Shown: piece after piece, positions 1 to 64,000 of the stretch
How the letters are laid out: each line of letters starts with the position of its first letter
How positions within the stretch are numbered: the stretch's first letter is position 1
Assembly (NCBI RefSeq): GCF_000016645.1
Contig: NC_009441.1
Coordinates: 2,480,001 to 2,544,000 of the forward strand
Origin: Flavobacterium johnsoniae UW101
GTDB lineage: Bacteria; Bacteroidota; Bacteroidia; Flavobacteriales; Flavobacteriaceae
Length of the DNA stretch: 64,000 bases
Reading direction: 5' to 3'
Position numbers and translations under genes: made by a program
The notes under the pieces: generated by a model
Seen by the model: the letters and a program-made list of their open reading frames with translations, nothing else
The model's database searches: none
Told to the model about the DNA's origin: nothing

Positions 1-3000
1 TTAGAACATCAAATAGGTTTATATATCAATACACTTGCTGTAAGAACTTTATTGAACCCAAAAGAAACATTTTCTGCATTACTTCAAAGAGAAGGTAAAC
101 AGCTTTTAGAAGCCTATGAACATCAGAATTATCCTTTTGATGCTTTGGTAGAACAATTAAAACTATCGAGAGATACCTCAAGATCTCCTTTGTTCGATAT
201 TATGGTCGTTTTGCAAAATCAGCATCAGGTATCTAATTTTATAGATAAAAAATCTTCAGAGATAACTATCGAAGATTTTGAAATTAGCAGTGAAGTTTCT
301 GCTTTTGATATCGTCTTTACTTTTACAGAAAAAGAAACACTGGAACTTGAAATTCTCTATAATACAGATATTTATACTGCTGAATATATTGAGAGACTAT
401 CTGCGCATTTAGAAAATCTGCTGCAGCAAGTTGTTAAAAAACCTCAAGTGCTTTTAGAAGAAATAGAATTAGTATCTGAAGACGAAAAAGTAATCTTACT
501 GAATGAATTTAACGATACAGATTTTGTTTTTGATACAGATAAAACTGTTATTGATCATTTCTTACAGCAAGTTCGAAAAACACCTCAAAAAACAGCTGTT
601 ATTGTTGATGATCAAACTTTGACCTATGCTGAATTGGATGAAATGTCTAATAAACTGGCCAATTATCTTATTGAAAATTATCAGCTTGGAAAAGGAAATT
701 TTGCAGCAGTTAAGCTGGAAAGAGGTTTATATTTGATCATATCTTTATTAGGAATTTTAAAAACTGGTGCTGCTTATGTTCCTGTTGACATAAACTATCC
801 GGAAAACAGGATAAAAGATATTCTTGACGACGTTTCCCCAAAAGCAATAATAGACGACGCATTTTGGAATGATTTTGATTCTAATGAAAGCTCTGCTTTA
901 CAGCCTAAAACACTGCCAAAAGGCACAGACCTGGCTTATGTAATTTACACTTCTGGATCTACAGGAAAACCAAAAGGAGTGATGATTGCACATCAGAGTT
1001 TGGTAAACTTATGTTTTTGGCATAAAAAGGCATATAATGTCGATGAAAACAGCAGAGGTACTTTATTTTCTGGAGTTGCATTCGATGCTTCTGTTTGGGA
1101 AATATATCCTTATCTAATATCAGGTGCGGTTTTATATCCAATTCAAAAAGACGAAATACGTCTTCAAATACCTGAATTAGTTTCGTTTTTGGTAAAAAAC
1201 GAAATAACGCACAGTTACCTTCCTTCAAAAATCTGTCAGGATCTAATGGCTGAAACTAATTTGAAACTGCCAGCTTTAATTCTTACCGGAGGTGAACGTT
1301 TAAATTATGCAGTAGATACTTCTCTACAGGTATTTAATAATTATGGACCAACAGAAAATACTGTTGTAACAACTTATTATGATTGTAAAAAAGCTCTGAA
1401 TGAAAAGGTATCTATAGGAAAACCTGTTGCCAATACACAGGTTTATATTTTATCTGAAAATTTAAAATTACAGCCAGTTGGTGTAATTGGAGAATTGTGT
1501 ATTTCTGGAATTGGACTTTCAAAAGGATATTTGAACCAGCCGGAATTAACCAAAGAAAAGTTCATTCAAAATCCATTTGAACCTGAAGAAAAATTATATA
1601 AAACAGGAGATTTAGCCAGATGGCTTCCAGACGGAAATCTTGAATATGTAGGAAGAAAAGACAACCAGGTTAAAATTAGAGGAAACAGAGTTGAATTAGG
1701 AGAAATTGAATATGTTATCAGAGAGTTTGATTCAGCGATTTCCAATGCTGTGGTTTTGGTAAAAGAAGTAAAGAATGAACCGTTTATAATTGCTTATTAC
1801 ACTACAGGAAAATCTGTTGATAAAAAAGAACTTAGAAAATATTTAAAAGATAAGCTGGCTGATTATATGATTCCTGCTTATTATGTAGAACTTGAAACGC
1901 TGCAGCTGAATGCAAATGGAAAAGTAGATCTTTCTAAACTGCCTGCCATATCAGAATCAGATATTGTTAAGAAAGAATATATAGCACCTGCCAATCAAAC
2001 AGAAGAAAAAATTGCCGTAATCTGGCAGGAACTTTTAGGACATCAAAAAATTGGTGCTGGAGATGATTTCTTTGAACTTGGAGGGCACAGTTTATTATTA
2101 ACTAAGTTATTAAACGAATACCAGAGAGTATTTAAAATTGCAGTCAATCTAAAAACTCTTTATACAAATTCAAGTCTTAAAAGCCATGCAGCGCTTTTGA
2201 TAAATTCAAAAGAAGAAATCGCTGTTATTGAAAAATTATCGTATCAGGAATTTTATGATTTATCTCCTTCGCAGGTTAGATATTGGTTATTGTATAAAAT
2301 AAACGGAAAATCAAAAGAGTTTAATATCTACAGTACGTTCAATCTACCGGAAAATCTAAATACGGCTGTTTTTGAACAGGCATTTAATATTCTTTTAGAA
2401 CGACACGAAATTTTAAGAAGCTTATTTGCTGAAGAAGCCGGAATGCCAAAACAAAAAATAATACAAAATCTGGCGGTGCGAATTCCTGTTTTTGAGTCAG
2501 AAACAGAGATTAAACTGCATGTATTCGAGTACGAATTTGATCTTGAATTAGATTTATTGTTTAGAGCAGCGGTCTTAAAAAAAGGTGCAGGTTACAGTTT
2601 ATATTTTAATATGCATCATAGTATTGGCGACGGCTGGTCTATGGGAATTATTTCCAGAGATTTAATGGAAATATATAACGCTTTACTAGAAGGAAGAATA
2701 GCTCAGCTTCCGGAACTAACCATACAATACAAGGATTATGCACAATGGCAGAATAATGTATTGCAGTCACAAGAAATCAAAATCCAGGAAAATTATTGGA
2801 AAGAACAATTTGCAGGAACGCTGCCGTATCTGCAATTACCATCAGATTATATTTCAAAGCTGAAAAAAGCAGAAACATCATCTTCATACACCCTATTTAT
2901 TTCTGATGAAAAGAAGAAGAAAATAGAAGAGTTATCAAGAAAAAACGGTGCCAGTGTATTCGCAGTATTTGCTGCCGTTTTAAAAGTGTTATTGTACCGT

Positions 3001-5424
3001 TTAACTTCAGAAGAAGATATCATTCTTGGAATCCCAACAGCAAACAGAAATCATTATCAATTAAAGAATCTGGCAGGGTGTTTTATCAATACACTTATGC
3101 TTCGTGATACAATAAACAGTAATTTTTCTTTTGAAACCTGGCTGGCAAAAGTCAACGAAACTTTGATTAACGCTCTAACACATCAAAATTATCCTTTCGA
3201 AAAGGTCTTGGAATTAATTGATATTCCTCAGGATGATAATCGTTTTCCGTTAAGTCCCGTTTTCTTAAACATGGTCGATTTTGATGCTGGATCACTGGAT
3301 ACTATTACAGCATTCACATCAACTCATGAAGTACTAAATACTGCTCCTAAATTTGATTTTGAATGTTATATAAAAAGTTTCGAAAATGGTTACAGTATTA
3401 ACTGTGTGTACGATCATGAACTGTTTAAAAAAGAAACTATTCAATATTGGATAAATGCCTATTTGTCTATTATAGATCAGGTTATAGAAAATGATAAAAA
3501 AGCATTGTTTGAAATTAAAATTTTTGAAGACTTTATTTATCAGGAAAACGATCTCAAACCGGTTAATGATTTTGGATTTTTTGAAGCAAGCGAAATACAG
3601 CAGAGTATAGCACAACGATTTGAAAAACAAGTAGAATTGTTTCCAGACCGCGAAGCCGTTGCATCAAAAAATACCGTGCTTACCTATAAAAAACTTAATA
3701 ATTGCGCGAATCATTTAGCACAACAAATAATAGAAAAAGCCAGCACAGAAACTAAACGAGTTGCATTGCTTTTAAATCACAACGAAACCTCTGTAATAGG
3801 AATGCTTGGAGTGCTTAAAGCAGGCTATGCTTATGTTCCTATAGATGCAAATAGTCCGTTGAGCAGAATTCAGTATATTATTGAAGATTCTGGATGTGAT
3901 CAATTAGTTTGTAATGAAGTTACTGTAGAAAAAGCAAATCAGTTAAAGAAAGAATTACCGCAATTGTCAATTACAAAGCTTTCTGAAAATTACAATCTTC
4001 CAGAAATCTTAAATCCAAAACAGAGTTCAAGCCCTTTAGCAGAAGCGTATGTTTTGTATACATCAGGATCAACAGGTATGCCAAAAGGAGTTTTACAGAT
4101 CCAGAAAAATGTTCTTCACTTTATTCGTGTATATACAAACAATGTTCATATCGCGATACAGGATAATTTAAGCGTTTTTTCGACTTATACTTTCGATGCT
4201 TCTGTAAAAGATATTTATGGAGCGATTTTAAACGGAGCCAAAGTAAGTATTTATGATATTGTTGAAAACGGACTAGATTCACTTTCTGAATGGCTTTTGG
4301 CAGAAAATATTACCATTATACACATGGTGCCAACGATTTACAGGAATTTTTTAAAAGGACTGAAAAAAGATGAAGCCGTGCCAACAGTACGATTAGTCGA
4401 TTTAGGAGGAGAATCATGCCATAAATCAGATTTGGAATTGTTTAAAGAACATTTCCTTGAAGGTGCATTTTTGGTTAATGATTATGGTCCAACAGAATCT
4501 ACTATTGTGGCTCAAAAATTCTTGTCGCATGAATCTGAATTGACAAGAAATAATATGCCATTAGGTAAATCTGTAGAAGAAACAAAGGTTTTCTTATTAG
4601 ATGAAAATAATAAACCAAAAGGTATTTATCAAACAGGGGAAATTGTTTTCAAAAGCGATTATCTGTCTCTAGGATATCTAAACCGACAGGAATTAACAGA
4701 TAAGGTTTTTACAACAGATCCTTTAACCGGAAACGGCAGAGTTTATAAATCCGGCGATATAGGAATGATGCTTCCTTCGGGAGAAATTGAATTCTTACAA
4801 CGAAAAGATTCTCAGGTAAAAATCAACGGATTGCGAATTGAATTATCTGAAATAGAATATCAATTAGAGCAGATTGAGTTTATAAATGAAGCAGTGGTTT
4901 TGTTGAAAGAATTACAAGAAAACAGTTATATAACAGCTTATGTTCGATCTGAAGAAATTCTGGATGTGACCAAAATAAAATTGCTTTTAGGTAAAATATT
5001 ACCCAAATATATGATTCCGGCAATCTACATTTCAATGGAAAATTTCCCATTGACACGAACTGGAAAAATAGAAAGAAAAGCTTTGCCAGATCCCGTAATT
5101 TCTGATTTAAAAACGGTTCCTTATGAAGCTCCGGCAAACGATGTTGAAAGCAGACTAGTACACATTTGGGCAGAAGTCCTTAAGCTTGATCCTGCTGTAA
5201 TTGGCACCAATGACAATTTCTTTGAGTTAGGAGGAAATAGTCTGCAGGCTGTGGTTTTAATTAACAAAATAAACAAAATATACAACACGGTATTTTCTAT
5301 CACAAATCTATACGAGACCTTAACTATAAAAGGATTAGCAGTGCTGCTTAATTTCTATTTAATTCAGAAAAACGAATTTGATATGGTACTTCAGGAAGAA
5401 GATCAAGATGAAATTATTCTGTAA
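1..5424 (+). CDS. NRPS, partial at left edge: (C)-A-PCP-C-A-PCP
   Basis: Two-module non-ribosomal peptide synthetase whose reading frame is open from base 1, so the true start lies outside the window; a TTG at 52 is not a credible start because it lies inside a C domain. By residue from base 1: C-terminal lobe of a C domain 1-150, A1 about 180-650 (YTSGSTGKPKG near 316), PCP1 with GGHS serine near 697, C with intact HHSIGDGWS near 872, A2 about 1200-1690, PCP2 with GGNS near 1746. I read the A1 pocket as DAWYLGNVVK, one change from the known Leu code DAWFLGNVVK, so Leu is likely. A2 reads DAKHDGDIVK, which I cannot assign. The C-terminus ends in an acidic tail, QDEIIL, and the next protein starts with a TubC-type docking domain, so the pair probably hands over the chain 1 to 2. 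The 73 bp gap suggests one operon. Confidence 0.95.
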   Translation, partial: LEHQIGLYINTLAVRTLLNPKETFSALLQREGKQLLEAYEHQNYPFDALVEQLKLSRDTSRSPLFDIMVVLQNQHQVSNFIDKKSSEITIEDFEISSEVSAFDIVFTFTEKETLELEILYNTDIYTAEYIERLSAHLENLLQQVVKKPQVLLEEIELVSEDEKVILLNEFNDTDFVFDTDKTVIDHFLQQVRKTPQKTAVIVDDQTLTYAELDEMSNKLANYLIENYQLGKGNFAAVKLERGLYLIISLLGILKTGAAYVPVDINYPENRIKDILDDVSPKAIIDDAFWNDFDSNESSALQPKTLPKGTDLAYVIYTSGSTGKPKGVMIAHQSLVNLCFWHKKAYNVDENSRGTLFSGVAFDASVWEIYPYLISGAVLYPIQKDEIRLQIPELVSFLVKNEITHSYLPSKICQDLMAETNLKLPALILTGGERLNYAVDTSLQVFNNYGPTENTVVTTYYDCKKALNEKVSIGKPVANTQVYILSENLKLQPVGVIGELCISGIGLSKGYLNQPELTKEKFIQNPFEPEEKLYKTGDLARWLPDGNLEYVGRKDNQVKIRGNRVELGEIEYVIREFDSAISNAVVLVKEVKNEPFIIAYYTTGKSVDKKELRKYLKDKLADYMIPAYYVELETLQLNANGKVDLSKLPAISESDIVKKEYIAPANQTEEKIAVIWQELLGHQKIGAGDDFFELGGHSLLLTKLLNEYQRVFKIAVNLKTLYTNSSLKSHAALLINSKEEIAVIEKLSYQEFYDLSPSQVRYWLLYKINGKSKEFNIYSTFNLPENLNTAVFEQAFNILLERHEILRSLFAEEAGMPKQKIIQNLAVRIPVFESETEIKLHVFEYEFDLELDLLFRAAVLKKGAGYSLYFNMHHSIGDGWSMGIISRDLMEIYNALLEGRIAQLPELTIQYKDYAQWQNNVLQSQEIKIQENYWKEQFAGTLPYLQLPSDYISKLKKAETSSSYTLFISDEKKKKIEELSRKNGASVFAVFAAVLKVLLYRLTSEEDIILGIPTANRNHYQLKNLAGCFINTLMLRDTINSNFSFETWLAKVNETLINALTHQNYPFEKVLELIDIPQDDNRFPLSPVFLNMVDFDAGSLDTITAFTSTHEVLNTAPKFDFECYIKSFENGYSINCVYDHELFKKETIQYWINAYLSIIDQVIENDKKALFEIKIFEDFIYQENDLKPVNDFGFFEASEIQQSIAQRFEKQVELFPDREAVASKNTVLTYKKLNNCANHLAQQIIEKASTETKRVALLLNHNETSVIGMLGVLKAGYAYVPIDANSPLSRIQYIIEDSGCDQLVCNEVTVEKANQLKKELPQLSITKLSENYNLPEILNPKQSSSPLAEAYVLYTSGSTGMPKGVLQIQKNVLHFIRVYTNNVHIAIQDNLSVFSTYTFDASVKDIYGAILNGAKVSIYDIVENGLDSLSEWLLAENITIIHMVPTIYRNFLKGLKKDEAVPTVRLVDLGGESCHKSDLELFKEHFLEGAFLVNDYGPTESTIVAQKFLSHESELTRNNMPLGKSVEETKVFLLDENNKPKGIYQTGEIVFKSDYLSLGYLNRQELTDKVFTTDPLTGNGRVYKSGDIGMMLPSGEIEFLQRKDSQVKINGLRIELSEIEYQLEQIEFINEAVVLLKELQENSYITAYVRSEEILDVTKIKLLLGKILPKYMIPAIYISMENFPLTRTGKIERKALPDPVISDLKTVPYEAPANDVESRLVHIWAEVLKLDPAVIGTNDNFFELGGNSLQAVVLINKINKIYNTVFSITNLYETLTIKGLAVLLNFYLIQKNEFDMVLQEEDQDEIIL

Positions 5425-5497
5425 AGTTTCTAAAGACCAAAATAATCATTAACAAATAAAATAAAGACCCGGCAATGCTGGACTTAAATCAATTTTT

Positions 5498-8400
5498 ATG
5501 AAAAATGACATCTTAAATAAACTTCTTTCTCTTGGAGTTCAGCTGAAAATAATTGATGGTAATCTTAAAGTAAATGCCCCAAAAGGAGTATTGACAAAAG
5601 AATTATTAGAAGAAATTAAAGAATACAAGGCCTATTTAATTAGTTTAATATCCTTTAATACATCTATTCCCAAAACTGAGATTAAAGAAAATTACGCCTT
5701 AACACCAACTCAGTATTTTATGTGGTTTACACATGAACATTTGGGCGGAAAAAGAGCATATAATATAACATCGACATTAAAACTGAAAGGAAAGCTGAAC
5801 GAATTTCTTCTTGAAAAAGCATTTCAGAAGGTTATAACACGTCATGAATCGCTTAGAACAGTTTTTAAGAAAGACGAGAATGATCAGGTTCAGCAGCATA
5901 TTTTATCATCAGATGAAGTTCATTTTAAATTACAAAAGGCAGCATTGCAGCATTTTTCTGTAGAGCAGCTTCATAACCGCATTAAGTTAGAATACTTAAA
6001 TACATTCGATCTGGAAAAAGGACCTTTGTTAAACGGTACTTTGTTAAAAACCAGCGAAGAAGAACATATTTTAGTATTTGTATTACATCATATTATTGGC
6101 GACGGATGGTCATTACAGCTGCTGACTCGTGAGATTATGCTTGTCTATAACAGCTTGGCAAGTGCTGAAGAAGTACAATTGCAAGAACTGTCAATACAAT
6201 ACAAAGATTACAGCGAATGGCTGAATAAAAAGCTTATCAGCGATGAATACAACCAAAAACTTGAGTTTTGGAAAGAACAGTTTAAAACTAAATCTCCCGC
6301 TTTGGAGCTAATTATGAATAAACGTCCGACTGTAAAAACGTATAACGGACGTATTTATAATCACGAATTTTCTAAGCAGTTTTTAGGAGAACTAAATGCA
6401 TTTGCTAAAGAGCAGCAAATGACTCTTTTCATGTTGTTAATGGGAAGTCTCAACGGATTATTTTATAAATATACAGGCCAGACCGATATTACATTAGGAA
6501 CAACAGCAGCTGGAAGAGAACACACAGATTTGGAACATCAAATAGGATTGTACTCTAATGCATTAGCCATACGTACCAAATTTCACAAAGAGGATAGTTT
6601 CTTGGAGTTGATGCAAAAACAAAAAAATACTCTAATCAAAGCGTATGAAAATAAAGAATATCCTTTTACTGCACTTGTTAATCATTTAAAACCGGCAAAA
6701 GATCAAAGCAGATCAGCATTGTTTGATATTATGGTTTTACTGCAAAACCATCAGGGATTAGAAATTAATGACCAAAAAGGAATCAATGGAATTACAGCAT
6801 CTGAATATAATGAAATTGAAAGAGGTGTAAGCCAGTTGGACATTAGTTTTGTTTTTGTAGAAAAAGAACACGGACTTTCTTTAAGTGTAGAATATAACAC
6901 AGATATTTATAACCAAGACTTTATTACAGCTCTTTTATCTCATTTTGAAGAATTTGTAAAATCAGGTTTGCAAAATCCAAATCAACCCATAAATGATGTT
7001 GAGATTGTAACTGCAGCAGAGAAAAATAAAATCCTGACGGAATTTAATCAGGACAATGTTTCTTCTGAAGTTTCTTTGACCGTAATCGATTTAATAAAGT
7101 CAGCAGCAGCTGAAAATCCAAATAAAACAGCGCTTGTTTATCAGGAAGAAGAAATAAGTTATAGAACTTTAGATATATACAGCAGTAAATTAGCGAACTA
7201 TTTACAGCAAAACCGCAATGTAAAAAAAGGGGATTTTGTTGGGATTGGACTGCAAAGAAATTCCTGGAGCATTATAACTATTTTGGCCGTTTTAAAAACG
7301 GGTGCCGTATATGTGCCTATAGATCCGGATTACCCTGAAGATAGAAGAAATTATATAGAAAAAGACAGTGGCTGTAAGTTTACAATAACAGCGGCTGTAT
7401 TAGAAGAATTTAAAAACATTTCGGATCGTTTTATCGGCGAATACAAAGCTGAGGTAAGTCCCGGTGATTTAGCCTACATTATATATACTTCTGGATCTAC
7501 AGGAAATCCAAAAGGTGTGCAGATAACCCACACATCTTTGACAGATTATGCAGTGACTTTTAAAAACTATTTCCAATTAACGTTGCACGATAGTATAGTA
7601 CAGCAGGCAAGTATTTCTTTTGATACTTCGATAGAAGAAATTTTCCCAATTCTTGTCAGTGGCGGAAGTATGGTGATTTATGATGGAAAAGGAGATTTTG
7701 AAACTCTGTTTCGTCTTTGTGAAAAACACAATGTAACAGTTTTAAGTACAAATCCATACGCATTGCAATATTTAAATGCGGCATACGATCAATTTGATCT
7801 TCAAATCAGAATATTAATAAGCGGGGGAGATGTTCTGCAGCCGGATTATATTCATAATTTATGGAATCACATCTCAGTTTACAACACTTACGGACCAACA
7901 GAAAGTACGGTATGTGCGACTTATTATCATGTAAACGAAAAACTAAACGCTGTTTCTATTGGAAAACCAATTGCAAACAGACAAGTATATATTATTGAAC
8001 CCGAAAGTTCTCAATTAGCTCCAGTGGGCATTATTGGAGAACTCTGTATTTCTGGAAAAGGATTATCAGCCGGTTATTTAAATCAGCCCGAACTTACCGC
8101 TGAAAAGTTTGTACAAAATCCTTTTATTAAAGGAGAGAGAATGTATCGTACAGGCGATTTAGCATACTGGCTTCCTGATGGAAATATTGAGTATATAGGC
8201 AGAATCGACAGTCAGGTTAAGATTCGTGGATTTAGAATTGAGCTGGGAGAGATTGAAACGGCCTTACTTCAATATTCACAAAATGTAAGACAGGCAGTTG
8301 CTGCTGTAAAAGAAATCAACGGCGAAAAAGTACTAGCAGCTTATTACGTAAGCACACAGGAAATTGACAAATCAGAGATTCGCAGTTATCTTCAAGGAAA

Positions 8401-11400
8401 ACTGCCGGAATATATGGTTCCTGGTTTTTATATTGCTTTAGACGTTCTTCCGTTAACACCAAATGGAAAAACGGATAGAAAAGCGCTTCCTGAAATAAGC
8501 GGAGAAGACCTTATCAGAAAAGAATATGCAGCTCCAAGAAATGCCGCAGAGCAGAATCTGGCTCAAATCTGGCAGGAAGTACTTGGCGTAGATCAGGTTG
8601 GTATTACAGATAATTTTTTCGAACTCGGCGGACACAGTCTTGTTGCGGCACAGGTCATTAACCGAATCCAAAAACAGTTAAACAAAAAAGTTTCCTTTAA
8701 AGATTTCTTCTCAAACCCAACTATAGAAGCCTTGTCAGCACGATTGAGCGATGCCGGTTATGTATCTATAACACCAGCGCCAATTCAGGAAAGTTATCCG
8801 CTGACAGCCTCACAAAACCGACTTTGGCTTTTGAGCCAGCTTGACGGCGGTTCTCTGGCTTATAATATTCCGTTTGCTTTCGAATTATCAGGAGCTTTGG
8901 ATAAGGATAATTTCCAGGCCTCATTAAAAAAAGTAATCGAGCGTCATGAAATATTAAGAACCTATTTCAAATCAGACGAATCAGGAGTAGTCCGCCAGCA
9001 TATTTTACAAGCAGATTTAGTTAATTTTAAATTGATTGAAGAAGATTTTACTCAAATCGATAATCAGCAGAAATCTGTATCTAATTATCTGCAGCAGCAA
9101 AACCATATTGCTTTTGATTTAGAAAAAGCACCTTTGCTTCGTGCCGGACTTGTAAAGCTTGAGGAGCAGAAACATATTTTCTTTTTAACGATGCACCATA
9201 TCATTGGAGACGGCTGGTCGCTTGAACTGCTTATTTCTGAGGTTGTTAAAATTTATAATGCTCTAAATGAAGGAAAAGACGCAGATCTTCCGGTATTGAA
9301 CATTCAATATAAAGACTATGCAGTCTGGCTTTCTAATGAGCTTGAGCAGGAAAAGCATCTTGTTTCTAAAGAATTCTGGATGAATCAGTTTACAGGTGAA
9401 ATTCCAGTATTGGATCTTCCTAGTTTTAATAAACGTCCGTTATCGCAGAGTTACAAAGGCGATAGTGTAAGTCATACATTTTCGCAGACTTTTTTATACA
9501 AATTAAAATCCTATTCAAAAACTCAGGATGCCACCTTGTTTATGACTTTAATGGCAGGAGTAAAAACACTTCTTTATCGTTATACAGGCCAGAACGATCT
9601 GGTTATCGGGACACCTATTGCAGGCAGGGAACATCCGGATTTAGAAAATCAGGCTGGACTTTACCTCAATACACTTGCCATAAGAACACAGCTTAAGGAA
9701 AAATCACATTTTGCATCAATTTTAAATCAGGAAAAAGAAACGTTGCTCGAAGCTTATCAGCATCAAAATTATCCTTTTGATGAACTTATCGGGAATCTGA
9801 ACCTAAAGAGAGACATGAGCCGTTCCGCATTATTTGATGTCATGGTGGTGCTGCAAAATCAGTCTCAGCTTCAAAATCTTTCCAGCGGAGATGCATTAAC
9901 AGGTCTTCAGATTAAGAATTATGAGTTTAAAAATAATACTTCACAATTTGACGTAAGTTTTGTTTTTGTTGAAAGAGAAGAAGGGTTGTCTCTTACAATT
10001 CAGTACAATACAGATCTTTATGATTCACTTTTGATCAAAAGAATATCTGCTCATCTGGAAAATTTAATGACTCAGGCATTAGAAAATCCTTCTCTTGCAG
10101 TTGAAGAACTGTCCTATATTACTCCAGATGAGAAACTTCAGGTAACAGAGACTTTTAATGCTACTGCTGCGGAATATTCTCGTGATAAGACTATCATAGA
10201 TAAATTTGAAGAACAGGTTTTAAAAACTCCGGACCAAACCGCTGTTGTTTTTGAGGAAACAGAACTGAGTTATCAATCTTTAAATGCACTGTCTAACCAG
10301 CTTGGCGGTTATTTGAGAAAGCATTATGATATCCAGCCTGATGATCTAATCGGCATTAAGCTTGAGAGAAGTGAACGTATGATGGTGGCAGTTCTGGGAA
10401 TTTTAAAATCAGGAGGTGCTTATGTTCCAATAGATCTTGCTTACCCGCAGTCTAGAATTGAATACATTGAAAAAGACAGCAGCAGCAAACTTATTATTGA
10501 TGAAAAAGTTCTTGAAGCATTTTACAAAGAAAAAGATGAATATTCGACATTAAACATTGTCAAAAACAATACTCCGTCAAATTTGGCTTATGTTATTTAT
10601 ACTTCTGGAACTACCGGAAATCCTAAAGGAGTAATGGTAGAAAATAGAAATGCGGCAACTTTAATTGACTGGTCAAAAGAAGAATATGCTCATAGTGTAT
10701 TCGATATAGTTTACGCCGTTACTTCGTATTGTTTTGATTTATCGGTTTATGAATTTTTCTTCACTTTAACAACCGGAAAAACATTGCGAGTACTAAAAAA
10801 TGCATTAGATATAGAAACCTATATCAATAATGATAAGAATGTATTATTGAATACTGTTCCTTCGGTAGTGAGAAAATTATTAGAAGACAAAGTTTCTTTA
10901 AAAAACATTAACGTGCTGAATATGGCAGGAGAAATCCTTCCGACTGATATTATCGATAAGCTGCCTTTAGAGATCATGGAAGTAAGAAATCTTTACGGTC
11001 CGTCTGAAGATACAACATATAGTACGAGCTATTTAATAACTTCAAAAGGAAACAGAACAATTTCTGTCGGACGTCCAATATCAAATACACAGGCATGGAT
11101 ACTGAACGAATCTCTTTTACCTGTTCCTGTTGGTATAGCAGGTAAATTATATCTTTCAGGAGAAGGAGTTACAAGAGGATATTTAAACAAACCAGAACTT
11201 ACTGCTGAAAAGTTTGTTAATAACCCTTTTGTTCAAGGTGGGGTAATGTATGACACAGGCGATCTGGCTTATTGGCTTCCTGATGGGAACATAGAGTTTT
11301 TAGGAAGAAAAGATCATCAGGTTAAAATTCGTGGTTTTAGAATAGAATTAGGAGAAATTGAAACCGCTGTTTCTAATTATTCAAGTACAGTAAAACAAGT

Positions 11401-11914
11401 TGTTGTTGATACAAAAGAAATAGAATCAACTCAGGTTTTAGCAGCTTATTATACAGCCTCAGAAAATATCAATAAAGGAGAATTAAGAAAACATCTTCAG
11501 AGTGTACTGCCAGAATTTATGGTTCCTGGTTATTTCATACAATTAGAAAATATGCCATTGACTCCAAACGGAAAAATTGACCGAAAGGCACTTCCCGAAG
11601 TATCAGAGAAGCATATTATCAAAAAAGAATATGTGGCACCCAAAACCAAAATAGAAAAGTCATTAGTAACGATTTGGCAGGAGGTTTTAAAAGTAGATAG
11701 AATTGGTATTACAGATAATTTTTTCGAGCTGGGCGGCCACAGTCTTATGGCAGGACAGCTTATTAATCGGGTAAACAAACAATTTGATGTGTCGATTAAT
11801 ATAAAAGAAATCTTCATGTCTCCAACAATTGAAATTCTGGCCTTAAATATAGAAAACACAAAATGGATAGAAGAAACTGTTTTAGAAGATTCTACTGCAA
11901 AAATATTAATATAA
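5498..11914 (+). CDS. NRPS: TubC-type dock-C-A-PCP-C-A-PCP
   Basis: 2138-residue, two-module elongation NRPS. Residues 1-52 match the TubC_N docking fold pattern (a short LLSxLxxxGV helix, a small beta hairpin, then an APKGxLTxELLxxIKxxKxxLI segment). C1 has HHIIGDGWS near 197, A1 its phosphate loop near 662, PCP1 serine near 1047, C2 HHIIGDGWS near 1233, A2 loop near 1701, PCP2 serine near 2085. I read A1 as DTESIGTVCK. I have no match for it, but the Glu at the 239 position would suit a basic side chain. A2 reads DLYNNALTYK, one change from the Ala code DLFNNALTYK, so Ala is likely. The C-terminal tail (TAKILI) resembles that of the preceding NRPS, and the following NRPS again starts with a dock 6 bp downstream. 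A2 is very similar to the A domain of that next protein, implying module duplication or conversion. Confidence 0.95.
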   Translation: MKNDILNKLLSLGVQLKIIDGNLKVNAPKGVLTKELLEEIKEYKAYLISLISFNTSIPKTEIKENYALTPTQYFMWFTHEHLGGKRAYNITSTLKLKGKLNEFLLEKAFQKVITRHESLRTVFKKDENDQVQQHILSSDEVHFKLQKAALQHFSVEQLHNRIKLEYLNTFDLEKGPLLNGTLLKTSEEEHILVFVLHHIIGDGWSLQLLTREIMLVYNSLASAEEVQLQELSIQYKDYSEWLNKKLISDEYNQKLEFWKEQFKTKSPALELIMNKRPTVKTYNGRIYNHEFSKQFLGELNAFAKEQQMTLFMLLMGSLNGLFYKYTGQTDITLGTTAAGREHTDLEHQIGLYSNALAIRTKFHKEDSFLELMQKQKNTLIKAYENKEYPFTALVNHLKPAKDQSRSALFDIMVLLQNHQGLEINDQKGINGITASEYNEIERGVSQLDISFVFVEKEHGLSLSVEYNTDIYNQDFITALLSHFEEFVKSGLQNPNQPINDVEIVTAAEKNKILTEFNQDNVSSEVSLTVIDLIKSAAAENPNKTALVYQEEEISYRTLDIYSSKLANYLQQNRNVKKGDFVGIGLQRNSWSIITILAVLKTGAVYVPIDPDYPEDRRNYIEKDSGCKFTITAAVLEEFKNISDRFIGEYKAEVSPGDLAYIIYTSGSTGNPKGVQITHTSLTDYAVTFKNYFQLTLHDSIVQQASISFDTSIEEIFPILVSGGSMVIYDGKGDFETLFRLCEKHNVTVLSTNPYALQYLNAAYDQFDLQIRILISGGDVLQPDYIHNLWNHISVYNTYGPTESTVCATYYHVNEKLNAVSIGKPIANRQVYIIEPESSQLAPVGIIGELCISGKGLSAGYLNQPELTAEKFVQNPFIKGERMYRTGDLAYWLPDGNIEYIGRIDSQVKIRGFRIELGEIETALLQYSQNVRQAVAAVKEINGEKVLAAYYVSTQEIDKSEIRSYLQGKLPEYMVPGFYIALDVLPLTPNGKTDRKALPEISGEDLIRKEYAAPRNAAEQNLAQIWQEVLGVDQVGITDNFFELGGHSLVAAQVINRIQKQLNKKVSFKDFFSNPTIEALSARLSDAGYVSITPAPIQESYPLTASQNRLWLLSQLDGGSLAYNIPFAFELSGALDKDNFQASLKKVIERHEILRTYFKSDESGVVRQHILQADLVNFKLIEEDFTQIDNQQKSVSNYLQQQNHIAFDLEKAPLLRAGLVKLEEQKHIFFLTMHHIIGDGWSLELLISEVVKIYNALNEGKDADLPVLNIQYKDYAVWLSNELEQEKHLVSKEFWMNQFTGEIPVLDLPSFNKRPLSQSYKGDSVSHTFSQTFLYKLKSYSKTQDATLFMTLMAGVKTLLYRYTGQNDLVIGTPIAGREHPDLENQAGLYLNTLAIRTQLKEKSHFASILNQEKETLLEAYQHQNYPFDELIGNLNLKRDMSRSALFDVMVVLQNQSQLQNLSSGDALTGLQIKNYEFKNNTSQFDVSFVFVEREEGLSLTIQYNTDLYDSLLIKRISAHLENLMTQALENPSLAVEELSYITPDEKLQVTETFNATAAEYSRDKTIIDKFEEQVLKTPDQTAVVFEETELSYQSLNALSNQLGGYLRKHYDIQPDDLIGIKLERSERMMVAVLGILKSGGAYVPIDLAYPQSRIEYIEKDSSSKLIIDEKVLEAFYKEKDEYSTLNIVKNNTPSNLAYVIYTSGTTGNPKGVMVENRNAATLIDWSKEEYAHSVFDIVYAVTSYCFDLSVYEFFFTLTTGKTLRVLKNALDIETYINNDKNVLLNTVPSVVRKLLEDKVSLKNINVLNMAGEILPTDIIDKLPLEIMEVRNLYGPSEDTTYSTSYLITSKGNRTISVGRPISNTQAWILNESLLPVPVGIAGKLYLSGEGVTRGYLNKPELTAEKFVNNPFVQGGVMYDTGDLAYWLPDGNIEFLGRKDHQVKIRGFRIELGEIETAVSNYSSTVKQVVVDTKEIESTQVLAAYYTASENINKGELRKHLQSVLPEFMVPGYFIQLENMPLTPNGKIDRKALPEVSEKHIIKKEYVAPKTKIEKSLVTIWQEVLKVDRIGITDNFFELGGHSLMAGQLINRVNKQFDVSINIKEIFMSPTIEILALNIENTKWIEETVLEDSTAKILI

Positions 11915-11920
11915 AAGCAT

Positions 11921-14900
11921 ATGGAAATACGTTTATTGATTAAAAGATTAAGAGAAGAAGGCGTAATAGTTAAGATGAAAAACGATCAGCTGGAAATATC
12001 GCTGCTATATAATCATATAGAAGATGAGACCCTTCAATTGTTGAAAACGCATAAACTGGAAATTATAGATTATTTATCGACGATTTTATCTAAAAACAAA
12101 ATTGTAGAAATTCCGCTTGTCAAAAAAGCAGATTCTTATCCTTTGACAGCTTCTCAAAACCGCTTTTGGATTGTAAGCCAGTTTGAAGACGCTTCTTTAG
12201 CTTACAATATGCCAATTGCTTTAAAGCTAAAAGGACAATTAGATGTAGTAAAATTTGAACAATCCTTTCTTCATCTTTTAGAAAGACATGAAAGCCTGCG
12301 CACTTCTTTCAAAATTAATGAAGAAGGAGATCTGCGTCAATTTATAACTTCTATGCATGATTTGGATTTTAGCTTAAATTATATTGATTTAAGTTTAAAT
12401 GCCGAAACAGAAAAAGCTGTAGAGGAATACATTACAAACCAAAAAGAAATCGTTTTTAATTTAGAGAAAGCACCTCTTGTACGTGTTTCGCTTATTAAAT
12501 CAGCAGAAAATGAATATGTTTTCTTCATGACTATGCATCATATTATTGGAGACGGCTGGTCATCAGAGCTTTTGGTGAAAGAAGTTATAACAATTTATAA
12601 CTGTTTGATAGAATCAAAAGAAATAAGTCTGCCAGAATTAAAAATTCAGTATAAAGATTATGCATCATGGTTAAACGAAGAATCGCAGCAGCAGCTTTAT
12701 AAAAAAGCAGAAACTTACTGGCTGAATCAATTTTCGGGCTCACTTCCTGTGGTTGAATTGCCTAGTTCGAAGAAACGTCCATTGATGAAGACCTATAATG
12801 GTGATTTTGTTAACCACCAGTTTACAGTTACATTTTTAGAAAAACTTACGGCTTTTTCACATAAACACGACGTTACCTTGTTTATGACTTTAATGGCCGG
12901 AATCAACGCACTTTTGAGCAGATATACCGGCCAGCAGGATATTATTATAGGTTCTCCTATTGCCGGAAGGGAACATCCTGATTTAGAAAACCAAATAGGA
13001 CTTTATCTCAATACCCTGGCATTTAGAACGAAGATCGATAAAGGCTTTAATTTTATTGATTTATTGCGCCATGAAAAAGATGTAATACTAGGCAGTTACG
13101 AACATCAGAATTATCCGTTTGATGAATTGGTTGATAAACTCGAATTAAAACGAGACAACAGCAGATCGGTATTATTTGATGTGATGGTTATACTGCAAAG
13201 CCAGTCTAAACTTAATAATTTTGAAAGTGGTAAATTAGAAAATCTAGAATTTAAAGAGTATAAACTAAATACTAAAACATCAAAATTTGATTTTGCTTTT
13301 TCTTTTACTGAAAAAACAGATTCTCTTTCGTTAGAAATTAATTACAATACAGATATTTATGATGCTTTTTTTGTTGAAAAAATTGCTTCTCATTTTGAAC
13401 AGCTGATTACAGAAATGATCGATCAGCCGGAAACTAAAATTCTGGATATTGATTATTTAAGTAAAAAAGAAAAGCAGCTTATTTTAACGGATTTTAATAA
13501 TACAGCTGCCTATTATACGGAAGATAAATCTATTGTACAATTATTTGAACAACAGGCAGCAAAAACACCAGATCATACTGCCGTAATTTTTGAAGATAAA
13601 AAAGTAAGTTACCAGGCTCTAAACGAACAGGCCAATCAGCTGGGCGGTTATTTAAGAAAACATTACAATATTCAGCCGGATGATCTTATTGGTATAAAGC
13701 TGCAAAGAAACGAACGTATGATAACGGCTATTCTGGGTATATTAAAATCCGGAGCTGCTTATGTGCCCATTGATCTCTCTTATCCTCAATCCAGAATTGA
13801 ATATATAGAAAAAGACAGTAACTGCAGGATTATTATCGATGAATCTTTTTTGCAGTCATTTTACGAGGAACAGCATAAGTATTCAGTTGTAAATATTGAA
13901 AACAGGAATACTCCAAAAGATTTAGCTTATATAATATATACCTCTGGAACTACCGGAAACCCTAAAGGAGTTATGGTAGAGCATAAAAATGCAATAGCAC
14001 TGGTAAACTGGTCAAAAGAAGAATATGCCAAAAGCGCATTCGATATGGTATATGGAGTTACGTCATATTGTTTCGATTTATCAGTTTATGAATTTTTCTT
14101 CACGCTGGCAATCGGAAAAACATTACGTATTTTAAAAAATGCACTGGACATAGAAAACTATATAAATACAGATCAAAATGTCCTGCTTAATACGGTTCCT
14201 TCGGTAGTTAGAAAATTATTAGAAGATAAGATTTCATTAGAAAATATCAAGGTCATTAATATGGCAGGAGAAATTCTGCCGACAGATATTGTGGACCAGC
14301 TGCCAATAGAAAAAATGGAAGTAAGAAATCTTTACGGCCCGTCTGAAGATACCACTTACAGTACAAGTCATCTTGTAATTTCAAAAACAAACAGAACTAT
14401 TTCTATCGGGCGCCCAATGTCAAATACACAAGCCTGGATTTTAAATGAATCTCTTTTACCTGTTCCTGTTGGCATATCGGGTAAATTATATCTTTCCGGA
14501 GAAGGAGTTACAAGAGGTTATTTAAACAAACCAGAGCTTACTGCCGAAAAGTTTGTTACTAATCCTTTTATTGAGAATGAAAGAATGTATGATACCGGCG
14601 ATCTTGCTTATTGGCTTCCTGACGGAAACATAGAATTTTTAGGAAGAAAAGATCATCAGGTTAAAATACGCGGTTTCAGGATAGAATTGGGAGAGATTGA
14701 AGCGGCTTTGCTTCAATATTCAACAGATTTAAAACAGGTGGTTGCAGCCGTAAAAGAAGTCAATGGTGAAAAAATATTAGCAGCCTATTATATAAGCACA
14801 AAAGAACTGGACAAATCTTCCCTTCGTGCTTTTCTTAAGGATAAACTGCCAGAATATATGGTTCCGGGATTTTATGTAAGGTTAGAAAGTCTGCCATTAA

Positions 14901-16627
14901 CACCTAATGGAAAAATAGATCGTGAGATTCTGCCAGGGATTAATGGAGAAGATCTTATTAGAAAAGAGTATGAGGCGCCAAAAAATGACATAGAAAAGAA
15001 ACTAGCTGAAATTTGGCAGGAGATTTTATCTTTAAAAGAAGTAGGAATTCATGATAACTTTTTTGAATTAGGAGGACATAGTATGAAGGCTATGAAACTG
15101 ATTTCGAAAATTAAACAAGAATTCAATATAAATTTTAAGATAAGTGAAATCTTTATCCATCCTACATTATTATCTCAGGCTGAGCAAATTGTTTCACAAG
15201 AAAAGAATTTTAACGATACCATTCCTTTATTAAAAAAAGAAACAAGTTATCCTGTTTCATTTGCACAAAGACGATTACTGCCCTTAAGTCAGATAAAAGA
15301 AAGTTCTGTTGCTTACAATATGCCAATGAAATTGGTGATAAACGGGTATGATCCTGATCTTTTTATTGAGGCTTTACATGCTGTTGTAGAAAGACATGAA
15401 ATTTTAAGAACAGTATTTCAGGAAGATGCAAATGGAAACTTCAGGCAATTTGTGAAAACTAACGAAGAATTAGGGCTAAAAATAAAGACTTATGATTTTA
15501 CTAAAAATCAAAATCCTTATAAAGAAGTATTTGATTATGTTTCTAAAGATTCGCTTGAACCATTTGATATAAAAAGAGGTCCTCTGGTAAGGTTTGCTTT
15601 GCTGAAAACAGCTGAAAATACATTTGTGTTTTACAGTAATTTTCATCACATCATTTTTGATGGATGGTCTTATAAAGTCCTTAAAAAAGACATAGAGGTA
15701 TTTTATAACGCTTTTAAAAACCTTGAAAAGCCATTACTCCCGGATTTGCGTATTCAGTACAAAGATTTTACTGCTTGGCAGTTAAAAACAATAGAAGGTG
15801 ATGAATACAAGAATCAGAAAAATTTTTGGCTTAATCAGTTTCTGGGAGAAATACCACAGTTAAATCTAAGTTTTGCTGATAAGAGACCTAATTTTAAAAC
15901 TTACAATGGTTCTATGCTGACCTATTTAATTAAAGAAGAGAATTTTGAGAGTTTTGTAAAATTAACCAATACTACCGGAAGTACACCTTTTTTAAATCTG
16001 CTTGGTATTGCAGCTATGGTCTTATACAAAAATTCTCTTCAAAAAGAAATAATAATCGGAAGCCCGGTTTCAGGAAGAGTTCACCCAGATTTAGACGATC
16101 AGGTTGGATTTTATGTAAACACACTTCCGTTGCGAATATTTTTAGAAGAAGACAAAACATATCAGGATTTTATAGAAACTATTAAAGAAACTGTGCTGAG
16201 TTGTTTTGATAATCAGTCTTATCCGTTCGATATTTTAACAGAAGACCTAAATCAGGGCAGGGATTTGTCCAGAAGTCCGCTTTTTGATGTCATGCTTAAT
16301 CTAAACGAGTACGAAGTAATTAACGAAAGTTCTATTAAAGCAGGTCAGTATGCAGAAGAAGAGACAGCCAGTAAGTATGATCTTTTACTTGAATTTGACT
16401 TATTTAAAGATAATCTGCAGTGCCGTTTTACTTACAATACTGATTTATTTGGGAAAAAAGATATTGAAAAATTGATTCAGGAATTTGAAAAATTACTAGA
16501 AACAGTATCTCAAGACCAGCAGTATCCGCTTATAAATTATTTGAATTTGATAATGAGCCAGGAGGAACTTTTGGAACAGGAAGATTTCTTCAGTGCAATT
16601 ATTTCTGAAATCAGCGAAGAGTTTTAA
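11921..16627 (+). CDS. NRPS: TubC-type dock-C-A-PCP-C
   Basis: 1568-residue NRPS that ends in a condensation domain and not a carrier. The N-terminal 55 residues look like another TubC-type docking domain. C1 has HHIIGDGWS near 206, A its loop near 673, PCP GGHS serine near 1054, C2 HHIIFDGWS near 1242. The A pocket reads DLYNNALTYK, so Ala is likely, the same as in the last module of the preceding protein. C2 has no A domain after it in the same protein. The next NRPS (17466) begins directly with A, so one module is split over two proteins (C here, A-PCP there), with an SDR gene between them. The last residues, SEISEEF, end in Phe like the other C-ended NRPS of this window. Start ATG lies 6 bp after the previous stop. 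Confidence 0.95.
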   Translation: MEIRLLIKRLREEGVIVKMKNDQLEISLLYNHIEDETLQLLKTHKLEIIDYLSTILSKNKIVEIPLVKKADSYPLTASQNRFWIVSQFEDASLAYNMPIALKLKGQLDVVKFEQSFLHLLERHESLRTSFKINEEGDLRQFITSMHDLDFSLNYIDLSLNAETEKAVEEYITNQKEIVFNLEKAPLVRVSLIKSAENEYVFFMTMHHIIGDGWSSELLVKEVITIYNCLIESKEISLPELKIQYKDYASWLNEESQQQLYKKAETYWLNQFSGSLPVVELPSSKKRPLMKTYNGDFVNHQFTVTFLEKLTAFSHKHDVTLFMTLMAGINALLSRYTGQQDIIIGSPIAGREHPDLENQIGLYLNTLAFRTKIDKGFNFIDLLRHEKDVILGSYEHQNYPFDELVDKLELKRDNSRSVLFDVMVILQSQSKLNNFESGKLENLEFKEYKLNTKTSKFDFAFSFTEKTDSLSLEINYNTDIYDAFFVEKIASHFEQLITEMIDQPETKILDIDYLSKKEKQLILTDFNNTAAYYTEDKSIVQLFEQQAAKTPDHTAVIFEDKKVSYQALNEQANQLGGYLRKHYNIQPDDLIGIKLQRNERMITAILGILKSGAAYVPIDLSYPQSRIEYIEKDSNCRIIIDESFLQSFYEEQHKYSVVNIENRNTPKDLAYIIYTSGTTGNPKGVMVEHKNAIALVNWSKEEYAKSAFDMVYGVTSYCFDLSVYEFFFTLAIGKTLRILKNALDIENYINTDQNVLLNTVPSVVRKLLEDKISLENIKVINMAGEILPTDIVDQLPIEKMEVRNLYGPSEDTTYSTSHLVISKTNRTISIGRPMSNTQAWILNESLLPVPVGISGKLYLSGEGVTRGYLNKPELTAEKFVTNPFIENERMYDTGDLAYWLPDGNIEFLGRKDHQVKIRGFRIELGEIEAALLQYSTDLKQVVAAVKEVNGEKILAAYYISTKELDKSSLRAFLKDKLPEYMVPGFYVRLESLPLTPNGKIDREILPGINGEDLIRKEYEAPKNDIEKKLAEIWQEILSLKEVGIHDNFFELGGHSMKAMKLISKIKQEFNINFKISEIFIHPTLLSQAEQIVSQEKNFNDTIPLLKKETSYPVSFAQRRLLPLSQIKESSVAYNMPMKLVINGYDPDLFIEALHAVVERHEILRTVFQEDANGNFRQFVKTNEELGLKIKTYDFTKNQNPYKEVFDYVSKDSLEPFDIKRGPLVRFALLKTAENTFVFYSNFHHIIFDGWSYKVLKKDIEVFYNAFKNLEKPLLPDLRIQYKDFTAWQLKTIEGDEYKNQKNFWLNQFLGEIPQLNLSFADKRPNFKTYNGSMLTYLIKEENFESFVKLTNTTGSTPFLNLLGIAAMVLYKNSLQKEIIIGSPVSGRVHPDLDDQVGFYVNTLPLRIFLEEDKTYQDFIETIKETVLSCFDNQSYPFDILTEDLNQGRDLSRSPLFDVMLNLNEYEVINESSIKAGQYAEEETASKYDLLLEFDLFKDNLQCRFTYNTDLFGKKDIEKLIQEFEKLLETVSQDQQYPLINYLNLIMSQEELLEQEDFFSAIISEISEEF

Positions 16628-16655
16628 AACATTTACTAAAGAAAAAAATAATAAA

Positions 16656-17432
16656 ATGAAAAACACAAATAGAGTAGGAATAATAACCGGCGCAAGTTCA
16701 GGCATAGGCAGGAATACTGCATTACGTATCGCTTCTGATGGTTTTAGAATTGTTTTAAACGGACGAAACGAAAAAGAATTGGATTTATTAAAACAAGAAA
16801 TAAATACAAAAACCGGAACAGAAACAGCCATTGTTATTGCTGGTGATGTTACAGATAAAGAAACCCTCGAAAAATGTATTAAGGCTTGTTACGAAAATTG
16901 GAATGTAAGTCCAACCCTTTTTGTAGCCTGTGCCGGAAGAGGGCTGCCGGGAACATTAATTACTTCAGATGAAATGCAATGGGAAAATCTATGGCATATA
17001 AACGTTCTTGGCTTGCAGCATCAGTTAAAAGCAATTTCTCAGGTTATGATAGCCGAAAGAGAAAAAGGCTCAGATACCGAAACTCCTTCAGATATTGTAG
17101 TAATAGGTTCAACGATAGGAAGAAATGTTTCTCCATTTAACTCTGTTTACGGAGCTACAAAATTTGCAACTCATGGTTTAACAGAAGCCCTGCGAAGAGA
17201 ATTAGGACCTAAAGGAATCAGAGTTACGTTGATTGAGCCAGGTTTGGTTTCGACAAATTTTCAGGAATCTGCAGGTTATGATATGGATTGGTTCGAAAAT
17301 TACTGTAACGAAATCGGGCCGGTGCTTGTAGGCGATGATGTAGCAAAAGTTGTTCAGTTTTTGGTTCAAATGCCCGGAAATGTGCATTTAGATAATATTT
17401 CGATCAGGCCGACAAGACAGTCCTACCCATAA
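16656..17432 (+). CDS. Short-chain dehydrogenase/reductase (SDR)
   Basis: 258-residue classical SDR, NAD(P)-dependent oxidoreductase, probably cytosolic. Visible: cofactor loop TGASSGIG at 11-18, and catalytic Ser152, Tyr165 and Lys169 (SVYGATK). I chose the ATG at 16656, after an A-rich leader, because it places the first beta strand right before the TGxxxGIG loop; the upstream in-frame ATG at 16593 lies inside the end of the preceding NRPS. The gene sits between an NRPS that ends in C and one that ends in a thioester reductase domain. It may therefore reduce the aldehyde released by that reductase to an alcohol, or oxidise/reduce a tethered residue; these are inferences from position. No feature of the sequence fixes the substrate. 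Confidence 0.9.
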   Translation: MKNTNRVGIITGASSGIGRNTALRIASDGFRIVLNGRNEKELDLLKQEINTKTGTETAIVIAGDVTDKETLEKCIKACYENWNVSPTLFVACAGRGLPGTLITSDEMQWENLWHINVLGLQHQLKAISQVMIAEREKGSDTETPSDIVVIGSTIGRNVSPFNSVYGATKFATHGLTEALRRELGPKGIRVTLIEPGLVSTNFQESAGYDMDWFENYCNEIGPVLVGDDVAKVVQFLVQMPGNVHLDNISIRPTRQSYP

Positions 17433-17465
17433 TTCAATTTAATTATTCATTTGACATTTTTTGAG

Positions 17466-20400
17466 ATGATACAAGAGCAAAAAAAATTAACCGATTTATT
17501 TGAGCATATCTCAAATAATTATCCTGATCGCATTGCGATTAAGGACAGCAGTAATCATTATACTTATTCTGATTTACAAAAATCTGCACTAAAACTGGCT
17601 GCAAGATTAAAAAACAGTGGAATAAAATTAAATGACAGAATAGGTCTTTTGACTAAAAAAGATACAGCTACTATATTGTTGTTTTGGGGAATTGCTTATG
17701 CAGGAGGAATACCAGTATTGTTAGATGATGATGATGAAATCCTTGTACTTAAAAATAAATTAAAATCTTCACAGCCAACTTACATTATTGTGAGAGATTG
17801 GGATAATGATAAAGAAGAAATGTTGTCCGAAACTCAAATTCTGCATGAATCAGAACTGCTGGAAAAACTGGAAGAGCAAGAACTGTTAAACTCGTATACA
17901 ACAGGCGAAATATGCTATATGATTACAACAAGCGGTACAACAGGTCTGCCTAAAGTAATTAAAATCTCGCATGATAACGTAATGCATTATGTCAGCAATT
18001 TGTATGAACTTTTAAAAAGCCCGGACCAGCTAAATGCAGCACACGTTACCAATTTTTCGACAGATTTAGGACATACCAATTTTTTATTGTCTTTAATTTC
18101 CGGCGGAATGCTTTATATCTTTAACAGAAATGAATCACGAGATCCTTCCATTTTTAATTCTGTCTTAAAAAAGGAACAAATCAATTTTATAAAAACCACT
18201 CCTTCTCATATAGAAGTTATGCTTCCTTTTTTAAATTTTGAAGCAGATTATAAAATCGACTTTTTAGTTTTGGGAGGAGAAAAACTTCCATGGAAACTCG
18301 TTAGACAAATTAAAGATCTAAAATTCTTTTCATCTATACTAAATCATTATGGACCAAGCGAAACCACTGTTGGGGCTCTGGTATATCCTGTAACAGAAAC
18401 ATTGGGAACAGAAAATAGTGTTCCTATTGGAAAACCTATTGGAAAAGGAAATGCTTATTTGGTTAACGAAAAAAATGGAAAAGGCGAATTGTACATCGAA
18501 GGGCCAGGTGTTGGAATAGGATATTTTAATAATGATAGTGAAACACAAGAGAAATTCTTTTTTAATAAAAAAACAAAAAACTACGGATACAAAACCGGAG
18601 ATATCTGTAGTATAGACAGCGATGGAAATGTTGTATTTCTAAAGCGAAATGATAATCAAATTAAAATAAGAGGACACCGTGTTGAACTGGATGAAATCGA
18701 ATCGGTATTAAATAAACATCCAAAAATTTTATATTGCAGGCTGAATACATTTTATGAAAATGAAACTGCTAATATAGAATGCTTTATAAAAATAGCTAAA
18801 GAAGAAAGTCTAAAAAAACAAGAATTGCTGTCATGGCTAAGTAAACTATTGCCTGATTATAAAATCCCTTCACATATTTATATTCAAAACGAAGTTGTTT
18901 ATACCGGAAACGGAAAAATTGATTTTAAAACCTTAAGAAAACAGCATTCTAATAAAAGTGCCAAACGACTTAAAGATCTTGATTTAAACAGTTGGGAAGA
19001 TAATGTATTATATTGCTGGCAGGAGATATTTGGGCTGGGACACAGTAACAAACATTTTTTAGATTCTGGCGGAGATTCTCTTAGTGCAATCAAATTTGTA
19101 GGCAAATTACAATTAAACGGATTTGATGTGAACCTTACAGATTTATACGATAACCCTTATTTGGATCATTTTATTGCGTTGAAAAAATCGCAGAAGAATT
19201 CTTTAGAAAATAACACTTTTGAATCTTCAGATTTAAAATTTACAAGTTCTCAATTATCATTTCTAAAAAATGAGTCATTAGATATAAATCCTTATACACA
19301 GACTTTATTGTTTGATATAGAGGGAGATATTAATGCCCAGTTATTAGCAAAAGCGATTGAAGAATCCTTAAAATCTCACGAAAGTTACAGCTTGAAATTT
19401 ATAAATGCTGCCGGTGATTATCTGCCGGAAAATAACATAAATCTAACACAGCCTTTGGTTGTCTATAATTTAAATTCAGATAAATTATTTACAGATCAGC
19501 TGTTGCAGATTACTGGAGATTTGGTCAATAATATTGATGTAGAAAAAGGAATTTTGTTTAAATCGGCTTTGATTACAGATACGGCTAAAAATCTGAATTA
19601 TTTATTTTTTGTAAGTCATCACCTCATTACCGATGCCATTTCATGGAATACTTTGTTAGAAGAAATTTTATGGAGATATGAATCCTTAACTATAGAAAGA
19701 GTTTTACCTGTAAATAAAGAACAGATTCAGAATCATTTTTATAATAAAACCGAAAAATTGGCACAGCCAAAACTTCGAAAACCTTTAGGCATCAGCAATA
19801 AAATAAAAAGAATTCCAATAAGTAAAAGCAATACAAATTATTCGAACGCTGTAATTTCAGTTGTTGTTGCTGCTGAATATGCTGAAAAATTAAAGTATTT
19901 AGAAACCGAATCGGATAGTCATTTAAAACTTCAGGATTTTTTCCTGAATAGTTTTATTAGTTCTCTTTTTGATTTTTACAATACTGGGGAGTGTACTGTT
20001 GATATGGAGTTTCACGGAAGACCAGAAGAAAATGAAGGAATAGATTTAAGCAGATCTGTTTCATGGTGGTCCACAACGCTTCCTGTAGATTTTGACGAAA
20101 GCCATAGGTCTGTTCAGCTGCTGAAAGAATTCATGGATCCTATTACAGATTATGCTAATAATATTAATTCCTGCCAGGAGATTTTTTCAAAAAAAGCAGA
20201 ATTAAAGGCTGATATTCGATTTAATTATTTAGGAAAATTTCCAGAATCATATGGCAATTCTTCTTTAAAACTGACTCCGTCGCATTATACGACCAGCCCT
20301 ACGAGATCAAACAAGAATAATAATGAATATAAATTATTCTTTACAGGAAGATTTATTGGCAGTAGTTTAATTTTTGATATTCAATACAATACCGCTTGTT

Positions 20401-21686
20401 TCACTAGTCAGGAGATACACAATATGATCAATCTCTTTTTAAAATATTTGGCAGCTTATACTGACTTTGGAAAGAACAAAAAGTTAGGCGATTTTGCCCA
20501 GCTGTATTACAATAATGTTTGTACAGTTGGAAAAACAATGTTGAATTTTCCAATTAATAAAACAGCGAAAAAACAAAACAAAACGGTTTTACTAACAGGA
20601 GCAACCGGCTTTTTAGGATCGAGTGTTTTAAGGGATCTGCTTTTAGAAGATGCTGAGGTATTCTGCCTCATTAAATCGGAAAATTTATATAATGCGAAAC
20701 AAAAACTAAAAGATACTTTAGATTTTTATTTCCCCGGAGAAATGCTTTCGGAGAAAATCAACACGAATATAGTATTGGGAGATTTGTCTAAAAGATATTT
20801 AGGAATGGACGATTACAATTATCTTTTAAATCATATAGATGTTGTAATTCATTGTGGTGCCAATGTAAACCTTGTAAAATCATTTGATGATTTAAATGAT
20901 ACAAATGTGTATGGCACAGAACAAATTATATCTTTTGCAAAACAAGGCAGAGAAAAAACACTGCATTATATTTCAACCCTGGCAGTCAGCGGTTATACAA
21001 CAGCTTCTGTACAGGATTTTTCAGAACATCATTTTGATATTAATCAAAAATTCTTGTCTGGATATGAAAAGTCAAAGTTTCATGCCGAAAAAATTGTAAG
21101 AACAGCTTTTAGTGAAGGACTAAAAGGTAAGATCTATCGTGTAGGACATATTGGAGCACATTCTGTAACAGGTAAATTTCAAAAAAATGCAACAGATAAT
21201 AGGGTTATTCAGGTCTTAAACGGAATCATTTCGCTAAATCAGATTCCAGCTTCTTATAACGAAAAAATCTCTTTTTCTTATGTTGATGTTATTTCTAATA
21301 TAGTTTCATCGATTTCATTACAAAAAATTGAGTGTGATTTAGATTGTATACATTTAGAAAACACAGCTTATTTCTCAATTAAAGAAATTGCTTCAATGAT
21401 GAACAATATTGGTTATCCATGTAAAATAGTTGACGATGCAGTTTTTAACAATGAAGTAATTAATTTTAAAGGATCTGAAAAAGAATACGAATGTATTTAT
21501 GGCTATAATATTTGGGTTAACCGATATCTTTCACAAAAAAGAAATGTAAGATACTTAAGTAATGACTCCAATGAGATTTTTAGCAAATATGGTATTGTTT
21601 TTCCAAAACTATCAAATAGCTGGTTAAAAAAACTAATTGTTAATCAGCTCGAATCTGAACCAATTAAAGAAGTTAGTTTATATTAG
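17466..21686 (+). CDS. Terminal NRPS: A-PCP-E-thioester reductase
   Basis: About 1406 residues. Begins directly with an A domain (loop TTSGTTGLPK near 154), followed by PCP (GGDS serine near 538, the GGDS form usual before E), an epimerization domain and a C-terminal NAD(P)-binding reductase. The E domain shows HHLITDAISW near 717 (Gly of HHxxxDG replaced by Ala), an EFHGRPEE block, VSWWS and NYLGKF. The reductase has TGATGFLG near 1044 and a Y1200-x3-K1204 pair, typical of domains that release peptides as aldehydes or alcohols. I read the A pocket as DLHKVGHVGK, close to the Asp code DLTKVGHIGK. The product would thus end in an (epimerised) Asp-derived aldehyde or alcohol. An alternative TTG start at 17451 adds five residues; I prefer the ATG at 17466. 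Its condensation partner is probably the last C domain of the 11921-16627 protein. Confidence 0.93.
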   Translation: MIQEQKKLTDLFEHISNNYPDRIAIKDSSNHYTYSDLQKSALKLAARLKNSGIKLNDRIGLLTKKDTATILLFWGIAYAGGIPVLLDDDDEILVLKNKLKSSQPTYIIVRDWDNDKEEMLSETQILHESELLEKLEEQELLNSYTTGEICYMITTSGTTGLPKVIKISHDNVMHYVSNLYELLKSPDQLNAAHVTNFSTDLGHTNFLLSLISGGMLYIFNRNESRDPSIFNSVLKKEQINFIKTTPSHIEVMLPFLNFEADYKIDFLVLGGEKLPWKLVRQIKDLKFFSSILNHYGPSETTVGALVYPVTETLGTENSVPIGKPIGKGNAYLVNEKNGKGELYIEGPGVGIGYFNNDSETQEKFFFNKKTKNYGYKTGDICSIDSDGNVVFLKRNDNQIKIRGHRVELDEIESVLNKHPKILYCRLNTFYENETANIECFIKIAKEESLKKQELLSWLSKLLPDYKIPSHIYIQNEVVYTGNGKIDFKTLRKQHSNKSAKRLKDLDLNSWEDNVLYCWQEIFGLGHSNKHFLDSGGDSLSAIKFVGKLQLNGFDVNLTDLYDNPYLDHFIALKKSQKNSLENNTFESSDLKFTSSQLSFLKNESLDINPYTQTLLFDIEGDINAQLLAKAIEESLKSHESYSLKFINAAGDYLPENNINLTQPLVVYNLNSDKLFTDQLLQITGDLVNNIDVEKGILFKSALITDTAKNLNYLFFVSHHLITDAISWNTLLEEILWRYESLTIERVLPVNKEQIQNHFYNKTEKLAQPKLRKPLGISNKIKRIPISKSNTNYSNAVISVVVAAEYAEKLKYLETESDSHLKLQDFFLNSFISSLFDFYNTGECTVDMEFHGRPEENEGIDLSRSVSWWSTTLPVDFDESHRSVQLLKEFMDPITDYANNINSCQEIFSKKAELKADIRFNYLGKFPESYGNSSLKLTPSHYTTSPTRSNKNNNEYKLFFTGRFIGSSLIFDIQYNTACFTSQEIHNMINLFLKYLAAYTDFGKNKKLGDFAQLYYNNVCTVGKTMLNFPINKTAKKQNKTVLLTGATGFLGSSVLRDLLLEDAEVFCLIKSENLYNAKQKLKDTLDFYFPGEMLSEKINTNIVLGDLSKRYLGMDDYNYLLNHIDVVIHCGANVNLVKSFDDLNDTNVYGTEQIISFAKQGREKTLHYISTLAVSGYTTASVQDFSEHHFDINQKFLSGYEKSKFHAEKIVRTAFSEGLKGKIYRVGHIGAHSVTGKFQKNATDNRVIQVLNGIISLNQIPASYNEKISFSYVDVISNIVSSISLQKIECDLDCIHLENTAYFSIKEIASMMNNIGYPCKIVDDAVFNNEVINFKGSEKEYECIYGYNIWVNRYLSQKRNVRYLSNDSNEIFSKYGIVFPKLSNSWLKKLIVNQLESEPIKEVSLY

Positions 21687-21732
21687 AAATCAGGTACTTT
21701 TTGAAGTATCTAAAAGAACAAAATTAGGTGTT

Positions 21733-21764
21733 GGCTTTTTAATTAAAGTCAGCCCTTTTTTTTT
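21733..21764 (+). terminator. Rho-independent terminator-like hairpin
   Basis: About 45 bp after the stop of the terminal reductase NRPS an imperfect GC-anchored stem (GGCT at 21733 with AGCC at 21751, AT-rich interior) is followed by a run of nine or more T. It would end the first NRPS transcription unit. The stem is short and imperfect, so strength is uncertain. Confidence 0.5.
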
Positions 21765-21938
21765 GTATTAAAATTCATCACGTTTAAAAAAATCTCTTTT
21801 CCGTAGTCCATAAAATTAAATAGAAAATGAGATTAAAGTTGTAAATACCTTATTTTATTGGGATTTAGCTCTTTGTTGAATTTTTAAGCCCGTAATTATT
21901 TTACGAAAAATCCGTAATATTTAGATTTATGTTACTGC

Positions 21939-21946
21939 TACTTTTG
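21939..21946 (+). promoter_or_regulatory. Candidate Bacteroidota -7 promoter box
   Basis: TACTTTTG fits the TAnnTTTG consensus of the Bacteroidota housekeeping sigma factor. It lies about 160 bp upstream of the ATG at 22107, after the terminator-like hairpin. I see no convincing TTG at the -33 distance, so the call rests on one box. Confidence 0.35.
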
Positions 21947-22106
21947 AATAAATCAAATTGTTTATTGCATTTGAATCATGAACTGAGACAAAATTCCTGA
22001 AGCTTATTTTAAAATGAATCAGCATTGGAAAAACTGGAAACCAAATATAATTTTTGGATTGTTTCTAACATATAAAAAATGCTTCTAATAAATAAAATAT
22101 ATACAA

Positions 22107-25100
22107 ATGAGCAAAAAAATAATTCATACCGTATTTGAAAGTGTAGTACAAAGCCAAGGCAGCAATATTGCTTTGCAAGGCGATCAAGGAAATATATCAT
22201 ATCAGGAGCTAAATCAATATTCAAATAAGCTGGCGCATCTTTTGCTTAATAATAACATATCTAGAAATGATATTGCAACTGTTTATTTTTCAGATCCGAG
22301 ATTACAGGTTATTTCATTACTTGGTGCTTTAAAGTCAGGAGCGATTTATCTGCCAATTGATAAAAAGTACAAACGCAATCATTGGGAAGAATTATATACC
22401 ACAATACTTCCAAAAGTATATATTACTGCTTCAGAAGATCTTCCGCTGTTACATCAATTCAGTGACTCGTTCGATTATTCTATTCCATTTATCATAACAT
22501 TATTAATTGATAGCCATGGAGCGTTAAAACATAAATTGTATGCCTATTCAAATAAAACATACGTAGATGTAACGAGCAAAACTCCTTTATCTGACGAAAA
22601 TCCAAATTTAGAATTTGGAGAGAATGATCCTAATTATATTTATTTCACTTCAGGTTCAACCGGCAATCCAAAAGCCGTTTTGGGCTGTCATAAAAGTCTG
22701 AGTCATTTTATACACTGGGAATCTAAAGAGCTGGGTATAAAAGAATCAGATAAAATAGGATTACTGCCTTCTTTTTCATTTGATGCTTCAATCCAGGCTG
22801 TTTTTATGGCGTTGATTAACGGAAGCACACTTTGTTTAATTAATTCTGAAACGAAAGAAGATATTATTCAACTGCAAAACTGGATAAGAAATTATAATAT
22901 TACGGTGCTTCACATGGTGCCAACCTTATTCAGGATTTTGAGTATTTATTCTGAAGGTAAAGACAAAAATCTTTCATTTCCTGATTTGAAATACATATTG
23001 CTGGCAGGAGAAAAATTATATAACAAAGATGTTGTAAACTGGAGAGAATGTCACGGAAACAACACAGAAATTATCAATTTCTACGGAACTACAGAAGCTA
23101 CAATTCTTAGCACATTTTATAGAATAGAACAAGAACTTCAAGGGGAATTATCTGATGTGTTTTGTGTTGGACAGCCAATTTCAAATACTGCCATATTAAT
23201 TTTAAATAAAGAAAATAAACTTTGCAAGATTGGCGAAGTAGGAAGTATTTACATAAAAACGCCATTTTTAACAAAAGGATATTACAAAAATCCGGAGCTG
23301 ACAGCTGATAAATTTATACAAAATCCGTTAACTGCTTCAACAGATATTATTTATAAAACAGGCGATTACGGAAAATATGATTCGCAGCGAAATACTATCG
23401 TTACAGGAAGAGAAGATGGTTTGGTAAAAATTAATGGGGTTCGTATTGATATTAATACAATCGAGCAGACTATCCTGAAATTAAAAGAGGTCGATATGGT
23501 AAAATGCCTTACCTATCAACAAGATTTACTAAATGTAATTTTGGTATGTTTTTATAAATCAGCAGCTGTTAATGAAAACGACATTAGAAAACACTGTCTT
23601 GAGTATTTATCTCAATATGAAATGCCTTCTCGTTTTATTGCCCTTGACGAAGTGCCAATTAATGCTAATGGTAAAATTGATCCGGTTGTCCTGAAAAAAA
23701 TAATCGACGATACATTAGCTGCAGATAATAATGAAACTGAAGATGAAACTCAAGCTGATGAAACAGAACAAAAACTAATTCAGATCTGGAAAGAAATATT
23801 AAATGTTGAAAAAATCAGACTAAAGGATAACTATTTGTTTTTAGGAGGAAACAGTATTAAACTTATTCAATTAAGACTTAGAATTCAGCAAAATTTTGAT
23901 GTAGAACTCAGCATTTATGATTTATTTACTAATCCGGTTTTAAAAGAACAGGCAAAACTAATCGCAGAATCGAAGAAATCTGTTTTCGAGGCTATTCCAC
24001 AAGTACAAGCTCAGGAATATTACAATTTATCTTCAACACAATACAGAATGTGGGTTGTTTCGCAAATAGAAAGCAGTTCTATTGCATATAATATGCCTAG
24101 TGCTTTCTTATTAAAGGGAGAAATTGACAAGTTAAAATTCAACGAAGCATTTAAAAATATTATTGAACGTCATGAAATCCTGCGAACTTTTTTCAAATCA
24201 AATCAGGATGGAGAAGTTCACCAATATATTACACCAGTAAACGAAGCCGCTTTTGAAATTACTGAAAAGGATCTGTCGCATTTTAATTCATTAGAAGAAA
24301 TTAAACCTTACCTAATCAGCTTAAACGCAGAACCATTTAATTTAGAAGAAGCACCACTTTTAAGAGCTTATTTAATTAAAGTAAATGAAAATCAGCATGT
24401 ATTCTATTTTACAATGCACCATATTATTGGCGACGGATGGTCATCATTAATTTTGCTTAAAGAAATAATCAGCACATATAATAGCTTATTAAATGGAAAC
24501 CAGACTGAATTAGAAGGGTTAAATATTCAGTTTAAAGACTATGTAGCATGGTCACAAAATGAAACCCATTTAGAGAAAAACAAAATTTCTGAAAACTATT
24601 GGTTAGATCAATTTTCTGGTGAATTGCCAGTATTAGAACTGCCAGGTTTTAAAAAACGCCCTTTAATAAAAACTAATAACGGGAACAAGATAGAACACGT
24701 TTATTCGGCAGAATTTACTAAAAAATTAAAGTCATTTTCAGAAACTCAAAATGTTACTTTATTCATGACTTTAATGGCAGGAATAAATACACTTTTGTCA
24801 AGATATTCAGGGCAGGATGATATTATTGTTGGAACGCCGGTTGCAGGAAGAGAGCACCCGGATTTAGAAAACCAGATTGGTCCTTATTTAAATACTGTTG
24901 CTATCCGGACAAAACTAGAAGAGCAGGAAACTTTTACTTCATTATTGTTAAAAGAAAAGCAGCTATTATTAAACTCATATCAGCATCAGGATTATCCTTT
25001 TGATGAATTGGTATGGAAATTAAATTTAGCTCAGGATAGCAGCCGTTCATTTTTATTTGATGTTTTAGTAGTATTACAAAACCAAAACCAGGTTGCTAAT

Positions 25101-28100
25101 TTAAATATCAGCGAAGAATTAAGCGGTATAAAAATAGAACCAGTTGATTTTGAAAGCAATTTTTCAAAGTTTGACCTGAACTTTATGTTCATCGAAGCAG
25201 AAAACTTAAACCTTTCAATTACTTATAATACAGATATCTACGATCAGTTTTTAATTAAAAGAATGTTTCAGCATTTCGAAATTCTTTTAAACCAGTTTAC
25301 TGCTAATCCTGATGTCGCTGTCAATAAAGTTGATTATCTGACAGAAAACGAAAAAACACAGTTATTGTTTGATTTCAATGATTTGATTGTAGAGTATCCA
25401 AAAGATAAAACTATTGTGGATTTGTTTGAGGAACAAGCTGCTAATAATCCTAATGTTACAGCAATTGCATTTGAGGAAAAAAATATTACTTACGCAGATT
25501 TATCTAAAGAAGTAAATGCATTAGCAGCACAGCTTTCTGAACAAAATGTTGAAAGAGGAGATAAAATTATAATTTGTTTTAACAGCCATATCGAAAAAGC
25601 AATAACAGGACTATTGGCTGTTTTAAAAATAGGAGCGGTATATGTTCCTGTAGATTCAGATTATCCATTAGAAAGAATCCGTTTTATTGTTGAGGATACC
25701 AAAGCAAAATTCGTTATTACAAACAGTTTAGATGCTGTTATTTTTAAAGATGTAAATGCAGATATAATTGCATTAGACGAACAAAAAGAATTTGAAAACA
25801 GTAAAGAACTTGTTTTTGAAAAAATCAACATTTCAGATAATGCTTATGTGATTTATACCTCAGGATCTACGGGAAATCCTAAAGGAGTAGTGGTAAGCCA
25901 TAGAAATATAAACGATTATGTTTTTGGATTAAAATCTAAAATTCAAATACAAAAGAATGACTCTTTTGCCTTAATGTCTACATTGGCTACAGATTTAGGA
26001 AACACAGTTCTTTTTGGTTCTTTACTGACTGGAAAAACGCTGCATTTGTTTTCGAAAGACAGTTTAAGAGATGTAAATTATATTCAGGAATATTATGAAA
26101 ATCATTCTATCGATTGTATTAAAATTGTGCCAAGTTATTGGAAATCATTAAACTTAAAAAGCCAGTCTCCTAACAAGATGATCATTTTTGGCGGAGAAGA
26201 GCTGACCGTTGATGTTGTAGAACAAATCAAAAACGAAAAGCCTGCTATTACCATTGTTAATCATTACGGACCTACCGAAACAACTATTGGGAAATTACTT
26301 CATGTTGTTGATCTGGAAAATTCATACGATCGTATTCCAATTGGAAGACCGTTCTCGAATACCAATGTATTTGTAGTAGATCAGAACTTTTTACTATGTC
26401 CTGTAGGTGTTGAAGGAGAATTGGTTATTGGGGGAGATGGTGTCTCAAATGGTTATTTGAATAATCTGCAATTAACAGAAACGCAATTTGTTAAAGATAC
26501 ACTTCTTCAAACAGAAGCGAAACTTTACAAAACCGGAGATAAAGTAAAACAATTTCCAAATGGTGATATCGAATACTTAGGACGATTTGACGATCAGGTA
26601 AAAATAAGAGGGCACAGGATTGAATTAGGAGAAATAAGCAGAAATCTTGCATTAATCGAAGGCATAAGCCAATCTATTGTAACAGTAGGCCAAAATAACG
26701 AGGAGAAGTTTTTAATTGCTTATTACGTTTCAGAAACACAGTTAGATAAAAAAGAAATTCAGTCCAGTCTATCTAAAGTACTGCCAGAATATATGGTGCC
26801 GTCGTATTATGTGAAGTTAGAAAGTCTGCCTTTAACATCGAATGGAAAAATCAACAGAAAAGCACTTCCTAAAATTTCTGAGAAAGACATTATCCGAAAA
26901 GAATATGTAGGGCCAAGAAATAAAACAGAAGAAAAATTAGTTCAAATCTGGCAGGAAATACTAAAAGTAGAAACAATTGGTGTAACTGATAATTTCTTTA
27001 ATCTTGGCGGACACAGTTTATTAGTTGTTAGAATTCTCAACTTAATCAAAAAAGAAATAGGCTTAAATATTTCTGTAAAAACATTTTTTGAAAATCCTAC
27101 TATTGATGCCTTATCAGGACAGTTAAAAGGAAAAGAAACAGAATCTTTCTTTATTGAAAAAATTGCTCCTGCTGATTCTTATCCGGTAACGGCTTCGCAA
27201 AAAAAGTTTTGGTTAATCAGCCAGTTTGAAGATGCTTCTTTAGCTTATAATATGCTGACTGTTTTTAGACTTGAAGGAAATTTAATTATTCCAAAATTCC
27301 AGGAATCGTTTATCCATCTTATCGAAAGACACGAAAGTTTAAGAACTTCTTTCAAACTTAATGAAGATGAAGAATTAAGACAGTTTATAGTGCCTGTTGA
27401 AGATCTGGATTTTAGTATCAATTATGTTGATCTCAGCTCTAATGAAACAACCGAAGAAAATTTAGCCGCTTATGTAGAAAAAGAAAATGCGATTCGATTT
27501 GATTTAGAAAAAGCACCTCTGGTTCGTGCTTCATTAATAAAAGCCGCTGAAGGTAAATTCGTATTCTTTATATCAATGCATCACATTATTGGAGACGGCT
27601 GGTCATCTGAATTATTAGTTGGAGAAGTTGTTTCTATCTACAATGCTCTTATTCAGGAAAGAGAAGTGAATTTACCAGAATTAAGAATTCAGTATAAAGA
27701 TTATGCAGCCTGGCTTAACAATGAAATTGAAAAAGAAGGATATAAAATTTCAGAGAAATATTGGTTAGATCAATTTTCAGGAAATCTTCCAACTATTGAA
27801 CTGCCTGGTTCTAAAATAAGACCTTCAGTAAAAACGTATAATGGAGACTATTTAGGTTATGAGTTTTCAGACAGTTTTTCGCAACAGTTAAGAGATTTCT
27901 CTACAGAGCAGAATGTATCATTGTTCATGGTATTAACAGCTGGAATCAACACGTTGTTAAGTAAATATACAGGAGAAAATGATATTGTTGTAGGAACTCC
28001 GGTTGCAGGAAGAGAACATCCTGATTTAGAAAATCAAATAGGACTTTATTTAAATACGCTGGCTCTAAGAACCAAAATAAATCAAAAAAACAGTTTCTTA

Positions 28101-29339
28101 GAATTATTGCAGCATGAAAAAGAAGTTATTCTGGGAGCTTACGAAAATCAGCTTTATCCGTTTGATGAATTGATTGATAAACTGCAGTTAAAAAGAGACA
28201 GAAGCAAAGCCTTATTATTTGATATACTGATTGTTTTACATAATCAGACAAAATTAAATATGGAAGATGATGAAAAACTGGTAGACCTTTACATTAAACC
28301 TTATGCCTCAACACGTAAAACTTCGCAGTTTGATTTGTCATTTAGATTTTCAGACAATGAGAGACTATATCTTGAAATAAATTACAATACAGATATCTAC
28401 GAAAAATCATTTATCGAAAAAGTATTTACACATTTTGAAGCACTGGTTTTTCAATTAATAACCAAACCAGAAATAAAATTAGAGCTTGTTGATTTTCTAT
28501 CTGAAGAAGATAAAAGAGAAATCGAAATGAGTGATTACTGGAAATCGGTTTTCAAAAATGAATTTTCAAATGTTGTATTTCCTTTTGAAAAACAAACTCT
28601 TGAAAAATTGGATAAGTCAGGAGCTCAGTTTCAGTTTTCTATTAATGAAGAATTAAAAGAAGGATTAGAAAAATTATCAGATTCAAACAGTGGTGATCTT
28701 TTTACTTCAGTATTGTTTTCTCTAAAAACGACAGTACGAAAATATATTGAAAATGATGAGGTTGCATTTCATATTTCAATTCCGGAAGAAGCACCTAATG
28801 AATGGCATAAATTGGATTTACCATTTGTTACCAATATCAGTAACGACGAATTACTGCTGGATGTTTACAACGATTTGAATTTTAGAATAACTGAGTTAAA
28901 GGAAAATCTTTTTACTGATTTTCAATTGGCAAAAAAAACGGCTGATTCTTTTTATAAACAAAATGAAGCTGCAGTTTTCAATATCAAATACAATTATCAT
29001 AAAAATCATGATTTTCAGGATTGGGTGCAGTTAGAATCAACAGAAGGAAACGAGTTTGAAAAAAGTATCATTTTTAAGGAAGAAGCTGCAATTACTCATA
29101 ATATGTCATTCGATTTTTATGAAAATGAATCTAGTGTTACCTGTGTACTAACTTATAATGCAGATAAATACGATAAAAATCAGGTTGTGTTATTTATAGA
29201 AAGATTCAAAATTGTAATGAACCAGATAGCGAATACCAAAGAACAATTCAGCAAGCTGACAACTCGTGAGATCAGTTTTAATTATCAAAAAGAAAAACAA
29301 GCGGGGAAAAGCAAAATGCTATTAGAAGAGAATTTCTAA
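22107..29339 (+). CDS. NRPS: A-PCP-C-A-PCP-C plus a C-lobe fragment
   Basis: 2410-residue NRPS that starts directly with A, with no C or dock. A1 loop (YFTSGSTGNPK) near 180, PCP1 GGNS serine near 583, C1 HHIIGDGWS near 771, A2 loop near 1251, PCP2 GGHS near 1637, C2 HHIIGDGWS near 1825. From about 2128 to the end lies a further stretch that resembles only the C-terminal lobe of a C domain and lacks any HHxxxDG. A1 pocket reads DAQHLAFILK (no match known to me). A2 reads DLNKIGHIGK, close to the Asp code. The C-less start could be an initiation module, or could receive the chain from the C domain that ends the 54015-58460 protein. The protein ends ...LEENF, with terminal Phe. It is followed at 57 bp by the aminotransferase gene. 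Confidence 0.94.
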   Translation: MSKKIIHTVFESVVQSQGSNIALQGDQGNISYQELNQYSNKLAHLLLNNNISRNDIATVYFSDPRLQVISLLGALKSGAIYLPIDKKYKRNHWEELYTTILPKVYITASEDLPLLHQFSDSFDYSIPFIITLLIDSHGALKHKLYAYSNKTYVDVTSKTPLSDENPNLEFGENDPNYIYFTSGSTGNPKAVLGCHKSLSHFIHWESKELGIKESDKIGLLPSFSFDASIQAVFMALINGSTLCLINSETKEDIIQLQNWIRNYNITVLHMVPTLFRILSIYSEGKDKNLSFPDLKYILLAGEKLYNKDVVNWRECHGNNTEIINFYGTTEATILSTFYRIEQELQGELSDVFCVGQPISNTAILILNKENKLCKIGEVGSIYIKTPFLTKGYYKNPELTADKFIQNPLTASTDIIYKTGDYGKYDSQRNTIVTGREDGLVKINGVRIDINTIEQTILKLKEVDMVKCLTYQQDLLNVILVCFYKSAAVNENDIRKHCLEYLSQYEMPSRFIALDEVPINANGKIDPVVLKKIIDDTLAADNNETEDETQADETEQKLIQIWKEILNVEKIRLKDNYLFLGGNSIKLIQLRLRIQQNFDVELSIYDLFTNPVLKEQAKLIAESKKSVFEAIPQVQAQEYYNLSSTQYRMWVVSQIESSSIAYNMPSAFLLKGEIDKLKFNEAFKNIIERHEILRTFFKSNQDGEVHQYITPVNEAAFEITEKDLSHFNSLEEIKPYLISLNAEPFNLEEAPLLRAYLIKVNENQHVFYFTMHHIIGDGWSSLILLKEIISTYNSLLNGNQTELEGLNIQFKDYVAWSQNETHLEKNKISENYWLDQFSGELPVLELPGFKKRPLIKTNNGNKIEHVYSAEFTKKLKSFSETQNVTLFMTLMAGINTLLSRYSGQDDIIVGTPVAGREHPDLENQIGPYLNTVAIRTKLEEQETFTSLLLKEKQLLLNSYQHQDYPFDELVWKLNLAQDSSRSFLFDVLVVLQNQNQVANLNISEELSGIKIEPVDFESNFSKFDLNFMFIEAENLNLSITYNTDIYDQFLIKRMFQHFEILLNQFTANPDVAVNKVDYLTENEKTQLLFDFNDLIVEYPKDKTIVDLFEEQAANNPNVTAIAFEEKNITYADLSKEVNALAAQLSEQNVERGDKIIICFNSHIEKAITGLLAVLKIGAVYVPVDSDYPLERIRFIVEDTKAKFVITNSLDAVIFKDVNADIIALDEQKEFENSKELVFEKINISDNAYVIYTSGSTGNPKGVVVSHRNINDYVFGLKSKIQIQKNDSFALMSTLATDLGNTVLFGSLLTGKTLHLFSKDSLRDVNYIQEYYENHSIDCIKIVPSYWKSLNLKSQSPNKMIIFGGEELTVDVVEQIKNEKPAITIVNHYGPTETTIGKLLHVVDLENSYDRIPIGRPFSNTNVFVVDQNFLLCPVGVEGELVIGGDGVSNGYLNNLQLTETQFVKDTLLQTEAKLYKTGDKVKQFPNGDIEYLGRFDDQVKIRGHRIELGEISRNLALIEGISQSIVTVGQNNEEKFLIAYYVSETQLDKKEIQSSLSKVLPEYMVPSYYVKLESLPLTSNGKINRKALPKISEKDIIRKEYVGPRNKTEEKLVQIWQEILKVETIGVTDNFFNLGGHSLLVVRILNLIKKEIGLNISVKTFFENPTIDALSGQLKGKETESFFIEKIAPADSYPVTASQKKFWLISQFEDASLAYNMLTVFRLEGNLIIPKFQESFIHLIERHESLRTSFKLNEDEELRQFIVPVEDLDFSINYVDLSSNETTEENLAAYVEKENAIRFDLEKAPLVRASLIKAAEGKFVFFISMHHIIGDGWSSELLVGEVVSIYNALIQEREVNLPELRIQYKDYAAWLNNEIEKEGYKISEKYWLDQFSGNLPTIELPGSKIRPSVKTYNGDYLGYEFSDSFSQQLRDFSTEQNVSLFMVLTAGINTLLSKYTGENDIVVGTPVAGREHPDLENQIGLYLNTLALRTKINQKNSFLELLQHEKEVILGAYENQLYPFDELIDKLQLKRDRSKALLFDILIVLHNQTKLNMEDDEKLVDLYIKPYASTRKTSQFDLSFRFSDNERLYLEINYNTDIYEKSFIEKVFTHFEALVFQLITKPEIKLELVDFLSEEDKREIEMSDYWKSVFKNEFSNVVFPFEKQTLEKLDKSGAQFQFSINEELKEGLEKLSDSNSGDLFTSVLFSLKTTVRKYIENDEVAFHISIPEEAPNEWHKLDLPFVTNISNDELLLDVYNDLNFRITELKENLFTDFQLAKKTADSFYKQNEAAVFNIKYNYHKNHDFQDWVQLESTEGNEFEKSIIFKEEAAITHNMSFDFYENESSVTCVLTYNADKYDKNQVVLFIERFKIVMNQIANTKEQFSKLTTREISFNYQKEKQAGKSKMLLEENF

Positions 29340-29395
29340 AATCAGTCCTTAAACTATTACAAACAGATATTAATTAACCATTAAATAAAAACAAT

Positions 29396-30775
29396 ATGAT
29401 TAAATCCTTAATACAATCTATGGCAGTATGCCCGGATATGAATAAAGTTTACCCTAAAATTGATTACGGTAAAGGTGTATATGTATATGACCAAAATGGT
29501 AAAAAATATTTAGATGCATCGTCAGGATCTTCGGCAGTTTCAAATATAGGACACGGGAGAACTGAAATTGCAGATGTAATTCACCAGCAGGTTTCTAAAA
29601 TATCTGTTTTGCCAACACACGCTTTTAACTCAGATGTAGTCGAAAGTTATTTAGATCGTCTTGTTTCTTTTGCGCCAGCAGGATTTAGCAAAGCGTGGAC
29701 AGTAATGAGCGGGACTGAAGCGGTAGAAAGTGCAGTTAAACTTGCTTTACAATTTCATCAGTTAAGAGGAGATTTCAACCGATACAAAGTAATTTCAAGA
29801 TGGAATACTTATCATGGAAACTCAGTTTTTATGCTGGATGTAGGAGGAATGAAAATCAGAAGAGAACTTTACAAGCAGTGGCTTAATAATTTTCCTCACA
29901 TTTCTCCGGCTTACAATTACAGAAGACCGGAAGAATTAAATGAAGATCAGTTTGTTCAAAGTTTACTGGCAGAGTTTGAAACTACAATTATTGAAGAAGG
30001 TGCAGAATCAATAGCTGCTTTTGTGGCAGAACCTGTAATCGCCTCAGCAATGGGTGCAGTACCGCCTCCGGCAAATTATTTTGCAGGAATCTCAAGAATA
30101 TGTAAAAAATACGGAATCCTTTTTATTACAGACGAAATCCTGACAGGTTTTGGAAGAACAGGTAAAAATTTTGGTATGGATAATTATGGTGTTGTACCAG
30201 ATATTATCGCAGCCGGAAAAGGAATGAGCGGCGGTTATTTTCCTTTATCAGCCGTAATTGCTTCAGCATATGTTACACAGCCTTTTATTGACACAAAAAC
30301 GCCATTTCTTGGCGGTTACACTTTTGCTTGTAATCCGGTTGGCTGTGCTGTTGGAAATAAAGTAATGGACATTTTAGAAAGAGAAGATGTTATAGGTAAC
30401 GCTAAGAGAATGGGAGCTTTGTTTCTGGAAAAACTAAAAGCATTATACGAGTTCGAAATCGTTGGTGATGTTCGCGGCGAAGGGCTGTTATGCGGTGTTG
30501 AAATTGTTCAAAACCAAAGCACAAAAGAGCCATTTCCGGTTTCTATGGGAATTTCAAAAATGCTGGGCGAAAAAGCAATTCAAAAAGGAGTTGTCCTGTA
30601 TCCAGGAAGAGGTTCTGTAGACGGGGTTCTGGGAGATCATATTCAAATTTCGCCGCCATTGGTAATTAACGAGGAGCAATTGGATGAAATTGTAGATGTT
30701 TTAAAAGAATGTTTAAAAGAAGTAATGTCTGAAATTAAAAAAACTACCCTGAATTATGAAAGTATTGAGTCTTAA
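29396..30775 (+). CDS. Class III PLP-dependent aminotransferase
   Basis: 459 residues, normal length for class III (omega) aminotransferases. Visible: cofactor-binding MSGTEAV near 104, WNTYHGN near 136, DEILTGFGRTG with Asp246, and Schiff-base Lys275 in AAGKGMSGG. The enzyme moves an amino group between an amine or amino acid and an oxo-acid or aldehyde. Its stop overlaps the start of the next NRPS by 20 bp, suggesting translational coupling. The first A domain of that NRPS has a pocket resembling diaminobutyrate codes, so the enzyme may make 2,4-diaminobutyrate from aspartate semialdehyde, as PvdH does in pyoverdine biosynthesis. The family is certain and the substrate is inference; the motifs look more like general omega-transaminases than like EctB. 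An alternative role is amination of a peptide aldehyde. Confidence 0.92.
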   Translation: MIKSLIQSMAVCPDMNKVYPKIDYGKGVYVYDQNGKKYLDASSGSSAVSNIGHGRTEIADVIHQQVSKISVLPTHAFNSDVVESYLDRLVSFAPAGFSKAWTVMSGTEAVESAVKLALQFHQLRGDFNRYKVISRWNTYHGNSVFMLDVGGMKIRRELYKQWLNNFPHISPAYNYRRPEELNEDQFVQSLLAEFETTIIEEGAESIAAFVAEPVIASAMGAVPPPANYFAGISRICKKYGILFITDEILTGFGRTGKNFGMDNYGVVPDIIAAGKGMSGGYFPLSAVIASAYVTQPFIDTKTPFLGGYTFACNPVGCAVGNKVMDILEREDVIGNAKRMGALFLEKLKALYEFEIVGDVRGEGLLCGVEIVQNQSTKEPFPVSMGISKMLGEKAIQKGVVLYPGRGSVDGVLGDHIQISPPLVINEEQLDEIVDVLKECLKEVMSEIKKTTLNYESIES

Positions 30776-33700
30776 GAAAGCTAAAACAGAAGAATTTTTA
30801 AATAGATTTTTAAACGAAAATCAAAACACTGATTCGAATACATTTTTTGAAGGAGTACATATAAAATCTGAGAGTAAAACAAACTCTCAGATTGAATTAG
30901 ACTTGGATGTAAATGATGTTACCAGAATTCAGGAAATCTGTAATGGATCAGATATATTGATGTATAATTTTTATTCTTGTACTTTAAGCATTCTGCTTCA
31001 AAAGTATGAAGAGACATCTATTTTTATTTCACGTTTGTCTCAATTTGAGGATTATATAGAAAATGACCATGAATTTTTTGTTCTGCGTCATCAATTAGAT
31101 AAGAATGAAAATTTTAAAGGTCTTTTTTCAACAGGTAAAATAGCTCTTTTGGAATCAATTGAGAATAGTTTTGATCTGGAAATATTTAAAGATTCTTTTT
31201 TAAACTTTCAAGACTTCAAAAATAAAATACCATTTGGAATAGCTGTAAATGATACTGACAGCGATATTCTGGATATAGCCGGAACTTTATTTGTTTTTGA
31301 TTTTAAAAGTAACACGCCTTCATTAAAAATTGTATGTAAAGGAGAAATGATTGATAATGATCTGTTGTATGTTTTTGCAGATAATTTTAATAAACTATTA
31401 AGCGAAATACTTCAAAATTTATATGAACCAATAAACAAATTAGAGTTTAGAGGAAATAAAGAACAGCAGCTTTTAAATACAATAAATCTGCCGGAAACTG
31501 ATTTTTCATTAAATAAAAACATTATCGAACTTCTTGCGGAGCAGTGCAAAAACCAAGCTGAAAAAATTGCCATTTCCTGCAAAGAGCAACACATTACGTA
31601 TAAAGAATTAGATCAAAAAACGAACAAACTTGCACGTTATATTCAGAATGAATTTTCTGCAGGAAAAGACGACCTTTTTGGTATAATGCTTTCAAGATCC
31701 ATTAATATGGTAAGCGGTATTCTTTCTGTTTGGAAAACAGGAAGTGCCTACGTGCCGGTTGCTGTAAATCTTGGTGATGATGCTTTGCAGCATATTATCG
31801 AAAATTCAAATCTTAAAGCTGTAATTACAGATGACAGCAGCGTTTTGGAACAGCTTAAAAGATTGCCTATTGACGTTCCTGTTATTGATTTAAAGGCTGT
31901 TGAACCTGTTTTAAAAGACCTATCAGATCTTCCGTTAAATGTTACAATCGGGTCAGAAGACCTTGCTTATGTAATTTACACCAGCGGCTCTACTGGAAGA
32001 CCAAAAGGAGCGATGATTGAACATTATGGAATGTTAAATCATATTCTGTCTAAGGTTACAGAAATGAACATTCATGAAGAAAGTGTTGTAGCACAAAATG
32101 CACCGCATACTTTTGATATTTCTGTCTGGCAGTTTTTTGCACCTTTAGCAGCAGGAGCAACTAGTGTAATATACGATGAAGAAACGATTCTTGAGATTAA
32201 CGAATTTGTAAACAGTATAGCAAAAGACAAGGTTACATTACTGGAATTAGTGCCTTCTTATTTATTGGAAATTCTCAATTACCTTGAAAATGAAGATAAT
32301 GAAATTACGCTTCACCTCGATACACTGATCTTAAATGCTGAAACTTTAACCAAAGCAATGGTTAAAAGATGGCTGGATGCTTACCCGCAGATACCAATTG
32401 TAAATACATACGGAGCTACTGAAGTTTCTGATGATATGTCGCATTTTTTCATGCAGGAAGTTCCTCAAAGTTATTCTGTTCCGGTAATGAAACAGCCTAT
32501 ACAAAATTTTGAGGTTCATATTCTTGACGAAAATAGAGAAAGAGTTCCAGTTGGGGTTAAAGGTGAAATCTACCTGGCAGGTCCATGCGTAGGAAGAGGT
32601 TACTTTAATGATGAAAAACGCACAAAAGAAGCTTTTTTAAATGGACCAATAGAAGGAATCACAAATCAAAAAAGAATATATAAAACGGGTGACTTAGCAA
32701 GATTTATGCCTAACGGAACTATGGAGTTCATTGGCAGAAATGACAATCAGGTTAAAATACTAGGACACAGAATAGAATTAGATGCTATAGAGAATATTAT
32801 GGCTGAAATTCCAGCTGTTAAAAGTGTTAAAGCGATCGCTGATACAAATAAACAGATGATTGTTTTGTACTACGTATCTGATTCTGAAATTGATAAAAAC
32901 TTTATGGAAGAACAGCTTTTAAACAAGCTTCCTAAATATATGCTTCCATCTGCTTTTATACATATGTTAAGTTTTCCATTAACTAAAAATGGTAAAATTG
33001 ATAAAACTAAACTTCCAACTGTCTCATTAGATGATTTAGCGGCAAAGGATTATGCTGCTCCTCAAAATGAAACTCAGGAGAAACTGGCTGTTATCTGGCA
33101 GGAAGTTTTAAAAATTGATAAAGTTGGAATAACAGATAACTTTTTTGATTTAGGCGGACACAGTTTGCTGGCTGTCAGAGCAATCAATAGAATAAAAAAG
33201 GAATTAGGATTAAATACTTCTGTAAAAGTATTTTTTGAAAATCCTACAATTGAATCTTTATCTAATCAATTAAAAGAAGAGCAGTACAGTCCAATCGAGA
33301 AAGCAGGCTTACAAAGTTCTTATCCATTAACAACATCACAGCATAGACTTTGGGTGCTAAGTCAGGTCGAAGATGCTTCATTGGCGCATAATCTATCTAT
33401 GCCTCTTCAATTTAAAGGAGAATTGAATGCTGTAAAATTGGAAGAATCATTCCGCTTTTTGATCAACAGACATGAAGCGCTGCGTACGTCTTTCAAATTT
33501 GATGAAAATGGAGAATTGCGCCAGTTTATAACTCCAATTGATGAATTGGATTTTAATCTTAAGTATATCGATTTAAGTTCTAGTACTGAAAAAGAAACAG
33601 CAATACAAGCTTATCTTTCTAAAGAAAATGCAGTTGCTTTTGATTTAGAGAAAGCGCCGCTGGTACGCATTTCATTACTTAAATCAGAAGAAAAAGAATA

Positions 33701-36700
33701 TGTTTTCTTTATGACAATGCATCATATTATAAGTGATGGATGGTCGTCTGTGGTACTATTCAAAGAAATGTTAACCATTTACAATTCTCTTGTTGAAGAA
33801 AAAGAAATAAACTTACCAGAATTAAGAATTCAATATAAAGATTATGCAAACTGGTTAAATCAGGAATCGCAGCAAGAACATTATAAAAAATCTGAAACGT
33901 ATTGGCTGGACCAATTTTCAGGATCGCTTCCTGTAATTGAATTGCCAGGTGCTAAGAAACGACCTGTAGTGAAAACTTATAATGGGAATTATTTAAATTA
34001 TCAGTTTTCTAAAGAGTTTACAGAAAAATTAAATGCTTTTTCTCAAAAACAAGATGCTACTTTATTTATGACATTGATGGCAGGAGTCAATGCCTTGTTA
34101 AAAAGATATACAGGACAAAATGATATTATTATTGGTTCTCCAATTGCGGGAAGAGATCATTCTGATTTAGAGAATCAAATAGGACTTTATCTAAATACTC
34201 TGGCTTTACGAACAAGAATAGGCGAAGGTTTTACTTTCCTGGATTTACTGCGTCATGAAAAACAGTTGATATTAGACGGTTATGAGCATCAAAAATATGC
34301 ATTTGATGAACTTGTAGATAAACTTGAAATGAAACGCGACAGCAGCAGATCGGCTTTGTTTGATATTGTGGTTGTACTGCAAAACCAGTCAAAACTTAAC
34401 AATTTTGACAACGAAAAGTTATTAGGAATTGTAATTGAGGATCAAAAAGTAACGCATACAAAAGCGCAGTTTGATTTGATCTTTGCTTTTATGGAAACTG
34501 AGAATTTATTATTAAGCATTGAGTACAATACAGATATTTATGACAAGCTTTTTATAGAAAATCTATTTATTCATTTTGAGAAACTACTTTTATTATTAAT
34601 TGATAAGCCTGAAAATGAAATAATGGCTGCTGATTATTTATCTAACAAAGAAAAACAGCAGATTTTAGTTGATTTTAATGATATCGAAGCAGGGTATCCT
34701 AAAGAAAAAACCATTGTAGATTTATTTGAAGAACAGGCTGCCAAAACTCCGGATAATACTGCATTAGTTTTTGAAAACACAAAACTTACTTATTCAGAAC
34801 TTAATGAACAAGCCAATCAGCTTGGGCATTATTTAAGAGAGAAATACAAAATTCAGCCAGATGATTTATTAGGCATAAAATTAGACAGAAGCGAAAAATT
34901 AATAGTTTCAATTTTAGCTGTTTTAAAATCAGGAGGAGCTTATGTGCCTATTGATCCAAGTTATCCTGAAAGCAGAAAAGAGTATATCGAAAAAGATAGT
35001 AATTGTAAAGTTATTATTGATGAAGCTGAATTAGAAAAATTTAGTTCAGAAAAAAATAAATATTCAAAAGCTAATTTAGATCAGTATATAAAATCTAATA
35101 ATCTTGCTTATGTAATTTATACTTCTGGAACAACGGGTAATCCGAAGGGTTCATTATTAGAACATAAAAACGTTGTGCGATTATTTTTTACAGACAAACC
35201 TTTATTTGATTTTAATGAAGATGATGTCTGGACTATGTTTCACTCTTACAGTTTTGATTTTTCTGTTTGGGAAATTTACGGTGCCTTACTTTATGGAGGA
35301 AAATTAGTTGTAGTTTCTAAAGAATTAGCTCAAAATACTCCAGGATTTGTAGAATTAATCTACAACGAATCTGTAACTATATTAAATCAGACACCTCTTG
35401 CATTTTATAATTTTATAGAGTGCGAAAAAGTCTGCCCAAAAAGAGATTTAAAACTTAGATATATAATTTTTGGCGGTGAGGCTTTAAATCCGGCAATGCT
35501 TTCCAGCTGGCACAATAAATATCCTGATGCTAAATTGATAAACATGTATGGTATTACAGAAACTACTGTGCATGTAACTTACAAAGAAATAGGAAAAAAA
35601 GAAATTGATTTAGGACAGTCAAATATTGGTAAACCAATACCAACACTAAGCTGTTTAATTCTGGATGAATTTAAAAATATAGTTCCGGCAGGAGTTATTG
35701 GCGAAATGTATATTGGCGGTTCAGGTTTAGCAAGAGGATATCTAAATCGCCCGGAACTTACTGCTGAAAGATTTATAGTAAATCCGTTTAACCCAGAAGA
35801 AAGACTTTATAAAACTGGAGATCTTGGCAGATGGCAGACAGATGGAAATATTGAATACATAGGCAGAATCGATAATCAGGTAAAAATTAGAGGCCATCGT
35901 ATAGAATTGGGAGAAATAGAAGCTGTTTTATTGGGATACTCAAGCGATATCAGACAGTTTGTAGTAGATACCTGCGAATTAAATGGAGATAAAATTTTAG
36001 TTGCCTATTATGTTTCAGATACTGAAGTAGATAAAGCATCACTTCGCAGCTATATCCAGCAGCAGCTGCCAGAGTATATGGTTCCAAATTTCTTTGTAGC
36101 TATGGATGCCATTCCTTTAACCGGAAATGGTAAAGTTGATAGAAAATTACTTCCTGGAGTTATTGAAAGTGATTTAATTAAAACAGAATATACAGCGCCA
36201 AGAAATGAAGAAGAAAAAGCATTAGTAGAAGTCTGGACAGAAGTTTTAAAGTATGAAAAAATTGGAGTAAAAGACAATTTTTATAATCTGGGAGGTGATT
36301 CTATTAAATCTATCCTGATTATTTCTAAATTAAAACAACGCGGTTATGTATTGAAGATTGATAATATATTACGAAATCCAGTATTAGAAGATCTGGCTCG
36401 ATTTGTTGTAACAATTACAAATAATATCGAGCAAATCGAAACAACAGGCGAAGTAGAATTAACACCAATTCAGCATTACTTTTTTGAAACCGAAACCATA
36501 CCAAACAAAAATCATTACAATCAGTCAGTACTGTTAAAAAGTAAAGAAGAGCTGGAACCATCTGTACTAGAGCGTTCAATTGCTTCTTTAGTAAAACATC
36601 ATGATGCTTTGCGAATGGTTTATAAACAAACTGATACGAGCTGGGAACAGTTTAATGAAGATGCTTCAGATGTTCATTATAAAATTAATTTTTATGATTT

Positions 36701-39700
36701 AAGAGAAGAATCAGATCAATTATCTGCTTTAAACAAACTAGGAAATGAGCTTCAGTCTTCATTTGATATCAGCTCAGGAGTTTTGGTTCATGTGGGGCAT
36801 TTTAGAATGTCTGACGGAGACAGACTGGCTTTAATAATTCAGCATTTAGTTGTCGATGGCGTATCATGGCGTATTTTGTTAGAAGATTTATCAAATCTGT
36901 ATGATTCTTATAAGTCAGACAGCGAAGTTAAATTACCAGCAAAAACAGATTCATTTCAGCGCTGGGCATACTTGCAGAAAGATTTTGCAAAGAGCAGAGA
37001 GATGCAGTTACAAAGAAAATATTGGGAAGAAATCAGTAAAGAACAAGTACCAGTACTATCTACAGACTATGACCAAGAATCTGAAACAGTTAGTATAGAT
37101 ACAAAAAAAGGTTTTGTATTAGATCGATTAATAACTGAAAAACTGCAGACACAGGTTCATAATGTATACAATACAGAAATAAATGATATCCTTTTAACGG
37201 GACTAGGTCAGGCGATACAAGAAGTTTTTGATGTTAGCAAGACTGCAGTAAAAATGGAAGGTCATGGCCGTGAAGAAATTATTGATGGAGTAGATATTGG
37301 TCGTACGGTTGGCTGGTTTACAAGTATTTACCCATTTGTTTTAAATGTGTCAGGAAATAATCCATTGGTTTCTGTTAAAGAATCATTGCGTAAAATTCCA
37401 AATAAAGGGATAGGTTATGGTATTTTAAATTATCTGGATGCGCCTTTTGAATCTTCTTTACTTCCAAGTGTTCAATTCAACTACCTTGGAGATTTTGGTT
37501 CAAATTCCGGAGAGTCTGATAATGAAACCATATTTGAATTTGCAGGAGAGAGCATTGGTTCATCTATAGATATTAAAAATAGCCAAAGTACTATTTTATT
37601 AGATGTTTCAGGAATGATGGTAGCAGGTGAACTGAATATTAATATTGGGTACTCTGCAAAAAAATATTCACAAGAAACAATAGACAGACTTACAGATGCT
37701 TATCAAAATAAACTTGTAAAACTTATAACAGAACTTTCACAAACGAAAGAATCTCAGCTTACACCTTCGGATTTGACTTATAGTAATTTGTCTTATGAAG
37801 AATTAGTACAGCTAAATAAAGACAATAACATTGAAGATGTTTACGAGTTATCTCCGTTGCAGCAAGGTTTATACTATCATTGGTTAGTAGACAAAACCAG
37901 TCCAATGTATTTTGAGCAGATGTCTTACAGCTTAAATGCAAAAGGATTATCTATTGAATCTGTTAGAAAAGCTTTTAATGAACTAATCTCAAGATACTCA
38001 GTTTTAAGAACAGCTTTTGTCAATAATCTTGCAGAATTGCCATTGCAGGTTGTTTATAAATCTGCAGAAGGTCATTTCTCACACGAAAAAGTTGTAAAAA
38101 ATGATAATGAGACTATTGAAAATTTCATAGAAAGAAGGAAAAAAGAAGACAGAGCATCTGGATTTAATTTTGAAGAACCTTCACTAATGAGATTGAAAGT
38201 TTTGGAGCTCGAAGACGATCATTTCGTATTCATCTGGAGTCACCACCATATTTTGATGGATGGCTGGTGTATGAGTATTTTGATTAATGATTTTGGAAAT
38301 ATTATAGATGCCATTTCATCTAATAAGTCGATAGATCAGCCTAAACCTGTAAAATATTCAGAGTACATAAAATGGCTGTCAAAAGTAGATAAAGAAGAAT
38401 CATTAAACTACTGGAAAAATTATTTAGACGGATTGGAAACAATCATAGATATTCCGTTTAAGAAAAAACAGCCGCTAAAATTCGAAGTTAAACATTTTAA
38501 TTTTGATATAAATGGAGAACTCTATCAAAGAATCAGTCAGTTATGTCAGGAGATTGGCATAACAGTTAACACTTTCGTTCAAGGAGTCTGGGGCTATTTA
38601 TTATCAAGATATAATAATACACAAGATGTTGTTTTTGGGTCTGTAGTTTCTGGTCGTCCGGGAGAATTATCCGGAGTCGAAGAAATCGTTGGACTATTTA
38701 TAAATACAATACCGGTAAGATTGAAATATACTAATAATGATACTCCAAAATCATTGTTAAAACAACTTCAATCAGAAGCTATAAAAAGTGCCTCACATCA
38801 TTACATGAATTTGTCTGATGTTCAGTCTCAAAGTATTTTAGGAGTAGAACTGATTAAAAATTTAATGGTTTTTGAAAACTATTTTGTTCAGGAAACTGCC
38901 GCTGATACTTCTGAAGAATATCACGATAAACAAACCATAAATGTAGAAGAAGTAAAAACCTTTGAACAAACAAATTATGACTTTACGATTATTGTAAATC
39001 CATCAAATTCTGAATTAAAGATAGATTTCAGCTATAATTCAGAAGCCTTTGAAAAAGAAGCGATAAAAAATATTTCGCAGCATTTTATCAATATAGTAGA
39101 ACAATTCAGTAAAGAGGATGATGTAAAATTAGGTGATGTAGTCTATTTAACAGAAGATGAAAAACACAAGATATTAGTAGATTTCAATGATACTGAATCA
39201 GCATTTCCAAAAGATAAAACAGTAATTGAATTGTTTGAGGAACAAGTTAAAAAAGCTCCTGATAACATTGCAGTCTCTTTTGAAGATTGTATTCTGACTT
39301 ATCGTGAATTAGATAATCTGACAGATAAAATGGCCGGGTTTTTAACAGCTCACTCAGATATTAAAAAAGGAGATCTTGCGGCAATTAAACTAGAAAGAAG
39401 CGAATATCTGATTGTATCAATTTTAGCAGTCTTAAAAATAGGCGCGACTTATGTTCCTTTAGATGTCAATTATCCTGAAAATAGAATAAATACTATTGTC
39501 GAAGAAACAAAAGCCAAAGTATTAATAGATCAACAAATTATAAACGATTTTAATTTAAACAAAGAAAATTTATCGGCAGTCAAATTAAATATTGACAGAT
39601 CTAGTGATGATTTAGCTTATGTAATTTATACATCAGGATCTACAGGTACACCAAAAGGAGTAATGATATCAAACAAAAGTCTGGTTAATTTATGTTTTTG

Positions 39701-40943
39701 GCATACTAAGACATATGAAGTCAATGCTCAGAGCCGAGGTACCCTGTATGCAGGAGTTGCTTTTGATGCATCAGTTTGGGAAATCTTCCCTTATTTAATC
39801 TCTGGAGCTTCATTGTATCCTATTCAGGATGATGAGACAAGATTTCAAATAGAAAATCTGGTTTCTTTCTTAAAAACAAATAAGATTACCCATTCTTACA
39901 TTCCTTCAAAAATTTGTCAGGATATAATAGAAGAAAATGTATCAGGGTTAGAGACCAAATTACTAACAGGCGGGGAAGCTTTAGTTTACTCAAAAGATAG
40001 CAATCTGAAAATCTATAATAATTACGGACCTACAGAAAATACAGTAGTGGCTACTTATTATGATTGTCAGTCTAAAACAGATAAAAATGTTCCTATTGGA
40101 AAACCAATATCAAATGTTCAGGTTTATATATTAAACGATAAACTTAACATGCAGCCTGTTGGCGTAATAGGAGAGTTATGTATCTCGGGAGAAAGCCTTT
40201 CTAATGGATATTTGAATAATGAAGAGCTTACAAACGAAAAATTCATTGAAAATCCATTTAAATCTGGTCAAAAAATTTATAAAACAGGTGATTTGGCACG
40301 CTGGTTACCAGATGGGAATATTGAATTTATGGGAAGAATAGATGGTCAGGTAAAAATTCGAGGCTACAGAATAGAATTAGGAGAAATCGAAAAACAACTG
40401 TTATCTCAGGAAGGAATTAAACATTCTGTAGTTCTTGTTAAAGAAATTAAAGGCGAAAAATGTTTAGTAGCTTATTATGTGTCAGATTATGAGCTTGATA
40501 AGAAGATTTTGACCGAAAATCTAAGCAAAATGCTGCCAGATTACATGATACCTGCTTACTATGTACAATTAGATGTTATCCCTTTAACAACAAACGATAA
40601 AGTAGACAGAAAAGCTCTCCCGGATGTAGATGATACTGATTTAATCAGAGAAGAATATATAGCTCCTGATACCGAAGAAGAGTTTAAACTTATTGAAGTC
40701 TGGAAACGAGTTCTGGATATAGACAAAATAGGAGTAAACGACAACTTTTTTGCTCTGGGCGGTAACAGTATTAAAGCAATGATGATTATTGGAGGAATTA
40801 ACAAAACGCTGGGCGTAAAGATAAACTTAGAAACATTCTTTTTAAACCCTACTGTAAAAGCCCTGGCATTAGAAATATCAAACAAAGCCTGGTACGAGTA
40901 TCAATTGAGTGAAGAGAATATATCAGACAAAGTAGTTATTTAA
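30756..40943 (+). CDS. NRPS: C-lobe fragment-A-PCP-C-A-PCP-E-C-A-PCP
   Basis: 3395 residues, three modules. Residues 1-235 resemble only the C-terminal lobe of a C domain, with no HHxxxDG. Then A1 (loop near 407), PCP1 (near 802), C HHIISDGWS (near 989), A2 (near 1455), PCP2 GGDS (near 1849), E (QHLVVDGVSW near 2029, EGHGREE near 2168), a C domain of the D-accepting type (YELSPLQQGLYYH, HHILMDGWC near 2496), A3 (near 2958), PCP3 GGNS (near 3338). Pockets as I read them: A1 DIWEINTDDK, similar to the diaminobutyrate codes I recall; A2 DFWNIGMVHK, identical to the Thr code; A3 DAWYLGNVVK, Leu. So Dab?-D-Thr-Leu. The first His of the E motif is Gln, but the second, catalytic one is kept. The tail SDKVVI resembles those of other PCP-ended NRPS here and should meet the dock of the 42625 protein. 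Confidence 0.95.
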   Translation: MKVLSLKKAKTEEFLNRFLNENQNTDSNTFFEGVHIKSESKTNSQIELDLDVNDVTRIQEICNGSDILMYNFYSCTLSILLQKYEETSIFISRLSQFEDYIENDHEFFVLRHQLDKNENFKGLFSTGKIALLESIENSFDLEIFKDSFLNFQDFKNKIPFGIAVNDTDSDILDIAGTLFVFDFKSNTPSLKIVCKGEMIDNDLLYVFADNFNKLLSEILQNLYEPINKLEFRGNKEQQLLNTINLPETDFSLNKNIIELLAEQCKNQAEKIAISCKEQHITYKELDQKTNKLARYIQNEFSAGKDDLFGIMLSRSINMVSGILSVWKTGSAYVPVAVNLGDDALQHIIENSNLKAVITDDSSVLEQLKRLPIDVPVIDLKAVEPVLKDLSDLPLNVTIGSEDLAYVIYTSGSTGRPKGAMIEHYGMLNHILSKVTEMNIHEESVVAQNAPHTFDISVWQFFAPLAAGATSVIYDEETILEINEFVNSIAKDKVTLLELVPSYLLEILNYLENEDNEITLHLDTLILNAETLTKAMVKRWLDAYPQIPIVNTYGATEVSDDMSHFFMQEVPQSYSVPVMKQPIQNFEVHILDENRERVPVGVKGEIYLAGPCVGRGYFNDEKRTKEAFLNGPIEGITNQKRIYKTGDLARFMPNGTMEFIGRNDNQVKILGHRIELDAIENIMAEIPAVKSVKAIADTNKQMIVLYYVSDSEIDKNFMEEQLLNKLPKYMLPSAFIHMLSFPLTKNGKIDKTKLPTVSLDDLAAKDYAAPQNETQEKLAVIWQEVLKIDKVGITDNFFDLGGHSLLAVRAINRIKKELGLNTSVKVFFENPTIESLSNQLKEEQYSPIEKAGLQSSYPLTTSQHRLWVLSQVEDASLAHNLSMPLQFKGELNAVKLEESFRFLINRHEALRTSFKFDENGELRQFITPIDELDFNLKYIDLSSSTEKETAIQAYLSKENAVAFDLEKAPLVRISLLKSEEKEYVFFMTMHHIISDGWSSVVLFKEMLTIYNSLVEEKEINLPELRIQYKDYANWLNQESQQEHYKKSETYWLDQFSGSLPVIELPGAKKRPVVKTYNGNYLNYQFSKEFTEKLNAFSQKQDATLFMTLMAGVNALLKRYTGQNDIIIGSPIAGRDHSDLENQIGLYLNTLALRTRIGEGFTFLDLLRHEKQLILDGYEHQKYAFDELVDKLEMKRDSSRSALFDIVVVLQNQSKLNNFDNEKLLGIVIEDQKVTHTKAQFDLIFAFMETENLLLSIEYNTDIYDKLFIENLFIHFEKLLLLLIDKPENEIMAADYLSNKEKQQILVDFNDIEAGYPKEKTIVDLFEEQAAKTPDNTALVFENTKLTYSELNEQANQLGHYLREKYKIQPDDLLGIKLDRSEKLIVSILAVLKSGGAYVPIDPSYPESRKEYIEKDSNCKVIIDEAELEKFSSEKNKYSKANLDQYIKSNNLAYVIYTSGTTGNPKGSLLEHKNVVRLFFTDKPLFDFNEDDVWTMFHSYSFDFSVWEIYGALLYGGKLVVVSKELAQNTPGFVELIYNESVTILNQTPLAFYNFIECEKVCPKRDLKLRYIIFGGEALNPAMLSSWHNKYPDAKLINMYGITETTVHVTYKEIGKKEIDLGQSNIGKPIPTLSCLILDEFKNIVPAGVIGEMYIGGSGLARGYLNRPELTAERFIVNPFNPEERLYKTGDLGRWQTDGNIEYIGRIDNQVKIRGHRIELGEIEAVLLGYSSDIRQFVVDTCELNGDKILVAYYVSDTEVDKASLRSYIQQQLPEYMVPNFFVAMDAIPLTGNGKVDRKLLPGVIESDLIKTEYTAPRNEEEKALVEVWTEVLKYEKIGVKDNFYNLGGDSIKSILIISKLKQRGYVLKIDNILRNPVLEDLARFVVTITNNIEQIETTGEVELTPIQHYFFETETIPNKNHYNQSVLLKSKEELEPSVLERSIASLVKHHDALRMVYKQTDTSWEQFNEDASDVHYKINFYDLREESDQLSALNKLGNELQSSFDISSGVLVHVGHFRMSDGDRLALIIQHLVVDGVSWRILLEDLSNLYDSYKSDSEVKLPAKTDSFQRWAYLQKDFAKSREMQLQRKYWEEISKEQVPVLSTDYDQESETVSIDTKKGFVLDRLITEKLQTQVHNVYNTEINDILLTGLGQAIQEVFDVSKTAVKMEGHGREEIIDGVDIGRTVGWFTSIYPFVLNVSGNNPLVSVKESLRKIPNKGIGYGILNYLDAPFESSLLPSVQFNYLGDFGSNSGESDNETIFEFAGESIGSSIDIKNSQSTILLDVSGMMVAGELNINIGYSAKKYSQETIDRLTDAYQNKLVKLITELSQTKESQLTPSDLTYSNLSYEELVQLNKDNNIEDVYELSPLQQGLYYHWLVDKTSPMYFEQMSYSLNAKGLSIESVRKAFNELISRYSVLRTAFVNNLAELPLQVVYKSAEGHFSHEKVVKNDNETIENFIERRKKEDRASGFNFEEPSLMRLKVLELEDDHFVFIWSHHHILMDGWCMSILINDFGNIIDAISSNKSIDQPKPVKYSEYIKWLSKVDKEESLNYWKNYLDGLETIIDIPFKKKQPLKFEVKHFNFDINGELYQRISQLCQEIGITVNTFVQGVWGYLLSRYNNTQDVVFGSVVSGRPGELSGVEEIVGLFINTIPVRLKYTNNDTPKSLLKQLQSEAIKSASHHYMNLSDVQSQSILGVELIKNLMVFENYFVQETAADTSEEYHDKQTINVEEVKTFEQTNYDFTIIVNPSNSELKIDFSYNSEAFEKEAIKNISQHFINIVEQFSKEDDVKLGDVVYLTEDEKHKILVDFNDTESAFPKDKTVIELFEEQVKKAPDNIAVSFEDCILTYRELDNLTDKMAGFLTAHSDIKKGDLAAIKLERSEYLIVSILAVLKIGATYVPLDVNYPENRINTIVEETKAKVLIDQQIINDFNLNKENLSAVKLNIDRSSDDLAYVIYTSGSTGTPKGVMISNKSLVNLCFWHTKTYEVNAQSRGTLYAGVAFDASVWEIFPYLISGASLYPIQDDETRFQIENLVSFLKTNKITHSYIPSKICQDIIEENVSGLETKLLTGGEALVYSKDSNLKIYNNYGPTENTVVATYYDCQSKTDKNVPIGKPISNVQVYILNDKLNMQPVGVIGELCISGESLSNGYLNNEELTNEKFIENPFKSGQKIYKTGDLARWLPDGNIEFMGRIDGQVKIRGYRIELGEIEKQLLSQEGIKHSVVLVKEIKGEKCLVAYYVSDYELDKKILTENLSKMLPDYMIPAYYVQLDVIPLTTNDKVDRKALPDVDDTDLIREEYIAPDTEEEFKLIEVWKRVLDIDKIGVNDNFFALGGNSIKAMMIIGGINKTLGVKINLETFFLNPTVKALALEISNKAWYEYQLSEENISDKVVI
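36445..37725 (+). repeat. E-domain repeat copy 1 (pairs with 45971-47254)
   Basis: DNA coding for an epimerization domain, closely matching the E domain of the 42625-48603 gene. Between 36495 and 36631 I find one difference over 137 bases compared with 46021-46157; similarity falls off further on but stays high. The offset is constant at 9526 until a 3 bp insertion near the VxVKES block. Recent gene conversion or duplication is the likely cause. Confidence 0.85.
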
Positions 40944-40963
40944 TAAGTAAAAAATCGAATAAA

Positions 40964-42571
40964 ATGGAACTAAATACAAATCAATATTATTTAAAATTAA
41001 ACGTAGCAATTGAATCGTTAGTAGATAAATGGTATGCTTGGTCATACTTAATATCGCCTGCAACTGCAGCAATGAACATAAAAGACAGACATTTAAAAAT
41101 CATGGAATCCTATATCAAGAATCCTAGTGTACATGCCGCTGCTGTCGAAAATCCTAAAATGTTAGGCGGACCATTTATTGATTATAAAGGAAAAAGAGTA
41201 GATGAAATTAAGTCTCTATACGATGAAACCTTAGAAAAAAGAGCTGATTTACTAGAGTTAAGAGAAGCAATTTTAGAACTAAATGAAATATTAAGAAAAG
41301 AAGCCAAAGGATATTCTTTAAACCTTTTATATGACAAAGTTCCTGAAATTTTAAAAGGTTATGTTGAGTTATATTATGACCTTAACAATAATCCAAATTT
41401 CAGATTTTTTGAAAATTTATTGTATAAAAGTAAATATTACGATGAGTCAGCACAAACGATCTCTTTACAATTAGTAGAAGCAGATGACTCCCGTTCTTTT
41501 GTTTTAAGTACGCCAAGATTAGATGACGATAATTTAGTTCACTTAGATATACCATTTAAATCAGAAGTTATAGATGAACTTTTTAAAATGAAAGAAACTC
41601 CAAATGATTACAATAAAATAAAACAACTTTTAGGAGTAAGTGATAATCAGGAAGAATTGTTTAAACAATTTTTTACAAAAGAAGCACCGCCAAAATTTAC
41701 AAAATATAGTGGTTCTGGAGTTAGAACAAGATATTTTGGACATGCATGTGTTCTGGTAGAAACAAATGAGATTTCTATTCTTGTTGATCCGGTAATTAGT
41801 TATGACGGATACGAAAAAGAAGTTAACAGATATACAATCAGCGATTTACCGGATCAAATAGATTATGTATTGATAACACATAATCATCAGGATCATATAT
41901 TGTTAGAGACTTTATTACAGTTAAGACATCGTATCAAACATATAATTGTTCCCAGCAGCGGAAAAGGAAACCTGCAGGATCCAAGTATCAAAATGATGTT
42001 TAATGCCATTGGTTTTAACAATGTAATCCAATTAGACGAAATGCAAAATATTGAAATGCATGGCTGTACTATAACCGGATTACCATTTTTAGGAGAACAT
42101 TCGGATATCGATATTAGAAGTAAATTATGCTATCATATTGCATTGCATAATGATTTAAAAATTCTATTTACAGCAGACTCCTGCAATATTGAACCTAAAA
42201 TTTATCAAAAAATCCATGAAGTTCTTGGAGATGCAGATGTTTTATTTTTAGGTATGGAATGCGATGGAGCACCTCTTTCCTGGCTTTATGGGCCATTAAT
42301 GCCGGAAAAATTAGACAGGGAAAAAGATTTATCCAGAAGATTAGCAGGTTGTGACAGCAAGCAGGGAATGTCACTGGTTGATATTTTTAAACCAAGAAAT
42401 GTCTTTGTTTATGCAATGGGATTAGAGCCTTGGCTGGAATTTATCAGTTCAATTAAATATACAGATGAGTCACGTCCTATTGTAGAATCTAACCAGCTTG
42501 TAGCAGAATGCATAGAAAGAGGTATAGATGCAGAAAGACTGTTTGGAGAAAAAACTATTGAGTATAAATAA
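40964..42571 (+). CDS. CmlA-like diiron amino-acid beta-hydroxylase (metallo-beta-lactamase fold)
   Basis: 535 residues: a long N-terminal domain (1-240) without motifs I recognise, then a metallo-beta-lactamase domain with FGHACVLVE near 260 and THNHQDH (H306, H308, D310, H311), E378 in FLGEH and D405 in FTADS. The size and the spacing from the HxHxDH block to the Glu match, as I remember them, those of CmlA of chloramphenicol biosynthesis (532 aa; H305/H307/D309/H310, E377). CmlA is a diiron oxygenase that beta-hydroxylates an amino acid held on an NRPS carrier. The place between two NRPS genes, 20 and 53 bp from its neighbours, fits tailoring of a tethered residue. Candidates are Leu of the protein before it or the hydrophobic residue of the one after. 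A plain hydrolase is the alternative; the large N-terminal domain speaks against it. Confidence 0.8.
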   Translation: MELNTNQYYLKLNVAIESLVDKWYAWSYLISPATAAMNIKDRHLKIMESYIKNPSVHAAAVENPKMLGGPFIDYKGKRVDEIKSLYDETLEKRADLLELREAILELNEILRKEAKGYSLNLLYDKVPEILKGYVELYYDLNNNPNFRFFENLLYKSKYYDESAQTISLQLVEADDSRSFVLSTPRLDDDNLVHLDIPFKSEVIDELFKMKETPNDYNKIKQLLGVSDNQEELFKQFFTKEAPPKFTKYSGSGVRTRYFGHACVLVETNEISILVDPVISYDGYEKEVNRYTISDLPDQIDYVLITHNHQDHILLETLLQLRHRIKHIIVPSSGKGNLQDPSIKMMFNAIGFNNVIQLDEMQNIEMHGCTITGLPFLGEHSDIDIRSKLCYHIALHNDLKILFTADSCNIEPKIYQKIHEVLGDADVLFLGMECDGAPLSWLYGPLMPEKLDREKDLSRRLAGCDSKQGMSLVDIFKPRNVFVYAMGLEPWLEFISSIKYTDESRPIVESNQLVAECIERGIDAERLFGEKTIEYK

Positions 42572-42624
42572 AAAAGATGCTGAATGCTTTTTCTAATTAA
42601 TAAATCTTAAAAATAAAATTTGTC

Positions 42625-45600
42625 ATGAAAAATCATATAAATAATCTGCTTAACAAATTAAAGGAACACCATATTTACATAAAACTTAATGATGAGGAAA
42701 ACATCGAAGTTGCTGCCGATAAAGGTAAGATTCCAGCAGAAATGATTAATGAAATTAAAGAGAACAAAGAAGAGATTATTCTTTATTTAAAATCTTTAAA
42801 AAAAGAATCACGAACCAAAATAGAAAAAGCACAGCAGTCTGATAATTATGCTGTTTCATCAGCACAAAGAAGATTGTGGATTGTTTGCCAGAACGAAGAA
42901 GCTTCTATTTCATTCAATATGCCGGCCTCTAAAATTTTAGAAGGGGTAAAAAACAAATTGTATTTATTGAAAGCAATAGATTCTGTTATTGACCGACATG
43001 AAATACTAAGAACAGTTTTTAATGAAAATGAAAATGGTGAGTTAAAGCAATACATCTTAGATCGAAATACTTTAAATTTTAAAATTGATTATAAAGATTT
43101 TAGAAACGAAACCAACATTCAGTCTGCAGTGGCAGATTATATAAAAGAAGATTCATTTAAGCCCTTTGATTTAATCAATGGGCCATTACTTAGAGCATCA
43201 CTTTTGCAGACAGCAGAAGAAGAATACTGTTTTTACTATAACATGCACCACATTATTAGCGACGAGTGGTCGCTGGGCATATTAGAAAAAGAAGTTCTGG
43301 CTTACTATGAATCCTATCTTACAGAAACAATAGTTAATTTACCAGAATTGCAAATTCAGTATAAAGACTATTCTGTTTGGGAAGATGCTCTATTAGTGAG
43401 CGACGAAATGAAAGGACACAAAGAATTTTGGAAAGAAAATTTAAGCGGTGATTTAGCAGCTTTAAATCTGCCTTCAAATAAAAAGAGACCAAAATTTAGA
43501 ACATACAACGGCTGTCATTTTCAAACTAATATAGCTCCGGAAAGTATTAAAAATTTAAAACACATAATTCAAAAAGAAGAAGGAAGTGTTTTCATGGGAT
43601 TATTATCAGTTTTAAAAATACTTTTATACAAGTATACTAATGAAAAAAATATAATTCTTGGCTTCCCAATGGCCGGAAGAGAAGATTACGAGCTTGAAAA
43701 TCAAATAGGTTTTTATATTAAAACTCTGGTGCTCAAAAATCATCTTTCTCCAGAAGACAGTTTTGTCAAATTTTTTAAAGAAGTTAAGAAAAATACTTTA
43801 GCAGCCTTTAAACATCAGGATTATCCGTTTGATGAGTTAGTGAGCGATTTAAACCTAAATCATGATCCGGGAAGAACTCCTGTTTATGATATGTCATTTA
43901 CGTTTCACGACAGTAGTTCAAACAATTATGCAGAAACGCAGTATAATGTAATTAAAACTCTAGGAACAGGAAAATGTAAACATGATATCGAATTTCACTT
44001 TCAGGAAATAAATGACTACGTTTCTTTTTCAATGAATTTTAATACAGATATTTATGAACCTGAAATGATAAAACGCTTTATGGCTCATTACAGCAGCATT
44101 TTATCTCAAATTTCAAATAATCCTGAGATTCCTGTTAAAGACATCAGCTTCTTATCTGAAGATGAAAAACAACAATTGCTGCATGAATTTAATTCTTATA
44201 AAGCCGATTATTCAATGCATAAAACAGCAGTTGAATTATTTGACAGACAGGTTAAAAACGCACCAGATAATATTGCTGTTACTTTTACTGACAAGAAACT
44301 AACTTACAAAGAACTAGATACATTATCTAATTCTCTGGCTCAAACTTTACAAAATAAGTTTAATATTAAAAAAAATGATTTTATAGGTGTACACTTAACC
44401 AAAAGTGAATTATCTATTGTTTCTATTTTAGGAATATTAAAAGCAGGAGGAGTTTATGTGCCTATTGATACAGAATTACCAAGCAATAGAAAGCTTTATA
44501 TAGCTCAAGATGCAGATTTGAAATTATTAATTACCGAAACTGCTTTTATTTTTGACCTGGATTTTTACCAGGGTGATATTTTTTCGATAGATGTAGAACT
44601 GGATACAAATCCGGAAGAAAATATTTATCAGGATGTAAACCTGCTTCCGGCTGATTTGGCTTATGTAATTTATACTTCAGGATCAACAGGAAATCCAAAA
44701 GGAGTTATGATAAAACATTCTGGGTTAATAAATACAGCTGTTTCACAAATAGAACTTTTTAAACCCTATAACTGCTCAAATTGGCTGCAATACTCATCAC
44801 ATTCGTTTGATGCTTCGATTTATGAAATTTTTATTTCACTTCTTGGAGGACATTCTTTGTTTATTTTAAATGAAGAAACACGCAAAGATGTAAAATTGTT
44901 TGAAAGCTATGTTGTCGAAAATAATATAGATATTTCTATTCTGCCTCCGGCATTTTTTAAAATGCTTGATGTTCAATCTTTAAAAGGATTTAAAGTTTTA
45001 ATAACAGGAGGAGAATCAGCAGTTTATGATAAAGTAGCAGAGTTTGTTCAGCACGGAAATTTCTTTAATGCATACGGCCCTACAGAAGTATGCGTTTTAG
45101 GAACAATATCTAAAATAGAAAAAGGATCTGAATTATTATCTAAAACTGTACCTATTGGTAAACCTATAGCTAATACTGAAGTTTACATTTTAGACGAATA
45201 TCTTAATTTATTGCCAGAAGGAGCAATTGGAGAAATTTATATTACAGGTGCCGGATTAGCCAGAGGATATTTGAACAGACCCGAATTAACCGCTGAAAAA
45301 TTTATACCTAACCCATATAAGGAAGGTGAAATTATGTACAAAACCGGTGATTTAGGAAAATGGCTGGCAGATGGAAATATAGAATATACAGGAAGAATCG
45401 ACGAACAAGTAAAAATAAGAGGCTATCGAATTGAATTAGAAGAGATAGAAAAACATCTTTCTTTACAGGATGAGGTTAAGCATGCCGTTGTTGTGGTTAA
45501 AGAAAATCAAGATGATAAGTATCTGGTCGCTTATTATGTTTCTGATGTTGAATTAGATAAAAGAAAGCTGCAGGCAGCGTTAGGTAAAATATTGCCAGAA

Positions 45601-48600
45601 TACATGATTCCGGGGTATTTTGTTCAGGTAGAATCTATTCTAATGAACACAAGCGGTAAAGTCGATAGAAAAGCACTTCCAGACGTTGTTGAAAGTGATT
45701 TAATAAAAGAAGAATACATAGCACCAAGAACATCAGAAGAAAAACTGCTTGCGGCCGCATGGTCTGAAGTTTTGAAATATGAAAAAATTGGAGTAAAGGA
45801 CAGTTTTTTCAATCTTGGAGGAGATTCTATAAAATCAATCATGCTGATTTCTCGTTTAAAACAACAAGGTTATGTTATAAAAGTAGAACAAATATTAAGA
45901 CAACCCGTATTAGAAGATTTAGCTAAACTGGTAGAAATAAATACTATTGCTGTTGACCAAAAAGAAGTGGCAGGCGAAGTAGAATTAACACCAATTCAGT
46001 ACTACTTTTTTGAGACAGAAACCATACCAAACAAAAATCATTACAATCAGTCCGTACTGTTAAAAAGTAAAGAAGAGCTGGAACCATCTGTACTAGAGCG
46101 TTCAATTGCTTCTTTAGTAAAACATCATGATGCTTTGCGAATGGTTTATAAACAAACAAATACGAGATGGGAACAGTCTAATGAAGATGCTTTAAACGCT
46201 CATTATAAAATTAGTTTTTATGATTTAAGAGATGAATCAGATCAATTAGCAGCTTTAAACAAACTAGGAAATGAACTTCAGGCTTCATTTGATATCAGCT
46301 CAGGAGTTTTGGTTCATGTTGGACATTTTAGAATGTCAGACGGAGACAGACTGGCTTTAATAATTCATCATTTAGTTGTCGATGGTGTATCATGGCGTAT
46401 TCTGTTGGAAGATTTATCAAGTCTGTATGGCTCATATCAATCAGATAACGAAGTTAAATTACCAGCAAAAACAGACTCATTTCAACGTTGGGCATCCTTG
46501 CAGAAAGATTTTGCAAAAAGCACAGAAATGCAGTCAGAGAGAATCTATTGGGAAGAAATGAGCGAAGAGTTAATCCCTTTATTGCCATCTGATTATGAAC
46601 CATCTGCTAAAACCCTGAAAATTGATAAAAGAAATGTCTTTGCATTAGATAATGCTATTACAGAGAAATTACAAACCCAGGTTCATGATGTATACAATAC
46701 AGAAATAAACGATATTCTATTGACTGGTTTAGGATTAGCAGTCCAGGAAGTTTTTGGAATAAGTAAAAGTGTTGTAAAAATGGAAGGCCACGGCCGTGAG
46801 GAAATCATCGAAGGAGTAGATATTGGTCGTACAGTTGGTTGGTTTACAAGTGTATATCCTTTTGTTTTAGATGTTCAGGATAAAACAAATCAAGTTACTG
46901 CAGTAAAAGAATCTCTGCGCAAAATTCCAAATAAAGGAATAGGTTACGGTATTTTACATTATTTAGATAAACCATTTAGTAATGAACTAATTCCAAGCAT
47001 TCAGTTTAATTATTTAGGAGATTTTGGCGCAAATGCGGGAAAAACTGATAATAAAGTTATGTTTGAATTTTCTTCAGAAGGTATTGGTTCATCAATTGAT
47101 ATTCGAAACAGCGAAAGCAGTATTTTATTAGACATATCAGGAATGATGGTTGCAGGAGGTTTAAGCTTATCAATAGGATATTCAAGCGAAAGATACTCAG
47201 CACAAACCATTCAAAAACTAAGTGATTCTTATCAAAATAAATTAGAGAATTTAATCGAAACTCTGGCTTTAAAGTCAGCTGAAAAGATACATACTGTTAC
47301 TGATACAGAGAAAAAATCTGGATGGTTTTATGGTGATTTAGTTGAATTGTCTCCAAATCAAATTAGATTTTATAAATCTCAATACGCCTGTGTAACTATA
47401 AAAGAAACAATGCCTGATTTTGATAGAAATTCATTTGAAAAGAATTTTAGAGAATTTCTTTTAGGCATTCCAGCCTTGTCTATGAAACTGGAAAAAATAG
47501 ACAATAAAGTTTTTCAGCGATATATCCATCCGGATGATGTAGAAATGGAAATCTTAATTCAAGATGTTTCTTTTGCTGAGCAGGAAGAGATTTTAAAAAT
47601 AGAAGATAATTTTTTAGGAAGACCTTATGATCTCGAAAATGAAGCACTTATAAGATGTTTGGTTTTACAGCAGGAAGCACATACCAATGATGCCGGAATA
47701 ACTTTAAAGATACATCATTCATTATTAGATCAATATTCTGTCGATAAAATCTATCAGGAGCTTTGCAGTTATTTTCAAGGAAAAGGAAGACTGAATAATT
47801 ACAATCATCCTTTTGATTTTATAATTAAAAAGAGAGAATTTTTATCATCTGATGAAGGTGTAAGAGAAAGAGAATACTGGAAAGAAACACTCCAAAAAGC
47901 ACCATTGCATTTTAATGATTCGAAGAATAAAAAAGAGTCAGTAAATATAATTCAGGAAGTAACTATTACAAGCGACAGATTTGACGGCATAAAAAAAGCA
48001 GCAAAGCAGAATAATCTTCCTATAAGTGCTTTTTTTATTGGGTTTTATGAGATGATTTTAAACGCTCTTAACATCGAAAACAAAGGATTGTACAGTTTCT
48101 TAGTTAATGGCAGGGAGCAGGAAATCCAAGGTATGGATCTAAATCAGATACTGGGAGTTACAGATAATGCTCTGCCAATTTCATATCATGGAGATCATCA
48201 AACAATGAGTCTGGAATTTATTTTAGAAACGTATATTAAATATCTTCAAAACAGAACATATCAAAGAATTCCATACGAAACCATAAGACAAGATGTAATG
48301 GAAATCTCAGGATATGACATCGACCAGAATGTAATTGGATATTTAAATTTATTTGTTAGAGAAGGAAGTTTAAATTCTAAAAGAGAGATTAACGAAAACG
48401 GAAAAATTTATTCTGAAAAATTCCTGGACTTTTATGGAGTAAATCTGGAGTGTGAAATATTTGAAGACGGGATTTTCCTAAAACTAATATCTGCACAGAA
48501 TATCTATCAGGAAAAGCAGGATGTAATTTCGTTAGATAATTTTCTACAGGACTTATACGAAGGAATTGAAATTAACCAGAATTCCGAAATCAATACTTTT

Positions 48601-48603
48601 TAG
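42625..48603 (+). CDS. NRPS: TubC-type dock-C-A-PCP-E-terminal C
   Basis: 1992 residues. N-terminal 60 residues form a TubC-type dock. The C domain has HHIISDEWS near 208, in which the usual Gly of HHxxxDG is Glu. A loop near 683, PCP GGDS near 1068, E with intact HHLVVDGVSW near 1248 and EGHGREE, then a diverged C-type domain (about 1540-1970) with HHSLLDQYS near 1697. The A pocket reads DAYIIGAVLK, which suggests a hydrophobic or aromatic residue but matches no code I know. No thioesterase or reductase domain follows, so the terminal C-type domain may release or cyclise the peptide; it could instead feed a C-less A domain on another protein. The dock should pair with the tail of the 30756-40943 protein even though the hydroxylase gene lies between. 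Ends ...SEINTF, with terminal Phe. Confidence 0.94.
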   Translation: MKNHINNLLNKLKEHHIYIKLNDEENIEVAADKGKIPAEMINEIKENKEEIILYLKSLKKESRTKIEKAQQSDNYAVSSAQRRLWIVCQNEEASISFNMPASKILEGVKNKLYLLKAIDSVIDRHEILRTVFNENENGELKQYILDRNTLNFKIDYKDFRNETNIQSAVADYIKEDSFKPFDLINGPLLRASLLQTAEEEYCFYYNMHHIISDEWSLGILEKEVLAYYESYLTETIVNLPELQIQYKDYSVWEDALLVSDEMKGHKEFWKENLSGDLAALNLPSNKKRPKFRTYNGCHFQTNIAPESIKNLKHIIQKEEGSVFMGLLSVLKILLYKYTNEKNIILGFPMAGREDYELENQIGFYIKTLVLKNHLSPEDSFVKFFKEVKKNTLAAFKHQDYPFDELVSDLNLNHDPGRTPVYDMSFTFHDSSSNNYAETQYNVIKTLGTGKCKHDIEFHFQEINDYVSFSMNFNTDIYEPEMIKRFMAHYSSILSQISNNPEIPVKDISFLSEDEKQQLLHEFNSYKADYSMHKTAVELFDRQVKNAPDNIAVTFTDKKLTYKELDTLSNSLAQTLQNKFNIKKNDFIGVHLTKSELSIVSILGILKAGGVYVPIDTELPSNRKLYIAQDADLKLLITETAFIFDLDFYQGDIFSIDVELDTNPEENIYQDVNLLPADLAYVIYTSGSTGNPKGVMIKHSGLINTAVSQIELFKPYNCSNWLQYSSHSFDASIYEIFISLLGGHSLFILNEETRKDVKLFESYVVENNIDISILPPAFFKMLDVQSLKGFKVLITGGESAVYDKVAEFVQHGNFFNAYGPTEVCVLGTISKIEKGSELLSKTVPIGKPIANTEVYILDEYLNLLPEGAIGEIYITGAGLARGYLNRPELTAEKFIPNPYKEGEIMYKTGDLGKWLADGNIEYTGRIDEQVKIRGYRIELEEIEKHLSLQDEVKHAVVVVKENQDDKYLVAYYVSDVELDKRKLQAALGKILPEYMIPGYFVQVESILMNTSGKVDRKALPDVVESDLIKEEYIAPRTSEEKLLAAAWSEVLKYEKIGVKDSFFNLGGDSIKSIMLISRLKQQGYVIKVEQILRQPVLEDLAKLVEINTIAVDQKEVAGEVELTPIQYYFFETETIPNKNHYNQSVLLKSKEELEPSVLERSIASLVKHHDALRMVYKQTNTRWEQSNEDALNAHYKISFYDLRDESDQLAALNKLGNELQASFDISSGVLVHVGHFRMSDGDRLALIIHHLVVDGVSWRILLEDLSSLYGSYQSDNEVKLPAKTDSFQRWASLQKDFAKSTEMQSERIYWEEMSEELIPLLPSDYEPSAKTLKIDKRNVFALDNAITEKLQTQVHDVYNTEINDILLTGLGLAVQEVFGISKSVVKMEGHGREEIIEGVDIGRTVGWFTSVYPFVLDVQDKTNQVTAVKESLRKIPNKGIGYGILHYLDKPFSNELIPSIQFNYLGDFGANAGKTDNKVMFEFSSEGIGSSIDIRNSESSILLDISGMMVAGGLSLSIGYSSERYSAQTIQKLSDSYQNKLENLIETLALKSAEKIHTVTDTEKKSGWFYGDLVELSPNQIRFYKSQYACVTIKETMPDFDRNSFEKNFREFLLGIPALSMKLEKIDNKVFQRYIHPDDVEMEILIQDVSFAEQEEILKIEDNFLGRPYDLENEALIRCLVLQQEAHTNDAGITLKIHHSLLDQYSVDKIYQELCSYFQGKGRLNNYNHPFDFIIKKREFLSSDEGVREREYWKETLQKAPLHFNDSKNKKESVNIIQEVTITSDRFDGIKKAAKQNNLPISAFFIGFYEMILNALNIENKGLYSFLVNGREQEIQGMDLNQILGVTDNALPISYHGDHQTMSLEFILETYIKYLQNRTYQRIPYETIRQDVMEISGYDIDQNVIGYLNLFVREGSLNSKREINENGKIYSEKFLDFYGVNLECEIFEDGIFLKLISAQNIYQEKQDVISLDNFLQDLYEGIEINQNSEINTF
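45971..47254 (+). repeat. E-domain repeat copy 2 (pairs with 36445-37725)
   Basis: Second copy of the near-identical epimerization-domain DNA described at 36445. The 46021-46157 part differs from copy 1 at one base by my reading. Neighbouring A and C domains of the two genes are far less alike, so the exchanged block seems limited to E and its borders. Confidence 0.85.
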
Positions 48604-48630
48604 TACCATAAATTTTTATTGTAAGGATTA

Positions 48631-48670
48631 CTATTCATGTTGTTTTCATCAAAAATAACAACATGAATAG
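48631..48670 (+). other. Perfect inverted repeat (14 bp stem, 12 nt loop)
   Basis: 48631-48644 is the exact reverse complement of 48657-48670. It lies 27 bp after the stop of the last block-2 NRPS and about 100 bp before the receptor gene. There is no T-tract after it, so it is not a standard terminator. It may act as an RNA-stabilising or attenuating hairpin at a unit boundary. Confidence 0.6.
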
Positions 48671-48771
48671 GATGCTTATGGAGTAATAATATTAATGTAA
48701 GAGCCAAAACAACAAAGCCAAAAGTTCTCTGTACAAGTAAATAGAGAGAAACTTAATTAAATAAAAAAGAA

Positions 48772-51156
48772 ATGAAAAACACAATATTAATATTACTGAT
48801 CATCATACCTTTTTTCTCTTTTTCCCAGGTAAAAATAAACGGAACTATAAAAGATGAAACAGGCTTGTTATCTAATGTAAATGTTATTTTGTCTGATGAT
48901 AAAGATGTTACTGTAAAAGAAATCGTAACAGGGCAGGACGGTTCTTTTGAATTTGATGTTTCAAAAGGAATTTATAAAATAACAATTAGTTATCTGGACT
49001 ATGAATCTTTTTTTCAGGAGATTTCTGCAGAAAATGATATACAGCTTGAACCAATTATCTTAAAAAGAAAAGAGAATATTTTAGAAGAAGTGGTAATTAA
49101 AAACTCGGGCAGTCTGATAAAAAGAAAGCTGGATAAAACTATTTTTTCTGTTCAGAACAGCCCAATAGCAAGTGTAGGAAACGGGTTTGATGCCTTGAAA
49201 AGAGCGCCGGGTTTAATTCTTAAAAATGATGAAATTGTTATGCTGGGAAAAAGCAGTGTTAGAATCATGATAGAAGGAAAAATGGTGCAGCTGACAGGAG
49301 AAGAATTAAAAAACTTTTTAAAAACTATTTCTGCAACAGATATTAAAGAAATTGAAGTAATCACTAATCCTTCTTCAAAATATGAAGTAGAAGGAAACAG
49401 CGGAATAGTGAATATCATTTTTAAAAGATCTAAAAAAGATTCTTGGAGTGATAATATCTCTGCAACACATATTCAGGCTAAATATGGTAAACAGTCGCTT
49501 AATAATAATTTCAGCTACAGAAAAGATAAAATCAACTTGTCTTTTATTACAGGATATGATTATGGAGATACTTTTATAGACCAGCGTATGGAGATTTATT
49601 TTAAAGATTCACCTCTTAAATTAAAAACCCATCAAAAGCAAAATGAAAACAGCTTTTCGACAAGACTTTTATTTGATTATAATATGAGCAGTTATGATAA
49701 AGTTGGAATTCAATATTCTGGAGCATTTATAAAATCGAACCTGAAAGACAACATTCATACAGACATTTACAACAGCTCTAATGAAATTGATTACTACTTA
49801 AAAGCAAACGGAAATTTAGACGGAAAAAAAGACAACCATTCAGTTAATTTATTTTATGAAAGAAAACTGGATACACTAGGTAAAAAAATCATTTTTAATG
49901 TCGATTACCTTAATTACAACCGCGATGTACATAGTAATTTATTGTCCAATAAATACAACACAGATAATGAATTCATGAATGTTGACTTTGCAAACAATTC
50001 AAATGTTAATCAAAACATAGACAATTACAATGCAAAAATAGATGTAGAACATCCTTCAGCATTTGCTAATTTTCAATACGGTGCCAAAATAAGTTTTATA
50101 AAAACAAACAACGATAATATTTACTACGATCTTATTTCAGGAAGCCCGGTTTTAGATCCTGAACTTTCAGATGAGTTTAATTATAAAGAAAATATTCAGG
50201 CGGCCTATTTTACCGGAACCAAAAAAATTAACCAAAAAATAGACCTTCAAATTGGGTTAAGAGGAGAATACACGCAAACAACAGGAGAATCTGAAAAATT
50301 AGATCAGATTAATAAAAACGATTATTTTAAGCTTTTCCCAACCGTATTCTTTTCATATCAAAAAAATGAAGACAATGTTTTTAGTTTTAATTACGGACGA
50401 AGAATCCAGAGACCTAGTTATTCTTTACTAAATCCGTTGCGTTATTTTGTAAACAGCAATGTTTCATCACAGGGAAATCCAAATTTACAGCCAGCTTTTA
50501 TAGATAGTTTTGAATTTTCGCATACATACAAAGAAAACCTAAACACGAAGATTTCTTTTATGTCAAAAACAAATGCTTTTGGAGTTGTGTTTAAATTAGA
50601 TGAGAGTACTCAGGAACAAATAGTTACTCAGGAAAATTTTTATACAAATTATGGCTTTGCATTGACCGAAAATTATCAGCTGCCAATTTTTTCCTGGTGG
50701 AAAACAGATAACACTTTGTTCTTAAATTATTCTGTTTCTAATAAAACAAATAATGATGTAAATGCATCTTTAAAAAATGGTCTTGAATTTTATGGTTCAA
50801 TTAATAACATTTTTACGTTTGATAAAGATGGAAAAATCATAGGAGAACTTAATTTTTGGTACAATTCGCCTTATAAAGATAATTTATTCGAGTATTCACA
50901 GGCATCATCTCTGGATCTTGCATTTACTTATAAATCTATAATAAAAAACCTGAATCTTTCTATGGGATTGTTTGACATTTTTAACTCCAGTGTTAGAAAA
51001 ATGTCTTCAGAGATTAACGGTATAAATCAAAATTACATTTCCTATCCAAGCAATAGATATTTTAGAATTTCTTTAAACTATATGTTTGGAAATGATAAGA
51101 TTAAATCTCAAAAAAGAAATTTTGGAAATGAAGAAGAAAGAAAAAGAAGTAATTAA
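48772..51156 (+). CDS. Outer-membrane beta-barrel (TonB-dependent receptor-like) protein
   Basis: 794 residues. Residues 1-19 form a signal peptide (hydrophobic core ending FFSFSQ). Residues 20-95 look like a CarboxypepD_reg-like beta sandwich (INGTIKDETG, SYLDYESF), 100-215 like a receptor plug (LIKRKLDKTIF, DALKRAPG, IKEIEVITNPSSKYEVEGNSGIVNI), and the rest alternates in the way of an outer-membrane barrel of the OMP_b-brl family, ending in strands such as RYFRISLNYMF. A charged tail of about 20 residues follows the last strand, which is unusual because barrels mostly end on an aromatic residue. No clear TonB box is visible. Set between NRPS genes and the thioesterase (12 bp downstream), it may import or export the peptide, or bind it for self-protection. 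Confidence 0.9.
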   Translation: MKNTILILLIIIPFFSFSQVKINGTIKDETGLLSNVNVILSDDKDVTVKEIVTGQDGSFEFDVSKGIYKITISYLDYESFFQEISAENDIQLEPIILKRKENILEEVVIKNSGSLIKRKLDKTIFSVQNSPIASVGNGFDALKRAPGLILKNDEIVMLGKSSVRIMIEGKMVQLTGEELKNFLKTISATDIKEIEVITNPSSKYEVEGNSGIVNIIFKRSKKDSWSDNISATHIQAKYGKQSLNNNFSYRKDKINLSFITGYDYGDTFIDQRMEIYFKDSPLKLKTHQKQNENSFSTRLLFDYNMSSYDKVGIQYSGAFIKSNLKDNIHTDIYNSSNEIDYYLKANGNLDGKKDNHSVNLFYERKLDTLGKKIIFNVDYLNYNRDVHSNLLSNKYNTDNEFMNVDFANNSNVNQNIDNYNAKIDVEHPSAFANFQYGAKISFIKTNNDNIYYDLISGSPVLDPELSDEFNYKENIQAAYFTGTKKINQKIDLQIGLRGEYTQTTGESEKLDQINKNDYFKLFPTVFFSYQKNEDNVFSFNYGRRIQRPSYSLLNPLRYFVNSNVSSQGNPNLQPAFIDSFEFSHTYKENLNTKISFMSKTNAFGVVFKLDESTQEQIVTQENFYTNYGFALTENYQLPIFSWWKTDNTLFLNYSVSNKTNNDVNASLKNGLEFYGSINNIFTFDKDGKIIGELNFWYNSPYKDNLFEYSQASSLDLAFTYKSIIKNLNLSMGLFDIFNSSVRKMSSEINGINQNYISYPSNRYFRISLNYMFGNDKIKSQKRNFGNEEERKRSN

Positions 51157-51168
51157 TCAGTATGTATC

Positions 51169-51888
51169 ATGAAAAACCAGTTATTTTTTTTGCATTTCGC
51201 AGGAGGCAGTTCATTTTCGTTTGATTTTCTTAAAAACAAACTTAATAATAGTATTATGTCTATTGCTCTCGAATTACCGGGAAGAGGTAAAAGAATGGAT
51301 GAAAAACTTATCAAACTAAAAGAAGAAGCAATAGATGATTACTGTCGTCAGATTATCAAATTACGAAACGGAAATCCTTTTGTAATATACGGACATAGTA
51401 TGGGCGCCACATTAGGACTAAGCGTAGTGGCAAGGTTAGAAAAAATGGGACATTTTCCTGAACAATTAGTTGTTTCAGGAAATGCAGGCCCGGGAGTACG
51501 AAAGAAAAAAAACTTTATGACGTATTTATTAGGCGATTCTGAATTTAAAGAAGAATTAAGAGAACTTGGAGGCGTTCCGGAAGAAGTCCTGAAAAATAAC
51601 GAATTATACGATTTTTTTGCCCCTATAATCCGGGCTGATTTTGAATGTCTGGAAAAAGATCCCTTTTTAGAAAAAGGCATAGTAATTAATACTCCAATTT
51701 ATGCCCTGATGGGAACCGAAGAAGAAACATGCAGTGAAATCGAGAATTGGAAAATATTTACAGATTCGGATTTTAGATACAATGTTTTAAAAGGAAACCA
51801 CTTTTTTATATATCCCCATTCAGATCAAATAGCAATGATATTAAACAAGTCTTTTTCGGCTAAAAAAAGGGATTTATTGACAATTTAA
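51169..51888 (+). CDS. Type II thioesterase (NRPS editing)
   Basis: 239 residues, usual size for stand-alone type II thioesterases of NRPS clusters (GrsT/SrfAD family, alpha/beta hydrolase fold). Visible: LHFAGGSSFSF near the start, LPGRGKR near 37, nucleophile Ser77 in GHSMG, LMGTEEE near 180 and catalytic His211 in KGNHFF. Such enzymes clear wrongly loaded or stalled acyl groups from carrier domains in the cytosol. With no thioesterase domain inside any NRPS of this window, it is the only visible thioesterase for both assembly lines. Start ATG follows 12 bp after the receptor stop. Confidence 0.93.
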   Translation: MKNQLFFLHFAGGSSFSFDFLKNKLNNSIMSIALELPGRGKRMDEKLIKLKEEAIDDYCRQIIKLRNGNPFVIYGHSMGATLGLSVVARLEKMGHFPEQLVVSGNAGPGVRKKKNFMTYLLGDSEFKEELRELGGVPEEVLKNNELYDFFAPIIRADFECLEKDPFLEKGIVINTPIYALMGTEEETCSEIENWKIFTDSDFRYNVLKGNHFFIYPHSDQIAMILNKSFSAKKRDLLTI

Positions 51889-51929
51889 AAATTTTAGAAT
51901 ATAAGGTTTAACAATTAAATTTTAAAAGG

Positions 51930-52289
51930 ATGAATAATATAGCAAAAGAAGTTTATTGTATATCAGATGGATATGTGTATATATTGGGAATAAAAACTAA
52001 AATTCAGAACAAAAATGATCTGGAACCTATTATGATTGATGATGTTTTAATTTCAGAAAACCTTTCAATGAAATTTAGATACATATTAGGAAGCTTAAAT
52101 TTTATGTTTAATGAAACATTATCGGCCAATCATAATATTGAGAAAAAACAATACATAGCAGTCAAAATTGTAAGATTACTGCTAAGGATAATCGAAATTT
52201 TTGGAAGCAGCATTGAATCTTCAGAAATCGAAAAAATAATCTACCAGCTCGACGCAGAAAGGGTAGAATTAAAAATGAAATTAACGTAA
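51930..52289 (+). CDS. Small protein of unknown function
   Basis: 119 residues that I do not recognise. The first half looks like short beta strands (EVYCISDGYVYILGIKTKI), the second like helices (IVRLLLRIIEIFGSS, then an acidic/basic helix near the end). There is no signal peptide and no cysteine cluster. It sits between the type II thioesterase and the ABC exporter, 12 bp before the latter, on the same strand, so it is very likely translated and part of the operon. Possibilities include an exporter accessory or a regulatory protein; nothing in the sequence decides this. Confidence 0.7.
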   Translation: MNNIAKEVYCISDGYVYILGIKTKIQNKNDLEPIMIDDVLISENLSMKFRYILGSLNFMFNETLSANHNIEKKQYIAVKIVRLLLRIIEIFGSSIESSEIEKIIYQLDAERVELKMKLT

Positions 52290-52300
52290 CCTTACTTATC

Positions 52301-53926
52301 ATGTTAAAAATAAAAAAACGAGAAATTTTTTATCTCCTTTTATACGCTGTGCCAAACACCTTATTAACATTCTCGATTGTATATATAATCAATAATGTAA
52401 TGGCAGGAAACAAAGCTTTCCTTACTGACTATATGGGAATTGTGTTTGTGTCTATTCTTGTATATACGTATTTATTAAATGTTATTTTTCAAAAAAAGCT
52501 CAATAAGTTTTCATTTAATATGCTTTATGAAAATGAAAAGAAAATTTTCAAACAAATATTAAGCGTTCCATTGCTAAAACTGGAACAATACGGATCGCAG
52601 AGATTTTATACGGTTGTCGAAGATTTAAGAACCTTTTCTTTACTGCCTTATACTGTTACACATACAATTAATTCGCTATTAATGCTTATCCTTTGTTTAA
52701 TCTATATGTTTACACTTTCGCTGGTATCTGCCTTAATAGTAGTAAGCTTGATTGTAATGGTAGGAGCCTGCTATTTTATTGTAATGAATGCAATGTCTAA
52801 AAGAGTAAATCAATTAAGAGAATACAATGATGGATATTACAAATCAGTAGATGATGTTATACGAGGTTTTAAGGAGTTAAAAGTTAGTTTTTTAAGAAGA
52901 GATAACTTACTGAACAAATTTATTATTCCAAACAGAGATGAAGCAATGAATCTTGATTTTAGTATAAATTATGTTTTTCTTTCTATTAACCTAATAAGCC
53001 AATACGGATTGTATTTTGTTGTATCTGTAATTTTATTTGTACTGCCGGCACTTGATCTCCTTTCAAGAGAAGATGTTATTTCGTATGTCGTAATTATTTT
53101 ATTTATCTCTGGGCCTATAAACAATATCATCAACTTACAGCAGCTTTATACTCGATTTTTTGTTGCCAATACAAGAATCTCGAATTTTATAAAAGATTTT
53201 GAAGTTATTGAAGAAACGGCACCTAAAAATGAAACCCTGAATGATTTTCAATCCCTGAATTTTAGCGATGTTGAATTTACTTATCCAAGCAAAGATGAAG
53301 ATTCATCTTTTCAGTTAGGACCAATAAGCTTAAACATTCAAAAAGGCGAAACCATCTTTATAGTGGGTGGAAATGGGTCTGGAAAAAGCACCTTTATAAA
53401 CCTGCTTACTGGACTTTACAAACCTACAGAAGGAAAAATTATAATAGATGACAAAAGCGACAGGGGAGAAAATATACAAGACCTTATTGCAGCCGTATTT
53501 ACAGATAATCATTTGTTTTCTAAAAATTACGACGATTATACCTTAGAGAATAATAAAGATTATGTCGAATTATTAAAAACAATGGAGATGGATAGAATCA
53601 TTACAGATGATAAAGATTCGTCTATAAGAAGAAAATTCTCTAAAGGTCAAAGTAAACGAATGTCGTTGATTTTTAATTTGTTAGAGAAAAAACCCGTAAT
53701 GGTTTTAGACGAATGGGCCGCAGATCAGGATCCGCATTTTAGAAAATATTTCTATGAATTTCTTTTGCCAAAATTTAAAGAAGAAGGCAAAACGATTATT
53801 GCAGTTACACATGATGATGCCTATTTTCATTTGGCAGACAGAATCATAAAATTTGATTATGGCAATATTGTCAAAGAAATTAAAACTACCAGCAAAGAAG
53901 AATTGGCCGAGAATATCTGGGCCTGA
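52301..53926 (+). CDS. Cyclic-peptide-type ABC exporter (SyrD/PvdE/YojI family)
   Basis: 541 residues; a half-transporter with about six membrane spans in the first 290 residues and an ATPase domain after that. Walker A GGNGSGKST at 356-364, signature FSKGQ at 446-450, Walker B with DEWAADQDP at 470-478, and a THDD switch near 502. The DEWAADQDP block is a hallmark of the exporter group that carries peptide natural products and siderophore precursors across the inner membrane (SyrD, PvdE, YojI). It should work as a homodimer and move the NRPS product, or an acylated precursor, into the periplasm, where the 58497 hydrolase could act. It lies 11 bp after the small unknown gene. Confidence 0.95.
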   Translation: MLKIKKREIFYLLLYAVPNTLLTFSIVYIINNVMAGNKAFLTDYMGIVFVSILVYTYLLNVIFQKKLNKFSFNMLYENEKKIFKQILSVPLLKLEQYGSQRFYTVVEDLRTFSLLPYTVTHTINSLLMLILCLIYMFTLSLVSALIVVSLIVMVGACYFIVMNAMSKRVNQLREYNDGYYKSVDDVIRGFKELKVSFLRRDNLLNKFIIPNRDEAMNLDFSINYVFLSINLISQYGLYFVVSVILFVLPALDLLSREDVISYVVIILFISGPINNIINLQQLYTRFFVANTRISNFIKDFEVIEETAPKNETLNDFQSLNFSDVEFTYPSKDEDSSFQLGPISLNIQKGETIFIVGGNGSGKSTFINLLTGLYKPTEGKIIIDDKSDRGENIQDLIAAVFTDNHLFSKNYDDYTLENNKDYVELLKTMEMDRIITDDKDSSIRRKFSKGQSKRMSLIFNLLEKKPVMVLDEWAADQDPHFRKYFYEFLLPKFKEEGKTIIAVTHDDAYFHLADRIIKFDYGNIVKEIKTTSKEELAENIWA

Positions 53927-53959
53927 TAAAAACTAAAGTTTAACCGGTAATTATTCTTA

Positions 53960-53983
53960 CAATCTTTATTCCTATAAAGATTG
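53960..53983 (+). other. Perfect hairpin (10 bp stem, 4 nt loop) before an NRPS gene
   Basis: 53960-53969 and 53974-53983 are exact reverse complements around a TCCT loop. The hairpin lies 31 bp before the ATG at 54015 and has no T-tract, so it may shape the leader of the NRPS gene or be a weak terminator of the exporter gene. Confidence 0.55.
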
Positions 53984-54014
53984 CAGGGAATTCTCAGCCT
54001 AATTTTTTATAAAA

Positions 54015-57000
54015 ATGAAACTTACACTTCCTCAACAAGATGTTTATTTTGAGCAGCTTATGTATCCTGATGATCCTATTTATAACATAGGGGCAAAGAT
54101 TTCCATTGATGGAGATGTTTCCTATGAAATATTAAATCAGGCATACATCGAACTAATTAACCAGCATGATTCTTACAGAAGCATTATACAAAAATCTGGA
54201 GACCAGGTAACAATTCAAACTGTTGAAAATCATGATTCGGTTTTAGAATATCTGGATTTTTCCTGTGATGAAAATCCAGATTTAGAAGCAAACCAATTTA
54301 TGCAGGAAAAATTTCAGGTATCTGTTAAATTAGATACCAAAGAATTATTGCACAAATTTATTTTGATAAAAGTAAACGAAAAGCAGCACTATTTATTTTC
54401 TGTATATCATCATATTATTACAGATGGATGGGGAACATCTCTAATGTTTCAAAGATTAGTGAAAAATTACAATGAAATTTCACTTTCAGGAAATGTAACC
54501 TCTGTTTATCCTTACTCTTATCAAGATTTTATTTTAGATGATGAAGCCTATTTGTTATCTGAAGATTATGAAAATGACAAAAACTATTGGAAAAACAGAT
54601 TTAAGCAGCTTCCGGAACAATTACTCGAAGTAAAAGAAAATACTGGTAAACCTAATCAAAGCAAAAGAAAAGAAATTATTATAAAACGTAACGTTTATAA
54701 TCAATTAGAGCAGAGAAGTAAAGACTTAGGAGCGACAACTTTTCATGTTATTCTTGGTGTTTTATACCTCTATTTTGGAAAAAAACATCAAAATACAGAT
54801 TTTACAATTGGGCTTCCAGTCCTGAACAGAGGAAAATCGATATTCAAAAAAACCGTTGGATTATTTATGGGAGTGTCCCCGTTAAGAGTTCAATTTGGGT
54901 TGGAAGATAATTTTGAAGAACTTATTAAAAATATCAAACAACAGCTTCGTCAGGATTATCGTCATCAAAGATTTCCTTTAGGAAGATTAGTAAAAGAGCT
55001 GGGTTTATTTCAGGAAAATGAAAGGCTTTTTAACATTACATTGTCTTATGAAAAACAAAATTATGCAGATCACTTTGTTAATACCATTACAAAGGTAATC
55101 CCGCTTTCTCATCATTCTGAGCGAGTAGCTCTGGCAATCTATATTCGCGAGTTTGATGCATTAGAAGATGTAAAGATAGATTTTGATTACAATGTCAATT
55201 ATTTTAGTCAGGAAGATATTTCCCGAGTTGGATCTCATTTTGAAACATTACTTTCTGAAATAATAAAAAGTACAGAAAAACCGCTTTCAGAATATGAATA
55301 TATTACGGCAATTGAGAAAAAACAATTACTGGAAGAATTCAATGCAACAGAATTTAATTGTGATTCAGAAACAACATTGCTGGATTCTTTTAAAAAGCAG
55401 GCAGCAAAAACTCCAAATAAAATTGCATTAACAGATCAGGAAAAAACATTTACATACCAGGAGCTGGATTTGTTTTCGGATAGGGTTGCATTCTTTTTGC
55501 AAAAAAAGATTAAAAAAGATGAGCCGGTACCTGTTGCAGTTCTTATGAATCGTTCTGCAGATCTCGTGGCGACTTTACTAGGTGTTTTGAAATCAGGGAA
55601 TGCTTATATTCCTTTAGATCCTTCATTTCCAAAAGATCGTTTAGAATATATTATTGATCACAGCGGTGTAGAACAGGTAATTTCTACAGAAATTTTAAAT
55701 CAAAGTATAGGTTTAAACAGGCAGATTATAGACATTGAATTATTGCCAGATGAGGTTTTAGATCAAAAACAAAATGCATTAAAAACTGTGCCTTCTGCAA
55801 ATACGGCGTATATTATATACACTTCAGGATCAACAGGAAATCCTAAAGGAGTTGCAATTGGTCACAAAGCCCTGCTTAATTTTTTAATCAGCATACAGCA
55901 GCAGCCAAAAATTGAAGAACAAGATTATTTGTTTTCAGTAACAACACAGTCTTTTGATATTTCGATTCTTGAATTTTTTGCTCCATTAATCAGCGGTGCT
56001 GCGCTTTATATTGCAAGTGAAGAACTTTTAGATGATCCTTTTGCAGTTATAACAGCTTTAGAAGACTTAAAACCAACAATAATTCAGGCAACACCTAGTT
56101 TCTTTCAAATGTTATATAATGCCGGATGGAAAGGAAATAAATCGCTGAAAATTTTATGCGGAGGAGATTTGCTAAGCGAAACATTGTCTGAAAAATTAAG
56201 ACAGACCAACGGAGCATTATGGAATATGTACGGACCTACAGAAACAACAATTTGGTCAAGCTGTAAAAATATTATGCAGGCCAATGAAGCTTCAAATATT
56301 GGTAAACCTATCAATAATACCCAGCTATATATTCTTGATTCATACATGAAGCTGCTTCCTATCGGATCTGCCGGAGCTATTTATATTGGCGGAGATGGTC
56401 TGGCACAGGGATACTTTAAAAATGAAGAATTGACAAATGAAAAATTCGTTCAAAGTCCGTTTGACCAAAATCAAAAAATATACAATACAGGGGATCTGGG
56501 ACGATGGAACGAAAATGGAGAAATAGAATTCATGGGGCGCAATGATAATCAGGTAAAAATAAGAGGTTATCGAATTGAACTTGGTGAAATTGAAGCCAGA
56601 TTAAATCAGATAAAAAATGTAAAAGCATCTGTTGTTGTTGCCCAAAAATCCAAAGAACAGGAATCTTTACTTATTGCTTATCTAATTTTTGAAAATGAAG
56701 AATTTAACCCTTCGTTTATTGTCAATATTTTAAGAGAAGAATTACCGGAATACATGATTCCGCATGCCATAATGCAGGTAGATGAATTTCCGCTGACTCC
56801 AAATAAAAAAATAGACAGAAAAGAGCTTTCATTGCGCAAAATAACAATTGCCAAATCTGAAGTTTCAAACGAAATGCCTGTAACAGCAATTGAGAAAAGC
56901 CTTTACAAATTCTATACAGAAGTATTAGAAATAAAAGCAGAAATTAGTATTACAGATAATTTCTTTGCACTGGGAGGACATTCCTTAAATGCAGTAAAAC

Positions 57001-58460
57001 TAATAAATCTAATTAATGAACAACTGCATTATAGAATTACCCTAAAAGATGTGTTTGATTATCCTACAGTTCAAAAACTTGCTAAATATCTTGATAATAA
57101 AGAAGTTGTAAAAGATGTAAATATCCAGACTAGTAATGAAGAGCCCTATTATACAATAACTCCCTCTCAATACAATATTTGGCTGGCATCGCAGCAACAA
57201 GAAAAATCGACAGCTTACAACATGTCGGCAGTATTTAAAATTCAAGGAGAACTGAATAAAGCCCTATTCGATCAGATATTTCATGAAATCCAAAAGAAAC
57301 ATGAAGTATTGAGAACAAATTTTATTGCGATAGGAGGGATTCCGCACCAGATAATTACAAGTAAAAAAGAAGCGAATATCTTGATTAATGAATTCTTTTA
57401 TGATGAAAAACACATAACCGATGCGCTGAATGAGTATATAAATACAGAATTTGACCTGGAGAAAGAACCGCTTTTTAGAGTTTCATTTTTTCACGGAAGT
57501 GACGGGCAGTCTTACCTTGTTTTTTCGACACATCATATTATAATGGATGGCTGGTCTTTGGAGATATTAATTGAAGATTTTGTCAGCAAATACAAAGCCA
57601 GAGAAAAACAAGTTATACAACAAGAATCAGAATTAAAATTTCAGTTTAAAGATTATGCAGTTTGGCATGAAAAAGAGCTGAAAAGTAATCACGAAAAAAA
57701 CTTTGATTTCTGGAAAAACTATCTCAAAGGATATTCATGGAATAAAAATGTGCCTTTTGATTATGAAAATATCGAAGAAAAAGATTTAAAAGGCAGCCAT
57801 GATTTTAGGTATGAATCAGTTGAAAATGCACAATTAAAAAGTTTTGTTCATCAGTATAATGTATCACTTCACACTTTTTTGGTTAATGCATTTAATGTCT
57901 TGATTTACAAAATGTATGAGAAAGATGATTTTTGTGTAGGAACAGTTAATTCCGGAAGAACAAATTCTGAATTGCACAATCAATTAGGAATGTATGTAAA
58001 AACATTACCATTAAGAACACAAATAAATTCAAACCAAACTGTTCTCGAAATCATGAATCAAATGCATCAAAATTTATTATTGATTGATGAGCATCAGGAT
58101 ATACCAGCAGTTATACAGTCAAAATTAAGGTTTGATACTTTGTTAGTACTCCAAAATCCATCTTTTGATTATAATAACATTTACATAAATAAAGACCTTA
58201 ATCTGCAGATAGCGCCAATAAAAGAAGCCTACAGCCGATTACCATTGTTGATCACTTTTACTGTAAACAGCAAAAAATTGACTGGAAATATAAGTTACTC
58301 GGCCTCAAGTTACAGCGCTGAAACAATTGAATTAATCACATTAAAATACGAAAAAATAATAGCTGAAATTATTAAAAACCCTAACGTTCCTGTAAGCTCA
58401 TTAGATATCGAATTATCTTTTGAAAAAGAAAGGAAAATTGAGATTGGTTTAAATTTCTAA
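54015..58460 (+). CDS. NRPS: C-A-PCP-C (Gly)
   Basis: 1481 residues, no docking domain. First C domain starts at residue 1 (LTLPQQDVYFEQLMYPDDPIYN style) with HHIITDGWG near 131; this opening resembles starter C domains that attach an acyl group, but I cannot prove it. A loop near 602, PCP GGHS near 990, second C HHIIMDGWS near 1173. The A pocket reads DILQLGMIWK, one change from the Gly code DILQLGLIWK, so Gly is likely. The C-terminal C domain has no A after it. The 22107 protein begins with a C-less A-PCP, so the two may form a split module, putting this gene first in the second line although it is encoded after it. Ends ...IGLNF, with terminal Phe. Confidence 0.94.
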   Translation: MKLTLPQQDVYFEQLMYPDDPIYNIGAKISIDGDVSYEILNQAYIELINQHDSYRSIIQKSGDQVTIQTVENHDSVLEYLDFSCDENPDLEANQFMQEKFQVSVKLDTKELLHKFILIKVNEKQHYLFSVYHHIITDGWGTSLMFQRLVKNYNEISLSGNVTSVYPYSYQDFILDDEAYLLSEDYENDKNYWKNRFKQLPEQLLEVKENTGKPNQSKRKEIIIKRNVYNQLEQRSKDLGATTFHVILGVLYLYFGKKHQNTDFTIGLPVLNRGKSIFKKTVGLFMGVSPLRVQFGLEDNFEELIKNIKQQLRQDYRHQRFPLGRLVKELGLFQENERLFNITLSYEKQNYADHFVNTITKVIPLSHHSERVALAIYIREFDALEDVKIDFDYNVNYFSQEDISRVGSHFETLLSEIIKSTEKPLSEYEYITAIEKKQLLEEFNATEFNCDSETTLLDSFKKQAAKTPNKIALTDQEKTFTYQELDLFSDRVAFFLQKKIKKDEPVPVAVLMNRSADLVATLLGVLKSGNAYIPLDPSFPKDRLEYIIDHSGVEQVISTEILNQSIGLNRQIIDIELLPDEVLDQKQNALKTVPSANTAYIIYTSGSTGNPKGVAIGHKALLNFLISIQQQPKIEEQDYLFSVTTQSFDISILEFFAPLISGAALYIASEELLDDPFAVITALEDLKPTIIQATPSFFQMLYNAGWKGNKSLKILCGGDLLSETLSEKLRQTNGALWNMYGPTETTIWSSCKNIMQANEASNIGKPINNTQLYILDSYMKLLPIGSAGAIYIGGDGLAQGYFKNEELTNEKFVQSPFDQNQKIYNTGDLGRWNENGEIEFMGRNDNQVKIRGYRIELGEIEARLNQIKNVKASVVVAQKSKEQESLLIAYLIFENEEFNPSFIVNILREELPEYMIPHAIMQVDEFPLTPNKKIDRKELSLRKITIAKSEVSNEMPVTAIEKSLYKFYTEVLEIKAEISITDNFFALGGHSLNAVKLINLINEQLHYRITLKDVFDYPTVQKLAKYLDNKEVVKDVNIQTSNEEPYYTITPSQYNIWLASQQQEKSTAYNMSAVFKIQGELNKALFDQIFHEIQKKHEVLRTNFIAIGGIPHQIITSKKEANILINEFFYDEKHITDALNEYINTEFDLEKEPLFRVSFFHGSDGQSYLVFSTHHIIMDGWSLEILIEDFVSKYKAREKQVIQQESELKFQFKDYAVWHEKELKSNHEKNFDFWKNYLKGYSWNKNVPFDYENIEEKDLKGSHDFRYESVENAQLKSFVHQYNVSLHTFLVNAFNVLIYKMYEKDDFCVGTVNSGRTNSELHNQLGMYVKTLPLRTQINSNQTVLEIMNQMHQNLLLIDEHQDIPAVIQSKLRFDTLLVLQNPSFDYNNIYINKDLNLQIAPIKEAYSRLPLLITFTVNSKKLTGNISYSASSYSAETIELITLKYEKIIAEIIKNPNVPVSSLDIELSFEKERKIEIGLNF

Positions 58461-58496
58461 ACAACGATTCTAAAAACAACATTAAAAAGAAATATT

Positions 58497-60434
58497 ATGA
58501 AATTAAAAGCGACAATTATCCTTATTCTTTTTTTAGTGGTAAATATTTTGAGCGGTTTACAAGCACAAACTGTGACCTTTGAAAAAAGCGCACCTCATTT
58601 ATCTCAATTTAAAGATTCTGATTCTAAAATAGTCTGGGGATATCTTAATGTTCCTGAAACCTGGGGATCTGAAGATGGAAAGACCATAAAGATTGCTGTA
58701 ACTGTTTTAAAGAAAACTTCAAACGAGAAATCTTCAAAAGCAATTGTTTTTATACAAGGAGGCCCGGGCGCATCTGGTATCTCAAATGTATGGACCTGGA
58801 TGAATCATCCTCTTCGGGAAAATAATGACATTGTAGTGTTTGATGTTCGCGGTACAGGATTCTGTAAACCAAGATTATCTGAAAATCTGGGTAAAAAGTT
58901 TTTAGAAATTCTGGCAAGGAATCAAAGTGAAGAAGATGATGAAAAACAAAAGACAAATGCTGCAATGTTATGCCGACAGGATCTTGTGAACAGGGGAATA
59001 AATATCGATTCGTATAATAGTTTTTCTATTGCCAATGATCTTCATGCCTTAAAAACGGCCTTAAAATATAAAGAATGGAATGTATATGGCGTATCGTATG
59101 GAACTTACATTGCACAAGTCTATGCCAGTACTTATCCAAAAGATATACAATCATTGGTTTTAGATTCTGCTGTAAATGATATTTCAACGTATTATGTAGA
59201 CAATACCTCTAATTATATGACAAGTCTGCAAAAGGTATTTGATATTTGTAAAAATGACAAAAACTACAACAAAGAATATCCTAATTTAGAAAAAGTATAT
59301 TACGAAGTTATTGCCGATTTGGAGAAAAATCCTCTTACAGTAAAAGTCGACAAATCACTCGTGTCAACAGGCACATTTACTTATAATGCGGAAGATTTTA
59401 AAGTAGCAATTCAGCAGGCATTGTACAATAAACAGCTTGTAGAAGTTATTCCGGTATTAATTTATCAGTTTCATGAAAGAAAAGGAGAATCATTAGGAAA
59501 TCTGGTAAGTGCTTTTTCAAATTTATTAGAAATGGATTATGGCGTTTACTATTGTGTAAGCTGTAATGAAGCACTGCCTAACAACGATTTTTCTTTATAT
59601 AAAAGCGAAGCGTCAAAATTTAGAGGTTTAAGCGGGGGAATTTCTTTCTATAAATCTGATTTTAAAGTATGTGAAGCATGGAATAAAAAAAGAAATGAAA
59701 GTGCAGTAAAACATTATGATCTCTCAAATCTTTCTGCAGCTAAATTTCCAGTATTGGTTTTCTCAGGTGAGTTTGATCCCATAACACCACAGGCAAATGG
59801 AAAAAAGACAGCCGAAAAATTTAAAAATGCTTATAATATTAATGCAAAAACCTATGGACATGTACCAAGCTTTACAGCAATTGGACGTGAAGTGGCACAG
59901 AAGTTTATTAATAATCCTCAGCAAAAACCCGATTTGGATGCTTTTAAGAAAGCAAAAGAAATTAAACTTGTAACCGGAGTTATAATCAATAAAGGAGTGT
60001 CAAAAGCAGGAAGCAGTATTGGACAATTTAATTTAATATTCTTATTTCCACTTATTATAGCTTTAATAATTATGCTGGTTTTTATTTTAACGTATTTCAT
60101 AAAAATAATCAAAAAACGATACCCTGCAATACAGGATAAAGTGATGAGAATATGTTTAATTACTACTTCGATCATTGGATTAGCTCTTTTTGTAAATCTG
60201 ATTATGGCAATAATAGAAGTATCAAAACAAAACTTTTTCATTTTGGCTTTTGGACTGCCGGAAAATTTCAATTATATATTCTCAATGGTTTTCTTGTTTT
60301 TAGGCTGTCTGATCTTAACGTTGGCATATTTTGTTTTTACGGTTAAAAAAACCAGAGAAAGAGGAATTGCCTTTTCAGTAATCTTTTCAAACATACTGCT
60401 TGCCACTTATTTATTTTATTGGGGAATCATCTAA
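58497..60434 (+). CDS. Exported alpha/beta hydrolase (peptidase-like) with four C-terminal membrane spans
   Basis: 645 residues. A signal peptide at 1-24 (ends LQAQ) is followed by a proline-iminopeptidase/TAP-like hydrolase: oxyanion GGPGASG near 88, DVRGTG near 116, nucleophile Ser200 in GVSYGT, Asp427 in GEFDPITP and His455 in YGHVPSF. After about residue 510 come four hydrophobic spans (about 512-535, 550-574, 593-616, 625-643), not part of usual family members. The enzyme should face the periplasm and sit in the inner membrane. Within an NRPS locus with a periplasm-directed exporter it could trim a leader residue or acyl group from an exported precursor (as PvdQ does for pyoverdine, a different fold) or degrade the product as self-protection. 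It could also be a general peptidase. Confidence 0.88.
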   Translation: MKLKATIILILFLVVNILSGLQAQTVTFEKSAPHLSQFKDSDSKIVWGYLNVPETWGSEDGKTIKIAVTVLKKTSNEKSSKAIVFIQGGPGASGISNVWTWMNHPLRENNDIVVFDVRGTGFCKPRLSENLGKKFLEILARNQSEEDDEKQKTNAAMLCRQDLVNRGINIDSYNSFSIANDLHALKTALKYKEWNVYGVSYGTYIAQVYASTYPKDIQSLVLDSAVNDISTYYVDNTSNYMTSLQKVFDICKNDKNYNKEYPNLEKVYYEVIADLEKNPLTVKVDKSLVSTGTFTYNAEDFKVAIQQALYNKQLVEVIPVLIYQFHERKGESLGNLVSAFSNLLEMDYGVYYCVSCNEALPNNDFSLYKSEASKFRGLSGGISFYKSDFKVCEAWNKKRNESAVKHYDLSNLSAAKFPVLVFSGEFDPITPQANGKKTAEKFKNAYNINAKTYGHVPSFTAIGREVAQKFINNPQQKPDLDAFKKAKEIKLVTGVIINKGVSKAGSSIGQFNLIFLFPLIIALIIMLVFILTYFIKIIKKRYPAIQDKVMRICLITTSIIGLALFVNLIMAIIEVSKQNFFILAFGLPENFNYIFSMVFLFLGCLILTLAYFVFTVKKTRERGIAFSVIFSNILLATYLFYWGII

Positions 60435-60495
60435 AAAACAACCAGTAGAATCTTCAACATAATTCGATAAAAAAATAACAATAAAAGAACTTATT

Positions 60496-61863
60496 ATGCT
60501 AGAAAATATAATAGAAGAATATACGATCCTTTCGGATAAATTTTCAAAATTCAGATACAATGATCAATTTCCTTCAAGGATTGATACTAATGATGAATCA
60601 GTTCCTGAAGTTTTCAAAAATTATGAGTATCCTGTTACATCATGGCCCATACTCATTAATAAAGAAATGACTGAACAGCTAAATGAGCTTTCTCATAGAC
60701 TGCCAAAACTGCTGAATAAAATTCCGTCTCTATATTTTAATAATGACATAAAAAAAATTGCTGAATTTTATTTTGATGGGAATGAAATACTTGCCGAATT
60801 TGGAATGATGTGCCATGAAAAAAACATTGAAGTTGGGTGCAGATTAGATTTGACTTACACAGAGGATGGCTTTAAAGTTTTAGAAGCCAACATGGGATCT
60901 TCATTAGGAGGATGGCAGATACATAGTTTGGAATCTGTCATTAGAAGAAATCATCCTGAGTTGTCAGATGAAGATAAATCAGACAATTACAAGACAAGAA
61001 ATACTCTTAAAATTTACATGGAATATCTTATTGAACAGATCAGAAAACAAGTAGGAAGAGACAAAAAGAAGCTCAATTTGTTTATTGATATGAGAGATAT
61101 TGAAACTGTAGACCGAGAGAAAAACTTATCTTTTTTTGACAATTTCTACAGACAGGAATTAAAGAATCAAGGATTAGAAGGTCAGGCATATTCGGCTAAT
61201 ATAAATTCGTTAGAACTTATCGATGGGGACTTATATTTTGAAGATACGGTTATTCATGGAGTTATAATTTTAGCATTAGATGTAGAAATTACTCCTGCAA
61301 TTTTCAGGGCATTCATAATGGATAAAATATATTTTCCAGACCATGTAGGTTTAAGGATGCTTGGCGATAAAAGAAATTTGGCCATATTGAGAGAATTAGC
61401 TCAGTCTGGAAAATTCTCAGCAAGAGACAATGAATTAATGCTTAGCCATATTCCCTGGACTTCGCCAGTTGAAAACAAGACTACTATTTTTAAAGGTGTA
61501 GAATATAATCTTTCACAATTACTCAAAAAAAATAAAAGCAGATTCGTGATAAAAGCCGCAAGAGGATATCAGGGAAAAGATGTTTTTATTGGCAAATTTA
61601 CCAATACGGATGAATGGGAAGAAGTGTTAGAAAAAGCTTTGGAAAATGGTGCTTTTATAGCTCAGGAGTTTAGTGATTCTGTTGACTTTGCAGCTCCCAA
61701 TAGGCACAATGAATGGACTCCGCATAAACTTATCTGGGGAGCATTTGGATTTGGAGATTTTTATGGAGGCGTCTGGGTGAGAATGTCAGAAGTAAAAACA
61801 GATGTTGGTGTTATTAATTCAGCTACAGGTGCAGTAGAAGCAATTGTATTTGAGATTCTTTAA
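60496..61863 (+). CDS. ATP-grasp-like protein
   Basis: 455 residues. I see no signal peptide. The pattern resembles ATP-grasp enzymes: a metal/substrate segment FKVLEANMGSSLGGWQ near 127-141, a basic nucleotide-binding stretch FVIKAARGYQGKDVFIG near 345-361, and an acidic IAQEFSDSVDF after it. The order of segments suggests a circularly permuted ATP-grasp, but I cannot settle that by eye. Such enzymes join a carboxylate to an amine with ATP, so it might add an amino acid to the product or a precursor, or provide self-resistance. It is the last gene of the plus-strand run, 61 bp after the hydrolase, followed by a strong hairpin. Family call is moderate; the reaction is unknown. Confidence 0.7.
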   Translation: MLENIIEEYTILSDKFSKFRYNDQFPSRIDTNDESVPEVFKNYEYPVTSWPILINKEMTEQLNELSHRLPKLLNKIPSLYFNNDIKKIAEFYFDGNEILAEFGMMCHEKNIEVGCRLDLTYTEDGFKVLEANMGSSLGGWQIHSLESVIRRNHPELSDEDKSDNYKTRNTLKIYMEYLIEQIRKQVGRDKKKLNLFIDMRDIETVDREKNLSFFDNFYRQELKNQGLEGQAYSANINSLELIDGDLYFEDTVIHGVIILALDVEITPAIFRAFIMDKIYFPDHVGLRMLGDKRNLAILRELAQSGKFSARDNELMLSHIPWTSPVENKTTIFKGVEYNLSQLLKKNKSRFVIKAARGYQGKDVFIGKFTNTDEWEEVLEKALENGAFIAQEFSDSVDFAAPNRHNEWTPHKLIWGAFGFGDFYGGVWVRMSEVKTDVGVINSATGAVEAIVFEIL

Positions 61864-61866
61864 TTT

Positions 61867-61910
61867 TTTAACTAGTCCTGAAAGTTTTGCCCATTTCAGG
61901 ACTAGTTAAA
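61867..61910. terminator. Perfect 17 bp stem-loop between convergent genes
   Basis: 61867-61883 is the exact reverse complement of 61894-61910, with a 10 nt loop, just after the stop at 61863 and 70 bp before the 3' end of the minus-strand gene. Position between convergent genes suggests a two-way terminator. There is no T-tract on either side, so the mechanism is uncertain. Confidence 0.6.
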
Positions 61911-61979
61911 TATGACATAGTTAATACTATGATCTCAATGTCATTTTCGATTTTTATTTTAGAAATAATTTGACTTGTT

Positions 61980-63023
61980 CTATTTAATTTCAGGCAGCTT
62001 AAACTCTTTGTCGTAAATAATATTTATCAGGACTTCTATAAAAGTATTAGTGGGAATTCTTTCTCCATTTGTAGAATATGATATGGATATTTTATCTTTC
62101 TCATTATATAAAGCTATTGAATGAGAACCAAGTACATCGCCGCTATGTCCATAAAAAATATTCTCCTTAAAAGGGTACAGCGCTAAACCTCTTCCCCATT
62201 CATCTTTTCCAATGGGTTTCATGATTTCTAAAGTTTCCCTTTTCACTAATTTGTTCTGAAACAAATTATTAATTAAAATGTTCATGTCTTTAGTCGTACT
62301 TGAAATGTCTCCAACGCCTATTACATTAGAGTATTCAATATCTTTAATTTCAGTCCAGTTTTCTGTGAATTTATAGGAATTAAAAGTGTTTTTTGGATTT
62401 GATTTTACTGACGCAAAATTTTTAAGTTTTAAAGGTTTTATTATTTCCTGTTCAACAATTTTATTATAAGGTGTATTATATATTTTTTCAATTATCATTC
62501 TCAATAGAAGGTATGCAGAGTTTGAATAGACAACCTTTTCATTTGGCTGAAAACTTACACCCTGTCTTTTTATTTCGTCAAAAACTTCTTGTTCGCTTAC
62601 TTTTTGGGTTACCCAGACAACACCATCTTTTATTGCAAAATTTCCCAATCCGCTTGTATGCTCTAACATGTTTTTAATTGTTATCACTTTTGAATTAGGT
62701 ATCTCTGGATAAAAATCAGATAATTTAGTATCTAATTTTAATTTGTCATTTTCTATTAATTTGAAAACTAAAATCGCGGTAACCATTTTCGTTACAGAAG
62801 CAATATGATATTCCGTATTTTTGTTATAATGTACACCAATTAATTTATCTTGTCCAAAACTTCTGTTATAAACTTCTTGTGAGTTCTTATATATTGACAA
62901 GCTGCCAATTCCGCCATTATTAGTTTCTATGTAATTAATATATTCATCTATTTTTTTATTCATTTCTTGAGAGAATAAGCTTCCAGATAATAGCGATAAA
63001 AAAGCTAATAATTTGAATTTCAT
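61980..63023 (-). CDS. Beta-lactamase-family serine hydrolase (class C / DD-peptidase-like)
   Basis: 347 residues with an N-terminal signal peptide (hydrophobic core ending SLFSQ near 19). Active-site motifs of the penicillin-binding/class C beta-lactamase family: S76-x-x-K79 (SVTK), Y166-x-N168 (YSN) and HSG at 293-295. It should be a periplasmic or lipid-free secreted esterase, DD-peptidase or D-amino-acid peptidase. It is on the opposite strand, with its own candidate promoter, and so is probably not part of the NRPS operon. Relatives cleave D-amino-acid peptides, so a part in product turnover is possible but unsupported. True beta-lactamase activity should not be assumed. Confidence 0.9.
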   Translation of the reverse strand: MKFKLLAFLSLLSGSLFSQEMNKKIDEYINYIETNNGGIGSLSIYKNSQEVYNRSFGQDKLIGVHYNKNTEYHIASVTKMVTAILVFKLIENDKLKLDTKLSDFYPEIPNSKVITIKNMLEHTSGLGNFAIKDGVVWVTQKVSEQEVFDEIKRQGVSFQPNEKVVYSNSAYLLLRMIIEKIYNTPYNKIVEQEIIKPLKLKNFASVKSNPKNTFNSYKFTENWTEIKDIEYSNVIGVGDISSTTKDMNILINNLFQNKLVKRETLEIMKPIGKDEWGRGLALYPFKENIFYGHSGDVLGSHSIALYNEKDKISISYSTNGERIPTNTFIEVLINIIYDKEFKLPEIK

Positions 63024-63105
63024 TTTTTATATTTTACAATTCTACTTATTTTGTTTGAAAAAGTTTTTTATTGATATTTTTTTGAATTCTAAAAAGAATA
63101 TTTCT

Positions 63106-63113
63106 CAAATATA
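63106..63113 (-). promoter_or_regulatory. Candidate -7 box for the serine hydrolase gene
   Basis: On the minus strand the sequence reads TATATTTG, a full match to TAnnTTTG, about 83 bp upstream of the start codon at 63023. The -33 element is not clear. Confidence 0.45.
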
Positions 63114-63277
63114 ATGACATCTTCTTACAAATAAGAAAAAAACAACTATTAATAACACCAGAAAAGGAATACCACTTTAATTTTTACAAACGTGGTAATG
63201 AAAATATTTTATCTTTAAAGGAATTAAGTTCTGCTGGATCAGGAAAAAGACTTCTTGACATTGATCATTCCACAAAT

Positions 63278-63312
63278 ATTAAATGAATTTCCAATGATTA
63301 AATTCATTTAAT
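63278..63312. other. Perfect inverted repeat (13 bp stem, 9 nt loop)
   Basis: 63278-63290 and 63300-63312 are exact reverse complements in AT-rich intergenic DNA between two minus-strand genes. No T-tract follows. Function unknown. Confidence 0.5.
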
Positions 63313-63468
63313 AATGTAACTACAGGCAGTTTGTATATCTTATTATAATTATGATACCAGATTTTTTTGATAGCTGCCAGTTCTCTAAAACTGCTTAGTT
63401 TAAAGATAAATGTGCCGAATACTTAGGATACTTGCATGTCATTCATTGGTAATTTATAGTAAAAACAG

Positions 63469-63502
63469 AAAAACCTTTAAATCTTGAGATCTAAAGGTTT
63501 TT
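63469..63502 (-). terminator. Rho-independent terminator after tRNA-Ser
   Basis: 63469-63479 pairs exactly with 63492-63502 (11 bp, with an inner 4 bp pairing), T-rich on both sides once read on either strand. It lies about 30 bp past the 3' end of the minus-strand tRNA. Confidence 0.75.
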
Positions 63503-63533
63503 GTTTTTTGAAAATTTCTTTCGAAACTTCATC

Positions 63534-63621
63534 TGGCGGAGAAAGAGGGATTCGAACCCCCGGACCTGTTACAGTCAACAGTTTTCAAGACTGCCGCATT
63601 CGACCGCTCTGCCATTTCTCC
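63534..63621 (-). tRNA. tRNA-Ser (anticodon UGA)
   Basis: Read on the minus strand, the acceptor stem GGAGAAA pairs with TTTCTCC and is followed by G and an encoded CCA. The D-arm (GGCAGAGCGGTCGAA), the anticodon arm with TCTTGAAAA giving UGA, the long variable arm typical of serine tRNAs and the TTCGAAT T-loop are all visible. Length is 88 including CCA. Two short open frames over it are chance. Confidence 0.97.
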
Positions 63622-64000
63622 AGTATGTCGCTCTCATTGCCTGATTGCGGGTGCAAATATAGAATGTTTTTTTGATTTCAGAAATTTTTTTGACAGTTTT
63701 ATAAAGGAAATAATTTTTATCCAAGTGTATAACTTTAATTTTGGAAACTAACTCCTTGTGAAACAAAGGTTGTGGCTTCGATAATTTGCTCGTAAAAAAA
63801 AACATAATTTACGATTACTTTTATATTTTTTGACAAATCAATGGACTGAAAATATCAATCTTGATTATTTTTTTATTCATCTTTTTTATGACTGGTTCAA
63901 TTGTGCCTGCGGTTGCGGATACAAATTTAAGTATTTGTAAATTTAATGCAGCTTTGAAAAGTGATGTCAAAATAGGCTGTATTTTAATCAAAATCAGGGC
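63622..64000. other. 379 bp right-end region without a called gene
   Basis: Apart from the candidate tRNA promoter I see no supported gene. A minus-strand frame is open from the window edge down to about 63824 (59 codons, stop there), and a plus-strand frame from the ATG at 63888 runs off the end. Either could be the edge of a real gene, but neither has recognisable features. Confidence 0.4.
63654..63661 (-). promoter_or_regulatory. Candidate -7 box for tRNA-Ser
   Basis: TATATTTG on the minus strand, about 33 bp upstream of the mature tRNA 5' end, matches the Bacteroidota TAnnTTTG box. A -33 TTG is not clear. Confidence 0.5.

Follow-up and report, generated by a model that had tools for sequence, protein, structure and literature searches.

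In prodrug systems of the ClbP/XcnG type (colibactin, xenocoumacin, amicoumacin, zwittermicin), the peptidase is described as a periplasmic domain followed by C-terminal membrane helices (PMC9889268, PMC10811503, PMC9854587). For didemnin (DidA/DidK), a first nonribosomal peptide synthetase (NRPS) is reported to lay down an N-acyl-amino acid leader that is removed during export; DidK is a CAAX-hydrolase homologue, and the leader is an N-acyl-polyglutamine whose proposed cleavage site is an ester (PMC10811503). Docking classes named for NRPSs include COM, PAX and β-hairpin elements (PMC9113145). Among Bacteroidota, the chitinopeptins of Chitinophaga are cyclic lipo-tetradeca- and pentadecapeptides of 14–15 residues that contain hydroxylated residues (PMC9248904). 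Flavobacterium johnsoniae has 28 predicted cluster regions in the account of PMC9586298, which names only flexirubin as previously described.

We analyzed a 64,000-nucleotide stretch of the F. johnsoniae UW101 genome (the window) that carries a large NRPS cluster. To our knowledge, no product of this cluster is known. Its synthetases most likely form one long non-collinear line rather than two, with the last-encoded synthetase acting first. Judging from domains, protein ends and co-occurrence, the order 54015 → W1 → 5498 → 11921 → 22107 → 30756 → 42625 is fairly probable, with a predicted product of about 13–14 residues. The residues would follow each other as acyl?-Gly; Ala, Leu, X1; Lys-like, Ala; Ala; X2, Asp; Dab, D-Thr, Leu; D-X3.

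Synthetases and their junctions

Domain architectures were derived from Pfam and an independent domain scan, and specificity codes were read via motif-anchored alignment (SLiM, candidate short linear motif; bHD, β-hairpin domain):

1..5424 (+), W1 synthetase, entering the window at base 1 (start 3,261 bases upstream, L009:16740; 2,894 aa): half-C (hW1)-A(Ala)-PCP-C-A(Leu)-PCP-C-A(DAKHDGDIVK)-PCP; C-terminal SLiM ...EEDQDEIIL
5498..11914 (+), NRPS: TubC_N (bHD)-C-A(Lys-like, DTESIGTVCK)-PCP-C-A(Ala)-PCP; SLiM ...DSTAKILI
11921..16627 (+), NRPS: bHD-C-A(Ala)-PCP-C
17451..21686 (+), A(Asp, DLTKVGHVGK)-PCP-E-thioester reductase
22107..29339 (+), NRPS: A(DAQHLAFILK)-PCP-C-A(Asp, DLTKIGHIGK)-PCP-C-half-C (h22); tail LLEENF
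30756..40943 (+), NRPS: half-C (h30)-A(Dab)-PCP-C-A(Thr)-PCP-E-C(D-type)-A(Leu)-PCP; SLiM ...ISDKVVI
42625..48603 (+), NRPS: TubC_N/bHD-C-A(DAYIIGAVLK)-PCP-E-divergent terminal C (HHSLLDQ); tail QNSEINTF
54015..58460 (+), C-A(Gly)-PCP-C (code DILQLGMIWK), the proposed loading synthetase; tail ...EIGLNF

The codes, which by known code tables would specify Gly (54015), Asp (second A of 22107) and Dab, Thr and Leu (30756; DIWEINTDDK, DFWNIGMVHK, DAWYLGNVVK), agree with the residues Gly, Asp, Dab, D-Thr and Leu of the original prediction. The domains which it had given for 54015, 22107, 30756 and 42625 were recovered as described, except that three half-C domains had been missed. These consist of the C-lobe only and are located at the end of 22107 and at the starts of 30756 and W1. 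Profile–profile comparison (hhalign) placed h22, h30 and hW1 on C-domain columns 215–436, 198–450 and 190–454, respectively, each alignment starting beyond the HHxxxDG motif.

Two systems of hand-off can be envisaged. In the first, short linear motifs at the PCP tails of W1, 5498 and 30756 would dock on the β-hairpin (TubC_N) domains of the next protein, and the domains and tails suggest such hand-offs at W1/5498/11921 and 30756/42625. TubC_N scored 44.9 bits in 5498 and 27.6 bits in 42625 (cut-off 26), while 11921 fell slightly below with 25.3 bits. In the second, a protein-terminal C would serve the A domain that opens the following protein, and some of these split C|A junctions would be marked by half-C domains (h22 with h30; hW1 following 54015). 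Four proteins end in C (54015, 11921, 22107, 42625) and four start without one (W1, 17451, 22107, 30756), so that the earlier claim that every C-less A is matched by a terminal C holds by count; its first pair, 54015/22107, found no support. All 18 Condensation-family matches of a genome search lie within this one cluster, which makes a C partner encoded outside it unlikely. No TE domain was seen by Pfam inside the cluster synthetases.

A putative glycine cassette and the proposed start of the line

That 54015 acts first is supported by comparison with 398 sampled Flavobacterium genomes. Homologues of the hydrolase encoded next to it occur in 30 of them, each time together with a gene for a 54015-type protein in the same orientation (gap <700 bp in 27). 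A profile of the W1 half-C, built in part from 10 of those 30 genomes and scored on 7 candidates per genome, matched 31 genomes, namely the same 30 and, weakly, 1 of the remaining 368; the match in G238, counted among the 30, is weak as well (E 1.3e-15) and is located in a broken frame. The 54015-type gene and the W1-type half-C lie no more than 100 kb apart on a single contig in 20/30 genomes, and the gene order 54015 homologue, hydrolase, W1 homologue occurs in G008, G052, G201 and G217, of which G008, G201 and G217 have identical tails and are apparently near relatives. In G057, the 54015 homologue is the sole C-ended protein parsed and the W1 homologue the sole half-C start; a TE-like domain is present in the last protein, and there is also a 303-aa frame containing part of an A domain plus a PCP. 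G114 has a second hydrolase copy with no 54015-type gene in the stretch taken. The co-occurrence could reflect one cluster type instead of docking of 54015 to W1. The original prediction that the last-encoded 54015 acts first, in an order non-collinear with the genes, is supported by its pairing with W1.

The neighbors of 54015 comprise:

52301..53926 (+), ABC exporter (half transporter), adjoining 54015-type genes
58497..60434 (+), signal peptide, α/β-hydrolase (GVSYG) and, at the C-terminus, four transmembrane helices; putative leader peptidase
60496..61863 (+), weak ATP-grasp-like protein

Together, 54015, the exporter and 58497 plausibly constitute an N-acyl-glycine leader cassette, by analogy with the systems above. 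54015 would lay down an N-acyl-glycine leader, the cap would pass to the line via a dedicated half-C docking element, and the membrane-anchored 58497 would cut the leader off the exported chain, the peptide being inert until cleavage. The Gly code DILQ[LM]GMIWK was found in 29/29 full-length 54015 homologues, and 54015 has no E domain; the invariance may partly come from common descent. The fold of 58497 is nearest to Hip1, TnmK1, TnmK2 and prolyl aminopeptidases, with helices at 513–642 in the structural model. By simple hydropathy, 29/31 sequences have at least 4 C-terminal helices, and an N-terminal hydrophobic stretch exceeds the threshold in 22/31, 58497 included.

The alternative that 58497 is no leader peptidase but a periplasmic peptidase of unrelated function or a hydrolase for self-resistance, so that Gly is retained in the product, has a likelihood only a little short of even. 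The family is broad (Hip1, tripeptidyl aminopeptidase-like, prolyl aminopeptidase), and source annotations name its homologues variously as α/β-hydrolase, TAP-like, tripeptidyl aminopeptidase or carboxylesterase. However, the 30/30 co-occurrence with 54015-type genes, the invariant Gly code, the nucleophile Ser kept in 31/31 sequences and C-terminal helices that fit an export-coupled enzyme argue against it. We tentatively propose that Flavobacterium, and probably other Bacteroidota, share a common, undescribed cassette of a Gly-capping C-A-PCP-C protein, an ABC exporter, a decapping α/β-hydrolase and a half-C hand-off. Such a cassette, indicated in 30/398 genomes, would mean that a single leader and a single peptidase are common to many differing peptides.

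A 60496-type protein was detected in 5/30 genomes, which are also the five that yielded the A code DAKHDGDI[VI]K; it probably has to do with the third W1 residue. A PF00144 protein lies nearby (61980, −).

Proposed internal hand-offs and release

Further genes lie between the synthetases:

16593..17432 (+), short-chain dehydrogenase (SDR), matching NCBIfam SDR_TniO_fam above cut-off
29396..30775 (+), class-III aminotransferase, with homologues in the G052, G235 and G174 clusters
40964..42571 (+), CmlA-type diiron β-hydroxylase, with no counterpart seen in the parsed stretch of F. shii
48772..51156 (+), outer-membrane β-barrel protein, often a neighbor in relatives
51169..51888 (+), type II thioesterase (editing)

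The aminotransferase probably supplies Dab, since it is adjacent to the Dab-coded module. The SDR adjoins the reductase protein both here and in F. shii and is possibly an aldehyde reductase.

Two hand-offs of the original prediction were corroborated. From 22107 to 30756, a matched half-C pair is supported by the occurrence of h30 and true h22 (331–378 bits; next best 67) in the same 3/31 genomes; as the profiles were built from those three, the result consists in their absence from the other 28. The step from 30756 to 42625 is supported by F. shii, where both are fused into a 5,313-aa protein.

Beyond 42625, we regard it as about evenly balanced, and less sure than the upstream order, that 17451 is the last module and is fed by 42625. 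The divergent C of 42625 would hand the chain to 17451, which would add D-Asp and release the product reductively as an aldehyde, the SDR perhaps reducing it to an alcohol. With such an end, every C-ended protein and every C-less start (four of each) would be employed, as would the sole reductase, giving 14 modules. The 17451 reductase (NAD_binding_4, 163 bits; motifs GATGFLG and YEKSK) is preceded by an E domain that follows the PCP, and the protein scored 191.9 bits against TIGR01746, below the cut-off of 213.35. In F. shii, the final octapeptide of 42625 is conserved without change (8/8), while the preceding 60 columns agree in 25/60. Corresponding values for the other C-ended proteins are 7/8, 8/8 and 7/8, and for the end of 17451 4/8; such conservation is not peculiar to C-ended proteins (W1 7/8; 5498 SLiM tail just 5/8).

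Alternatively, and with a rather lower probability, a single 13-module line ends at 42625, the terminal C of which itself releases the chain by hydrolysis, cyclization or small-amine capture, while 17451 and the SDR act in trans and make a D-Asp-derived aldehyde or amino alcohol. A C of the 42625 type is protein-terminal in 10/10 strong homologues, 8 of which belong to clusters whose parsed stretches showed no reductase protein. The second His and the Asp of its motif, the catalytic pair, are kept in 10/10, HH in 9/10 and Gly after Asp in 0/10. These terminal C domains have no visible downstream partner in relatives, which makes self-release possible and weakens the hand-off to 17451. Furthermore, proteins of the A-PCP-E-reductase type seem to stand alone in wider Bacteroidota: of the 40 homologues listed, 38 measure 1,300–1,445 aa, in a search that admitted only lengths of 0.55–1.75× the query. 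Against self-release, the docking-like tail QNS[EQ]INTF is conserved here, in F. shii and at the ends of P0162 and P0163, being absent from the P0164 end and from 8 other terminal-C proteins; against action in trans, an E domain and a reductase on a lone amino acid have no obvious use here.

In the preferred order, the terminal C of 11921 would, by its tree position, feed the bare A of 22107. It groups in one clade with five other terminal C domains (SH-aLRT 99; inner forks weak, 82 and 84). The four members from outside this locus and F. shii, two from one genome (G235) and two from near relatives (G114, G244), each directly precede a bare, 22107-like A coded DARHLALLVK. In the A tree, the first A of 22107 clades (100) with two DARHLALLVK-type domains, both from G235 and the only two included. 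The 11921 tail ISEISEEF is identical in F. shii. A competing hand-off from 11921 to 17451 is possible, as 17451 has a bare-A start and lies between 11921 and 22107. It would yield two lines, an 8-mer (54015 > W1 > 5498 > 11921 > 17451, aldehyde release) and a 6-mer running from the bare A of 22107 to the terminal C of 42625, which we consider improbable. The gene order 11921, SDR, 17451 would suit this arrangement, as would the Asn-coded, E-containing modules that come after a C-ended protein in G052 and G075. However, both trees pair 11921 with 22107, the counterparts of the first 22107 A found outside F. shii (two in G235, one each in G114 and G244) directly follow C-ended proteins, the C domains preceding the Asn-E modules form another clade, and the A and E of 17451 do not cluster with these modules.

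The complete line 54015 > 22107 > 30756 > 42625 of the original prediction, beside W1 > 5498 > 11921 > 17451, is what domain arithmetic by itself would give (54015 ends in C, 22107 starts with A) and is very improbable, as 54015-type proteins go with the W1-type half-C start in 30/30 genomes, 22107-type A starts were found in the parsed stretches of this genome, F. shii, G235, G114 and G244 only, G057 has no full-length bare-A start among its parsed proteins, and the C of 11921, not that of 54015, clades with those preceding 22107-type A domains. In the long line, W1, 5498 and 11921 sit between 54015 and 22107; on this reading there is no second, complete line, and the product (acyl)-Gly-X-Asp-Dab-Thr-Leu-X gives way to a single predicted peptide of 13–14 residues, for which a mass search based on the earlier prediction would fail. 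The analysis also suggests rules for reading split C|A synthetases, namely which half-C or tail matches which start.

Comparison with known systems

The putative cassette resembles the prodrug logic of ClbP; as judged from its encoded domains, it is not a member of the ClbP type. Like the ClbP/XcnG systems, it has a dedicated first NRPS module and an exporter, and by hydropathy and structural model 58497 likewise has an exported catalytic domain followed by transmembrane helices. However, the first module is Gly-coded and without E instead of specifying D-Asn, the enzyme is an α/β-hydrolase with four helices instead of an S12 (SxxK) β-lactamase fold with three, the exporter is of the ABC type, and leader cleavage is only proposed here. 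DidA/DidK differ in their enzyme class and leader residue, which here are an α/β-hydrolase and Gly, the leader role being a proposal.

With TubC_N on 5498, 11921 and 42625 and short PCP tails on W1, 5498 and 30756, part of the predicted hand-offs resemble SLiM/β-hairpin docking, whereas split C|A junctions that involve half-C partners fall outside that class. Chitinopeptins are Bacteroidota lipopeptides of a length comparable with that predicted here, but the residues given for chitinopeptin A (PMC9248904) mismatch the codes found here, and they are cyclic depsipeptides, whereas no TE domain was seen in the present synthetases. Finally, 17451 matches the NCBIfam models of both myxochelin- and aureusimine-type reductase NRPSs below their cut-offs and shares their C-terminal thioester reductase domain. 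Unlike those types, it is a separate A-PCP-E-reductase protein with a bare-A start, so that the chain would be handed over in trans.

Domain make-up of the synthetases

All 18 Condensation matches of a genome search (one contig of 6,096,872 bases) fell in this cluster. A domain scan yielded the architectures listed below, in good agreement with the reading of the synthetases in the original prediction. A-domain codes were read at nine positions via a motif-anchored alignment; the residues are those presumably specified, according to known code tables.

Synthetases of the cluster: position (start within the window, unless a range is given), domains and predicted residues. C, condensation; A, adenylation; PCP, carrier; E, epimerisation; half-C, C-terminal lobe of a C domain; bHD, TubC_N-like docking domain.
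W1 (L009:16740 to window 5424, the first synthetase, starting upstream of the window): half-C-A-PCP-C-A-PCP-C-A-PCP; Ala, Leu, one without assigned residue
5498: bHD-C-A-PCP-C-A-PCP; Lys-like, Ala
11921: bHD-C-A-PCP-C; Ala
17451: A-PCP-E-reductase; Asp
22107: A-PCP-C-A-PCP-C-half-C; first without assigned residue, second Asp
30756 (30756-40943): half-C-A-PCP-C-A-PCP-E-C-A-PCP; Dab, Thr with E, Leu
42625 (42625-48603): bHD-C-A-PCP-E-C; one without assigned residue, module with E
54015: C-A-PCP-C; Gly

The half-C domains aligned to C-domain columns 190-454 (W1), 215-436 (22107) and 198-450 (30756), and so represent the C-terminal lobe alone, without the HHxxxDG motif. The E motif of 30756 reads QHLVVDGVSW, with Gln at the first His (HHLVVDGVSW in 42625), and the first C domain of 42625 carries HHIISDEW, with Glu where Gly is usual. 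The second C domain of W1 and its counterparts in F. shii and G235 formed a long separate branch (SH-aLRT 100), which fits an unusual acceptor.

Further features in and beside the cluster:
40964-42571: CmlA-type hydroxylase
60496-61863: weak ATP-grasp-like protein (PF14397, 14.5 bits, under the cut-off)
61980-63023 (-): PF00144 beta-lactamase-family protein, beyond the last gene of the cluster
63534-63621 (-): tRNA-Ser, beyond the last gene of the cluster

The hydroxylase gene adjoins the terminal-C protein in this genome, G075, G056, G158, G373 and G395, and lies elsewhere within the clusters of G052 and G235; the F. shii stretch, in which the two synthetases are fused, yielded none. The ATP-grasp-like protein probably makes or attaches the unusual residue of the third W1 module. 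It occurred in five of the 30 genomes carrying the cassette described below, the same five in which the A code DAKHDGDI[VI]K of that module was found, W1-type codes having been read only partly in the other 25.

The proposed first step of the line

We favour the order 54015, W1, 5498, 11921, 22107, 30756, 42625, in which 54015 would act first and pass the chain to W1. With three candidates scored in each of 398 Flavobacterium genomes, a homologue of the hydrolase 58497 was found in 30. Each of the 30 encoded a 54015-type protein on the same strand, at a gap below 700 bp in 27 and of 3.6, 3.6 and 9.6 kb in the others. In G238 this gene was split over three frames, leaving 29 full-length proteins. 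An exporter resembling the ABC exporter 52301 lay at most 1.5 kb away in 29 genomes, the thirtieth showing a partial match where the extracted stretch ends. The gap between 54015-type gene and hydrolase measured 652-697 bp in 22 of 30 genomes and 36-46 bp in this genome, F. shii, G056, G235 and G288.

When the W1 half-C was searched for as a profile, with seven candidates scored in each genome, 31 of the 398 genomes matched, namely the 30 hydrolase genomes, ten of which supplied profile sequences and thus match by construction, and G079 (weak and partial). The G238 match was weak and in a broken frame. Cassette and W1 half-C were at most 100 kb apart on the same contig in 20 of the 30 genomes; in the other ten, all draft assemblies, they were on separate contigs. 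The G057 line begins with a W1 homologue, and its last domain is TE-like (29 bits against the thioesterase profile). No C-ended protein other than the 54015 homologue was parsed there; G057 also has a 303-aa frame carrying a PCP and part of an A domain. The gene order 54015 homologue, hydrolase, W1 homologue recurred in G052, G008, G201 and G217. G288 (L140, L158, L159) looked similar at first sight, but holds a tandem pair of clusters, the hydrolase of the second being broken, and was therefore left out of this count. In G114 (L126, L127), a second copy of the hydrolase precedes a half-C start, and the region extracted around it contained no 54015-type gene.

The original prediction had the last-encoded synthetase, 54015, acting first in a second, complete assembly line and feeding 22107. 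The co-occurrence of cassette and W1 half-C supports the first position of 54015, but as the start of the whole line. The step from 54015 to 22107 was tested against the 398 genomes and dropped; it lacked support of the kind found for 54015 and W1.

Proposed later junctions and a possible end of the line

The terminal C of 11921 would feed 22107. A tree built from 65 C domains (quick search, SH-aLRT only) placed it in a clade (99) with its F. shii counterpart and four others, two from G235 and one each from G114 and G244, which are near relatives. All four directly precede a protein starting with a bare A domain coded DARHLALLVK. An earlier A-domain tree, of 97 sequences and without G114 and G244, grouped the first A of 22107 with the two such A domains of G235 (100). 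Gene order had first been read as 11921 feeding 17451, a reading reversed by the C and A trees. In G052 and G075, the position of 17451 is taken by Asn-with-E modules; the C domains before these formed a separate clade, and neither the A nor the E domain of 17451 grouped with the modules (the E branch being long).

From 22107 the chain would pass to 30756 and then to 42625. The 30756 half-C was found in three of 31 genomes (this genome, F. shii and G052). For the 22107 half-C, 29 of 31 genomes gave some match at E <= 1e-8; true matches (331-378 bits) came from the same three, the next best (67 bits) being ordinary C lobes. As both profiles were built from those three genomes, what the searches add is that the other 28 genomes have neither half-C. 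The tails of the proteins with the 22107-type half-C have LEENF in common. In F. shii, the counterparts of 30756 and 42625 are one protein of 5,313 residues. As an internal check, all seven members of the C clade holding the second C of 30756 come after an E domain.

Whether the divergent last C of 42625 would then hand the chain to 17451 we regard as about even. By domain bookkeeping, the only pair still unmatched was this C and the bare A with which 17451 starts. In all 10 strong homologues (nine further genomes with weak matches were left out), the C is the last domain of the protein and retains the catalytic His and Asp. The last eight residues of 42625 are identical in F. shii, as against 25/60 in the preceding 60 columns, for which the chance is estimated at ~0.001 ((25/60)^8, columns taken as independent). 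The corresponding identities were 7/8, 8/8 and 7/8 for the other C-ended proteins, 7/8 for W1, 5/8 for 5498 and 4/8 for the end of 17451. QNS[EQ]INTF also terminates two further close 42625 homologues; P0164, which is less closely related, does not end in it. Counting against the transfer, no partner was seen for this last C in relatives that carry it.

Proteins of the 17451 type looked free-standing by length in 38 of 40 listed homologues, in a search admitting only 0.55-1.75x the query length. P0121-P0160 represent an A-PCP-E-reductase family of ~1,400 residues across Bacteroidota (names include Pedobacter, Chitinophaga and Niastella). The whole-protein search matched 86/398 genus genomes at E <= 1e-20 (two candidates scored per genome), with full-length matches only in this genome and F. 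shii. The reductase domain was matched only in this genome among 199 relatives, and in this genome plus one weak match among 114 genomes of the class. A line of 14 modules in which 17451 sits centrally and reductive amination makes the join was considered but, being unsupported, dropped. The literature gave no lead on the name TniO of the SDR family of 16593.

A putative glycine leader and known systems

One idea suggested by the sequences is that 54015 might lay down a Gly leader, putatively cut off by hydrolase 58497. The Gly code was kept in all 29 full-length 54015 homologues and in the second copy of G288, whereas other positions already vary when this genome is compared with F. shii: Asp/Asn at the second A of 22107, Thr/Asn and Leu/Gly in 30756, and unassigned/Val-like in 42625. 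In 58497, a signal peptide precedes a hydrolase domain with the motif GVSYG, and four helices lie at the C-terminus. Among 31 homologous frames, at least four such helices were found in 29; of the remaining two frames, one is truncated at a contig end. An N-terminal hydrophobic stretch exceeded the threshold in 22 of the 31. The nucleophile Ser was kept in 31/31; GxSxG as such was absent from five, which read A-x-S-Y-G or S-x-S-Y-G (four) and GVSYA (one). The nearest folds were Hip1, TnmK1/K2 and prolyl aminopeptidases.

Literature searches found neither a described product of this cluster nor a description of half-C docking. The conserved glycine cassette deserves further attention, as do the half-C junctions. 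Colibactin, xenocoumacin and didemnin follow a similarly shaped prodrug logic (PMC10811503, PMC9854587, PMC9889268), with residues and peptidases other than the Gly and the 58497-type hydrolase seen here. The system follows known NRPS logic, in a new form.
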